Positions 1 to 64,000 of a stretch of DNA of 64,000 nt are shown piece after piece. The number at the start of each line of letters is the position of its first letter. Positions within the stretch are counted from its first letter, which is position 1. The notes under the pieces are model-generated. The model saw only the letters and a list, made by a program, of their open reading frames with translations, was not told the origin of the DNA and searched no databases. Source of the stretch: Chamaelirium japonicum (lineage: Eukaryota > Streptophyta > Magnoliopsida > Liliales > Melanthiaceae); contig OX393549.1 of NCBI GenBank assembly GCA_947650365.1, positions 96,263,514-96,327,513 on the forward strand, given 5' to 3'. A program made the position numbers and the translations under genes.

Positions 1-421
1 ATAGCAGGCTAGCAGCAATTTCTTTACATGGTGGAAGGAGACAGCCAATTCCTTCCCCCCTATCGTTCTCTTCTTATTTTTCTTTTATGACAGTCGTTAA
101 ACTATCTAATTATCATTTAAAGTCAAATCTACTCATATGTACAAAACAAAAGTTTTCAGGCTACAAAGTTTTTGTTAAGCTTATTTGAGATGTACATAAA
201 GTGAACCAGACAATATTGGTTGTATGAAGAGACGAATCTACAAAATCCTAGAATTTTCCATTGTTTCTTAGGCTATGCTATGCTATTGCACCTCTTCAGA
301 TATGTTTTTTTAACAGTTTCCTCCAATCAATAATAATAAATCACCAAATCCTAGGAAAACCACATCTTGTATTCAACTGTTATTACTGTCTATATCTGCT
401 TTGGTTGATGAAAGATCATAC
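1..421. other. Intron sequence after the last visible NRPC2 exon
   Basis: AT-rich sequence starting with the GTATGA donor on the minus strand. I see no further NRPC2 exon and no recognisable repeat. Confidence 0.6.
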
Positions 422-477
422 CTGAATAGATGAAGTCCTTCCCACTATAGCTAAACCCATGCTTCACTAGAGTGTAA
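422..477 (-). CDS. NRPC2: NRPC2 exon 13 of those visible
   Basis: This short exon reads [18 protein letters not shown], matching the NRPC2 segment after the GHADKVE block. It starts after the acceptor AACAG and its first base completes a serine codon left open by exon 12. It ends at a GTATGA donor with one base of the next glycine codon. The next expected block (GQPLQAYIFMGPIYYQKL-like) is not visible in bases 1-421, so the following exon lies beyond the left edge. The intron separating it from exon 12 is only 80 bp. Confidence 0.85.
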
Positions 478-557
478 CTGTTATGGACGACAAAAGTATA
501 AGCATAACATCATGGTTAGAGCAGGATGCTAATTGGTTAAGTAGAAGATTAGCATAC

Positions 558-683
558 CTTATGTCTTCAACCTTATCTGCATGGCCACTTCGTTCCCCAA
601 AAGCACTGCCAAAATGAAATCTTCCAGTTGAAACCCCAGCTTTGCCACCGAGAAGCTCTATCATTTTTCCGACTGTCATTCGA
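558..683 (-). CDS. NRPC2: NRPC2 exon 12 of those visible (hybrid-binding domain)
   Basis: The exon encodes [20 protein letters not shown] followed by [18 protein letters not shown]. In all multisubunit polymerases the SRMTxGxxxE block sits in the hybrid-binding domain near the active centre (Pfam RNA_pol_Rpb2_6). The first base completes the serine codon begun in exon 11, 22.3 kb upstream in the gene, which is strong evidence that the two belong to one transcript. The acceptor is CATAG and the donor is AG|GTATGC. The reading frame is intact. Confidence 0.93.
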
Positions 684-884
684 CTATGGAAAATATGACG
701 TTAGCGAAAGCACAGTCAAGTTCAACACCCATGGTAAAACTGAAAAAATTATCTACATAAATGTTTGAGCATTGTGGTTAAGAGTACTTAATGAATTTCT
801 ACAAGTAAAATGATCACTTGCATGTTCATGTATTTGTGTAATGAATTTTTGTAGATAAAGAGTTTTCATGGTTTTTGATGTAGG

Positions 885-1091
885 CAAGGGAGGACCTACA
901 CCACGTTTGGGAGGGATTTAGTGAAATTTGGAAATGAAGAAAGCCAGAGGTATTTTCATCTTATCAGTGTCTTCAGTATTCTGAACTTGACGAAAATTGG
1001 CGGGGGTGAAGGTCTTGATGTGAGGAAGGACTTGTCAAAATTTGAGGTTGATCGGATTGTTGGGAATGAAGTTATCATCCGATTTGTGTGC
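885..1091 (+). other. Unrecognised coding-like stretch
   Basis: A 69-codon open frame without an initiating ATG at its left end reads with unusually protein-like composition, for example FGRDLVKFGNEESQ, FHLISVFSILNLTKIGG and KFEVDRIVGNEVIIRFVC. It runs opposite to NRPC2. I do not recognise the family. It could be an exon fragment captured by a transposon or a chance open frame. Confidence 0.25.
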
Positions 1092-2296
1092 TGATTCTAG
1101 TAAAAAACAAGCAATTTTCAATTAAAAGAGAGCATGAGCTTCAGAATTTCAATCTACAAATAAAGTAAAACAAGGCCACATCAGCACCGATTGATCAAGG
1201 ATCAACTAACGGTTACTTGGGCATTATCCCGGAAATAAACAGGGGTGGCAGAAGGCGTAGGACAGGGGTGATGATGATGGAGGATGATAGAAACAACTAA
1301 AACAAAGATATTGTAGATATGAAGAAGGATAAAACCTGGGATGAGATCCGCCGCAGGTGCAAGAAGTCGTCATCCAATCCTCTCAAGGAGCAAGGACGGT
1401 AGACGAGATTGTCAGATCGTTCGGAGTCATGAAGCCCAAAAGCTCTTCTTGACGCGAAGCCAGGGAATGAGGATGAGTGCTCGAAGCCAACATCTTCTAG
1501 GTTTTATCTCACGAAGAGGAATCAAAATACTTAGAATCTCAATTTTATGTGTTTCTTTTTGAGATTGTCAGATAGTTCGCTGACTTGTTAGATTTCGATC
1601 CATGGTTGATATTAATGCATATGCCTCATAGAACTTCATGATATAATGATATGTTTGCTGCCTTTTTGAGTCATATTGTGCCATATTGATAATTATATGG
1701 GATAATGGGTGATTAATCCCTAACAGAGAGATTTTGGAATGCCCAGGCCATCTTAACATTTCACGAACGATAAGTCCCAGGGTTTTTTCAAAAATCCAAT
1801 ATTATCCTTGGCGTTCATTCCCATCTCTCTCAAGCACGCGAGCGGTGGCAGCGAAAGCAGCGGCGTGAGTGGCGGCAGCGAGAGTAGCGGCGTGACAGCA
1901 GCGCACCGAGCACGACCCCCACGGCATCGACCTTGACGAGTTGCAGCTGCTCGTCGTCACCGGAGCAACGAGCAACGGCAACGAGAAATCGCCACCATTC
2001 GGTCCCAGGTCAAAGGGTAAGGTTTAGAAATCCTAGGTCTAGGGTTCATCCCATGGCCCATAGATTAGGGTTAGGTTTAGGTTCGGTTCGACGGTGGCGA
2101 GCAGATCCGGCAATGGTTCGAAAGTTCACTGGTTTGATGGCATGCCAAAAAAAATTTGAAATGTTGTAAAAGGCATTTTTGTCCACAGCATTTTCAAATT
2201 CCTTTAGCTTAAACAATTTCTTTGTCAAGGACCGCTCTATTCCCCCTAATTATATCTTAGTTTGTTGACAAAAGAGAAGACCGAGAGGCTTAGGAT
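1092..2296. other. Intron sequence with no assigned element
   Basis: It contains a GC-rich, serine/arginine-biased patch around 1830-2120 with AGCGGCG-type short repeats, and otherwise plain intron-like sequence. No family was recognised. Confidence 0.4.
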
Positions 2297-2846
2297 TGTA
2301 GCGCCCCTCATCGGAGCCTACATCACTTTCTTTTTACAAACTAGGGTTTGCTATGGATGGTGGAGATCGCAATGAAAGAAGGGGAAATGCCACAGGTGCA
2401 AGTGAAAGAAAGAGAGTTTTTCACGTGAAAATGAGAGAAAGGGGGGAAGGGAAGAAGTTATGTATGGTAGTACAACATAGAGATAAAAGCTCAAAAGGCT
2501 TTAATTAAACCCCAAATAATGCCCAATCATCAAATGAGTCAACTCATGATGATCTAACCGTCAGATTCGAGAATTAATCTCGACCATAGGGCGTCGTACA
2601 GATACTTGCTCGCCTAGGTATTATTATTAAAAGCTGGAAACACACTCAAAAGAGCCCAAAATGATCCTAAAAGCTCCCGGATGTGGTCGCAGAAATCCCC
2701 ACACGACAAGGCATTGATTACAAATGATAAATAAAGTGAAAATGGGCAAAAAAACATAAATAAATGGCCTAAAATATATTATAATAATATAAAAAATGAT
2801 ATAACAATGTTTTAAAGAACCGTGATGCAGATCAGGCCCTGTCACA
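2297..2846 (-). repeat. Probable old LTR (solo or fragment), minus strand
   Basis: The block begins TGTAGCGCCC and ends CTGTCACA on the plus strand, so it has TG..CA ends. Its middle (around 2490-2800) resembles the young LTR at 42482 in layout and wording: 'atctaaccgtc' followed by 'aatctcg', then lists of 'gcccaaaa' and 'aaataaag' runs. No clear target duplication was found. It probably belongs to the same LTR superfamily, much diverged. Confidence 0.45.
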
Positions 2847-4424
2847 TTTCAAGAATTTTTCCTGATAGCTAGTATATGGATCAAGTTTTGCTTTGATGTG
2901 GGTGTAAAGTGTTTTTCAGGGTATGTTATTAGGAAGGGAGGATGGGCTAGCAATTCAAGATGTTTATCTGTATATTTAACAAAGAACCAGCTTAAGAGAG
3001 AATCTGCAAAAACAAAAAAAAAAGGATTCCTACTCCCTCGTGGGCCCTCACTCGTGCGTGAGAAGAGAGGAGCTCGCTCTCATGAAGGATTCCTTTTCTC
3101 CCCTACTATTTTTCCATGAATCCAACCCTTCGTGAGTTGTTCCTTGTGTAATTAAAGCCACACAATATCCTTAATTACCCAACAAGGCCAAAGGATTAAT
3201 TTTGTGCACCTCTCTCCCTTTTGTGATTTCAGATGAACCTATCTTGATTTCTCTTAATCTGCAAGATGTCCTATCCATATCTCAAGGGACTTTTATAGAA
3301 AACATTAATACCACGGGTACTTCTAGAAGGGGTGTAATTCTTTTTCCAACCCTATCTGAAAGGTTATGACTCTTTGTATGGAGTCGATTCTTATAACAAG
3401 CGGAGGGTTAAACGTTTATTTATTATTCTATGAATCAATTCAGAATTACCTTCAACACCAAAGTTTGTTGATTTTATATAAAATTTCAGTCTTTTGGTTG
3501 AGACTCCATTTAACATAACCCCAATTGTTAACTTTTGGTGTAATGAAAAATCCTTTACAAGGGATCATATATCCGATTGTGATAGTGTTGATGCATATCA
3601 CCACAATATCATCCATCAATTAAAATCAGAGTTGCACCCGTTCAATCGTTAGGAAGTCCTGCCGGAGGCTATGGTGCAAAGTGAGGACATGTGATGAGAT
3701 CCATCATGTCGAGACAGAGATGGCGGAGGAAACAAGGATTGCCGATCTCTAGGGCATGGTTAGAAAAGTCCACAATTGTCGATCGAAACCACTAATAAAT
3801 TTTCTTTTTTTAAGGTAACAACATCGAAAACAAAGGAAATGTCAACATCAACAAAAATATGGTAAATTTTGGTTATTTAGACAAAATCTGGTGTCGATTA
3901 CATAAAGAATACATGATTTAAGTCAAACTCGGAAACCTTTTGGTCGAAGACAAATTCCAGTTATTGACACGTCACTCACAACGATGGCACATTATGGCAA
4001 TCACTTTTCCCTTTTTAAAGAATAAAATCAAGATGTTTTCACATAAAAAAACTTTTCCCTTTTTGGCAATCACTATTTTTTTTAAAATAGACCAATACTT
4101 CACAGAAATCGGCCGAGAAATTTTAAAATTTGATAGAAATCAACCGAGAATTTTTCACATTTCCACCAAACTATTTTCTAAAAAAAACTAAATATTTTCA
4201 CAAAATTTGACCAAAATCTGAAATATAACCTCTTTTTTTCTGCCCGAAATCGACAGCGAAAACCTTACCATCGAGCAAGTTCAATAACTAAAGCATGTTT
4301 GATTGCGATTGTAGAATAGTGACCAAACGGATCACGGAGTCCAAAGCTTAGAACTTAAGTGCCATATAGCAAATCACATTAATTGACGCGAAGATGCTCC
4401 TATATTCTGAGACATAGAAAGAAG
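2847..4424. other. Intron sequence, mostly unassigned
   Basis: AT-rich. The stretch around 3800-4260 carries many 'aaatcgacc/gaaattt' words, like the termini of the hAT remnants further right, so it may be a decayed hAT-type element. No boundaries could be set. Confidence 0.35.
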
Positions 4425-5411
4425 CCATGAAATCTAAATTGGAGCTCATGCACTCAAATCAAGATTGGGAGCTTGTAAAACTACGAAAGTGTATTAAACC
4501 CATCGGTTGCAAGTATGTCTATAAGCAAAAAAGAGGAGTGGACAAGAAGGTTGAAATCTTCAAGGCTAAACTTATTGTGAAATGGTAGGAGGGAATCGAT
4601 TATGAGATCTTTTCGCCATGATGCAACCAATTTTGATTACGAAATAAGGAAAACGTACGTCGAGAAGATATTTCCGAATGAACATCTTGCAGAAGACATC
4701 TACTTCATGCAACCAAACATAATTATTTCAAAGGCCCACAACCACCTAGTGTACAAGTTAGATAGGTTCATTTATATGTATAAGGGAGCGTCTTGGATGA
4801 CATCCTACTCATTGCGAATGATATCGAGAGATTCCATACCATTAAAATCTTGTTGTCCAATAACTTTGATATAAGGACTTGCAAGAATCCAGATAAATCT
4901 TTCGGATCAAATTTTAGCGAAATTGAGAAAATAGAATGTTGGTACTATCTCAGACTGAAGAGATATAGTTTTGGTACGGTTTGGAATATCTCTCTAGAGA
5001 TCAATTTCCTAAAACACTTGAGGAAAAAAATATGAGGATGATACCACATACTTAAGAAGTTGTCAACCTCATGTACAATATGCATTGCACTAGATCAGAT
5101 ATTTTTTTCACGGTCAACGTAGTCAACAGGTACTAATGCAATCCTGATCAAGAACATTGTACGTCAGCCGAGCGCATTCATAAGCATTTCAGAAGGACCA
5201 AGGACTATGTTCCAGTATAAGTTATAGAGGATCTAGTGTCCATTCCGTACACATTAACAATTCTAGTTGGATCTGGGAGCTAGGATACCAAAAGATAAAC
5301 TTTTATTTTTGAATGAATATACTTTTGGATTTGTGTTTCCTTAAAGAGGTAAAGTCATCAACTAAAGAAGTGTTTGATAGACTTGCATTCACGAATCCAC
5401 TATGGAGGTTG
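4425..5411 (+). mobile_element. Fossil Ty1/copia element, pol fragment (left part)
   Basis: Translations resemble copia reverse transcriptase and RNase H: a GCKYVYKQKRG-like block, an EGIDYE-like block, DDILLIANDI and a TSAERIHKHFRRTKDY-like block. The copy is clearly broken, with many breaks, and old. Copia wording resumes at 12617, directly after the inserted LTR element, so the two parts were one element before that insertion. Confidence 0.8.
5407..5411 (+). repeat. Target-site duplication GGTTG, left copy
   Basis: GGTTG precedes the TGATG start of the left LTR. The same five bases follow the right LTR at 12617-12621. Confidence 0.9.
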
Positions 5412-5884
5412 TGATGTGATCCGACTTGGGCCCAAGCCCGTTGGCCCACTCGAAGGCCCATCCTAGCCTGCCATGGATGGATAAGGCAGGATATCTCTTA
5501 TGATATCTTTTAGAATCTTTTTTTTATTTGAGATCTTTATTTTAGGCAAGTTAGTTATTGGCTTTTAAATTTGTTGTCATTTTTATCTTTTCTTTTAGCC
5601 TATTTAAAGGCCCCCATTGTAACCATTGAAGGAGATTATTATGAATGAAAATTGATGGCGGATGCCTTCGTTGGCTCATGGATTTGAGTCCCCACCTTGT
5701 ACCCTGATGGATTTCAGGCCCCCTCTCGTCTAAGCTTCTAGTCTTTTCTTCTCTGTCACAGTTCTTACCCCCTCCGCCACTTCCTCTCGGTGATTCCGTA
5801 TCACTAGTTATCTTTTACAAAGAAAATACCAAAAATATTACATCGCCTTCATCAACCGCCCTTCGACGACGCGCGCCTGCATCA
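5412..5884 (+). repeat. E1 left LTR (473 bp)
   Basis: Ends are TGATG...CATCA. It contains a TATA-like 'tatttaaa' at about 5600. It pairs with 12144-12616 at nearly every base. Confidence 0.93.
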
Positions 5885-5887
5885 AGT

Positions 5888-5899
5888 TGGTATCAGAGC
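5888..5899 (+). other. E1 primer-binding site
   Basis: TGGTATCAGAGC is the usual plant LTR-element match to the 3' end of initiator methionine tRNA. It lies 3 bp (AGT) after the left LTR. Confidence 0.9.
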
Positions 5900-6439
5900 T
5901 TCGGCTTCGTGGCGTTCCCGCACCACGAACGATCTTCGCTTCGATCGCCGTCGTCCATCGTCATCGTCATCGTCGCCGTTCCATCGTCACCATCCTCGCC
6001 GAGTCGTCATCTTCTTCTGGTACGTCGCCCTACAATCCCAACAAAAAAAAAAGGAGAAGAAAGATCAGATCTTGAGAAAAAAAAAAAGGAAGAGAAAGAG
6101 CATACCTCCATCCGCTACCCACCTCCTTTGCTCGCTCGTGCAACCACCGCAAGCCACCCTCGGACCCTCTCCTTTGCCGCTGCACCCTTCCTCTCGCTCC
6201 ACCCGCTGAACCACCACCCTTTCCCGTGCTCCAGCGCACCCCGCAGCCAAAAGAAAAAAGAAAAAAAAAAAACAAAAACAAAAACAGATCTGCCATCAGA
6301 TCTGTGGTACAGCAGAAAAAGGAAAAGAAAGAATAGAAGGAAAGAAAGAAGAAAGGGAAAGAAAAAGAAAAAGGAAAGAAGAGGAGAAAAGGCAAGATTT
6401 CTTACCTTAGTTGCGGGTTGCTAGCCGCTGCCCCGCCCC

Positions 6440-6444
6440 CTTTT
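6440..6444 (+). repeat. Target-site duplication CTTTT, left copy
   Basis: CTTTT before the E2 left LTR is repeated at 10897-10901 after the right LTR. This shows that E2 inserted into the leader region of E1. Confidence 0.88.
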
Positions 6445-7682
6445 TGATGCAGACGAGCCACTACGTGCAGTTTTCTACAGCTGATGGCGTATTTCCATCC
6501 GCGCCGGAGATCCAGAAACCCGATCGTCGATCCGTCTGCATCAGTGGAAAGCTTAATCGAAGCCCCACAGTTTTGGTTTTTACTTTATTTCGATCCGACC
6601 AGCGGATCTTTAGTTATTTCAGTTTTTATTTCTGGTTTGGGTAGATGCGAGCCATGTTCGCATCCGGTTCGAGCCACAGATGCCGAACTGACTCATTTCC
6701 GTGTTAGGTTTTTAGCCATAGGATCTTAGGTCAATTAAATCTCAATGGATGAGATTCGCTGGAAGCCAAAAACCCCCCAACCGAACCTCTCACCCGGCCG
6801 GCTTCCCATTCCCGCGGACACACCCGCGCGGGCACGCCTTGGGAAGCGTGCCCGCGTCCCTCTCTCTCTCCTCCCGCGCGGATTCTCTCCCTTTCTCTTT
6901 CCTTTTGAGTATTTTGGTGTTTCATCCCCTATTTATTCTAAAAACCCTAATTGCAATGGGAGTTGAAAATTGAATTGAAACCCTAACAACGGAGAAGCGG
7001 ATCGCTTGCTCGGTGTATCTTTTCCGACGAATTCCTCCTTGCTTCTCAACCTTCTCTTCCTTCGCAAGCTTCTACCCCGTCACCTCGCTATTCATCCTCG
7101 GCTTCACGGAAGATCGACGTGGAGTGTCTTCTTCTTCAAGATCATCGTCTCGGCTTCTTCACCCCGTCTTCTGGACCACACCTCCCCCTTCCGCGCCATT
7201 CCTCTGCAACATCGGAGTATCGGAAAGCTGCCGGCATTGACCAAAGCACGGTGAGATCGATCCTCGGTAGTTTTCATGTGATAACATCCTTTTCTCGCAA
7301 CCGGCCTTATTGCTGATTTCATTATAGGAACCCTAAATTCCTGTTTTCCTGAGAGTCTCATCCATTAGGATTTATTCGATTAGATCTTTGCATGTTATTG
7401 AGACATTGACTTATTAATTTGAGATTGTCCTTGTTCTTATTGCTGGAATTCAGTCTTATAATCTGAAATTAGTGTTCATCTTGTCCATTTTATTGTTTCT
7501 TTGAATTAAATCTGATTGGTGATGAATGAATGCTGAAAACGTGATTCTAAGCATTGCTGAAATTTACTTATACATGCTGAAATCTGATTTTTCTGCTTAA
7601 AATTCAGCACTTGGCTTTATTTAGCATTTGCATCGCATCAAGTTAGTAACAGATCGCATCAAGTTGGTATCAGAGCTCATCA
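6445..7682 (+). repeat. E2 left LTR (1,238 bp)
   Basis: It pairs with 9659-10896. Its last about 45 bp contain two tandem copies of a primer-binding-site unit, the second being an exact TGGTATCAGAGC at 7665-7676. Confidence 0.92.
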
Positions 7683-7685
7683 AGT

Positions 7686-7697
7686 TGGTATCAGAGC
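7686..7697 (+). other. E2 primer-binding site
   Basis: TGGTATCAGAGC sits 3 bp after the left LTR. It is the third tandem unit of a roughly 21-bp repeat whose first two units are inside the LTR. Confidence 0.88.
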
Positions 7698-7834
7698 GCA
7701 CTAGTCGTCGCGTTCTTACGCAACGGCCGGTCCTCTCGCATCATTCGCATCATTGCCTGTTTGCTGAAATTTTTTTTTTTTTTGCCTTCTTTCATTTTAG
7801 TTAGCGCCTTGCATTCATTAGTAACACGCATCGC

Positions 7835-9646
7835 GTGAACGCATACATTTTAGGACCATCCCTTTTTCTCCCGAGTGAATCGATAGCATCTACTAGGCAA
7901 TCTAGCATGGCAGGATCTTTGCCACCCCGCACTTGGCACGATGCCTTCATAAGGCAACAGGAACACATGGGTAGGCTTCAGACCCAAATAGAAAAATTGA
8001 CCTTGGCCGTCACCAAATCCCAGAATCCACCTCGACCCCATCGGGAACACAGGACTAGAGCGTCGCCAGGGCATAGTGAGTTAGACCTAGAGTCAGGAGG
8101 AGCCAGCGTCAGTTCCTCTAATGGATCTGATAGGCGGAATAGCAGAACTCATAGGAGATCGAAGTCCCATTGGGGCTGGGATCAGAGCATCAACATAGAA
8201 ATTCCTGAGTTCGGGGGTCGGATGGATCCCGAAGAGTTTCTGGAGTGGGCCGAGAGAATCGACCAGTATTTAGAACGAAAAGAAATCCCCCGCGACAAAC
8301 AAGTTAAGTTTGTCAGCCTTAAACTGAAAGGTCATGCACTGATCTGGTGGAAACAGTTGCAGACCGCTAGGGGTAGAAAAGGAAAAGAGAAAATTTCCAC
8401 TTGGACACACATGAGGGGAAAGATGCAACAGAAGTTCCTCCCTTCTGATTCCAAACAAAGTGTGTTCCAGAATTTGTCCTCGAAAGTATCCGAGTGCACT
8501 AGTCGTCGTGTTAGGGAAAAGAGCACAAATCCGCTGGCGTACTACATGCAGACCAGCCAAAACAGAAGTCGCCAAACCCAGCGACAAGAGCACAAATCGG
8601 TAGATCAGCCAGATCACAAGTCAGCCGATTGTCCTCAACGACAAGTCAATCCCCAGACAAATCTGGCGGACAATGACGAGGATAGTCAGGGGTCTGAGGG
8701 CGAACACCTCAATGAGTTAGTCTTGGAGGGAGATGATGTGACTGCACGACTGCTGATTATTCACCAGTCCCCATCACCCCCTGCACCTACAGCTCTTCTG
8801 AGTCAGAACCAACCCATACCACCATTCGCAGATAATCTCGTAGGGTGTTCATCTGGTTCACTAGCAATTGAGAAGGGATTAGACAACATTTTGCATTCCA
8901 TTGCGTGCACATCGCACTTAGAGTCTGTAGGCATTAATCGCACTCGCATTCATCATTTGCTTGGCATCTCTACAATCATAGACCAATCACATGTGCATCC
9001 ATATCATCCAAGTGTTGAATTTAACCTTAAAGACGATTTTGGCATGTCTGATCATTTTTCGATGCAAGATAGTTATGAATCATGCTTTCAACTTTCAGCC
9101 AACCCATCATCTTTAATTTTTCGAAATCATAACAGATGGCATGATGAATTCTTTGATTTCATATTTTATTCACTGCATCCCGACAATGATTGTATCACAT
9201 ATCTTCGTCGTCTTCTAGAATCCACTTGTTTTGCACCGTGCGCAGGCCACATTGAGCAACACATAATGCACCCGCAACCCTTGGCCTTTCAAATACACCA
9301 ATGCCTATCGCGCAAGCCGATGACCCGCAGCACATTATGCTCCCGCGGCCTCTCTTTTCACATGTCATTTGAATTTCATGTCAACCCACATTCCTATTAT
9401 CACATGAAATTATCTGAGTATTTTGATGGTCTTATTGTGCCGCGGAGGATGTTGGTGTTGACTTTCAGGTCTTCGCTTGGCGTCAAGGGGCAGGGGTTAC
9501 GAGATGGAGTTGCTGCATACTTGAGGTGGATTACTTGGCCACCGGACCCGGGAGAGCAGTCAGAGCGGATTCAGCGGCTGCCATTACTACCAGGAGCGCC
9601 CCCGCCGGATCCAGGACCTTGCTCGACAGGAGTCGAGTTCTTTTGA
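7835..9646 (+). CDS. Gag-like open frame of E2 (603 codons)
   Basis: A long open frame fills most of the E2 internal region. Residues about 125-205 match the Ty3/gypsy Retrotrans_gag capsid domain: IPEFGGRMDPEEFLEWAERI, then VKFVSLKLKGHALIWWKQL, then KMQQKFLPSD. The following part is rich in Q/H/S. The C-terminal half is not recognised but contains an IHHLLGI motif also seen (as HHLLG.HHQ) in the frames of E1 and of the element at 42482. The true start may be the methionine of MAGSLPPRTW, about 25 codons downstream. No protease or polymerase domain is present. Confidence 0.85.
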   Translation: MNAYILGPSLFLPSESIASTRQSSMAGSLPPRTWHDAFIRQQEHMGRLQTQIEKLTLAVTKSQNPPRPHREHRTRASPGHSELDLESGGASVSSSNGSDRRNSRTHRRSKSHWGWDQSINIEIPEFGGRMDPEEFLEWAERIDQYLERKEIPRDKQVKFVSLKLKGHALIWWKQLQTARGRKGKEKISTWTHMRGKMQQKFLPSDSKQSVFQNLSSKVSECTSRRVREKSTNPLAYYMQTSQNRSRQTQRQEHKSVDQPDHKSADCPQRQVNPQTNLADNDEDSQGSEGEHLNELVLEGDDVTARLLIIHQSPSPPAPTALLSQNQPIPPFADNLVGCSSGSLAIEKGLDNILHSIACTSHLESVGINRTRIHHLLGISTIIDQSHVHPYHPSVEFNLKDDFGMSDHFSMQDSYESCFQLSANPSSLIFRNHNRWHDEFFDFIFYSLHPDNDCITYLRRLLESTCFAPCAGHIEQHIMHPQPLAFQIHQCLSRKPMTRSTLCSRGLSFHMSFEFHVNPHSYYHMKLSEYFDGLIVPRRMLVLTFRSSLGVKGQGLRDGVAAYLRWITWPPDPGEQSERIQRLPLLPGAPPPDPGPCSTGVEFF

Positions 9647-9658
9647 GTCCGGGGGACT

Positions 9659-10896
9659 TGATGCAGACGAGCCACTACGTGCAGTTTTCTACAGCTGATG
9701 GCGTATTTCCATCCGCGCCGGAGATCCAGAAACCCGATCGTCGATCCGTCTGCATCAGTGGAAAGCTTAATCGAAGCCCCACAGTTTTGGTTTTTACTTT
9801 ATTTCGATCCGACCAGCGGATCTTTAGTTATTTCAGTTTTTATTTCTGGTTTGGGTAGATGCGAGCCATGTTCGCATCCGGTTCGAGCCACAGATGCCGA
9901 ACTGACTCATTTCCGTGTTAGGTTTTTAGCCATAGGATCTTAGGTCAATTAAATCTCAATGGATGAGATTCGCTGGAAGCCAAAAACCCCCCAACCGAAC
10001 CTCTCACCCGGCCGGCTTCCCATTCCCGCGGACACACCCGCGCGGGCACGCCTTGGGAAGCGTGCCCGCGTCCCTCTCTCTCTCCTCCCGCGCGGATTCT
10101 CTCCCTTTCTCTTTCCTTTTGAGTATTTTGGTGTTTCATCCCCTATTTATTCTAAAAACCCTAATTGCAATGGGAGTTGAAAATTGAATTGAAACCCTAA
10201 CAACGGAGAAGCGGATCGCTTGCTCGGTGTATCTTTTCCGACGAATTCCTCCTTGCTTCTCAACCTTCTCTTCCTTCGCAAGCTTCTACCCCGTCACCTC
10301 GCTATTCATCCTCGGCTTCACGGAAGATCGACGTGGAGTGTCTTCTTCTTCAAGATCATCGTCTCGGCTTCTTCACCCCGTCTTCTGGACCACACCTCCC
10401 CCTTCCGCGCCATTCCTCTGCAACATCGGAGTATCGGAAAGCTGCCGGCATTGACCAAAGCACGGTGAGATCGATCCTCGGTAGTTTTCATGTGATAACA
10501 TCCTTTTCTCGCAACCGGCCTTATTGCTGATTTCATTATAGGAACCCTAAATTCCTGTTTTCCTGAGAGTCTCATCCATTAGGATTTATTCGATTAGATC
10601 TTTGCATGTTATTGAGACATTGACTTATTAATTTGAGATTGTCCTTGTTCTTATTGCTGGAATTCAGTCTTATAATCTGAAATTAGTGTTCATCTTGTCC
10701 ATTTTATTGTTTCTTTGAATTAAATCTGATTGGTGATGAATGAATGCTGAAAACGTGATTCTAAGCATTGCTGAAATTTACTTATACATGCTGAAATCTG
10801 ATTTTTCTGCTTAAAATTCAGCACTTGGCTTTATTTAGCATTTGCATCGCATCAAGTTAGTAACAGATCGCATCAAGTTGGTATCAGAGCTCATCA
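9659..10896 (+). repeat. E2 right LTR (1,238 bp)
   Basis: Matches the left LTR. It is followed directly by the CTTTT target duplication and then by E1 internal sequence. Confidence 0.92.
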
Positions 10897-11338
10897 CTTT
10901 TGCTCCCAGCTGCAGCCGCTCCCCCCTTTTGCTCCTTCCCTACCTGCCAACAAAACAAAGAACACAAAAAAAAAAAAAACCCTAATCCGATTCCCCCCCT
11001 TTTGCCCTTTCTATTTTTCCAATTCACCCCCCACCACAACCCTTAGATCCCCATCCAACAGCCCTCAAATCCCCAACCTTTCTAGTTGCTCTTTCCCACT
11101 TAAGTGCTGAACCCGATTGAATTCGGATCCAACCCGTTTACAAAAAACAGACCCGATAAGACCCTACAACTTCAAAACGCCATATCTCTCTCATTTTTCA
11201 TCCGATTTGGACGTTCTTGGTACCGAATCGAAGCCCTTTTCGAGCTCTACGCATCCATACCATCAGCAGGAATTTTCAGTGAACCAGTAATTACAGATTT
11301 CCAGATTTACCCCTGGACCACACTTCTACTATTGTGGC

Positions 11339-12151
11339 ATGGATGCCAAGATGCAAGGATTGGCTCGTTGTCATCAAGGGAACAACTCTGTCTACGAGTA
11401 TACTTCAGCATTCTATCGGCGCATGATCCGCTATGGTTTTTCAGAGAAAGATTTCTTGGCAGTGGTACTGTACATTAGAGGACTCCGCTCCGACATAAAG
11501 GGCAAGTTTTCAGCTGGATCTTGGAGGGATCTGGACGAAGCCTATGAGATAGCTTGTGGGATTGAATGGGAGCTACAGCAAATGGACTCACCTCTAGCGG
11601 CCTCCATAGATGAGTCTTCACCTCCAGCACTTCCAGCAGAGCCTCCACCACCGACAGAGCTTCCTCAAGTTGTATCTTCGGCAGATCCATCACCTCCAGT
11701 ACCATCACCAGCAGACGAGCTTCCCCTTCCAGAGGATCTTCTGCCGCCAGCCATGCTACCACCTACTGCGGATTCTTTCGAGGATGTCTCTCTAGCCGAC
11801 CTTCAGCAAATTGATTTTCTTGGGCTAGACCGACTATTGGGGCCTACAGGGTTTGTTCATCTCTATCTCCGTTCAGGCGAGCCGATGTTCGAGCTACTGC
11901 AGCGGTCTGATATTATTATCCGACGCGGTCGTCTACCCCAGCATCGCTTTAGCGTGTGTTTCCCGATCGATGGCAGTGATACCTTCTCATGGGACCCCGG
12001 TGGTAACTTCGGTGTAATGAGGCATCATTTGTTGGGCCTCCACCATCAGCTCCTGACGACAGATACCACATCGGCAAAAACCTCGAGGATGATGGCACTT
12101 TACCGTATGAACTCGAGGGCGAGTTCTTCGCAGCGGAAGCGAATGATGTGA
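11339..12151 (+). CDS. Gag-fragment and proline-rich open frame of E1 (270 codons)
   Basis: The first 85 codons resemble the C-terminal half of a Ty3/gypsy capsid domain (QGNNSVYEYTSAFYRR, then VVLYIRGLRSDIKGKF, then a DEAYEIACGIEWEL-like helix). A stretch very rich in Pro/Glu/Ser follows, then an HHLLGLHHQ motif shared with the element at 42482. The frame runs eight bases into the right LTR. There are no catalytic domains, so it is unlikely to be an autonomous function. Confidence 0.7.
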   Translation: MDAKMQGLARCHQGNNSVYEYTSAFYRRMIRYGFSEKDFLAVVLYIRGLRSDIKGKFSAGSWRDLDEAYEIACGIEWELQQMDSPLAASIDESSPPALPAEPPPPTELPQVVSSADPSPPVPSPADELPLPEDLLPPAMLPPTADSFEDVSLADLQQIDFLGLDRLLGPTGFVHLYLRSGEPMFELLQRSDIIIRRGRLPQHRFSVCFPIDGSDTFSWDPGGNFGVMRHHLLGLHHQLLTTDTTSAKTSRMMALYRMNSRASSSQRKRMM

Positions 12152-12616
12152 TCCGACTTGGGCCCAAGCCCGTTGGCCCACTCGAAGGCCCATCCTAGCC
12201 TGCCATGGATGGATAAGGCAGGATATCTCTTATGATATCTTTTAGAATCTTTTTTTTATTTGAGATCTTTATTTTAGGCAAGTTAGTTATTGGCTTTTAA
12301 ATTTGTTGTCATTTTTATCTTTTCTTTTAGCCTATTTAAAGGCCCCCATTGTAACCATTGAAGGAGATTATTATGAATGAAAATTGATGGCGGATGCCTT
12401 CGTTGGCTCATGGATTTGAGTCCCCACCTTGTACCCTGATGGATTTCAGGCCCCCTCTCGTCTAAGCTTCTAGTCTTTTCTTCTCTGTCACAGTTCTTAC
12501 CCCCTCCGCCACTTCCTCTCGGTGATTCCGTATCACTAGTTATCTTTTACAAAGAAAATACCAAAAATAATACATCGCCTTCATCAACCGCCCTTCGACG
12601 ACGCGCGCCTGCATCA
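12144..12616 (+). repeat. E1 right LTR (473 bp)
   Basis: It pairs with 5412-5884 and is followed by the target duplication GGTTG at 12617-12621. Confidence 0.93.
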
Positions 12617-13260
12617 GGTTGAGTACTTGGAAGCTAAGGAGGCAGTATGGCTCATGAAATTCTTACTAGAGCTTGTTTTAGTACACCATTCCCGTGATTG
12701 CCAATCATCGCTTTATATGAAAAAAAAAAAATTGTGGCCGTAGCACACCCTAAGTTATCAACAAACCAAAATAAGGGAAAACGATAGAGCGTTAATACCA
12801 TCTTATTAGGGAAATAGTGCAATATTGCCAACGTTGTTGTTACCAAGATTGCATCCGTTGATAACCTTGAAGATCATTTCACCAAGATAGTATCATTTCA
12901 CCAAGATAGTGCTTCTAAAGGCGTTTTGAGTCTCTTGAGGAGCATAATTTGCGTGAGATGTAATGTAAATTGGCTTCCACTTTCCAGTACCAGTGCGAGA
13001 TAATTGGAATTGTGCCCTAAAAGCCAATCAATTTAGACATTTTTGTAATTAATAGATGTGATTTATTGCAGATAATCATTATTTTATACGGATCCATGAG
13101 ATGCAACCTTAAAATATGTGGGCCGTCACATTATAAATATCATCTTGTTACAAAACCATAAAAAAAGCTAGAGAGAAACGATAGAAAACTAAAGAGTCCT
13201 TAATGTCTACTTCATTCCGTTTCAACCTCTATACAAATATAAGAACATGAAACTTTGCAT
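12617..13260 (+). mobile_element. Fossil Ty1/copia element, right part with probable 3' LTR start
   Basis: Directly after E1 the copia wording resumes: KEAVWLMKFL, then VVVTKIASVDNLEDHFTK, which is the usual end of copia RNase H. From about 13010 the sequence 'ttgtgccctaaaagccaatca' resembles the LTR start of Tork-type copia elements. It forms one element with 4425-5411. It is old and broken. Confidence 0.75.
13078..13253 (+). repeat. About 180-bp direct repeat, copy 1 (part of copia LTR)
   Basis: The segment from 'ttatacggatccatgagatg' to 'aagaacatgaaact' recurs at 14138-14314 with only scattered differences. Copy 1 lies in the likely 3' LTR of the fossil copia. Confidence 0.85.
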
Positions 13261-13278
13261 GGGAGAAGAATGGTATCA

Positions 13279-13400
13279 TTTTTTTTTTTGAGGGAATTTC
13301 TCTCCAAGAAGGAGAGGATGGGGTTAAGCCATACCCCAAGCTAATTTATTAGAAAAATAGAATGAAAAAGTTAAAGAGGAGTTTAAAACCAATACAAATA
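13279..13400 (-). mobile_element. Truncated 3' end of an L1 LINE, minus strand
   Basis: Plus-strand poly-T followed by 'gagggaatttctctccaagaaggagaggatggggttaagcc' is the reverse complement of the 3' tail of the LINE at 32263-34022 ('ggcttaaccccatcctctcc...' then poly-A). It is a dead, strongly 5'-truncated copy. Confidence 0.8.
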
Positions 13401-14137
13401 ATTTCATGGGAGATCAATTGTGTCGTTTAGAGAGGATAGTTGAGAACCTGAAAGGTCATCTTTTGAATTCCCACCATGAACTGGGTGGTCATCTACCACT
13501 CCCAAATATGTAATACCACAAAAACATGAATAACAAAAAATAATCATTTATTTTAATTTAAAATATCTTCAGGTACCAAGTAATTTCAAAATATACGTTG
13601 AGGTCTCCCACATATGTTATGCCACTCCCCCTTGGATGGCCGACACAATAAGATAAGTGCCTCATTAAAACCTTGTCTGGAAAAACTATGTGAGAAAGAA
13701 ACAAGACGAAGGACAAAAAAAGCACAATATTCTTTTGGATCTTCGTGTGGAGTTGGACGCGCTTAAGGCCGCCTCGTTAAGCTTACAACCTTGCTCGAAC
13801 AAACCTTGTGGGAAAAAACCAGAGCGGAGCAAAAATAATACAGTACACACATTGTCCTATATCAATAGTCTTCATGGCCATTTATTGAAATTTCGACTAA
13901 AATATCAAAATTTCAGTAAAATATTTTGATTTCAGTCGAGACCGAAAGGTCCAAAACGAAAGGTAGGTTTCGGTGCATTTCTGTAATTCGACTGAAACCA
14001 GCCCACGTATTTCGCAAAATCTAAGGGTTGGTTTCAGGAAACCTGAGGGCCTTTAAATGTGGGGGTCTAGTTTCGATCGAAACCATCGGGTTTTGGTCAA
14101 TACCACCCAACTTCGTCAAATTTCAATCTAAAAACAT

Positions 14138-14314
14138 TATTTCATACGGATCCATGAGATGCAATCTTAAAATATGTGGGTCATCACATTATAAATATCA
14201 TCTTGTTACAAAACCATAAAAAAAGCTAGAGAGAAACGATAGAAAACTAAAAAATCCTTAATGTCTACTTCATTCTGTTTCAACCTCTATCCAAGTATAA
14301 GAACATGAAACTGG
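14138..14314 (+). repeat. About 180-bp direct repeat, copy 2
   Basis: Near-copy of 13078-13253, located inside the hAT remnant. It is a fragment of a copia LTR, either inserted there or duplicated from the neighbour. Confidence 0.8.
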
Positions 14315-14487
14315 AGTTCACTGAAATCGTCGGATATCGTCGTTGGAGGTCACCACCAAACCTCGTCGGTTTCCTCGGATTCATGGTTCAATTCATCACA
14401 AATCGTCATCGGACCCCACCGGTGTTCGTCAGATTCCCTGGATTCACGGCTCGATTTGCCGGATTGCATTGCTTAATCTGTATTTAC

Positions 14488-15163
14488 CTATGCTATCAAA
14501 ATTGGAACAAGTCGGCGACTAGTCCCTAGGCATCACTTTTCCGACATACTAATACAGATTCCTTCATAGCTGGGCAAAATCCCGACAAGTCTCCGACTAG
14601 TAACTGGGACTAGTCGGGATTTTGTTTTTACAAAGTACACGTTCAGCCTTGAGCCTCTACCAGAATTTTTTTTTTTTTACAAAGAGTCCTTGCAAGCAAT
14701 TTTGCATTGGCTAGAAGTATTGAGTCGCAACTATGCCTCTTCCTTATATTCATCTGTTGAGGACCTGAGAATCTGAGCTAAAAATATAGACAAATAATTA
14801 TTGTTTATTTATTGATATCAATATAACACTAAATCAAAATTGGGGTTGTTCATATATTAAACACCAGCAAACAAATATTGTGATGAATTCTTAGTTCTGA
14901 ATCTTCTGACGGGCATGAAGCCAATACAACTATGTTCTATTACTTATCTATTTATACCAATGTTGTGAAGTGTGAAGGCAGACATTGTTTTTGACCGACT
15001 AATATCATATACTTATTGACATTTATGCTAGTTAATATATCATATATGTTCAGGTAGGAGAGGGGTGTGAATAAGTTTTGGCCGACTAGTCCCGAATTAG
15101 TCCCGACTAGTCCTAGTCAGCCCTTGGCCGACTAGGGGCCAACTACCGACTTTGACTGTATAG
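14488..15163. mobile_element. Non-autonomous hAT element (676 bp)
   Basis: It is flanked by the perfect 8-bp duplication GTATTTAC (14480-14487 and 15164-15171). Its ends are CTATGCTATCAAAATTGG and, reversed, CTATACAGTCAAAGTCGG. Subterminal 'gactagtc' words repeat at both ends. No transposase is present. Confidence 0.85.
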
Positions 15164-16061
15164 GTATTTACAAATCATAATACCTTAGAAATTAATCTGT
15201 ATTAATTTTTTAAAAATTTTTTTACAGATGGCCTCACAGCCTCCCCCGCACAGGGTTTCAAGGTCAAAATACGTAGGTTGACTGCATGGGTTCCCTTTGT
15301 ACACAAAGAGGCAAAAGTCACAATATACATATTGCGACAAACGAATCGGAAGTGGAGGTGTTACAAGGCTTAACTGCTTAAGCAATGCCTCATCGGTTGC
15401 TTCTCCAATGCAACAGAGTGCTTGAAGGCCCCAACCGAGGTCTAAATAATCATGCGCACTTTATTAACGAGCGAGGAATACGAAGGAGTTCAAATTCGGA
15501 CCCCTTGGCCACCGAAGAAGGGACAGATCCAGACTCCATCCATTAGGGTCCATTCAAAACCCGATGATTCGAATACCTTCTAGATATTGAGACAGAAAAA
15601 AAGAGGGCTCAATATCGACATACGGACGTAGATTCGAGACTGACCCAGCAGGAGCGACTTAAGAAAGACTAATGCCGACATAGTTTGGACCCAGCGGGAG
15701 TAGACCTAGTCCGTCAGTCAGATGTTACAGTGGAACTGGTGCGTCAGGAACTAATGATAATGAGTTTAGTTAGACAAGCAAAAACGATTTAACTTGGATG
15801 AGCGAGGATGAGTGATTTTGTCTTCTTCATGACGTAAACAATATAAATTTATATAAATAATTCAAGCTTTGGTGTATGTTTTCTTCAAACAATTCAAGTA
15901 AATATATATGCACAACTATAAAAGACTTTAATTTAAAATTTTAAAAAAATCTAGCAAAATATCCCTTTTGGGGCAATTTAAAAAATTTTCCAACATTTCG
16001 GTCGAAATTTTGGTTTCCCCCTTGACCAAAACCAGAAATGAAATCGAGGTTTTAAACCATG

Positions 16062-16809
16062 TTCATGATCAGTGATCCTCTTCCTAATGCGGATGTCCTC
16101 CCTGATGTAATTACTTCATATTAATGAGTACAAGAAGTATCAACTAGATTAGACATGAACCCTTCGTGATGCAAACTCGGTTGCGATAAACGAAAGCTAG
16201 CTAATTTTAGAATAAGTTATGATTTAAAGTAACAACTAAAAGTAAAATTCAGCAAGCACTTAATTAAACCACGATCAGATTTTTATGATGAAATAAGTTC
16301 TCAAATTAAGTTAGAATGCATAAACGATGACCAATAAAGAAAACAAGGCAATAGGAATAGATTAGATCTCAATATGGCTTCACAAATAATAATTTCAGTA
16401 ACTAAGTACTCATGGAAAGGACTAATAAAAGGTTCGGATGACGATCCAATGGTGTAGCATATGTAGCGTGATGTGGCTACATCACTTCGCATACCAATGA
16501 TGTACCAATATCTTGAATTTTAACATTGGTAGGGCTTCATTAAATAAATATGCTAGATCATCACTAGAGAAAATTTGCTTGACATCAATATCTTGGCTCT
16601 ATTGGAGCTCATGTGTGTAGAACATAGGTTAAATATGTTTGATTCTATCTCCTTTGATATACCTTCCTTTAATCTATGCAGTATAGACATCATTATCTTT
16701 AGATAGCATTGTATGAAGTCTCTAGTTACAGATAGTCTACATGTGCTCCAGATATGATGGACTATAGATCTTAACAAAGCACATTCACAAAATGATTCAA
16801 GAGTGCAAG
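16062..16809. other. Intron sequence, no element recognised
   Basis: AT-rich. No coding similarity or terminal repeat seen. Confidence 0.5.
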
Positions 16810-19665
16810 AGATAAATCATTCATTTCGAGAAGAGGGGAACGAGAAGAGCTAGAAGGGAACGAGAAGAACTAGGGTTTCGGGTGGAAGGGAAGAAACGGC
16901 TCGTGCGGAGGACTGTTGGAGCATTACCGGGATCTTCCTCTTCCTCTTCTCCAGGTGCAAGAGGGGAAAGGTAGGGTTTCAGACGAAAAGGGCAGAAACG
17001 GCTCGTGCGGAGGACCATCAGACCGTTGTCGGGATCCCGTTAAAGCCTTCGTCCAAGTGCAGCAGGAGCCGGGATCTTCCTCCTCACTAGGTTCCAGAGG
17101 GGAACAAGAAGAGCTAGGGCTTCTAGTCTACAAACTAGAAGATAGAAGGTGGGGTCGCGATCGCCATCCCGAGATCCTCATCAAGCACCTATCTCCTCCT
17201 CGAACACTTCTTTCACTCCAACATCTCAACTATCATGCCACCTTCGAAACCACAAGGATCACTAAAGGGTGGAATCTAAGGGACTGATCAACCAGAGATC
17301 CCGTTTAGAATTGTGCTTCATCAAGCAGAGAGTGCAAATATGTAGATTCGCACTCTACAATTTGTAGATTTGTGATTCTGAGGAAGAAACATATTGAGAA
17401 TCTGACTTGAGTGCTAGTCATAGCACTCCGTCAAAGCAAACAGTGTTGAATGCAAACAAATTGTTTGTAGAATTGCTTAACGGTTCTAGGAAGAGAAAAA
17501 GAGCTCCAAGCGCTCCTGATGTTGGGCGAGAGGCAGTGGTGCAAATGGGAGTTTAGTAGCTGCATTGACCCTTCTAAAGGATGCTCTTTAGTAGCTGCGT
17601 CGGCCCTTCTTAAAAGACCCTCTTCATCTTCTCCTTCCATTCTGACACCCCCCCCCCCATGTCTCTCTCTCTTTCTCCTATCTTCGATCGATTAACTTTG
17701 TCACCCGACACAGTGGATGGTGGACCCCTGGCGAGGAGACTTGCATGGATGTGGTGAAGACCCCTTTGAGATAGGAGAAGGCAGTGTCAAGGATGGAACG
17801 GACAGTCCGTCGACTAGGAAAGCGGAATAGCCCCTCCTGTTTCTGATGCGGTGAGAGGGACCACTTAATTTGCTTTTGATCTCGGGAAATGGGACACGTC
17901 TCGACAAGGTGGAGGATCACACAATCTCAGGACTCGGTGAGGGGTCAATCAAGGAGCTCGTCCTTGTCTACCAGCCGATCGAGGCTTGGGGAGACGATGC
18001 ATATGCACCTCGATCCTTTTCGACCAAAGATGACGACGACTCTCCCGATCGGTGAGTGTGACGGAGCTCGGAGCTCTCAACCTTCCTCCTTGAAGTTTGG
18101 AGAGATGTGTGGCAATGGCCAGCCAAGGAGATCGACGAGGGAGTATTTCTAGTGGAATTCCCCTCTCCCACCAATTGAAGATTGAAGTTGGTGGGGCCAT
18201 GCATGACTTGGGGCCATGTTATGTATCCTTTGAGCACTTGAACGAGCGGAAGGGGCCGGTGGGGATCCGTCAGCATAAAGCAATCATGGTCATGGAGTAA
18301 GGGATGTCGTACGACACATGGGAGGGGAGCATTGTTGGGAAACTTCGGTGAGTTGAGGGAGTGCTTCAACGTCTACTCCGCCATCTCCCATCAAGGGTTC
18401 TGACAAGCGAGCTTCCTCTACGAGCCAATCAGGATCCCCACTTCCGTCAGGATTTCCTATGGTACACGAGTATTCGATGTTCGCCTCAAAACACAGATTT
18501 TAGGGGACTGTACATAGCTAACCTCCCCCTTGGTAGAGGATATCAGAAGAATGAGAAAGCGATCACTAACAAATGCAACCAGCCGGAGGCATGAGGCTGG
18601 ATGTGGGGATCCTTTGGTCAACCAGGAGCCTTGGAGGATGAGGACGGCATCGATGAGGCAGATGCACCACCAACTGTACACCTGCGTCAGCAGGAGGTAA
18701 TGAGTACAACAAGCAGCTCCGTCACCCGTTCCCCTTATCTCAATTGGAGTCACGAGCGGGGGAACAAGATGCACCTCTTTGTGCCAACTCTCCCGCAAAG
18801 CTATGCCCCCTTCCAATTCAGGAGCGATTTTTTGGCCAAGGATCTCCCCCTCGATTTAGTTTCAAATGAGGGAGATCCCGATGAGGTGGCCTTGTTGGAA
18901 AGTAAAGCTTTGTGGGAATTGAGGACAACACGGAGTCGAATACTATAGAAGGAACTCGGGAGACCACCAGGAGTCGGATCCGACATAACATCCGGACACG
19001 GCAACCTGTGTATCACCCACCCCCCGACTTTTTTCTCGAGGCCACTCCACTTGATGAGGACAGTACTTTGTGCTTTTAATGAAACCTGACTTCGTCTCGA
19101 GTTGACAAGGGGACGCTTGATCATATCGAGGGGCAATGGAGGCTTTTGGTGACCAAGATCAGCCAGGAGTGCACCCGAAACAGAGATTGATCGTGCGAAG
19201 GAATATCGAGAAAATTTTCAGAAGATCTAAAGCGGACGACCCTATGATGGAGCGTGCCCTGCACCGCTTGAAGCTTCGTTTCTTGGAGTCTGGATGCAGC
19301 AGATCATAGCATCTCCCTACCTCTTTCTGCTTGATGATGATGTCATTTTGGGGTTGGCCAAAAAGTGTGGCCTTATCTCAACCCCTGATCTTGATGGTGT
19401 TCATTTCCTTTCGAAAGATAAAAGAAATGGAGGGTGGTTGTTCTAAAATGCTGAGAATTGAATGTTGTCTTGGATGTGTTACTATTGGTAGTCATCTTTT
19501 TCTTTATGAAGATCATGTCTTGAAACGCTAGAGGTTTAGGCAAGCCTGAGAAAAGGAGGGTTGCAAGTTCCTTTGCATCCATGTATGATATTGACATAAT
19601 GTGCATTCAGGAATTGAAGAGGAAGAACCCAACCAATAACTTCTATGCATGTACGATTTAATTGA
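16810..19665 (+). mobile_element. L1 LINE, 5' half (leader, ORF1, start of ORF2 endonuclease)
   Basis: At 17838-17905 a decayed CCHC zinc knuckle can be read (C..CGERDHL, then REMGHVSTRW), typical of plant L1 ORF1. At 19507-19630 ORF2 begins with MKIMS*NARGLGKPEKRR followed by a DIDIMCIQELK block, the N-terminal motifs of the apurinic-type endonuclease. The stop replaces the usual tryptophan (TGG to TGA). The leader contains a near-tandem repeat around 'agaaacggctcgtgcggaggac' (16890 and 16993). Reverse transcriptase is missing because the copy is cut near 19665. Several frame breaks show that it is dead. Confidence 0.72.
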
Positions 19666-19804
19666 TCTTTCTAGTTTCTATCTTAATATAGATTTTATGG
19701 ATCGAGCGAAACCGTTCTGGATCGGATGGATCAACTCGGTTTCAGTCGGGTCCAAACCGAAAATACCCCATATCCTTGGTTTCGGTAAGTCCAGAGGAGA
19801 AGAA

Positions 19805-20298
19805 TAAGGATGTCAATGAAACAGGTTTAACAGGTTACCCGACTATACCCGACCCTATTAGGGTGGGGTTGGGATAGAATTAAATGGGTTTCGGCGGGTT
19901 TGGGATTATTTGAAAAAACCCATTTGGGTTTGGATGGGGTCGGGTTTAGCCAACCTCGCCTCAAACACGACCCGATTACATATACATATATCAATTAACA
20001 TATGCATTAACATTAGGTGCACTTGCCATAGCCCAAAAGTTTTCTTCCATGAATATATTATTTAAGAAAAAGTATGAAAGTAGCCTATTTTTTAGCTAAA
20101 ATGAATTTATTTCCTACTATGTTTTGTATCTCTTTTAGTCAAACCCAATCAACTTTCTTAGCTTTATCCCTTCAAAATATAATTGGGGCGGGACGGGTTT
20201 GGGACGAATTTGGGATAAGATATTCCTTAACGGGATGGGCTCGGCATAGGGTTGCCTGCCCCAAACCCATCCCAAACTAGATCCGTTGCCATCCCTAA
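19805..20298. mobile_element. hAT-type MITE (about 0.5 kb)
   Basis: Its ends TAAGGATGTCAATG and, reversed, TTAGGGATGGCAACGG are of the TAGGGNTGKCAA hAT type common in plants. The interior is a mosaic of 'gggtttggg/cccaaaccc' words. The flanking duplication is imperfect (aggagaag-like on both sides). Confidence 0.6.
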
Positions 20299-21937
20299 GG
20301 AGGAGAAGAGGAGAGAAGAAAAACAAAATATACTGACCTTCCGCCGCCGTCACCAGATCGCCGCCACATCGGCCCCCTCCCTCCCCCCTCTTTGCCGCTC
20401 TCCATCTACTCTCAAACGGTTTGAGAGGAGAGCGATAATCAACCCGAGGCGTTTATACAGAATGGTCAATTAGAATAAAGCGACATCCAACACAGTGCCC
20501 CTTTACCTGCCATGATGACCGAGTGCAATTCACGGGCAAGGGATACGGATGTAAGTGGACCCGGGTCAGCCCGAGGCCCATCGAGGTGGGCCTATGTTGG
20601 GACCGGTTTCGGAAGGCATCCTTTGGGGATCGAGCTAGGCTGGACCGAGATTTTGCAACCCGATTTTTTTCGGGCTAGGTTTAGGCATGATGAGATTGGC
20701 CCAAAGCACGGTTCAAAGCCCAAATGTAGACCTATGAGCCTATAACCTGTTCGCTAAACTTTCCCCCTTTTCCCAAACCGGAATGAAACGTGGGAATAAT
20801 TCCAAAGTGTTGTTGTAGCTACAAGCTATAAAACAGTAAAATATAGAAACCTTCTATCCTTGTTTTGTCCCTTGAATTTTGTCACCCATTTTAGGGAAAC
20901 CCTAGGCTGATTCAATGATCAGCCGATAACCGAGAGCCTCCGAGAGTCCGAGGCGAGCCCCTTCTCTCCGATTTCCCCCTTGGTTTCTATTTTGTTCCCC
21001 GATATAGAGAGATCCCACACTTCCAATCTAGGCCAGGTTTGGGCATGGGCATTGATCCTCAGGTTCAGGCCGGGTTCGAGCTTGGCCTGAAAGCTTCAAA
21101 ATCAAAACTAAAAACCGATCCTCAAAGGGCGGACGGAAACCAAAACCAAAACTAAAAACCTTGATCTCAGTGTATGTTTTATATGTTGTTTTACTTTATT
21201 AGCATATCCGGGGATCGCAATAACTGTTAAATGCTTCCGCTGTGATAGGGTCCCGAATCTAGTGTCAAAGCAAGCTTTTTACCTCAGATTGATGCAATGG
21301 ATCAGTTTAGGAACATTTCCCATCAGTGTGTATCAGAGTAAGTTTTGGTTACTTCATCTGGTTCTAGATCAAGAAATTCTACCGAAAGACTCAACATGAA
21401 CTTGATACACATATATGAAGAAGAGGACATTACACATACTGCAGCAGTCCAAAAATTTTATGAACTGGGTGATGCGGCTACTGCAAGTTCACTACAAGTC
21501 CATTTAGGGAAAAGATATGGCACAAGGCATACAGATAAGAAATTTGACACATTATGCTAAAGTTACAAATGGACAATCCAACAAAAAAAATCTGACTGCA
21601 GAGTGATAAGATTCAAAACCCTTCACAGCCCTAGAGAAGATATGAATTAACTTGACTCTATCACCAATCCAAGCTGCTAAAACCAATAATGAAGGATCAC
21701 CAACGTGACGATTAGAGTGATAAGGCATGACAGAAGCAACAATCATGAACTCATGTGCGGTGATGAATTATAACACATACTAAATACTAAGAACCTGACA
21801 ATCTGCAAAATGTCGATCAGCCACAATGTATGATTGGACATTAAAGACAGCCTCCTTTATTCTGAATGTATGGTTGGCAGCAGCCCAAGGAGACGGATAT
21901 GAGGAAACTACTGCAGTAGATGTCATTGTCGATTACC
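20299..21937. other. Intron sequence, mostly unassigned
   Basis: Two GC-rich patches (20530-20750 and 21030-21150) with 'gggcccgaggcccat' and 'caggccgggttcgag' words look like decayed hAT termini. A 71-codon frame at 21345-21560 is not recognised and is probably chance. Confidence 0.35.
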
Positions 21938-22382
21938 TAGTGTTCAAACAACCGGCCTAGGCGGCCACGTAGGTGGCACCTAGCCCCCCACCGCCCATCC
22001 TAGCCCCTAGGCAGTGTAGAAACGCAGCCTAGGACGCTAGGCAGGTCCAGGCGAGACTAGGTGGCCACCTAAGCAAGGCCTAGGCACTAGAACATGTATA
22101 GATACTATTCTATTGTTGATAATCTTTAATTTATGGTTTGGATTGCACAAAAATCATGGATATTATGATATGATGCTTGCTTTTAATCTTTATGTAAATG
22201 ATACCAGCTCTTTAAAATAATGGTTTGGATAATCTTGAATTTATAGTAATTTTAACAAATATATATTATATAATATAGGAAATAATTTACAAAAAATGAA
22301 AACGCCTAGGTGCCACCTAGGCGGCTAGGCTCTAGAAAGCCCCTCACCAGCCGACTAGCGCCTAGCGCTTTATAGAACATTG
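21938..22382. mobile_element. Non-autonomous hAT element rich in CCTAGG/GGCGGC (445 bp)
   Basis: The perfect 8-bp duplication CGATTACC lies at 21930-21937 and 22383-22390. The ends TAGTGTTC and, reversed, CAATGTTC form short inverted repeats. Both ends carry 'cctaggcggc' arms that can fold on each other around an AT-rich centre. Confidence 0.85.
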
Positions 22383-22390
22383 CGATTACC

Positions 22391-23024
22391 TGATCTACAA
22401 TAACAACCAATGAGAGCCACATAGAGGCAGAGTATGACAGTTCCTAAGCATCAAACCAAATATTGGAGGGATGGACATCACAGAGAGGCAGAGTATGACA
22501 ATGACGGCATATCAATATAGTTAGCAATCAAACTAACGACAACTTATTCGAATAAGCAGTTGCGATGAATCGTAACATGATAAGTAGATAGCTTGAGATT
22601 ACCAGTTAGAGGAACGGAACTCATTAACAATCTTGAACTTTTGGGCCTGTGAAGTTAGTCTTCAAAGATACATTTGTACATATTTGAAGTAACAATTAAG
22701 TTTCATGCCAACGGGCAGTCCACGGGATATTACACCTGGGCACTTAAGGTTAGAGCCGCTTCACAATTTCAGCACCGAGCCATACTCGTTAAAATATAAT
22801 TAGACCAAAATGTTCAACTTTGCTCCAGAATATATGCAAAGATAACACTCACGAAATTGGTACTTCTCTAAAGACCTCCATAAACCTCACATGGAATTCA
22901 GTATGAAATAATACTTAGAATGAATTAGATAAAGCATCATAAATTTCATTTTGAAAAAGTGATTTAACGATCAAACTTGATGATAATAATGTGAGCAACT
23001 GTAATAATAGGCATAGGCTATTAC
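22391..23024. other. Intron sequence next to exon 11
   Basis: Ordinary AT-rich intron sequence with no element recognised. Confidence 0.5.
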
Positions 23025-23155
23025 CTAGGAAATCCATGTGGATTCATGATCAAATCAGGGCATATCCCACGCTCGGTAAAGGGAAAATCCTCTTGCTGAA
23101 CAATGGTGCCACAAACACCCTTCTGGCCATGTCTGCTACTGAATTTGTCACCTAC
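23025..23155 (-). CDS. NRPC2: NRPC2 exon 11 of those visible (active-centre block)
   Basis: It encodes [15 protein letters not shown] and [13 protein letters not shown], two of the most conserved stretches of second-largest polymerase subunits. The GDK...RHGxKG block lines the catalytic centre and nucleotide path. The acceptor is CCAG and the donor AG|GTAATA. The exon ends two bases into a serine codon that is completed by exon 12, 22.3 kb away. All invariant lysine, arginine and histidine residues of the block are present. Confidence 0.95.
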
Positions 23156-23241
23156 CTGGTGGGGCAATAAATGATAAAACATCAGAAAATTTGCAAAATA
23201 AGGTGTTGCAAGAAAAGCAAAAAAATGCAAATAAATCTAAC

Positions 23242-23377
23242 CTCTGGTCTACGTGTATGACGGATGATAGCCTTAATACATAGCCTGTCATTTTCATCTG
23301 AGGACAGTACTACACGATCAACAACAGTAGTCTCGCCTTCAGGGCCTTTGTACACAGCGTTCGTGGGCCTATATTCA
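23242..23377 (-). CDS. NRPC2: NRPC2 exon 10 of those visible
   Basis: It encodes YRPTNAVYKGPEGETTVVDR and then IIRHTRRPE, the linker before the GDK block in NRPC2. The KGPEGE motif is characteristic of RPC2. The first base completes an asparagine codon from exon 9 (phase 2). The acceptor is CCAG and the donor GAG|GTTAGA. The introns on either side are 102 and 86 bp. Confidence 0.93.
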
Positions 23378-23479
23378 CTGGATATTCATATGAAAGAACA
23401 CTACATTACATGCTGCATTTACATTTCTTGCTACTTTGCTAGGCATATGAGTTCTGAAGAAAAGAGAGAAAACCCATAC

Positions 23480-23604
23480 TTATCTTTCAACTCCCTAGGA
23501 TTATCAGGCCTGTCCCTTATATTTACAGGACTTTGTTTGTTTACAAAGACATCATGATTACGAATAATTTCACCAGGAGCAACAATTCCATCAGCATCCA
23601 GTAT
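23480..23604 (-). CDS. NRPC2: NRPC2 exon 9 of those visible
   Basis: It encodes LDADGIVAPGEIIRNHD followed by FVNKQSP, the NRPC2 block where the conserved DGxxxPGE motif occurs. It opens directly after the acceptor ACAG in phase 0, following exon 8, which lies 16.9 kb away in the gene. It ends two bases into a codon before a GTATGG donor. Confidence 0.94.
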
Positions 23605-24337
23605 CTGTATGGATCTTCCAATGAGATACCTCAATAATGACTTACAATTACTAGAAATATATACCAAATCAACATCAATATAAAACTGTATTTAGCATCA
23701 AATAGAAAACACAGCTTCTGATAAAGGCAAGTACCAGGTGATTGAATGTAATTCCTTTAGAACAACAACAAAAGTAATTTACCTACTAATACATTCTGAG
23801 AAATACAAGCTAAAGCTTTACAATTAAAAAAACTCCAGTATATTCCCAAATTATCGTATTCATGCATTCCGTTACAACAGACAGGGAGAGCTGGAATTTG
23901 ATTACTAATCAGTCAAACATGATACCTTGGAAGTGTTATCATCATTACTAGCATCACGACTGAAAATATTTTATTCGCTAATCTTAGCCTTCTAAAACTA
24001 CCTAATACAGGCTTCAAGATAACGCAAGGGATCTCAGTTAACGTCAGGACCAACAATATGATGAAATCAACGAAATAGCAGTGAAGAGAGCAGCAAAATG
24101 GTAGAAGCCACCAATAGAACAAGTTTATGACCTCTGTCACCAAAAACTCTGATTTTTTTAATAAGTCACGATTAAAACGTGACTTATTAAGTAAATGTTA
24201 ACAACACGACACTTTTCCGATTTTTTTAAAAGTAATGATTTGATAAAAAAATCATGATTTTCACGTTTTAATACCGATTTGCACATTTGAATCCCAAATA
24301 ATTGTGTTTTTATCCCAACATGAACTAATACAAAAAC

Positions 24338-25021
24338 CAAGGTTTGTTGTTTTTATTTTGGTTTCGGTATGGCCACTAGGATCGGTTTCGATCGTTTCGG
24401 TGGTTTTGGTTTTTTTTTTAATTTAAAATAATTACAAAATATAAAAATGATTTAAACTAATTACACCTGGTACCCACTTCATATTGGTCTTGTTTTTAAA
24501 AGGGTATGGCTTTTGCTTTAGCCCGATGATTTGTCAAAAAACTGTAAAATCATGATCCTGAATTTTGGCTAAGTCAGGAAGTAAAAAAGAGTTCTTGTTA
24601 AAGAAATTTTTTGTAGATTCAAAATATTTTACTGATTTGTAATATTTTTTCTGGTTTAAAATACTTTGAGGGTTTTCTTACACCGAGCTTTCTTTTTTAG
24701 CAAAATATTGTAGAGTCTGATTTTGTATAAGAACTGGAAAATTACATTTTGATTTCTTTGGATTTTGATTTTTCTGATATTTTTATTGAATCCAAATATG
24801 GGGTATTCACCATATTTGCTTATTTACATAAAATAACTTAAAGTAAATGGAGAACCTAAATGTCTTTATTTAAATGTTTTTATATAAATATGGATGTCAA
24901 GCTATACTGCTGAAAAACACCTTATCCTAAGCTGAGTTTCGAAAATCGAAACCTGAAGGGTTGCGGGACCGGTTCTGATCGAAACAGATTTGAAACGGAT
25001 TCGGCCGAACTCAAAACCTTG
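24338..25021. mobile_element. hAT-type element with CAAGGTTT ends (684 bp)
   Basis: The ends CAAGGTTTGTTG and, reversed, CAAGGTTTTGAG form inverted repeats. The flanks ACAAAAAC and CCAAAAAT match at six of eight positions. Both ends contain 'ggtttcgg' words. There is no coding capacity. Confidence 0.65.
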
Positions 25022-25147
25022 CCAAAAATCATTTGGAACATCTATATATAAATACATTTAAAAGTTCTACTGTTTGTTTTCGACTCTTTCCCAAATTTTT
25101 CCTGAATTTTCCTATTTCTCTTGAAGACTATTTTTTCCGGCCTTACG

Positions 25148-25285
25148 ACTTGGTAACTATGTTTATTAAGGCAATCACAAACGAAATAACATAAGCATTA
25201 AAAAAGCCACCATACAACTTGGTAACTATGTTTATTAAGGCAATCACAAACCAAATAACATAAGCATTAAAAAAGACACCATACG
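25148..25285. repeat. Tandem duplication, 69-bp unit, two copies
   Basis: 'acttggtaactatgtttatt...' is repeated head to tail at 25217 with about three differences. It is a recent local duplication in the intron. Confidence 0.9.
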
Positions 25286-25855
25286 AAACTACCAAGCATT
25301 CATATGTATACAATGGAGATTGAAAAGTGAGCTTACATTTGATGAAGTCCCTCTTATTATAAAGTGACAGCATCTTTTAGTCTAGAAACAAGGAACCATC
25401 CTACTAGGAAAAGGACTACGACTTAAATACTTTCTTCCTATCAACATTTCTTGGAATTTTCGATAATTTTTCTGTACCTGTGCTGCCGGTTTTCAAACAG
25501 AAGATGACTTTGAGCTTAAAATGAAAACTCAAGAAGAGGTGTCTGTGACTCATCGTGAATGGGACCCATTGGAGAAGTGGTTGAGACTCACCACGAGTAC
25601 AGACTTTTTTGGAGTCCGGACATTGTCTCTTCAATTTTATTTCCTAATGAAAAAGAAAAGTTTGCTCCTTTTATTTTTTGAAAAAATCAGAAGAAAACAA
25701 GGGAAAATCCAAAAATAATAATAATAATAAACATGTAGGACTAGGCTTGTCAATTAGGGCCTCCCGGAAGGGCACGCGGCTCGTCTAAGACTCGGTCCGA
25801 CCAATGCCCGTCCTGCCAGCGAGTCGGGCTTAGGCTGTGGTTTTCGGCCCGGCCT

Positions 25856-26441
<586 letters not shown>

Positions 26442-27194
26442 TGACGTGGCCACCACATGCTCGTTTTCCCTCTCGCCTTTATCTCTCTCCCTCTCCACAC
26501 ACGTGTACAACTATAAAAAGCCCGCCCCCAGAGAGATCAGTAGCGAAACCCACTGATATGCGAATCCGGCTTAAATGCAGAACCCCCGATCGAATCGTTC
26601 ACCCAATTGCAACGGACAGCTAATACGCACACCCATGACCCACTTAATTTGTGGTGATACCCTTCGTCGCAATCTGCTATCAGGTAGTTGTACGATACCC
26701 CTTTCTCCTCACTGTTATCCACTTCTCTCTCTCACTCTATTCTCGTCCGATCTCCCCCTCCAGTGGCACCTTGGCCTAGGCCTCCAGTCCGGAATCGAAA
26801 CCTCTGCCGGCGGGATCCAAACCCTACAACGACGACGGCCTTTGAGTTTAAGAAAGCACCCATTACAACCCTGCAATCGGGCTCTTCTCCTCCGTTATCG
26901 ACCTCCAACTCTCGATCATCCCATCGGCAACAAAGGAAAGATCCCCTCCATTCTCTTCGACCCTCGATCATCCGGTCGGCACAGACAACTGACCTCTCCA
27001 GCTGATCACGGTCGCATCATGACCTCCATAATTGATAAGCCCGGATCCGGCCCGGGCCGACAAAGGGCCAGACTAGGTCTTGTAGGTTTTAGGCCTGTAA
27101 GGGCCAAGGCCCGAGCCCGCCAATAAATATAAGGGCTGGGACCGGGCTTATATATACCCGGCCCGAGCCCGGCCCATTGACAGCCCTATTAGGA

Positions 27195-27392
27195 CTCATA
27201 AAATCAATTGAATGACTCAAAAGAACACATTTGTCCTTTGACTAATTACTCAGAGTCTCTAACTCGATTCTTGGCAAAGAAAAATTCAAAGAAAATAAAA
27301 GGACACCATTGACTCATAAAATTAATTGAATGACTTAAAACAACACAATGGTCCTTTGACTAATTACTCATAGTCTCTAACTCGATTATTTG
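27195..27392. repeat. Tandem duplication of about 120 bp
   Basis: 'gactcataaaatcaattgaatgact...tttgactaattactcagagtctctaactcgatt' recurs about 119 bp later at 27314 with scattered differences. Confidence 0.75.
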
Positions 27393-28150
27393 GCACTTCA
27401 AATTCCCTATGAGTGCTAATGCAGCACATATGATGCACAACAATTGTGGACCTTACAACCAATTAGAAGCTCTTATCTCATGACACATCAAATATGCATT
27501 GTGTCAACCTAGCATCAATTTTATTTTAGAACAACAAAATGGGATTCTAGGGGGGTGCATCCCCTTCATTAAAAGGTAACTAAATATACTACAATATGCC
27601 CCATTTACATCACTTCTCTACACGACCCCAGTGTCCCAAAACCCTACATAAGTGCAATGAAATAAAGGAAAAATAAAGGGAAAAAACAACCTAAAAACAA
27701 TAAACCCAGGCAACCGACCCTCCAAGGCTCTCCAATAGTCAAGATGCAAAGTTATAATCGACCTATCTAGCATACTCACTTCTTAGATGAAGCAAGGTGT
27801 GCAGTTTCAGCTGAAACTGATCCATTTCGGATCGGTTTCCATCGGAACCACACCCAATCCACTCGAAAATCGGTGGTTTTGGCCGATCCCCCCCTCTGCC
27901 TGGTTTTAGTCCATAGGAGACAAAGAGAAGAGAAAAATAACGTACCTGGCATGCGCTTACACTGCCGCCTGATCGTTTTCTCCACCTCGCAGGCTCTTCG
28001 AATCTCTCTCTCTCTTTCTCTCTCACGCGCGCACACCACTCTGCCCTGAGTCGGGCTCGGGGTGGGCTTTAGGGTATCTGAGAGACTATCTGAGCCTCTT
28101 TTTCGATCTTTTAAAAGGTGAGGTGGCAGGCCACAATTCAGTAAGTTATA
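27393..28150. other. Intron sequence, unassigned
   Basis: The stretch 27775-28080 has 'ggatcggtttccatcggaacc' words like the hAT termini seen elsewhere, and short CT repeats at 28004-28022. No boundaries could be set. Confidence 0.35.
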
Positions 28151-29005
28151 AGTTATACCTAATATTTTAGTTATAACGCTCCTCCCTTGGTAAATAGTGA
28201 ACTTGCTTTCTTCCACTAACGACCTCAAGGTGAAGTCTGAGAGTCGAGTGCTCTGTCTGGAGAGGATTCCGTGTCCTTGACTATCTTCACAGAAGAGTTG
28301 AGGGGTTCTCGTAGTCAAAGAAGAGATCATGTGGAAACAAACATCTAGATAAAAATAGGTGAAGTTGGTCGATGCTAACACGCCCTACTTTCATCGCTTG
28401 GCAAACAAAGATGGCGAGTGAACAAGCTCGACATCTTGCGGATAGTACACATTGATTTATCTAGCCGTTCGAAGATTCTTGGAGGGACCACAAACCACTT
28501 CCAGATTTACTTCCAAGAGCTCCCGATGTCTTCTCTTCTAGATTCGGAGGGTCTTCCCCTTCGAAAACTTGCAGTAGAGGCGGATCTAAATGGCCCTTTC
28601 TCGATTGATGACATTAAGAAGGCAGTGTTTGATATGAGAGGAGACAGAGCCCCGGGCCCTGATGGGTTCCCCATGTTTTTCTTCCAACACTTTTGGGACT
28701 TTATCAGCCACGATGTGTGCAAACTAATTAATGTTTTTTTCACAAGTGACGCCAGCCTCAACTACTCTCTCTTGGTCTTGGTGCCAAAATCTTTAGGATC
28801 TTCATTCTCAATTTCGTCCGATCAACCTATCTAAATGTATTTACATCGTTACAAAGATCTTAGCAAACAGGCTTGCCCCGGTCATGAACTCTATCATTAG
28901 CCCAACTCAATCGGCTTTCATCAAACACAGACTTATTCCTGACAGCGTAGCTTCTGTCCAGGAAGTGATCTATCACTTGAAGGACCCTAAGAAGGAAGGA
29001 GTGCT

Positions 29006-29978
<973 letters not shown>

Positions 29979-31525
29979 GGAGTGCTGTTGAAGCTCGATT
30001 TTGAGAAAGCTTTTGATAGGCTGCATTAGGCCTTCATCCCCGACACCTTGAAGGTGAAAGGTTTCTCTCAGAAATGGCTACGGTGGATTCTTGCCTTACT
30101 TTCTACTTCGAAGATCTCTTGTCTGTTGAATGGGGCCCCTGGTAGCCAATTCTTGATGAAGAAAGGTTTGAAGCAAGGTTGCACACTATCCCCCTTTCCC
30201 TTCAGTCTTACTGTAGTCACTTTTGATGCCATCATCCAAAAAGTTGTCGATCGAGAACTCCTATCGAGTGCAAGAGGTAACTCTTGGTCTGTCTCGAATC
30301 GTCATTTCGCTGATGATACCATTTTGTTCTACTAAGCTAAGAAGGAGCAGGTTGCGGCACTTAAGATCATCCTCTATGGTCTCGAATTTTGCTCGGACCT
30401 CCGCATCAACTTTGCTAAATCCTACTCTATTATGAAGACCCTAACCCATCCTTAGGCGCCTCACTGGCTACTATTCTGAACTGCAAGCAAGATTCACTCC
30501 CCATTAAATACCTTGGTTTACCGTTTACCAGTTTCCAAATCTAAGCACTCGAAACTAGAATGGCATAAAATTATTGAACAGGTGGAGCACAGGTATGTGG
30601 GATGGAAGGCAATCAACTTTCTATGGGAGTCCGTCCAACATTAGTCAACCCAGTTATGTCTTTTATTCCGTCTTCCTATCTAGCCATTTACTTTATCCCT
30701 TTCTGGGTTGCCAAGATGATTGATGGCATTAAATGTGGAACAGTTTGCAAGTCCAAAGACCAAGGGGGACTGGGAGTCTTAAACGTGAGACTTTAATACC
30801 GCTCTATTGAGTGAATGGTGGTGGCGCCTACAACACAATCAAGGGGACATTTGGTCCAGCGTGATGAGAGAAAGGTACTTTAGAAGGTTCTCCCCCTTAC
30901 AATGCCGAAGCAAGAGGATTGGCAAGATCTCCCCATTTTGGAAAGGGGTCCGGAGTATCATGGAACCCTTTAAATGTAGTACCAAACTAGTATTAAGGGA
31001 CGGGAGGAATATTAAATTCTGGACGAACCAATTGGTTGGAGACATCAGCCTGGCAACCCTCTTTTATGACCTCTTCGAGATTGCATGGGATCAAAATACC
31101 AATGTTCGCTCTCAAGTCACATTTACCTCAAGATCCCCCTCTTGGTCGGTTTGATTCCGCAAAACCATTCCGATCAACTTATTATCTTCTCAATTGCAAG
31201 AGCTGCAGTCCGTCCTTAAGTCCTTCCCGGTATCCTCCTCTCGCAATTCTTCTTCCTAGAAGTGGACCTCATCGGGCACATTCACAGTTAGCTCCTTCTA
31301 CCACAACATCAATAAGGTAGGGATTGTTTTCCTGATTGCCTCCCACCTCTGGAGGTCCCCAAACCCAATAAATTGCAGAATCTTTATGTGACTTGCTCTG
31401 AAAGAGACTTATCACAAAAGTACACTTACATCCTATGTGGTGGGGAAGGGAGACCATTGATCACCTGCTGCTTCACTGCTCCTACTGCAAATCCATCTAC
31501 TAGTTTTTCTGAGTTTTAAACCCTG

Positions 31526-32262
31526 TAGTCAAGGTGTCGCCTAGGCGACCACCTAGGCCTTTTTGGGCCCGGTCGCCTAGGCCAAAACCTAGGCGAGCAA
31601 CCTATATAAAAAAGGATCTTTTTGAATATTTTTTTTTGTTTTTCTCTCTTCTTTTGTTTCCTTTGCCAATGTATGTATGACCCATATACTTAAATACCAT
31701 TTTATATGTCGTTCTTCTTGGCTATTTATTTATATATCCTAAGTTAGAGATTATTTCATGTTCTTTTTACTAAGGTTAAGGTTAATGTTATTGTTTATAG
31801 AATTTTTTTTCTTTTTAAATTATCTTAAAAAAGGGTTTTTTTGAATATTTTTTTTTTGTTTTTCTCTCTTCTTTTGTTTCCTTTTCCAATGTATGTATGA
31901 CCCATATACTTAAATACCATTTTATATGTCTTTTCTTAGCTATTTATTTATATATACAAAGTTAGAGTTTATTTCATGTTCTTTTTACTAAGGTTAAGGT
32001 TAATGTTATTGTTTGCTTATATTTTTTTTTCTTTTTGAATTATCCTACTATATTCATGTGATTATCCACTCTAATGCTTATATTTCTCCAACTTTAGGGT
32101 TGTGCTAAATATTTAGGGTTTGTTTATTATGCTTGAATTGTTTTAAAATGAATTTTAGGGACCTAGGGTTTTAATGTTATGACTTCTTAATAGTAATATA
32201 GTTTGATTCATTGATTGTTACATGTTGATGATGCATGACATAAATGATTTTATGTATTCTCG
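31526..32262. repeat. Probable hAT-type arm plus two-copy tandem repeat (about 220-bp unit)
   Basis: It begins with CCTGTAGTCAAGGTGTCGCC, like the ends of the GAGGCG element, and contains foldable 'cgcctaggcgaccacctagg' arms. Then a unit starting 'tttttgaatattttttttt' at about 31618 recurs at about 31838 (with 'ccaatgtatgtatgacccat' in both). No matching right end was found, probably because the LINE at 32263 cut it. Confidence 0.6.
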
Positions 32263-34022
32263 CAGTTGACGCTTTTGATGCTATCTTACTGCAGGCGAAT
32301 GCCAGAAACCTTATCCGAGGTATCCGAGATAATTCTTGGCACATATCGAATCTCCATTTTGCTGACGATACTATCCTCTTCTGTGAAGCGAAGCTTGAGC
32401 AGGTAGCAGTGCTGAAGATCATTTTATATGCGCTAGAGTTTTGCTCAGGCCTGCGAATTAATTTCAACAAGAGCTCTATTTTCTATGTGGGTCCCTCAGA
32501 CGATATTGGCACTAGAGCTTCCTTGCTTCTGAATTGCAAATTGGATGTGCTTCCAATGAAGTATTTGGGCCTTCCTATCAACAACAAATCCATCTCTAGG
32601 GCGCAGTGGTCTAAAGTTGTTGAGAAAGTGGAATTACGCCTCTCGAGCTGGAAGAGCAGACATCTTTCTCTTGGCGGCCGTCTTTGTCTGGTTAACTCTG
32701 TTCTCTCCACCATTCCGTCTTACTACCTGGCTTTCTACTTCGTCCCTTCGTGGGTAATTAGGAAGATCGACAGCATCCGAAGCCATTTCCTTTGGAAAGG
32801 AGCGGATGGTTCCTCAGGATCCTACCATCTTGTTAAGTGGGGAGTAGCCTGTAAATCCAAATCTCAAGGAGGATTAGGGATTCTAAATTTAAGAGACTTC
32901 AACCAAGCGCTACTGGGGAAATGGTGGTGGAGACTGCAAAATGACCATGGCGATCACTGGTCGAACATCATCAGAGATCGTTACTTTAGACGGTTTTCCC
33001 CTCTTCAAGCCAGGAGCCGTAGATCTGGTAAGATCTCTCCCTTCTGGAAGGGTATTTGTAGAGTTGGGACGACATTCCATTGCGGTACTAAGCTGGTATT
33101 AGGGGATGGAAGAAACATTAAATTCTGGTTAGATCAATGGGTCGGAGACATCAAACTAGCTTCTCTTTTTGCTGACCTTTTTGACCTGGCATGGGACCAT
33201 AATGCATCGGTCCGCTCCCAGGTTTCTCGAGCTCAGGGAGACTTCTCTTAGTCTGTGAAATTCAGGCGGAACCTCAACTCTACCCTGCAGAATCAGCTTG
33301 CAGATCTCTATCAGATCCTCTCCTCCTTCACTCTTACTCATGATAGAGATTCCTCAGCGTGAAAATGGGAAGCCTCTGGTGCCTTCTCGGTCCGATCATT
33401 CTACCGTTTCTTTAATGTAGGAGGGTTAATTTGTCCGATTGCTTCTCACCTTTGGAAATCGCCGGCTCCTCTCAAGACTAGGATCTTCATGTGGTTGGCA
33501 ATAAAAGAGAGGATTCTCACCCGAGTCAATCTTCGTCAGCGAAATAATCCTAATGTCCTGGATTTCTCCTGCCCACTCTGCCATTCGCATCGAGAGGACG
33601 TCGACCATCTGTTTCTTCGTTGTTCCTACTCTTGTAAGCTGTGGAGAATGCTCAAGCATAGATTTCTTATCAAGGGTCATCCAGGATCTATTCGTTCCTT
33701 GTGGACTATTTGGCGCACTAAGAGGATCAACAACAAACTTAGATCGACTTGGGATCTTCTAGTTATTGGTCTCTGTTGGTGCATATGGAGAGAGAGGAAT
33801 GCTAGAGTCTTCTCCAGAGTAGAGCTAGCTATAGCGGAAGTCTGGGAGAAGTTCAAGAGGATGATTCAGACCTGGTCCATACCTCTCTCTCCAAAGCAAT
33901 CGGGAGATATTCTTCCCCTCCTTTGTAATCTGTAACCTCCTTTCTTTTTTTAATAATATAGCTTGGGGTACGGCTTAACCCCATCCTCTCCTTCTCGGAG
34001 AAGAATTTCTCAAAAAAAAAAA
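32263..34022 (+). mobile_element. 5'-truncated L1 LINE copy with poly-A tail
   Basis: It starts abruptly within the reverse transcriptase (AFDAILLQAN), runs through HFADDTILFCEAK and LPMKYLGLPINNKS, then the WWWRLQNDHGDHWSN block, and on to the zinc-ribbon-like region (FSCPLCHSHREDVDHLFLRC, about 33565-33640) near the ORF2 C-terminus. The frame 32244-33251 is open for 335 codons and a second open frame covers 33489-33935. It ends with 'gtacggcttaaccccatcctctcc' and a 12-base poly-A. It is better preserved, hence younger, than its neighbour at 28150. The structure is typical of incomplete target-primed reverse transcription. Confidence 0.88.
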
Positions 34023-34027
34023 GATAT

Positions 34028-34520
34028 TCTCTCCACCATATGCATTCTCTCTCGTTAACATGCATTTCTTTTCATAACACATTTTTTCTTCATAACAAAT
34101 ATTATCTCTTTATAACACACAAATTACCCCTAGTATGTATATTTTCTTTGCCCAACATGTATTCTCTCTACACCATATACTCTCCCTCTACAACATATAT
34201 TCTACCTCACAATGTATTCCCTCAACAATGTATATTCTCTATACAACATACAATCTCTCTACAACATATATTTAGGATAAACATATATTATCCCTGCCCA
34301 TAAATTCTCTCTCTACAACATGCATTGCCTGTACATATATTCCCCCTCTGGATCATACATTCTCTCTACAACATACATTCTCTCTCCGAAACAAATATCT
34401 CACTACAACATATGGTCTCTCTACAATATATTCTCTGCAACACTCTCACTCTATAACCTGCATTACCGCTACAACATATATTCCCTCTTTGCATCACATA
34501 CTCTCTACAACATACATTGC
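34028..34520. repeat. Degenerate minisatellite-like sequence
   Basis: Roughly 20-bp units of the type 'attctctctacaacatat' recur more than fifteen times with many changes. A short similar stretch recurs at 35080-35110. Confidence 0.7.
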
Positions 34521-35118
34521 ACAAATACTAACTAGGATGAATAACATTTTTATATTTTACTCAATGACTTTTGTGCATATTGGGCTTTTGAATACTTATT
34601 TTGGTATGCTGTTACGTGGATATTTCTGTAGCTTTGCTAATGAATCTGAATTTGGATGTGGAAGTTGTTTTTGGGGATAGCTTGTTGCTTAATAATAATA
34701 TATTTGCATTACTAAATTATTAATATCATTTTATCTTCATTCCTCAAAAATAATATAATATTTTCTTCAACAGACCAAAAAGATTAGGAAAATTTTATTA
34801 TATGAAATCACTATACATTATTCTAATTTTTAACCCTCGAAGTTCATACATTTTTTTCGACTTTGTTGATTTCAAAATTTCACCATAGCGATTAAATTGC
34901 AAACCCGATTTTTTTCCTAATTTTCCCACTTGTTATTAAGATTTTTTTTTGATGATTTTCACAAGCTTAACATGAGCCGAATTATTGTCGAACCCGAACT
35001 TAGTGATTGTATACATCATAAATTCTCTCCAATAATATCAATTTAAAATAGTCTCCAAATTCTTTTTATACATATTCTCTCTATAACGTACATTCTCTCT
35101 TTACAAAGTACATTTTCA
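34521..35118. other. AT-rich intron sequence
   Basis: No element or coding similarity was recognised. Confidence 0.5.
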
Positions 35119-35479
35119 CCAGCCAAGGATTAAAATATCTACCGGTACAAACCATACCGGTCGGTTCAAACCGGGAACCGGACTGAACCAAACAAGTATT
35201 TACCTAATACCAGCCGCGAAGAATAAATCATCTGGTTCAGTCCGGTTCAAACCAGGTACCGGACTGAACCGCACCAAATATCGGTTTGAATCGGCCGATT
35301 TAAACCGACGGATAGTATTTAGCATGGGTTTAGAGGTTTTTTTCATTCTGATTGTATTTTTTGGTGCCTATTTCTTCATTCCCACATGAGATGAAGCTCC
35401 AAACAAGCTAGATTTGCAAGATTTAAAGCCAAAAACTCAATTTTGAAGATCAACATCACATTTGAAAGTAGTTTTCATC

Positions 35480-35823
35480 ATTATTTTATTTTTCTTTTGT
35501 TTTGTTGCATTTTTTTTCAAAAAAAACCAAATAATTATGGTCAAATTGTTGATATTGGCTAGATTTAACCTTTGAATAACATCAAAGCTTAGATATATAA
35601 GATTTGAAGCATCACCTCCAAATTTGCATGATCGATTCATCTAAATTTGGAGGGCTTTCATTTCTCTTTTGTTTTGTTGCATTTTTTTTGAAAAAAACAA
35701 ATAATTATCGTGAAATTATTGATATGGGCCAGATCAAACCTTTGAATAACATCAAAGTTTAGATCTATAAGATTTGAAGCATCATCTCCAAATTTGCATG
35801 ATCGGTTCATGGATATTTGGGGG
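35480..35823. repeat. Tandem duplication, about 172-bp unit, two copies
   Basis: 'cttttgttttgttgcat...aagatttgaagcatca...ccaaatttgcatgatcg' is repeated head to tail with about 10% difference. Confidence 0.85.
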
Positions 35824-35926
35824 TTTTGCTAATTTTAACAAGCCAATATCAAATTTAAACTAAATTTTCACTAAGAATGCATAAACATGAGTAAAACAAT
35901 TTTTTATATGCATAAATTTTTATTTT

Positions 35927-37115
35927 TGATGCATGCAGGGTTCTTAGAATAACACGAGTGCTGATTTTAAATGATTAAAGATAAATTTATGCACTTAATT
36001 ATTCAAATTTCAGTAAGGATAAAGAGAATTAATCATCATCCGATCATACCCAAACAAGTTTACTTAAGTGAAGCGATAAAACTTGCATGAGAACAATTAA
36101 TTCCAGATTTAATAGATAAGTTCCAGCAATACGTTGCCTAACGATATCTGAAACACAAGCCATAATCTCAAAGAAAACGCAAATCTAAACGATAGAAAAC
36201 CTAATGAATAAGATCCTTTAGAAGCCAAGTACTTTGAACCCTAAATAAAATCAGCAATACGCCATATTAGAAAGATGTTTATCACATGAAAATATCGAGG
36301 GACGATTCAAACCATGCTTTCGTCAATGCCGCCCAGGATCAAGGGCTCCGTTGTTGTAGATGAATGGGCGGAATAGGTGTGGTCCGGACGAGGGATAAAG
36401 AAGCTGAGATGATTTGATCGTGAAGAATAAAGGATCTCCGCGTCGATCTTCCGCGAAGTCGTAGACGAGAATGTGGCGATAAGGAAGAAGTTTACGAAAA
36501 GAGGAAGAAGACTAGAGGCAAGATGATCCATCGTATGAGACTCCAAATAAGCGAACCCATTTCTCCGTTCTAGGGTTTCAATGCATCATCAATCCATCCT
36601 CGATATTAGGGTTTGTAGGGGGTTTTATAGAAAAAGAAAATAAAAAAAAAAAGAAAAGAGAGGAGATGCCGCACGGATGAGCGAAAGGAGAGGAAGTTGG
36701 GCATGGATCTCGAGGGGGGCTGTCGTGTGGGTATTGCCGCGAGAAGAGAGAACGGGAGATGGGAGCGGCATATGGCTTTTTAGGGGTTCTTTAGACAGTT
36801 TAGATCTCATCCATTGAGATTTTATCTCATTTAAAGATCCTACGACAACTAATCAAACACAGAAATAAGTCAGTTCCGCATTCGATGACTCGAACCGGAT
36901 GCGAACATGGCTCGGACCTACTCAAACAAGAAATAAAACATAAATAACTCAAGATTTGTCAGTCGGATCGACATGAAGTACAAACCAAAATCATAGATAA
37001 TCGAAATAGCTCTCCAATGATACAAACCGATCGGCGATCGGCCTCCTGGATCTCCGTAGGAAATCAAAATAACCATCAGCTATAGAAATCTGCACATCAA
37101 AGCTCGTCTGCATTA
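35927..37115 (-). repeat. Solo LTR of the E2 family, minus strand (about 1,190 bp)
   Basis: Reverse-complement similarity to the 1,238-bp LTR of E2 is clear along its length, for example 'ctcatccattgagattttatctca' and 'cgtcgatcttccgcgaag'. Its ends are TGATG...CTGCATTA on the plus strand. The flanks ATTTT and ATTAT match at four of five positions. No internal region accompanies it, so it probably arose by LTR-LTR recombination. It is much older than E2. Confidence 0.75.
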
Positions 37116-37484
37116 ATTATTTTTTTATTGGTTATAAATTAAGACTTACATACTTAAATATATGTAAAATACCTTGATTCTTGAATGTTTGAGTATTTTT
37201 CAGGAAAATGGTGCGAGAGTATAATCCAGCGTAGGCCCATGGGGAGGTAGTTGCGGATTTGAGGCACTAGGTTAAGTGCAAGTATTGTGCAAAGGTGCTC
37301 AATAGAGGGATCACGAGGCTGAAAGAGCACTTGGCACATAAAAAAGGCCAAGTAGTTACATGCCTTAATGTACCCGATGTTAATAGAGAAATGTAAGCAC
37401 TGCTTGACTGTGGAAAACAAAAGAAAGAACAGAAGAAAACTAGCAGAAGACAGAAGCTAGATGCATATAGAGATAAGATCTGGG

Positions 37485-38426
37485 CAAGGTTCAAAATCTT
37501 GAAATAAATCGCGAAATATATCGATTTTAAGAAACCTCGACACGAAATTTCATATGCTATATCGGATGGAATGGGATTCACGAGATTATCGCACGATATA
37601 TTTGTTGGCGCGAAATATCGCGATTTCTCATCTGCCAAAAGACACCGAGACACATAAATTTCATGGAAATTTCAGTAGAATTCGCAAAATTTCGAGAAAT
37701 TTTGACATTCTAGCACCTAAATATTGGGACTGACTGGTTATAAAAGGGGACTTGGGGGCCTGGTTCTCAGCAACTACCCCCTCATTTACTTTAAGTTATT
37801 ATATATAAATAAGCAAATACCCCCCATTTGATTTCAATAAAAATATCAAAAAATACAAAACCAAATGAATCAAAAAGTATACTTTCAGTTTTAGTAGAAG
37901 AAAACAGTTTTTTCGGTTTTTATTAAAATTTGTATATTGAGAAAAGCGGTTAAATCAACTCCTTCTTAGCTCAAAAAATTCCACAAGATGTAGAACTACA
38001 TATACATCTAGAAAACCACGGTCCGTCAACGAAAATTTTGAATGAATAAAATTTTTTCTTTATAAAAACTCATTTTTCCAGACTTTGTAAAAAAACAGTG
38101 TTTCGCATTTTAGCATAATTTTTGCACGATTTCAAACTTGCATTACTTTCTTGTTTTAAGTCTGTTTTCAAAATCGTTTGAAGCATTATTTTAACAATAA
38201 ACTAATCTTTATTTTGAAAATAATCTTATCCACAAAAAAGATTAAAAACCATTAAAAATTGTGTATATATACTTGGTTTATGACTATCCAGATATTCACT
38301 GAAAAATTCCAGTAAAAAAATCAATATTTTCACCATTTCTATAAAATCATAATATTTCCACACTGTCGAAATATTTCCATATCCAGAGTGTCGAAATAAT
38401 GACCAAAATGAAAATTTTGAACCTTG
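37485..38426. mobile_element. Non-autonomous hAT element, family CAAGGTTC-A (942 bp)
   Basis: The perfect 8-bp duplication GATCTGGG flanks it (37477-37484 and 38427-38434). The ends CAAGGTTCAAAATCTTG and, reversed, CAAGGTTCAAAATTTTC form inverted repeats. The left third is full of 'aaatatcgcga' words. A second member lies at 46041-47086 in the opposite orientation. Confidence 0.9.
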
Positions 38427-39870
38427 GATCTGGGGGAGTGAGGATAAGGATGATTCCTAGATGGAGGCAGCAATGAAAGCTTCTAAGCAAACTCTGTAAA
38501 CTGATGAGGAGGCAAGGTGACAGTGAGCGGCAACTATGAGAGGTTCGACTATTGAGCATAGAGGCGCATCTGGAGTCGGTGGATCTAGACCATCTACTAG
38601 CATTGGCAGGGGTATTGGATCATCACAAGGCTTTGGCAGATCTTTACGTCGTGTCCCCAGGTCACGACCCCGTGGGAGGGACAAGGATGTACATTTGTCG
38701 GGGGGGGGCCTAGGCCGAGAGTAGTAGATCCGGTTGACCCAATGACTTGTAAGAGACTGTCATCTACACAATCTAGTATTAAAATTGCATTGACTGGGAT
38801 GCAAAAGAAGGCAAAGAAGATTGTGATGAACCAATGGCTTGTAGGAGACCGTCTTCTACACAACCTGGTAGCAAAGCTGCATTGACTGAGATGCAAAAGA
38901 AGGCAAAGGAGATTGTCATGAAGGCAACATGAAAAAAATTTCTACACAATCGGATTCCGCCGTATGTTGCATCGTCACCGTACCTGCAAGCCATGTTTGA
39001 TGCAGTGGCGAGTGCTTGTCCTGGTATCCCGGCCCCTACGCCATCTGATATAAGACATACATGTGTCCAGTATGAGTACAATGAGGCATTGGAATGGGTT
39101 AACAGCTTTAAGAATTGTTGAAAAAAAAGAGGAAGTACTATTATATGTGATGGGTGGACAAGCATCAACCAAAGTTTGAATAATGTTCTTGTGTATTCAT
39201 CTTCTGGAACAGTTTTCCTGAAGTCTATCAATGCGACAGACAAAGTGAAGAATGTTGACTACCTGCATACATTAATGAATGAAGTTGTCGAGCAGGTAGG
39301 TAAACAATGTGGTCCAATCGTGACAGATAACGAGACCACTTATATGGCTGCAGGAATGAAATTGATGCCGACTAGGCCGCATATGTCCCCTTGTGCAGCC
39401 CATTGCTTGGACTTGATAATTGAAGGCATTGGGAAAAAGCCGCGGGTGTCAAAAGTGATTGCAAAGCCAAGGAAAATTATAGCGTTCATCTACACCCATA
39501 ACTGTGTCATTGCATTAATGAAGGCCTACACAGATGGCCATAAACTGCTAAGGCCAGACATAACTAGATTTGCGACAAACTATATTGCCTTAGAAAGCTT
39601 GTAGAAGTACAAAATTGGTTTACAACAAATGTTTCTCTCTCCAAAATGGCAAGCATCAAAATATGGGAGGATTACAGAAGACCCAACAGCTGATGTAGAA
39701 GGGATAGTATGAAAAAATAAATTCTGGGATCATGTGAAGGATATTTGTGATATTGTCGAGCCACTACTCTTTGTCTTTCGGCTAGTTGACGGTGACGAGA
39801 GTCCGACAATGTGAGATATATATGAGGCAATAGACAGAGCCAAGTTCCATTCTCCGGCAGCTGGCCACTG

Positions 39871-40499
39871 ATGTCGTCAAGATTTTACTTTTTAATAGTT
39901 ATTACTTATTTTGAAAGTTTTAAAATAACTTTTGTGTTAATCAAAATTTTTATATTTAACTCAAATTTTACTCCAAACCAAACAAGATTTCTTGGAGTAT
40001 TAAAATACCAAACTATATGGACACTTAAATAAAATGAATACTTCACTCATTACCGACCGGTAGTTGCAATGAAATCCAAAAAATCCTTAGACATGCACAC
40101 AAAAAGTTTTGAATTTTCAAATGGATATTTGCAAAGGAATATGTAGTGAAATTGAACTCTCATCCAGTATTATAACTGAGAGATAACTTATTAAATCTAT
40201 ATAAAAGCATAAGGCCAACACCATAGGGTCCATTTAAAAATTTAATAAGAAAAAAGAGGAAATGATCATGATGAAGACATATAAACCAATGATTCAGACA
40301 AGTACATACATAACAACTGTATGTATGCACAGGACACAAAAAAATACTGTAAGTATACCATCAAGTTATCGGAACCTCAAGAAATGGAATTCATGCTTAT
40401 ATTCTAATAAAGTTGCAAATTCAAAGTAAACTACCCATAGCCTATATTACCACAACAATTGAGTTCATAACATAAACATCATTGACTTTGGAACCATAC
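39871..40499. other. Intron sequence next to exon 8
   Basis: AT-rich, without recognisable elements. Confidence 0.5.
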
Positions 40500-40578
40500 C
40501 TGCATGCTAGGTATCTTCTGAGGCCAGATTATTCTATCTTTTGTGTCATTGACATAGGACTCTACCAGAGACGTATAT
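40500..40578 (-). CDS. NRPC2: NRPC2 exon 8 of those visible
   Basis: Its first base completes the second lysine of MKK from exon 7. It then reads YTSLVESYVN and DTKDRIIWPQKIPSMQ, matching the NRPC2 stretch KYxAVxQKYxNxTADRIxxPQ. The acceptor is CCAG and the donor CAG|GTATGG in phase 0. This is the last exon before the 16.9-kb intron. It is less conserved than its neighbours, as in other plants. Confidence 0.9.
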
Positions 40579-40665
40579 CTGGTGGAAACTCACAATAAGT
40601 ACAAAAATAATCATAAAAATGATAGTCTTTTGATTCCACAAGCTTTCAGAAGTAAAATGTAGTAC

Positions 40666-40805
40666 TTTTTCATTGTAATGCATCGACCAAATCCACGATC
40701 AAGGGATGACTTGTTCATGACAATTGCATCCTCAATATCATAACCACTGTAACTCATTACAGCAACAGTTGCATTCTGCCCAGCTCCAAGCTTATCGTAT
40801 CCAAC
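40666..40805 (-). CDS. NRPC2: NRPC2 exon 7 of those visible (hybrid-binding motif)
   Basis: It encodes [20 protein letters not shown] and continues with [20 protein letters not shown], the hallmark hybrid-binding motif of RPC2. The GYDIEDA wording (rather than GYNQEDS of Pol II) supports Pol III. The acceptor is TCAG. The donor is AAAAA|GTACTA, two bases into a lysine codon. All expected residues are present. Confidence 0.96.
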
Positions 40806-40878
40806 CTGACAATGATATGTTACTAGCAAGAGTTGTAAGTTGTAGCAGGGATACACCATCAAATGAGACTATACAAAC

Positions 40879-40956
40879 CAGCTCGATAACTTTCGTTGTC
40901 AGGAGGGGGCGCTGAGGGTATACTAGCAGATAGAGCAAGGTGTCCGCTCGTAAAAG
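40879..40956 (-). CDS. NRPC2: NRPC2 exon 6 of those visible
   Basis: It encodes LLRADTLLYLLVYPQRPLLT followed by TKVIEL, matching the NRPC2 block RMDTLLYLLVYPQRPLLTTxTIEL. It opens after the acceptor AACAG in phase 0 and ends at a GTTTGT donor. With exon 5 ending at its GC donor the joined reading keeps the family length exactly (YN-L-L-L-RADTL against YNQLNRMDTL), although the glutamine and methionine are replaced. Confidence 0.92.
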
Positions 40957-41559
40957 CTGTTAAAACATTAAGATAACAAGCTTAAAATAGTCCTAGAATG
41001 TTTTTAAAAAAGGCAGATATTAAAAATAATAATAATAAATATGTCCCGATATATGGTCAAAAATAAGAAAAACAGATCATCGCCATATAGTTAAAGAACA
41101 AGTAATTTTTCACCAGAGCATGGATCAGCTAAATCAGAACTTAATATAACGCTTGAATATTAACATTCTTTACAGCTCAGTAGAAATTTTGATTTGCAAC
41201 TATCACGATCAAAATTATGTCTATAATAGGAAAATTGTAGAACTCTGTCTATGAAATAACCATTTATCTAATATTTTTATCAAATAAACAAAAAACTCCG
41301 GCATCAGAAAGGAACTTACAAATACATACAGATAAAATAATCAAATATGCCACTAATCAGAAAGATATATCCAGACCAATGCACTGTTTCAGCTTATTAA
41401 ATCCGACTGGATGAACAGAATTTTCTTCAGTACTGATAATTGTTGTAGTAGTGCTGAGAACATCAATCGAACACATTTTGATGGAAATTAAAATCAAAAC
41501 AACATACCTTACCATTATTTTTATACGAATACAATAAAATCACTATCAAAGTCACTTGC
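40957..41559 (-). other. NRPC2: NRPC2 intron with probable GC-AG ends (603 bp)
   Basis: The donor side reads CTG|GCAAGT and the acceptor AACAG. Apart from C in place of T, the donor agrees with consensus at +3 to +6, as known GC donors usually do. A GT at +5/+6 would shift the frame unless a different acceptor were also used, and would lose two residues. Confidence 0.75.
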
Positions 41560-41604
41560 CAGATTATAACCAATGCTTCCCATAGCTTGCCTTCCCATAG
41601 CACA
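41560..41604 (-). CDS. NRPC2: NRPC2 exon 5 of those visible (15 codons)
   Basis: A mini-exon reading CAMGRQAMGSIGYNL, matching CAMGKQAMGNIAYNQ of NRPC2. The acceptor is CATAG. The end is set by a GC donor (CTG|GCAAGT). The final leucine replaces a glutamine conserved from yeast to plants in the YNQ motif. Confidence 0.88.
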
Positions 41605-41658
41605 CTATGGCACACAAAAATATTAGCCTTATGATGTAAAGATAGGATCCCTTAATCA

Positions 41659-41865
<207 letters not shown>

Positions 41866-41958
41866 CTATTGGTGATATAATTTGTTAGTATGCAAAGCAT
41901 GAATTGGTATTTATGATATAAAAAAAGTATAGATTTATCAAAAGGATATGTTACTAAC

Positions 41959-42039
41959 CAAAGCATTGTTTTCTTCATTAACATCAAGATACTCAACCAA
42001 TCCCTCACGTAAACAATCAGCAAATGTTCGAACTCCATC
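41959..42039 (-). CDS. NRPC2: NRPC2 exon 3 of those visible
   Basis: It encodes DGVRTFADCLREG and LVEYLDVNEENNAL, the Rpb2_5-type segment with the conserved EYLDxNEEN motif. The acceptor is AAAG and the donor TTG|GTTAGT, both phase 0. The neighbouring introns are 84 and 93 bp. Confidence 0.95.
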
Positions 42040-42123
42040 CTTTAATAAAGATTATTTTAGTATAAGAGCAAATAAAATATTGTAATGGAAGTACACCAGA
42101 ACTAGAACATCACAAACACAAAC

Positions 42124-42228
42124 CCTCAATTCTTGCATGTGATGTTCCTTAATCCGTGATACGCCCTTGTCAGCAATTACAAGCGGTCGACAAACACGAC
42201 CCCCATCCGAGGCCAGATATACACAATG
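42124..42228 (-). CDS. NRPC2: NRPC2 exon 2 of those visible
   Basis: It encodes CVYLASDGGRVCRPLVIAD followed by KGVSRIKEHHMQELR, the continuation of the external-2 domain, with the RVCRPL motif conserved in all Pol III second subunits. It starts after CAAAG in phase 0 and joins exon 1 (ending FVNERQ), which lies 21.7 kb away. The donor is AGG|GTTTGT. Confidence 0.95.
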
Positions 42229-42476
42229 CTTTGAATATCGAATAAAATGTTATTAGTTAAATACAATATGCATAATAAAGGGAAAACGATATTGTAAAGG
42301 AAATTAAGTAGCCTTGAATAATTCTTTCAATGCCAGCATTAACAACAAATAACATTGACCATGCACAATATTGCATACATGAATTAATGCATTTGCTTAA
42401 AAAACAAGCTTCAAAATCCAACATGCATATCATCATAGAGGGGGAAAGTAAATCTTGATTGGATATTGATGCCAGA

Positions 42477-42481
42477 GCATC
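42477..42481 (-). repeat. Target-site duplication GCATC, left copy
   Basis: GCATC is repeated at 45080-45084 after the other LTR. Confidence 0.9.
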
Positions 42482-43183
42482 TGATGCAGGCGCCAATAAG
42501 GCACACTACAATCCTGAACCCTTTTAGGGTTTTCTTTGGTCAATGGCTAGGGTTTAGTTATCAATATAGCGCAATAAGCCTCAAAGGACAGCAAACAAAG
42601 TTATCTCACGCAGTTCTAAAATTCTATGCCGTCGACATTAAGCAGGATTAAGATTTAAACAATAGAAACACAATATTATCACAAAAACATATTTCAGCAT
42701 ATAAAAGGATTAATTCGCAGCAGTAAATATTGAAATAAAACAGTAGGCTTGCATCAGATTTTCATAAAGAAAAGGGCTACGGATGCCCACATAGCCCTAA
42801 TTGAAGCCCAATTGATGCCACATCATCAAATTTAAGTTATTTTGCTATCTAACCGTCGGTTTCGAGACATAATCTCGTCCGTCGGTACCCCGCAAACACA
42901 CGCACCCATAATTTTATTAATATCATGCTGAAACTCACCCGAGAAGACCCGGATTCAATCCGAAAAGCCCTCGGATGAGATCATGGACATCCCCCATGAA
43001 CTGGGCAAGAACAGAAATAAAACTAAATGCTGAAATAAGGCCAAAAACATGGAAAAGTGGCCAAAAACTGAAATAACGGCTAACAAGTCCCAAACGAATG
43101 ATGTCATCCAAGCATAAAAATAAAAATGACAGTAACTAAATATCTCTGGTGATGATCTGATGATGCTGATCAGGTCTTCATCA
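42482..43183 (-). repeat. E3 LTR, downstream copy (702 bp)
   Basis: Plus-strand TGATGCAGG...CTTCATCA, matching 44378-45079. Confidence 0.93.
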
Positions 43184-44205
43184 ATCGCTTCCGCTGCGAA
43201 AAACTCGTCCTCGAGTTTACGCCGGAAGACATCGCCGGTAGCAGGAGGGAGACCACCACCGTGAGAATGTCGCTGTGTCTGGATCTGATGATGAATTCCC
43301 AACAAGTGATGTCTCGGGCAGTCAACAACCTCTGGGCCCCTCGCGAAGAGAGTGCTGGCGTCGAGCGAGGGCCAGAAGGTACTGAAGTACATTAACAGAA
43401 GCACACGAGCAGTAGGTGGTCGGTCAGTCCCAACAAAGTCAAAACGCGCAAGTGGCTCAGCTGTCTGAAACTCCCCAACTGGCTCTGACTGTAGCTGTGA
43501 TGGAAGCTCCACGGAAGACGGAGGCTCCACGGGTGTCTCTGCTGTAGAAAGAACTGCAAGTGGAGGTGTCTCCTCTGTAAGCTCTGTGAAAGGTAGGAGA
43601 GACCTCTCTATAGTCAATACTGGAGGAAGGGGCTCCTCTGTAGGCACTGCTGCAGGTGGAAGGAACTCCTCTGGAGTCACTGAAGGAGGAGGTGGCACCT
43701 CTGTAGGCACTGGAGAAGGTGGAAGGAACTCCTCTGGAGTCGCTGACAGAAGAGGTGGCTCCTCCGTAGGCATCGGACAAGGAAGCTCCACAGGAGGTGG
43801 ATGCTCCTCAGGTGGTGCCGCTGGTGGAACCGGGTGCCCCACAGGAGGTGGAGGCTCTGCTGGAGGTGGTGGCCTGCTGTATCTGGCAAACCTCTGGTTC
43901 TGCTTCTCTCTCCATGCCAACTCATCCTCAATATCATCAAGTAAGAGTTGGGTTTCAATATATCTGATTTTCAACTTTGGCACTGAAGGACTCCGTAAAA
44001 TCCATTGAACAAAAGGTTTCGAAGATAGATCCATGTCATGGGCTTGATCTTGAATCAAAGAGGAGTAGCGATGTTCCATCGGAGATCTAGGGAAAAGGGT
44101 AGGACATGGCCCTAAAGATTTATATAGCTTGACAAATTCCTTATAGGTGTGGGTATCTAGTGGGTCAAGCGAATAATGATGGGATCGGACGCGACGATAG
44201 GACAT
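42955..44205 (-). CDS. Proline-rich open frame of E3 (about 416 codons)
   Basis: From MSYRRVRSHHYSL it runs through an N-terminal part resembling a weak gag-like helical region, then a long repeat-like Pro/Glu/Val stretch with recurring 'PTEEPP' and 'TPEEFLPP' units, then HHLLGIHHQ and EDEFFAAEA motifs close to those at the end of the E1 internal region, and continues into the LTR. No catalytic domain. Function unknown. Confidence 0.6.
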   Translation of the reverse strand: MSYRRVRSHHYSLDPLDTHTYKEFVKLYKSLGPCPTLFPRSPMEHRYSSLIQDQAHDMDLSSKPFVQWILRSPSVPKLKIRYIETQLLLDDIEDELAWREKQNQRFARYSRPPPPAEPPPPVGHPVPPAAPPEEHPPPVELPCPMPTEEPPLLSATPEEFLPPSPVPTEVPPPPSVTPEEFLPPAAVPTEEPLPPVLTIERSLLPFTELTEETPPLAVLSTAETPVEPPSSVELPSQLQSEPVGEFQTAEPLARFDFVGTDRPPTARVLLLMYFSTFWPSLDASTLFARGPEVVDCPRHHLLGIHHQIQTQRHSHGGGLPPATGDVFRRKLEDEFFAAEAIDEDLISIIRSSPEIFSYCHFYFYAWMTSFVWDLLAVISVFGHFSMFLALFQHLVLFLFLPSSWGMSMISSEGFSD

Positions 44206-44362
44206 GGCGTCAGATACACGATGCAATCCTAACGCTAGATGTAAACCTAACACTAGATGCAAATCAAGCACGCAAGACGATGACCTATGCAAAATCAGCA
44301 AAGAAAAGATTAGGGTTTGCTGAAATTCAGCACTCAAAAGAAACCCGAACAGGTTCTTTCGA

Positions 44363-44374
44363 GCTCTGATACCA
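44363..44374 (-). other. E3 primer-binding site
   Basis: Reverse complement TGGTATCAGAGC, three bases from the LTR on the minus strand. Confidence 0.9.
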
Positions 44375-44377
44375 ACT

Positions 44378-45079
44378 TGATGCAGGCGCCAATAAGGCAC
44401 ACTACAATCCTGAACCCTTTTAGGGTTTTCTTTGGTCAATGGCTAGGGTTTAGTTATCAATATAGCGCAATAAGCCTCAAAGGACAGCAAACAAAGTTAT
44501 CTCACGCAGTTCTAAAATTCTATGCCGTCGACATTAAGCAGGATTAAGATTTAAACAATAGAAACACAATATTATCACAAAAACATATTTCAGCATATAA
44601 AAGGATTAATTCGCAGCAGTAAATATTGAAATAAAACAGTAGGCTTGCATCAGATTTTCATAAAGAAAAGGGCTACGGATGCCCACATAGCCCTAATTGA
44701 AGCCCAATTGATGCCACATCATCAAATTTAAGTTATTTTGCTATCTAACCGTCGGTTTCGAGACATAATCTCGTCCGTCGGTACCCCGCAAACACACGCA
44801 CCCATAATTTTATTAATATCATGCTGAAACTCACCCGAGAAGACCCGGATTCAATCCGAAAAGCCCTCGGATGAGATCATGGACATCCCCCATGAACTGG
44901 GCAAGAACAGAAATAAAACTAAATGCTGAAATAAGGCCAAAAACATGGAAAAGTGGCCAAAAACTGAAATAACGGCTAACAAGTCCCAAACGAATGATGT
45001 CATCCAAGCATAAAAATAAAAATGACAGTAACTAAATATCTCTGGTGATGATCTGATGATGCTGATCAGGTCTTCATCA
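44378..45079 (-). repeat. E3 LTR, upstream copy (702 bp)
   Basis: Pairs with 42482-43183. The GCATC duplication follows at 45080. Confidence 0.93.
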
Positions 45080-45084
45080 GCATC

Positions 45085-45390
45085 TCCTGGTCAATAGAAA
45101 TCATTAGCAAAACGACACTTAGGTCCAAAATGTTGAACTAATTGGGCCAATGCTGTTATGTCTTTAATGAGTCAAGTTCAGTCATATTAAGTATGTTTAG
45201 TGTTTTGGAGGGTTAGTTCTTTACTATGAAGCATGGCTACTGTGAGACCATATCGTACCAGATACTCGATATTCATTGGATACACGAGGATACGCATCTG
45301 ATACTTTTCATGCGCATCCCAATTTCACATTTTATAAATGGATACACGTGATGCGTATCCGATATACTTTCATTCGCACAACTAGATAGA
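45085..45390. other. Intron sequence with repeated ATACGCATC words
   Basis: The stretch 45240-45370 repeats 'gatacgcatc/gatacacg' words, possibly a decayed small transposon. No ends found. Confidence 0.35.
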
Positions 45391-45399
45391 TTAAATATA

Positions 45400-45942
45400 G
45401 GAAAAATCGAACTTTGACCCCCTGAGGTTTATGCTTATTAGGCTGTCCCCACGAGGTTTCTTAAATTACACCTTACTCCCTACTGATCATGTTTTTTGGC
45501 TTAAAACTTACTAAAAACATGACTTGTCTAAAGACAAACACATAATAAAAGGTACTTTATACTTTTTTGCATGATATAAAAATAAAATAATACTTAAAAC
45601 TTAACATTCTACTAACGAAACTCAATTTTATGAATTGTTTTATCATATGATAGTATGCAAAATGTATGGCATAGGCTTTTATTATATCTTCGCCTTTAGA
45701 CTATTGGAGTCTTTTTTGTCCTTTATATTAATTATGACAAGTTTAAGGACTTCATTGTTATTTGGCTTTTATTAATAATATAAAAGGGATTAGGGATCTC
45801 AAAAACCCTAATCCAATTTTGCTGTTCTACTTAGACAAGCCAAGTTTTTAGCAAGTTTTAAACCAAAAAACATGATCGATTGGGGGCAAAGTGTAATTTA
45901 AGAAACCTCAGAGAGTGTAAGGGGTCAAATTGTAATTTTCCC
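45400..45942. mobile_element. Mutator-like MITE (543 bp)
   Basis: Long inverted repeats: the left side has 'ttgaccccctgaggttt' and 'gaggtttcttaaattacac', and the reversed right side has the same words (GGGAAAATTACAATTTGACCC, CTGAGGTTTCTTAAATTACA, then GATCATGTTTTTTGG on both). The flanking 9-mers TTAAATATA and TAAAATATA match at eight positions, the spacing expected for MULEs. Confidence 0.8.
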
Positions 45943-46027
45943 TAAAATATAAGTTCCTTGCTATTTCTCGAACAAGTTTTTTTTCTTAACAAACAAAGAT
46001 GAATAAAGTAGATTATTAATTTGCAAC

Positions 46028-47361
46028 GTTGATGTAGTACCAAGGTTCGAAATTTTTATTTCGGTCAATATTTTAACACTCTGGATATGGAAATATTTCG
46101 TGGAAATATTTCGATAGTGTGGAAATATTATGATTTTATATAAATGGTGGAAATATTGATTTTTTTTTTAATTGAATTTTTTAGTGAATCTCTGGATAGT
46201 CATAAACCAAGTATACATACACCATTTGGAACACTCAGATAATATTTTTACCCCATCTAGAACTGTAGAGCTTCACAAAACATGTATTCTGTATTTGAGT
46301 CTGTGAGTTTTGTGTAGTCTTCTTTGGTCCTGTTTTGATCTATGTTTTTCAAATGGTTTTAAACTTTTTTGTGATTAAAAATATTTTCCAAATAAAGATT
46401 AGTTGATTGTTAAAATAATGCTTCAAACGATTTTGAAAATGAACTTAAAACAAGAAAGTTGTGCAAGTTTGAAATCGTGCAAAAATTATGCTGAAATATG
46501 AAACACTATTTTTTTACTAAAGACTGGAAAAAAGATTTTTTATAAAGAAAAGTTTCTATTCAATCAAAATTTCCCTTGACGGACCATTATTTTCTAGATG
46601 TACTTGTAGCTTTACATCTTGTGGAATTTTGAGCTAAAAAGGAGTTGATTTAACCACTTTTCTTAACATAGAAATTTTATGAGAAACCAAAAGAACAGTT
46701 TTCTCCTACTAAAACTGAAAGTATACCTTTTGATTCACTTGGTTTTTTATTTTTTTGATATTTTTATTGAAATCAAATAACTTGTTATTATATGTAAATA
46801 AATTACTGAGAACCAGGCCCCTAGTCTTCTTTCAAAACCAGGCAGTCCTAGAATTTCGGTGCCAAAAACTCAAAAGTTCTCAAAATTTCACGAAATTTCA
46901 ACGAAATTTATGTCTCTTTGTCTTTTGGTACGATAAATCGTGATATTTCGCGCCGACAAAAATATCGTGCGAAATATCGCGATATTCCTGTGAATCCCAT
47001 TCCGTTCGATATAGTATATGGAATTTTGTATCAAGGTTTGGCTAAACCGCGATATTTCGTGATTTATTTCTAGATTGTGATCCTTGTGCAGTACCAATGG
47101 GCTCTTGGCTTGGTGGTACTTCCTCTCTCCGATGTTGGAGAGGTTCCCTGTTCGACTCCCAATATTGACACCGTGGAGCAAACTTTCCCTCAAGATCGTT
47201 GTGGCTTGTTTGCATGTGCGAATCCTGGGCGCTGATGTCATGTTCACGGAATTATGGAACTGCCCCACCACGTTTCGATCATCAAACCTCCTTGAGCCCT
47301 TGCTCTAGCACAGTCCCCTGACTGCTTGGTAGGTTCTGCCAAAAAAAAAGGTTGATGTAGT
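46028..47361 (+). mobile_element. tRNA-type SINE with its target duplications (body 47093-47349)
   Basis: The body has an A-box-like TGGCTTGGTGG and a B-box-like GTTCGACTC about 40 bp apart, a weak tRNA-unrelated part, and an A-tail at 47341-47349. The 11-bp duplication GTTGATGTAGT lies before it (46028-46038) and after the tail (47351-47361). The left duplication is separated from the body by a hAT element that landed at the very junction. Strand follows the A-tail. Confidence 0.75.
46041..47086. mobile_element. Non-autonomous hAT element, family CAAGGTTC-B (1,046 bp)
   Basis: Inverted relative to its relative at 37485-38426, with the same 'gacactctggatatggaaatattt' and 'aaatatcgcgat' regions. 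The left end CAAGGTTCGAAATTTTT and reversed right end CAAGGATCACAATC are inverted repeats. The 8-bp flanks TGTAGTAC and TGCAGTAC match at seven positions. Confidence 0.85.
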
Positions 47362-47583
47362 TGGGATACTTCAATATGTGCTTTATTGTTGTTTTTGGAA
47401 TAAGTAGTTTTATTTATGATGGAAATAGGTTGATGGTTAATGTTGAGCTATAATCTTGATGCCCACTAAGATGGACATAGTGAACTTTCTAGAATTTGTT
47501 ATTTATATGTTGGAAAAAATAAAATTTTGTATATTCATTTACTAACATATCCTCGACGTTTCGTATCCTTTTTTTTCAAGAAT

Positions 47584-47724
47584 TGTTATTAATGTATACA
47601 TCGGGTCGGGTTTCATATACACTCGGGTCAGGTTTCATGTGTATTGATGTATAGATATATTGGGCTTGAGTCCCTTAATAAAGAGCATTCTATTCTCTCC
47701 AAACCCTAGCCGTCATCTCCTAAC
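47584..47724 (+). repeat. Copia left LTR (about 141 bp)
   Basis: TGTTA...CTAACA, similar to 57563-57710, and followed by TGGTATCAGAGC (47725-47736). Confidence 0.85.
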
Positions 47725-48935
47725 ATGGTATCAGAGCTCAAGGGTTTCCCCTTCTGCGACGGTGATGACGGCCTCCCTTCGGATCTGATCTCCGGTTGCT
47801 CCCTCCGGCTCCGATCGATCGGTAGCTCCTTTCCAGCCTCCCTCCCTTCACCTGTAGCCCCCTGCCGTCATGCTCCCGGTCTCTCTTCACAAGCCGCCCC
47901 ACCTGCCGTCACCCGCAACCCGCCGCCCTCTCCCTGTCTTCACCCGCCACGCGCAACTCCCCCGGTCACCTTCACCCACCGCCCCCCCTGCCGTCACCCA
48001 CAGCCCGCAGCACCCAACTTCACCCGCAGCACCCCCCGATCTCCCTCTCCAACCCTTGATCCTCAGCCATAGCGTCCTCTCCTGCGCCTTCTGTCGTCAC
48101 CATCTCTCCACCGCTGAAGGCGGTCACCTTTCAGCTGACCTCGACCAACGACTAGCCTGATTGGTCGCTCACCATCGAGGCTGCGCTCTCCAGTCGCGAT
48201 CTTTGGGGTCACATCACCAGTGACGACCTGCTTCCTGTTGCCTCCTGTGGTTCCTCCTTGGTCACCAATAGCGATGATTCAAGCGCTTCTCTTCTACTGC
48301 TACTGTTGCTGCTACCACGGCAGCCCTCACGTGGCATCGCCATGACATCGGTATCTTCGACGACATACTTCGATCGGTTCGACCCACTGGGGCATATTGT
48401 AGAAAAAACTGTTGATGACATCCAGACCAATCTTCTGGACTCCGTTGCTCGTCCGCTCTTTGCTCCCATTTGTCGCCTTCCTCCGACGCGTGCGATGTGG
48501 GATTATCTCCGGGACCGGCTTTTCCCTCGCGACGGTGCACGCCGGCATCAGCTTATCTGTGACTCGCAGTCCACTCGTCAGGGAGAGCGCACGATTCAGG
48601 ATTTCTTCAGCCTAATGAGTGCCTACTGGCATGAACTGGATTAAATGATTCCCGAGCGGTGTGTTTGCCCCCGCTTCAGGGATTCCAGCGCTACCTTGAC
48701 AAGGGCCACCTTCACCAGTTCCTCGTGGCGCTTCGGACAGACTTCACTCTCATCGCTGCTCAGCTCCTACAGCATGAGCCACTCCCTCGACTATAGGATG
48801 CCTTGCTCGCCTTTATGGATGAGGAGGCTCGCCTTCAGACTCAGAGTACTCGTCCTCCTCGACTTGTCTCTGGATCCGACAGCGTCCTGGCAGCCAGATT
48901 CTCCGACGAGCCTGTATTTTGTCATTACTGCAAAT

Positions 48936-49207
48936 CAATGTTGAACCGAACCGGAGGACAAACCGGTTTGTGTACCGGTCCGGTTTGGCCGGCCGATCCG
49001 GTTCACCGGCCCAACAAACATCGTCAAACCCAGAGAGAGAAAGAGAGCATTTGTGCACCAAAAAAAAAACTGGTTCGTTTATACCTAAAACCGCCCGGCC
49101 CGATGGTTCAATACCAGTTTGTTTTCCAACACCGGTTCATATCGCATACAGACCAGTTTCCCTACCGATTCACCGTTTCCCGGTCCGGTCCGGTTTTAAT
49201 AATATTG
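48936..49207. mobile_element. hAT-type MITE rich in CCGGTT (272 bp), in copia gag
   Basis: The perfect 8-bp duplication CTGCAAAT flanks it (48928-48935 and 49208-49215). The ends CAATGTTGAACCGAACCGG and, reversed, CAATATTATTAAAACCGG are inverted repeats. Confidence 0.88.
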
Positions 49208-50907
49208 CTGCAAATAGCCCGATCACATGAAGCGTGAATGTCCCACACGTCCTCCACGCAATCCTCGTTGGGGTCCGAATGAGAGGGCACCACGTTGGGC
49301 TCCTACTTCCGTCACTTTGGTGGCACTGCTGCTATTGTAGAGACTCCAACGTCCCCCGCTGTTACCACTGCACCTTCTCAGCCTGAGTCGGACCGTCTCT
49401 AGCATCCCAATGAGCTTATTCTTCACCATCTAGCCTTCGCCGGCTCATTGATTGCTCACGGCCTGTCCGCCACCTCTTGTACTGCTGCCCTTTGGATTTT
49501 CGATTCGAGTGCTTCCTGTCACCTCATTTAAGACTCCACTATGCTCACAGACTATGCTTCTGCTCCTGCCCACATGGAGGTCCACACTGCGGATGGAACT
49601 CTTGTACCTATTCCGCAGTGTGGATCTATCACTCCTACCTCAGACTCCACTGATCGCCTGACCCTAGCCCATGTCCATCATGCTCCTCTTCTTAACATTA
49701 ATATGATCTCTATCAGTTCTCTCTATGATTCTAGACTGACCGTCATATTTACCTCATCTACTTGTATTGTGTAGGATTCGCGGACGGGGACGGATGATTA
49801 GGCTAGGGTGTAGGATGGGAGGACTTTACCAGCTGGACCATCTTCATGTTTTCCCTGTTTCTATTGAGTCAGTTATATCAGTCGCCTTTGATGCCGATTT
49901 GTGGCACAGAAGGCTAGATCATTTGTCCAGTGATGGACTCGAAAGCGTTTTCCGTTCGGACGCTTTGAGTCATGTGTCCTCTCCTCTCTGTCTGTACGGG
50001 TTGCAGATTGACAAAGCATCTGGCTCTACCATTTTTGGCCAGTGCTTCCCAATCTGTTGCCCCTTTTGATTTAGTGCATTCTAACATCTAGGGTCCTGCT
50101 CCAGTTACCTCCTTTTCTAGGTTTTTATATTGTGTGAGTTTTATCGAAGACTACTACAGATGCACCTAGGTCTATCTAATGCGCCGCCGCTCTGAGATTC
50201 CCCATATCTACCAGACATTCACCGCCATGATCCATACCCGGTTTGGTCGACATATCAAGACCTTCAGGTCTGACTGTGCCCAAGAATACCTCTCCTCTAA
50301 GATGCGTGAGATCCTTCAGACTCACGGCACCATTCACCAACAATAATGCCCCCACACCCATGAACAGAACGGCGTAACCGAGCGTAAGCATCACCATGTT
50401 CTTGGAACAGTGCGCGTTCTACTTCTGGCAACTTTTGTTCCACATTCCTACTGGGCCGAGGCTGTTCTGACCATCGTTCACCTTATCATCACTCCGTCCT
50501 CCACCCTCTCTGGGGTTACCCCGTACGAGCGACTTCACTCCACATCTCCCGACTACTTTCGTCTTCGCACCTTTTGGGTATACGTGCTTTGTTCTCCTAC
50601 CTCGACATGAGCGCACCAAACTCTCTACCCGATCGGTTAGGTGTGTTCACTTGGGGCTCAGTCGGGAGCACAAGAGCTATCGATACTATGATCCCTTGGC
50701 ACGCCGGATCCGTGTCTCTCGTCATGTCTCTTTTGTCGAGGATCTCCCGTACTTTTTCACCGAGTCCCGGGATCTTCCCTCACCGCCTACGTCACCCTCC
50801 ATGCCTCCACTACCTCTCACCATCACCTTTTTACCTTCATATCCTGCTCCCGCACCATTGGCTATGACTTCTCCTGTTGAGTCTTCACCACCCTCCCCAC
50901 CTCTACC

Positions 50908-53900
50908 TAGGGTTTCAAATCTCGACTGATACCAATACGTACCAGTTTTGGCCAGGCCGAGATGAGTCGAGCATCCGGGATCGAAACTAGCCTGAAACGG
51001 CAGGTACCAAGCCGTACCGGACCGAACCTACCAAGTCAGGTAGGTATCGGTCGGTACGAACCGGTACCAGTCCATTCAGGCCCAACCCGACAGCATTAGT
51101 GGGGTGGGTGGATTTTGGCTGATTTTTTTTGTTTGCTACTGCTTATTAAATTTTTTGACTTAGATAATGGCACCAAAATCAAAAGAGATAGATGCTGGAT
51201 GGCTACATTGCAAGGCAATAAAAGGCAACAAGCGAAAGGTCATATGCAACTACTGCAACCGGACCATAAATGGAGGTATCACAAGACTGAAAACGGGCAA
51301 CAAAGGGCAAGTGACTGGTTGTGAGCACGTTCCAGCAGAGGTACGATCTCAATTCCAGCAATTTTTTAGAGAAGCAAGTAAAGATAAGAATATTATTCCT
51401 GACCTTTTTGCTTCTAAAAGACCACCCCTTACCAAAAGTCAGCCGGTAAGAGGTTATAGATAAACAAATATAAACGATGAAAGTTTCGATGATTCTGATT
51501 CTGAAAAAGAGTTGTCGAAGGAGAATAGGGAGATTAGAACGGCAATAAGACTTTCTCGTGAGGAAGCTCGTCGTTAAGAAATGAGACAAAGAGAAGGAGA
51601 CCAAAGAGGTAGATGGTCAATGACTGGTCCATATCGTAGTTCCCGCTTTCTTCCTGGAGATATTGGTAATGGTGGACCTGATGGTAGTAGTAGTGTTAGT
51701 ACTAGAAGAGATAAAACTAGTATTGGCGGCAGTACATCTGTGTAGTTACCTTTAGACGGATTTATGTTTAGGGAACGTGGTCATAAACAAACCAAATTAA
51801 CGGCTGGAAAATAAAACAAGCGGCCAGTAAAGTGAAAAAGACAGTGGCCAAATTTTTCCATTTCAACCATATCCCGAATAATGCAGCTGCGTCGCCATAC
51901 TTTAAGAAAATGTGACACATTACAGTCAGTTGGGCCGAGAATTTCTCCCCCTACCTCATATGAGATTATTGGGCCATTTTTGGATGATGAAATCTATGAA
52001 ATAAACGATTATATGCATAGTTTTCAAACTCCCTGAGAGGTGAAAGGCTGCATAATTATGTGCGACAGATGGAGTGGCCCTACTAGAAAATCTATAATCA
52101 ATTTTCTAGTATATTGCTTAATTGGTACTGTTTTTTATAAATCGATCAATGCATCAAACAAAGCTGGAGCATCAAACAAAGTTGGAGCTTAATTGGTATT
52201 GTTTCTGGTATATCATGCTGGACTTATAAATAATATCATCGACCAAGTTTGAGCTAATAATATTGTCTAAATAGTGACGGACAATGGCTCTAACTATAAA
52301 AAGGTCGGACATATTATACAGAAGGAACGAAACACCATATTTTGGACTCCTTGTGCCGCACACTGAATCGACTTGATCCTAAGAACGTAGGCAAATTGGA
52401 TCATGTCGATAAGGTCGTTAAACAAGCCCGAAAAATAACAAAATTCATTTGCAACCATAACTGGATAGTTGACTTGATGAGGAAGCATACGGGAAAGCGG
52501 GAGCTTCTGCGTGCAAGAATCACCCGCTTTGCCACCGACTTTATAGCATTAGAGAGCATTTTTAATCAGAATGATGTTTTACGAAAAATGTTTACCTCAG
52601 ATGCATGATGTCAATCAAAATTTGCATCTAATGAAGAAGGCAAAGAGGTGAAAAATATATTGTTGGGAAGGAGCTCTGGATCAATATTGATAAGATAATA
52701 GTGCATCCAACCTTTGGTACAAGTTCTTCGACTGGTAGATTCGGATGAAAAAGCCTGCAATGGGGTATATCTACGAAGCACTGGACAAAACTAAGATAGT
52801 AATTCAGAAGTCGACAAAGGTTGGAGAAAAATTAAAAAAATAATATTTTAAATTGATCGACAAAAGATGGGAGAAGACGCTACACCATCCATTACATACA
52901 ATAGGTAAACATCATCGTCAACTCATTATTCAACAATTTCAATTTTCAATCTTATTAGTCATTAGACTAAATACTTATTTCTTTCATATTATAGGGTTTT
53001 ACTTAAATCCCCAATACCAGTATAAGTTGGAAGTTTCACAACACCCTAAAATAATGATCGGGTTTAAAGAGGCGATCCAAACCTTGAAGCCTGACATAGC
53101 ATCGCAAAATAAGGCGATGGAGCAGATGGAAATCTTCTGTTATGCTCATTACTTTGATTCGGATAATGCAAGAACAGCTATCTCGACCATGCAGCCAGGT
53201 AACTAATACGTCGATAAGTTGATAACACACTTTAATTATACAATTATCCAATTGTAATCAACAAATACAAACTAAATGTTTTAGTTTTTTGCTAATTTCA
53301 TAGCAACTGGGTGGAACATTCATGGTGAAAGTGCTCCTGATCTTCAAAAGATTGCTGTCCGAGTATTAAGTCAGACATGTTCGGCATTGGGCTGCGAGAG
53401 GAACTGGAATACATTCTTTCTTTCATACGAAAACTAGAAATAGATTGTTATCATTTAAATTAGATAAACTACTTTTCGTTCATTACAATATGCGGTTGAG
53501 GGTCCGCGATCAGGGAAGATTAAAGGACCAAGGTGATAATCCAATCAATTTGGATTATATTTTCGACGAAGATGACCCTCTAGCCCCTTGGTTGACAGAG
53601 AGAGGATCCAGCTCTTGACGGTCAAGAAAATACATGGTTGGAAGACTTATGCAAGGAGCAAAGACAAGAACAAGAGGGACCAATATTGAGGAGCCACAAA
53701 CGAAAACTTCAACATGTCAGCATTAGGTACCACAAACGAAAACTTCAACTTGACTTTATACCTTCCGGATCTAGTGAGTGGAGGAGTCACCTCAGTCACA
53801 ACGGAGATGTCCGGGAATTGGTCACACATCCAGTCCTGACCATGAAGAGCATGAAAGAGCTTATTCACCTCCCATATACACCGGAGGCAAAGTCACAGGA

Positions 53901-55107
53901 TCACCAGCCCTACTAGGTCTACCACACGATGGAGCAGGAGCCAGGTCTTTCGGTACTGTTTATGAAGCTGCATATGTACCATACTCGAACGGATATGATC
54001 CACCACCAGGTCCACCATCATCATATTATCGAGATTCTTATCAACCGATGCTTTCAGAGCCTAGACATTGTTCCTTGTTTTCAGAATAAGAAACATATGG
54101 AGATTCTTCACCCTCCTACAGCTGCGAAGCCTACGGTTATGGTGTCCAGCAGAACCAGAACATTGGCCACTCAATCTTCGATTATTCTGGGCCTACCAAC
54201 AGGTCTTACTGCCAGCACTACTCAGCACCGACTCCAAATAAAGAAGAAGTTGGTCGCAATAATAATCTGTGGAACTTCTAAAATCTGAATCTTCTGATAT
54301 GAGCAGCTGAGCCAGGTAAGGTAACTAAAAGTGAGTTAATAATTTTAACATATTGATAATCTGTATTCTGTGGAACAATGGAAGTCTGGAACCTATTGTA
54401 TTGTAAATTTGTAATAATAAAAAATTTCCAAAACTTTAAAAGGTTATTTTATAGAACTTTTAAAAAACCCTTTTTAGCTTCGCCAAGGCCGGTCCCAAGC
54501 CCAGATAAACGAGGGGAAAATGATACATAAAATTAGGAATTAGTAACTTCTTAGGTGTGTCCGTGTGAATCGTGTGACTTATGAATTGACTTATGAGTCA
54601 TGTGGTTCAATTAGGTCTCTATTGTCTAATCATTCACCTCGTGGAGTGGTGATTTGACAATAGTTGACAGGTTCATCAAGATTCTTAGTCATACACCTCG
54701 GGGAGTGGTGCTTGTGAATCTTGATGAATGATGAATCCAAGACTCTGAATTCATAAGACTCATAAGTCATCAGACACATAGTCATAAGTCATAACTCATA
54801 AGTCCTAAGCCTTAACTATTAAGAGTCCTAACTCCTAACTCCTAATTACTAAGCCTAATTGCCTAAAGGCCCTAAACTGGCCTAAAACTAAAAGTAGTCT
54901 AATATTTATTTTTCTAATTTTTTTTATTTTTTAAGGATTTTTTGGAATTTTTAGGAATTTTTTTTATTTTTTTACAATTTTAAAAAAAAAGGCTGGTACC
55001 GATTCAAACAGAACCGGCTGTACCGGCAGATACCAGTACGAACTGGCCGGTTCGAACCTGTTCGGCGCCGACCGATAACGGTACCGGTACCCGAGTTTTA
55101 AACCTTG
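50908..55107 (+). mobile_element. hAT transposon with BED, DUF659 and hATC domains (4.2 kb), in copia
   Basis: The perfect 8-bp duplication CCTCTACC flanks it (50900-50907 and 55108-55115). The ends TAGGGTTTCAAATCTCG and, reversed, CAAGGTTTAAAACTCGG are inverted repeats, with 'ggtaccggtacc' words inside both. Transposase parts in order: BED finger (51167-51330: KSKEIDAGWLHCKAIKGN, VICNYCNRTINGGI); DUF659 (52040-52610: a KSINASNKA-like block, then NHNWIVDLMRKHTGK, ITRFATDFIALES); hATC dimerisation (53300-53440: APDLQKIAVRVLSQTCSALG, ERNWNTF); and a Tyr/Ser/Pro-rich tail to about 54280. Exon-intron structure and several stops and shifts interrupt the frame, so it is probably inactive, though its ends look mobilisable. 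Confidence 0.9.
51167..51463 (+). CDS. hAT transposase N-terminal exon with BED zinc finger (part of 50908-55107)
   Basis: An open frame of 98 codons from MAPKSKEIDAGWLHC. The zinc ligands C..C and the GGITRL motif are present, but the usual KxHLA histidine region is altered (TGNKGQVTGCEHVP). The following exon cannot be joined without breaks. Confidence 0.75.
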   Translation: MAPKSKEIDAGWLHCKAIKGNKRKVICNYCNRTINGGITRLKTGNKGQVTGCEHVPAEVRSQFQQFFREASKDKNIIPDLFASKRPPLTKSQPVRGYR

Positions 55108-55133
55108 CCTCTACCTTCACCTCCACCACCACC

Positions 55134-55732
<599 letters not shown>

Positions 55733-57562
55733 CCACCACCCTCCCCACCTTCCCCTTCCACGTCTCCCCCGCCACCACCACTACTACCTGTCACGCGTGT
55801 CTATGTTCGTCACTCTGCAGCTCTCCTCCCGAGTCGGTTCACACTAGTACTCCGTCGCCTGCGGCAGCTACTCCCTCCTCTTCGGTCGCGGATCCTGACC
55901 CTGTACGGCGCTACCCTGCACGCGAACATCACCCTCCTGACAGATATGCCTACTCTCCCGACAGGTTTGGCTACTCTGCCTTTACCTCTGACTCTTCTGA
56001 CTCCTGTGGCTACTCTGTTATTGCCTCCTACTCTTCGTCTTACCAGGCTTTCCTTACTGCCCTTCACACCCACCGGGGGCCCCAATCGAACCGTGAGGCA
56101 GCTTTACCCCCAGAGTTGCGGCAAGCCATGTCAATTGAGCTAGAGGCTTTTCAGCAAACCTAGACATGGGATTTGGTTCTTTGTCTCTGCGGTGTGGTGC
56201 TTGTCAGCTGCAACTGGATCTTCCAGGTCAAGACTCGACATTATGGTTCCATTGAACGACACAAGGCCCACCTCGTTGCTCGTGACTTCTCCCAGGAGTA
56301 TGGGATTGACTACGAGGAAACGTTTGCTCCAATTGCTCGAATGACTACTGTGCGCACCTTCTTAGCTATGGCAGGTGCTCGAGGGTGGCCTCTATATCAG
56401 ATGGACGTCAACAATGCGTTCCTTCATGGTTACCTCTCCAAGGAGGTATACATGGCTCCTCCACCGAGCGTTTCTATTCCTCCAGGGCATTTTTGCCGTC
56501 TGCGTTGGGCTATATATGGGCTCAAACAGGCACCTCGGGCCTGGTTTGAGCAATTCCGCAGTGCAGTGCTGACAGCTGGGTTTGTAGAGACTCTGACTAT
56601 GCTTTGTTCACCCGCTCCTCCAGTCAGGGTATTGCTTTGCTGCTCTGTATATGGATGATATGATCATCACCGGGGATGACAGTTCCACCATAGCATCCCT
56701 TCAGGGTCACCTCCAGAGTCAGTTCGATATGAAGGATCTGGGCCCTCCCGATACTTTCTTGGCCTTGAGATTGCAAGGTCAGCTCATGGATTATTGATCT
56801 CCCAGCAGAAGTACATCTCCGACATTTTTGCCGAGACTGCTCTTACTGACTCTTGTACTGCTGACACGCCCATGGAGCTCAACTTGAAGCTCCTTTCTAC
56901 AGATGGTGAGCCTCTTCAGGATATAGCTCGTTACCAGCGACTGGTTGGGATGCTCGTTTATCTCACCATGACTAGGCCTGACATTGTCAATGTCGTTGGT
57001 ATTGTCAGCCAGTTAGTTCAGGCTCCTTGCTCGGTTCACTTTGCAACGGTTCTTCGGATTATCCGGTATCTCCGTGGCACCGTCACTCGTTCGCTGCTTT
57101 TTTTCTCCACCTCTCCGTTGGTTCTACGTGCTTACTCCAATGCAAATTTGGCTGGAGATGTTGCTACCCACCGCTCTACCACTGAATACTATGTGTTCCT
57201 TGGCGATTCCCTCATTTCTTGGCACAGCAAGAAACATGAGCCTGTTGCACGCTCCAACACCGAAGCCAAATACCGGGCTATGGCTTCACCACCGCAGAGA
57301 TTGTATGGCTACCCTTCTCTTCTGTGACAACTGGAATGCTATCAGATTGCTAGCAACCCGGTTTTTCATGAACGGACCAAACACATCGAGGTTGACTGTC
57401 ATTATGTTCGACAGGAGTTTCTTGCACACATCATCTCCTTGTCGTTCATTCCCTCGACAGAGCAGACTACTGATTTTCTCACAAAGCCTCTTACGATTGC
57501 TCGATTTCGTCATTTTATAAGCAAACTCTCGGTACATGATCCACCGTGAGTTTAAGAGGGAG

Positions 57563-57710
57563 TGTTAATGTATATGCCAGGTCGGGTTTCATGTACAATT
57601 GTACAGTCAGGGTCGAGTTTCATGTGTATTGATGTACATATATATTGGGATTGAGTCCCACGATAGAGAGCATTCTATTCGCTCCAAACCATAGCCGTCA
57701 TCTCCTAACA
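57563..57710 (+). repeat. Copia right LTR (about 148 bp)
   Basis: Starts TGTTAATG after the purine tract and ends CTAACA at 57710. Confidence 0.85.
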
Positions 57711-59485
57711 GTTGTATCGACATATCCATATCGTACCAGTATCCCTTTTTCAAATTTTTCATTTTTTTTGTTTGAATTTTTATTGTCTTGTTTTTGAGTC
57801 AAACTTTGGCTGTATTTTGGTCATTAGATAAAAATGAGTTAAAAAGGGATAAAGAAGAAAGGGTTCGTAACTACCTTTAAAATAAGCTTTTAATTGCTGA
57901 ATTGAAAGCAAAGGGATCGATTTGGAAGGATTTAAGAAACCTTGTAACACAAGGGACATAGGAATTAAGTTAACAGGCCTCTCTAACGAAAATCAAGAAG
58001 AACCTCACTTAGTGGATTTCTTCTCCAAATCGGTCCATTCATGAAGATCCTCCTCTCATATTGGCCTCGGCTATTTCCTTCCTTTTTTACTTTATCTAGC
58101 TTTCTTAAGGCCGATTGTGAAAAGCTTACAAGGAAAGGGTCACAGGCCTGATCAGCAGCAGGATACTTTAAATATTATATCAATTTTTTTATTTATTTAT
58201 GTCCTTTTTGGAGCGTTTATCATGTTTTGGGTCATGTTATGCTCTTATGATTTTAGTTTATTATCGTAATTGATGCCTTGTCATGCTAGGTTGTGCATGA
58301 CCTCATTCGGGGACTTTTCGGATCATTCCAGGCTCTTTCTAATGAGTTTCCAGCTAATTATTAATAAAATAAAGTAAATAGGTACTCCAGGGTGCCCAAC
58401 GGTCGAGATTAGAACAAGATCCGACGATTAGATCACCAAGACATAAAATAATTGATGACGTAGCCGCTAATGGACTTCAATTAAAAACCCTTTGGGCTTT
58501 TAAGATAAGCCCAACACGAGCTCTCTCTCCTACCTGCCTCTCTTCCGCTTTTCCAACCTGCACGGCCCGTACGGATTACTTCTCCCCTCCCTAGTCTGAC
58601 TCTTTTCCCTTCTCTCTTTCTATTTATTATCTCCCTCCTCTTTTAATTCTTATCCATTGGTTTCTATGAGATTTGATCTTGGCCCTCCGTCTGAAAATCC
58701 TAAATCCAAAAAAAAAGATGAAACCCTATTCTATATTCAAATTTTAATGAACGAATAATTACTCCACGTGAGATATTAGGATTAACTCATGTCCCCACCC
58801 TTTTTTCGACTTTGCCTCAAGAAGCATCATCTTCCACCTCTGCGAGTGGTACTCGGCTAGCGAACCGAAGAATCCGACGATTCCATTGACAACCTTTCTC
58901 CATGAAGGATCACTTGCAAGATTCCTTACAAATCCATAGAGGTTTCATTTATCTTCTCTATTTTCTTTCCCCATCCACTTCATATTCCATCGTTTAGTTG
59001 CTTCCACATCCTTTAAGCTGCCATTAGTCGCCCCTATTCATCCCTTTTGAAGATCATTAAAAGACTATCATCATTATGATTAATCGGATGGGTATGGCCC
59101 TTGCAGAACTGTTTTAGCTTCTTTAATATAAAAACTGCTTGCTGATTTTAGAAAATCTGCACATTATTTTAGCCAAAACTTTAGGCTTGGTGACTCGATC
59201 ATTCTCAAATTTCGATCAGTCCTTCGTCCTGTCAAGACCCACATCCTCACCAGTTTTTGTCAAGATCGATAAAATGGATCATTCTAAAAAGATGAGAATA
59301 CCCCTGATTCCCTGAATGTCCTAATTTCCAGATTTTCCCAAATCCCTCCAAAATCAAGTGTAGATTAACCCTCGCCTACCACAGAAAGGCATTTAAACAG
59401 AGAAATACCATTTCACATGGAACTGGAAGCGAGATTAAAGGTCGTTGCAGTTGCAGTATTCTATAGATTCTTCCGATTTACCGTC

Positions 59486-59487
59486 TC

Positions 59488-59535
<48 letters not shown>

Positions 59536-59565
59536 TGTGTGTATAGATAGATAGATAGATAGATC
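59486..59565. repeat. Compound microsatellite (GT)n(GATA)n
   Basis: GT run with two AT interruptions, then five GATA units. Confidence 0.9.
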
Positions 59566-59613
59566 TCCCCCCCACCCCACTTATGCCTGGCTTATTAAGG
59601 AAATAATTCGTGC

Positions 59614-59744
59614 ATACACAAGTCTTGTCCTGCCTCTATATACTTCTTTTCTTGTTCTTCCCTTGTTGAAAATATAGTACATACACAAGTCTTGCCCTGC
59701 CTCTATATACTTCTTTTCTCGCTCTTTCCTTGTTGAAATAATAA
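59614..59744. repeat. Tandem duplication, about 66-bp unit, two copies
   Basis: 'catacacaagtcttgtcctgcctctatatacttcttttcttg...ccttgttgaaa' is repeated with a few differences. Confidence 0.85.
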
Positions 59745-61682
59745 GTGGAGGAAACCCAAAATTATAGGAATTGTATTGTGAAAGCATTCAGATACATTGG
59801 CCCCTTTCTATCCTGGTCCATAAATAGAGGGAATGCCATCAATTATACTCAATTGAAGTTTTGATTAATAAAATTCACACTTCTCCTATCGCTTGTGAAT
59901 GGCTATGTTAAATGCCTACTTTTGTACCTCCCACGACATAATTTTCTGTATGACTATACCAAGCTTAGCATTCTTTGGTATCGGGGCAAGCCGTACTTTT
60001 CGTTCTATCAAGAAGGGTCTGACGTCATAGCGGGAAAAGCCCAATGCAACGAGTTGAAGCAGAATCGCGAGATCGAGCTTCTCTCATAGGAGCTTAAATT
60101 TGTTAAACTTCAGACTCAACTAGACTATCTCTTAAGAGAGATCCAGAAGATGACGAGTGAAAAGGACGAAGGAAGAGGCAATCATATCCATTGCCCATGT
60201 CAAACTAAGTTCTCGGACTTTTGGATGGGAATTCTGAGCAAGACCGAGGAGTATCTATCTCAACAGAAGACACCCTACCGGAGCTTCCACCTCTTAATGG
60301 GAGTATCGACACCCCTTCAATGCAGATTTCGAAAAGATACTCCTGGAGGAATCTGAGCACGTGGTGCAAGCAAACAAATTGTTCGTTGATTGTCAACTAA
60401 GGGAATTTCAAATCACGTACGGGAATTCGCCTCCCTCTTCGAAGACTTTCCCAGAGAGATGCAGTCGGAGGAGTCCAAACTAGTGGAGGAAGATGTTGGT
60501 CGTCCGCAAGAAAGCCCAAGGAGGAGCTCGTGATGAAAGTCACTAATTTGAATCCGCCTTTGGACGATGTCCTGTCAAATGACGACTTTCCAGTGTCATC
60601 ACTATCATTTGTGGAGGAGTCAAAGTTGCCAAACTTTAGCTACCAATGACCACATCCTTATGAAACCAAAGATGTGAAGTCCAATTATGGGATCCATTTG
60701 ACCACGGAATAGAAAAAACTAAACGAGACCTTCCATAGCAATTGATCAACCAATATAAATCCAGAAGATCAAAGTTGTGGAAATCATCTGCTCTGTAGGA
60801 GATTTTTAGAGGAAGGACAACAGTCTCTTTGCAACATCACAAAGCCCAAAGATAGGAGTTAATAACTTAATATCAAAAAATTTCTCGGGTAGTGTAGATA
60901 GTTTTCCATCTAAGGAATTCTATAAAGAGGGACCCTCAGATTAGTCAAAATCAGTAGCAATAGGGCACTAAGGCGCTAAATTTTGAGCTAATTGATCCAA
61001 TTAGGCATCGTTATGTGTTTTAGTGAGTTGATTTTATAGGCGGATTCAGTCGGTTTGATGGTTTGGTGGGTTGAGTCCTCTTGCTAGTTGCTATTTTTAT
61101 CTATTTTTCTAGATTTTTTAGGATTATTAGTCATATAACCTATGGGTCAAATTGCGTGTATTTTGGTCTTCGAAGGAGTCCTAGCTAGGAAAGGACAAAG
61201 ATGGAAGGGTTCATAGCTAATTTTAAAACTAAAATAAGCTTTAATTGCTAAATAAGCGGTAAAAAGGATAAACTCGGAGGGATTTAAGAAATAAGGTAAC
61301 AAATAAACACATGAATTAAGTTGTGTTGTCCCCTCTGACAACTAAAAGGAACAAATCTCAAGGAATTTCTTCTGTCAAAGACACTCCCACAAGCCACTCT
61401 TCTCCCGGTGGCCATGGTTATTTCCTACTTACATTACTTACTGTATTTAGCCTTTTAAAGGCCAATTTTGTAGGGAATAGGGATAAATAAAGAAAGACAT
61501 AATCAAAGAAATCCCCTCCCACGTGTGATTGCAGGGAAGAGTAGATGTTGCTCCTAGTAGAGTATTCAATTGTTTCTATTTTATGTGAATCTCTCTCTCT
61601 TATGTCATGTTTATGAAGGAAATAATTCCCTAAATACGTGAATCCTCCTATATCTCTATTTACTTCACTTTTCTTACTGAAA

Positions 61683-62340
61683 TAATATGCGGAGGAAGCC
61701 CTTAACTACAGAACTTGTATTGTGTAGCCTGTGTGCACCACTTCTGCTGCAGCTGCTGGCCTGGCCGCATTCGGCCGGGTGTGACCTTGGCAAGGTCTTG
61801 CACCTCCGGCCCATGACGGCACCGTTGGTGGTGGGTTAGGAGTATATGGTCGGGCAAAGTCGAGCGTACCTTATCTGCCGCGAGGTTGCTTATTGTCGTG
61901 ATGCGACGTTCGGCCACTTCGGCGCCACGATATTGCGAGGGTTGTCGGGTCGTTCTGCTCTCTCTCTCTTGTTGTATCGGCAGGGTTCGGAGTCGTGCTG
62001 ATAACGTGTTGTAAGACGAGAGAGGAGATACCGAAAAACCGTGTAACCCACCCCGAGAGCCATATATTAAATAAGGTGAATTAACTTAGGGCCCAAGCAA
62101 CCATGGGAAACCCTAATTCCATGAGGGAGATCGAACAGTGGACAGCCACCCGATCCAATGATCTCATAACAGTTATAATATATTTTATATTTTATAAGTA
62201 ATAAGTATAACTTATAAGTTATAACACACAGCTTATAAACAAAAATATAGAGAGTGGGACTATGAGACAACGAGTAAAATGACATGACAATGAGTACAAT
62301 GGCCAAACACCGACTCATTTACTATGGAGCTTAATCCATG
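61683..62340 (-). mobile_element. Copia-type LTR and leader fragment, minus strand
   Basis: On the minus strand an LTR-like end with a TATA-like 'atttaatatatgg' runs to '...cttacaaca', followed by 'cgttatcagcacg', a wording seen at the primer site of many plant copia elements, and then a leader and a short gag-like piece ending near 61683. A truncated, broken fragment. Confidence 0.45.
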
Positions 62341-62385
62341 TCTAGGTTAGTCATATAGTTGTGCTGCTCAAAACACGAGAAAGAA

Positions 62386-62545
62386 TACAAGCTGAATCGG
62401 TTTCGGCCGAACGGTTCGAAACCAACCGAAACTGGACGAATCTAACTGATCCAACCGAAACCCACCCATTTCGGGACCGGTTCCAGCCGAAAAAGATCTG
62501 TAACCGTCGAAACTCAAAGCCCGTGTCTTCCTACAGCCAGTAGAA
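62386..62545. other. CGGTTTCGGCCG-rich patch, likely decayed hAT terminus
   Basis: The words 'cggtttcggccgaacggttcgaaacc' and 'gggaccggttccagccgaaa' resemble the interiors of the hAT elements at 24338 and 48936. No ends or duplication found. Confidence 0.35.
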
Positions 62546-62659
62546 CCGAATCTACATACCATAAATTGAAGTCCAACATAACGGATTCCATATCAAGTTG
62601 TCCAATCCAACAGCAATGCCAATAGAATCCATAAAGGGAAACTCCATATGGAATCTCAT

Positions 62660-63494
62660 ACCGATATATTATATTAGTTTTCCATAGTCAGCCCCAACCC
62701 CATGTGATATGAAGGAGGAGAGAAAGCTCACGTGCAGAGGTTTCCCTTCTATTCGCGGAACCCGACGCCCCCCTCCACGCGATCTTTTCTCTCTCTTCTC
62801 CATTGCGTGAGGAAGTTCTCTTGTGCATCGCACTTGTGTTTTCATAGGAGTCATATGCGGGTTTTATAAATAAAGGATGAAACCCTTGATGAGAAAAAAG
62901 ATAGAAAAATCTGAAAGCTTTTTGCTTTGATAGAGAGATCGTAAAGGTGCGTCCTTCGTTTGCCATCGTCTTCCTCATGGAGTTCTTCCGACTTCTCTCG
63001 ATCTTCCTCGTCGCTCTCTACCTCCCGCCATTCATCTTCATCGACATAGCTATCCGAATAGAGATCTTGAATCTCCCGGGTATTATCTTTCTTCGTTTTG
63101 TTTTTAAATCATCATATGTTCATTGGTTTCATAGGCTTTGATCGCACCCTGCCATAAATCCATCTATCCAATAGTCTCCCTTATTCCTGACTTCGCTTGA
63201 CTTGTTTGGAACATCAGATCCTCATCCGAACCTTTTATTAGTCCTTTGCATGAGTACTAAATTGCTGAAATTATTATTTGCAAACAATGTTTGAGACCTA
63301 ATTTAATTTCATTGCCAGGCTTTCTTTATTTGTCAAGTTTTATACATGCTAAGATGATTAGTGAGGCTACTTCTTGATAAAAATCTGATCGTGGGTGTTT
63401 AGTGCTTGCTGAAATTTACTTTTAGTTGTTAATTTAAGCCATAACTTGTTCTACAAGTAGTTAGCTTCCGTGTATCGCAATCGGATTTGCATCA
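62660..63494 (+). repeat. Probable solo LTR of the E1/E2/E3 superfamily, plus strand
   Basis: It has a TATA-like 'tttataaataaagg' near 62860, a CT-rich leader (62950-63060) and the run 'ttgctgaaatttactttt...atttgcatca', all in the order seen in the 3' part of the E2 LTR. It ends GCATCA at 63494. The start is uncertain and no duplication was confirmed. Confidence 0.5.
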
Positions 63495-63927
63495 GGGTGC
63501 TACCAAAAAAAAGTCCTCGAGAAATATGACTCAGATGCAAATATCATATACATATTTTAAAACTCAAAAATAGAGGGGGAAAAACATGAAGAGTCACAAA
63601 CGAGGCAAATGTGTGAAAATATAAACAAACTTTCCATGTTACACAGAATGAAAAAGAGGCAAATAAATGTGTGAAGATATAAACAAGTTTTGCATGTTAC
63701 ACATAACAAAATAGTTTAAAGTCGACGCTAATTACATGACCTAACCAATACCTGCTCTTAAATGTTAGAAATCTCACCTAGTAGTCATTCCTAGTAACAC
63801 AATAAGAGACCATAAAATACCATAATCATAAAAAAGCGTGTAAAATAAGTATGCGCCAACTCTAATAAGATTTATATTCTAGAGAATTGATTTGTATCAA
63901 TTCAGGGGCATGAATATACGAACTTAC
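63495..63927. other. Intron sequence next to exon 1
   Basis: Includes a small duplication ('aaatgtgtgaaaatataaacaaac...catgttacac' at about 63608 and 63666). Otherwise plain AT-rich intron ending in the GTAAGT donor. Confidence 0.55.
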
Positions 63928-64000
63928 CTGCCTTTCATTTACAAATATGCTTACAAACTCCCCGATTTTACCACATCTACGCAACTTTCTCATAGTTGTT
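63928..64000 (-). CDS. NRPC2: NRPC2 exon 1 of those visible (continues beyond the right edge)
   Basis: It encodes LRRCGKIGEFVSIFVNERQ, which in NRPC2 directly precedes the HCVYxASDGGR block, found here 21.7 kb away in exon 2. The exon ends CAG|GTAAGT, an ideal donor, in phase 0. Its acceptor lies outside the window, as does the N-terminal half of the protein. Confidence 0.95.

What the first reader, a model, noticed from the sequence alone, without database searches (positions are those of the whole stretch)
422..64000. A whole 64-kb window lies inside one housekeeping gene (NRPC2)
Thirteen exons of an essential Pol III subunit are strung over more than 63.5 kb, and only about 2% of the span is coding. 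Every exon is open and the phases agree across introns of 22.3, 16.9 and 21.7 kb, so this looks like a working gene that tolerates extreme intron expansion. Nothing else in the window is a host gene. Annotation pipelines would likely split it into several partial genes.
Basis: partly seen in the sequence, partly recalled or inferred. Interest (0 to 1): 0.8.

Follow-up and report, generated by a model that had tools for sequence, protein, structure and literature searches.

The report
Giant, recently copied Pol III gene
The window sits inside a roughly 200-kb plant gene for a core part of RNA polymerase III whose introns are swollen by jumping genes; the gene exists in several recent copies side by side, and the copy read here has lost its zinc-ribbon piece near the end, so a sister copy probably does the work.

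Summary
All 13 exons of the Pol III second subunit (RPC2/NRPC2) are at the stated places: 1,337 coding bases, 445 codons, no stop, clean splice sites, introns of 21.7, 16.9 and 22.3 kb. The window is only the middle of the gene: exons continue on both sides, about 199 kb on this copy.

The interpretation needs changing. The assembly holds three near-full copies (A, B = window, C) and one gutted copy (D) within 1.24 Mb of one chromosome. A and B differ by 1.3% through the giant introns. Copy B breaks off at C1:96244701, just before the 44-aa zinc-ribbon exon that A, C and D keep, and carries one doubled exon. So the window copy is probably not the working one. A and C have nearly every exon I looked for, and I found no compact copy; giant-intron NRPC2 therefore probably works, most likely from A or C.

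TE-swollen introns and segmental duplication are both known in plants: a new member of a known kind. Expression was not testable, and A/B could be uncollapsed haplotypes.

The parts
63928..64000 (-). RPC2 exon w1 (its 5' part lies beyond the window)
   Evidence: donor GTAAGT
42229..63927 (-). giant intron, 21,699 bp
42124..42228 (-). exon w2
41959..42039 (-). exon w3
41695..41865 (-). exon w4
41560..41604 (-). exon w5, followed by a GC-AG intron also present in copies A and C
40879..40956 (-). exon w6
40666..40805 (-). exon w7
40500..40578 (-). exon w8
23605..40499 (-). giant intron, 16,895 bp
23480..23604 (-). exon w9
23242..23368 (-). exon w10
23025..23155 (-). exon w11 ([12 protein letters not shown] stretch)
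684..23024 (-). giant intron, 22,341 bp
558..683 (-). exon w12
422..477 (-). exon w13 (gene goes on below the window)
5412..12615 (.). 7.2-kb LTR-element insertion present in B, absent from A; LTRs 99.4% identical over 482 aligned bases
   Evidence: gag
42483..45078 (.). 2.6-kb insertion with 702-bp terminal direct repeats 100% identical; present in B, absent from A
29004..29978 (.). 975-bp insertion in B, empty site in A
55134..55731 (.). 598-bp insertion in B, empty site in A
61994..62291 (.). 298-bp insertion in B, empty site in A
32244..33935 (+). decayed LINE-type reverse transcriptase pieces in the 16.9-kb intron
   Evidence: RVT_1 partial and below cut-off at 32244-33251, zf-RVT over cut-off at 33363-33935
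39122..39604 (+). DUF659 fragment in the 16.9-kb intron (link of DUF659 to hAT transposases is recalled)
56164..57327 (+). copia-type RVT_2 pieces in the 21.7-kb intron
   Evidence: first over cut-off, second below

Best explanation
The window is the middle of copy B of a Pol III second-subunit gene (NRPC2) that transposable elements have stretched to about 190-230 kb. A segmental duplication with inversion gave C and the A/B ancestor, then A and B split more recently, and TE insertions kept landing in the introns after that. Exons are transcribed with their TE-filled introns and spliced at ordinary sites; that step is inferred, not shown. Copy B suffered a break just upstream of the zinc-ribbon exon and an exon doubling, so it is most likely a recently disabled or truncated copy, while A and/or C provide the essential protein. 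Shown: exons, copies, break, insertions. Inferred: order of events, which copy is expressed, and that B is non-functional.
For: 13 open, phased exons here and 14 more pieces of copy B outside the window on the same strand in gene order: 13 with AG acceptors (one of them one base further out) and GT donors, one ending in a stop codon. Copies A and C have the window exons too (13 of 13 in C, 12 of 13 in A, where w1 is withheld), with equal lengths except one unaligned edge base in C, 0 stops and 0 exon indels. Between B and C, non-synonymous change (21.5 of 1,044 sites; 21 used in the test) is rarer than change in adjacent intron sequence (81 of 2,166; Fisher p = 0.005), and indel events are 0 in exons vs 10 in introns. 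A and B: 868 mismatches in 66,629 aligned bases of a chain filtered to pieces of 93% identity and 80 bp or more, collinear through all three giant introns; five insertions of 298-7,204 bp in B, the five whose junctions I printed, have empty sites in A. Zinc-ribbon exon: found in A, C, a second C-side end, and D; not in B by genome search with all 16 candidates scored, nor in B's own 23.8 kb below exon 1044-1093 (score 34 vs 33 for the reversed query). Homology of B to A, C and the second C end stops at one and the same base, C1:96244701, about 310 bp short of the exon on A's coordinates. Exon 185-207 is found once in A and C and twice in B.
Against: No expression data. Constraint per copy is weak: dN/dS 0.56 (A-B), 0.47 (B-C), 0.42 (A-C), on 9, 34 and 33 differences. 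A-B shows none: exons 9 of 1,264 vs introns 16 of 2,062, share test p = 0.31; the same share test for B-C is only p = 0.02-0.05. So A may be relaxed too. Exons not seen in A or C: about aa 1-38 and 292-308 (in no copy), and exon 1016-1044, which one search does not list for A or C; one search scored 100 of 190 candidates and does not list B for it either, though B has it, so this says little. C's exon 185-207 is a weak match (70%, E 7). A splice from the 1044-1093 exon to the terminal-like exon at C1:96226040-96226102 would be in frame by exon lengths and give a ribbon-less protein, so B is not strictly dead. The break, which sits in a small inverted repeat, could be an assembly join.
Confidence: 0.66

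Rival explanations
1. One reading: the window copy itself is the working, essential NRPC2, and A and C are spare or dead.
For: B exons are open and spliceable; a terminal-like exon with a stop lies in frame downstream.
Against: B lacks the zinc-ribbon exon that A, C and D keep, has a doubled exon, and has a private change at an otherwise conserved place, Q158L, where A, C, human and yeast have Q. A also has private changes, so this last point alone does not separate them.
Confidence: 0.12
2. A and B are two haplotypes of one locus left uncollapsed in the assembly; the real genome has A/B as alleles plus C and D, and the loss of the zinc exon is an allele or a misjoin.
For: 1.3% divergence is in the range of heterozygosity (recalled); same orientation, about 420 kb apart; the assembly holds at least one redundant unplaced contig (MCM gene on C7 repeated with identical scores on C425).
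Against: Of the 8 chromosomal MCM loci I group, none has a same-scoring copy on its own chromosome; two lie 0.5 Mb apart on C3 but with different scores (sequences not compared). C and D show that duplication happened at this locus.
Confidence: 0.22
3. All copies on C1 are decaying duplicates and the working NRPC2 lies in unassembled or withheld sequence.
For: dN/dS of 0.42-0.56 seems high for a polymerase core subunit (yardstick recalled); withheld stretches exist.
Against: No stop and no frameshift in the 12-13 window exons of three copies; A and C have nearly all exons looked for.
Confidence: 0.06

Closest known systems
RPC2 / NRPC2 (POLR3B, yeast RET1; these names recalled), second subunit of RNA polymerase III
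   Same: Best match over 445 aa by more than 200 bits over Pol II; Rpb2 domains 4-6; further exons match much of the rest of the chain
   Different: Gene about 190-230 kb; window copy lacks the C-terminal zinc ribbon
TE-swollen ultra-long plant genes: Chinese pine (PMC10082083) and Sapria himalayana (PMC10246380); passages seen
   Same: Small exons in very long TE-rich introns; pine with ultra-long genes of 200-500 kb, Sapria with 23 genes that have introns over 100 kb
   Different: Here in a 1.5-Gb genome, in a polymerase subunit, in several segmental copies. The longest gap between found exons is about 37 kb (copy C)
Duplicated Pol III subunit C4 gene in rice, DGS1/DGS2 (PMC5555463; title and start of abstract seen in the listing)
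   Same: Pol III subunit gene duplicated, with loss-of-function alleles
   Different: Other subunit, unlinked loci on two chromosomes; giant introns not mentioned in what I saw
Intron gigantism in Drosophila (PMC6508613, PMC6508621; starts of abstracts in the listing)
   Same: Small exons among giant introns
   Different: Megabase introns in Y-linked male fertility genes, not a housekeeping gene

Membership tests
RNA polymerase III second subunit (RPC2) | Closer to RPC2 than to RPB2, RPA2 or NRPD/E2 | tested here: met
   533 bits human RPC2, 520 yeast RPC2; 310 Pol II; 199 Pol I; 185 Pol IV/V
RNA polymerase III second subunit (RPC2) | Rpb2 core domains 4, 5, 6 | tested here: met
   three Pfam hits over cut-off
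RNA polymerase III second subunit (RPC2) | C-terminal zinc ribbon, in the window's own copy | tested here: not met
   met in A, C and D
RNA polymerase III second subunit (RPC2) | Assembled into and needed for Pol III | not testable with these tools
   needs expression and protein data
TE-expanded giant-intron plant gene | Introns above 10 kb between canonical splice sites | tested here: met
   further gaps of this size between exons in copy A
TE-expanded giant-intron plant gene | Growth by transposable-element insertion | tested here: met
   five insertions with empty sites in A, two of them with long terminal direct repeats; TE domains
TE-expanded giant-intron plant gene | Correctly spliced transcripts | not testable with these tools
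   no RNA data
Segmental duplication | Long collinear copies of 90% identity or more | tested here: met
   A-B 98.7% over 66.6 kb aligned; C-B 90-96% in collinear blocks, inverted
Assembly artefact (uncollapsed haplotypes) | Half read depth over A and B | not testable with these tools
   no reads; indirect control

The most novel reading that the evidence does not exclude
Copy B is not dead but makes an RPC2 variant without its zinc ribbon, by an in-frame splice from the 1044-1093 exon to the distal terminal-like exon at C1:96226040-96226102, giving a dominant-negative or specialised Pol III subunit from a 217-kb gene; the break thus created a new gene form rather than a pseudogene.
Probability: 0.06. 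Interest if true: 0.7.

Novelty: new member of a known kind. Interest (0 to 1): 0.42.

Why it matters
A core polymerase subunit encoded, as far as found, only by genes of about 190-230 kb in a 1.5-Gb plant genome is a strong natural test of how transcription and splicing cope with TE-filled introns. Copies of different age that share introns let one order the TE insertions and ask when long introns start to hurt. It also warns that an intact 64-kb stretch of exons can belong to a copy broken elsewhere.

Tried and rejected
A single-gene reading was dropped once the same exon appeared at three places on C1. Pfam Rpb2_1 and Rpb2_2 models listed no C1 exons; protein queries did find them. A chance likeness of B's intron after the 1044-1093 exon to the zinc-ribbon motif was considered and dropped: one cysteine only, and an ordinary splice donor. 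A hidden zinc exon in B was sought by loose motif and by alignment with a reversed control and not found. I first took the aa 378-410 exon as missing from B; alignment found it (score 44 vs 28 for the reversed control). C seemed to lack middle exons, which scored 100 of 190 candidates; one search found them. dN/dS could not tell which copy works: too few differences. The species was not identified; 'plant' rests on TE types and a plastid-type rpoB judged by eye. Paper searches for NRPC2 and for long-intron genes showed no report of this gene's size in their listings; they cover only the held open-access library, and listings were capped.
Full report
WHAT IS THERE. Splicing them gives one open frame of 445 codons; 11 introns are GT-AG and one GC-AG. 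The protein is Pol III RPC2 by a wide margin over the other second subunits, with Rpb2 domains 4-6. Coding share is 1,337 of 64,000 bases. In the 10 of 40 long ORFs that I scanned, 6 had transposable-element-type hits and 4 none.

THE GENE IS LARGER THAN THE WINDOW. The window is C1:96263514-96327513 of a 1.52-Gb assembly. With translated exons and recalled RPC2 probes I followed the gene out on both sides. One search lists 14 further exon-like pieces of copy B on the same strand in gene order: 13 with splice borders and one with a stop codon. Upstream of these, exons for about residues 39-207 lie between C1:96412347 and C1:96443425. From the first exon found to the break described below the copy spans 198.7 kb; copies A and C span 188.8 and 230.7 kb. 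The first exon (about 38 residues) was found in no copy. Exon 517-556 was found in C and not in A or B, where its expected place is withheld (N stretches; the placing is inferred from the alignments).

THE LOCUS IS A CLUSTER OF COPIES. Searches with the window protein, outer exons, N-terminus, zinc-ribbon exon and middle exons put the NRPC2 exons on C1: A at 95.82-96.01 Mb (minus), B the window copy (minus), D at 96.54-96.62 Mb (minus), C at 96.81-97.04 Mb (plus), plus a second copy of C's 3' end 24.75 kb further on. A small broken zinc-exon fragment lies on C6. Candidates were all scored, but 95 of 111 and 100 of 190. D keeps N-terminal exons, exon w12 (73% identity) and C-terminal exons including the zinc ribbon; none of its other middle exons was listed; its exon 39-85 is present three times, once inverted. 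A and B are collinear with 868 mismatches in 66,629 aligned bases, giant introns included, in a chain filtered to pieces of 93% identity and 80 bp or more. C aligns to B in collinear blocks of 90-96%, with different intron lengths and other TEs between.

INTRONS STILL GROW. One search shows gaps on both sides of the A-B alignment. I printed the junctions of five insertions in B (298, 598, 975, 2,596 and 7,204 bp); each has an empty site in A and a short repeated target (targets judged by eye). Two have terminal direct repeats, 99.4% and 100% identical. The 2.6-kb one lies about 250 bp upstream of exon w2. On A's side the largest extra stretch is 5.5 kb.

CONSTRAINT. Exons w1-w13 have no stop and no indel in B and C, nor have w2-w13 in A, where w1 is withheld. 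Between B and C the exons differ at 34 of 1,336 sites, adjacent intron sequence at 81 of 2,166; non-synonymous change alone is below the intron rate (p = 0.005), the share of non-synonymous changes is less clear (p = 0.02-0.05), and indel events are 0 against 10. dN/dS values are 0.56, 0.47 and 0.42: constrained, but loosely. Between A and B exons (9 of 1,264) and introns (16 of 2,062) differ about equally and the share test gives p = 0.31: no sign of constraint since that split, with little power.

THE WINDOW COPY IS BROKEN AT ITS 3' END. The 44-residue zinc-ribbon exon is in A (95823533), C (97042342), C's second end (97067092) and D (96541906), and not in B. B's 23.8 kb below the preceding exon, which has no N, contains no candidate better than a reversed control. 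A DNA search with B's sequence shows that A, C and the second C end all match down to the same base, C1:96244701, and no further (40 of 2,004 candidates scored, most of them a dispersed repeat; D was not listed). On A the exon lies about 310 bp past that point. In A and C the last exon sits about 190 bp after the zinc exon; B's terminal-like exon at C1:96226040-96226102 is at another place, and D has a similar distal one at 96529346. B also has exon 185-207 twice (96412347 and 96422760), A once (95990325) and C once, weakly (96836926). I conclude that B is probably not the working copy. That a ribbon-less RPC2 cannot serve Pol III is inference.

HOW IT MOST LIKELY WORKS. A giant primary transcript from A and/or C is spliced at ordinary sites to a coding sequence of about 3.4 kb (length from the family, recalled). 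Arabidopsis lines with NRPC2 reduced by 75% and 90% arrest as globular embryos (PMC8583208, passages seen), so a plant without any working copy is not expected; since no compact copy was found, a giant one should work. This step is inference.

HOW UNUSUAL IS IT HERE. Three other second-subunit genes of this genome span at least 43.3 kb (C2), 11.4 kb (C8; up to about 23 kb if weaker outer hits count) and 12.3 kb (C10) over the parts found (not assigned to Pol I, II or IV/V). Of 8 chromosomal MCM loci, as I group the hits, the MCM domain spans 3 kb or less in 5 and about 8, 18 and 28 kb in 3. Long introns thus hit some housekeeping genes and not others, and NRPC2 is the largest of these few.

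KNOWN OR NEW. Ultra-long genes are described in pine and in the angiosperm Sapria, and Areca palm has a milder case. The parts here are known kinds; the combination is the interest. I score 0.42.

Noticed in passing
C1:97032192-97042721 and 97056942-97067471: The 3' end of copy C (three exons seen) is present twice, 24.75 kb apart, with identical scores.
   Followed up: partly
C1:96619091-96620627: Copy D has three copies of the exon for residues 39-85 within 1.5 kb, the middle one inverted.
   Followed up: no
C6:39476003-39476133 and 39478823-39478912: A broken zinc-ribbon fragment of NRPC2 in two frames and a weak N-terminal match (E 0.88), possibly an old relic outside the cluster.
   Followed up: no
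many small contigs (C335, C470, C1321 and others): rpoB-like sequence lies on a large number of small contigs; the one read in L003 (C2037) looks plastid-type by eye, so the assembly seems to keep many plastid fragments.
   Followed up: no
C425:2069-3042 vs C7:17506181-17507154: An MCM gene on C7 is repeated with identical scores on a small contig: some redundancy is left in the assembly.
   Followed up: no
window 41559: A GC-AG intron after exon w5 is present in copies A, B and C.
   Followed up: yes
C1:96244650-96244735: The break in copy B sits between the arms of a 19-bp inverted repeat (seen by eye in the output).
   Followed up: no
C2:30388813-30432156: Another second-subunit gene spans at least 43 kb, so long introns are not confined to NRPC2.
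   Followed up: partly
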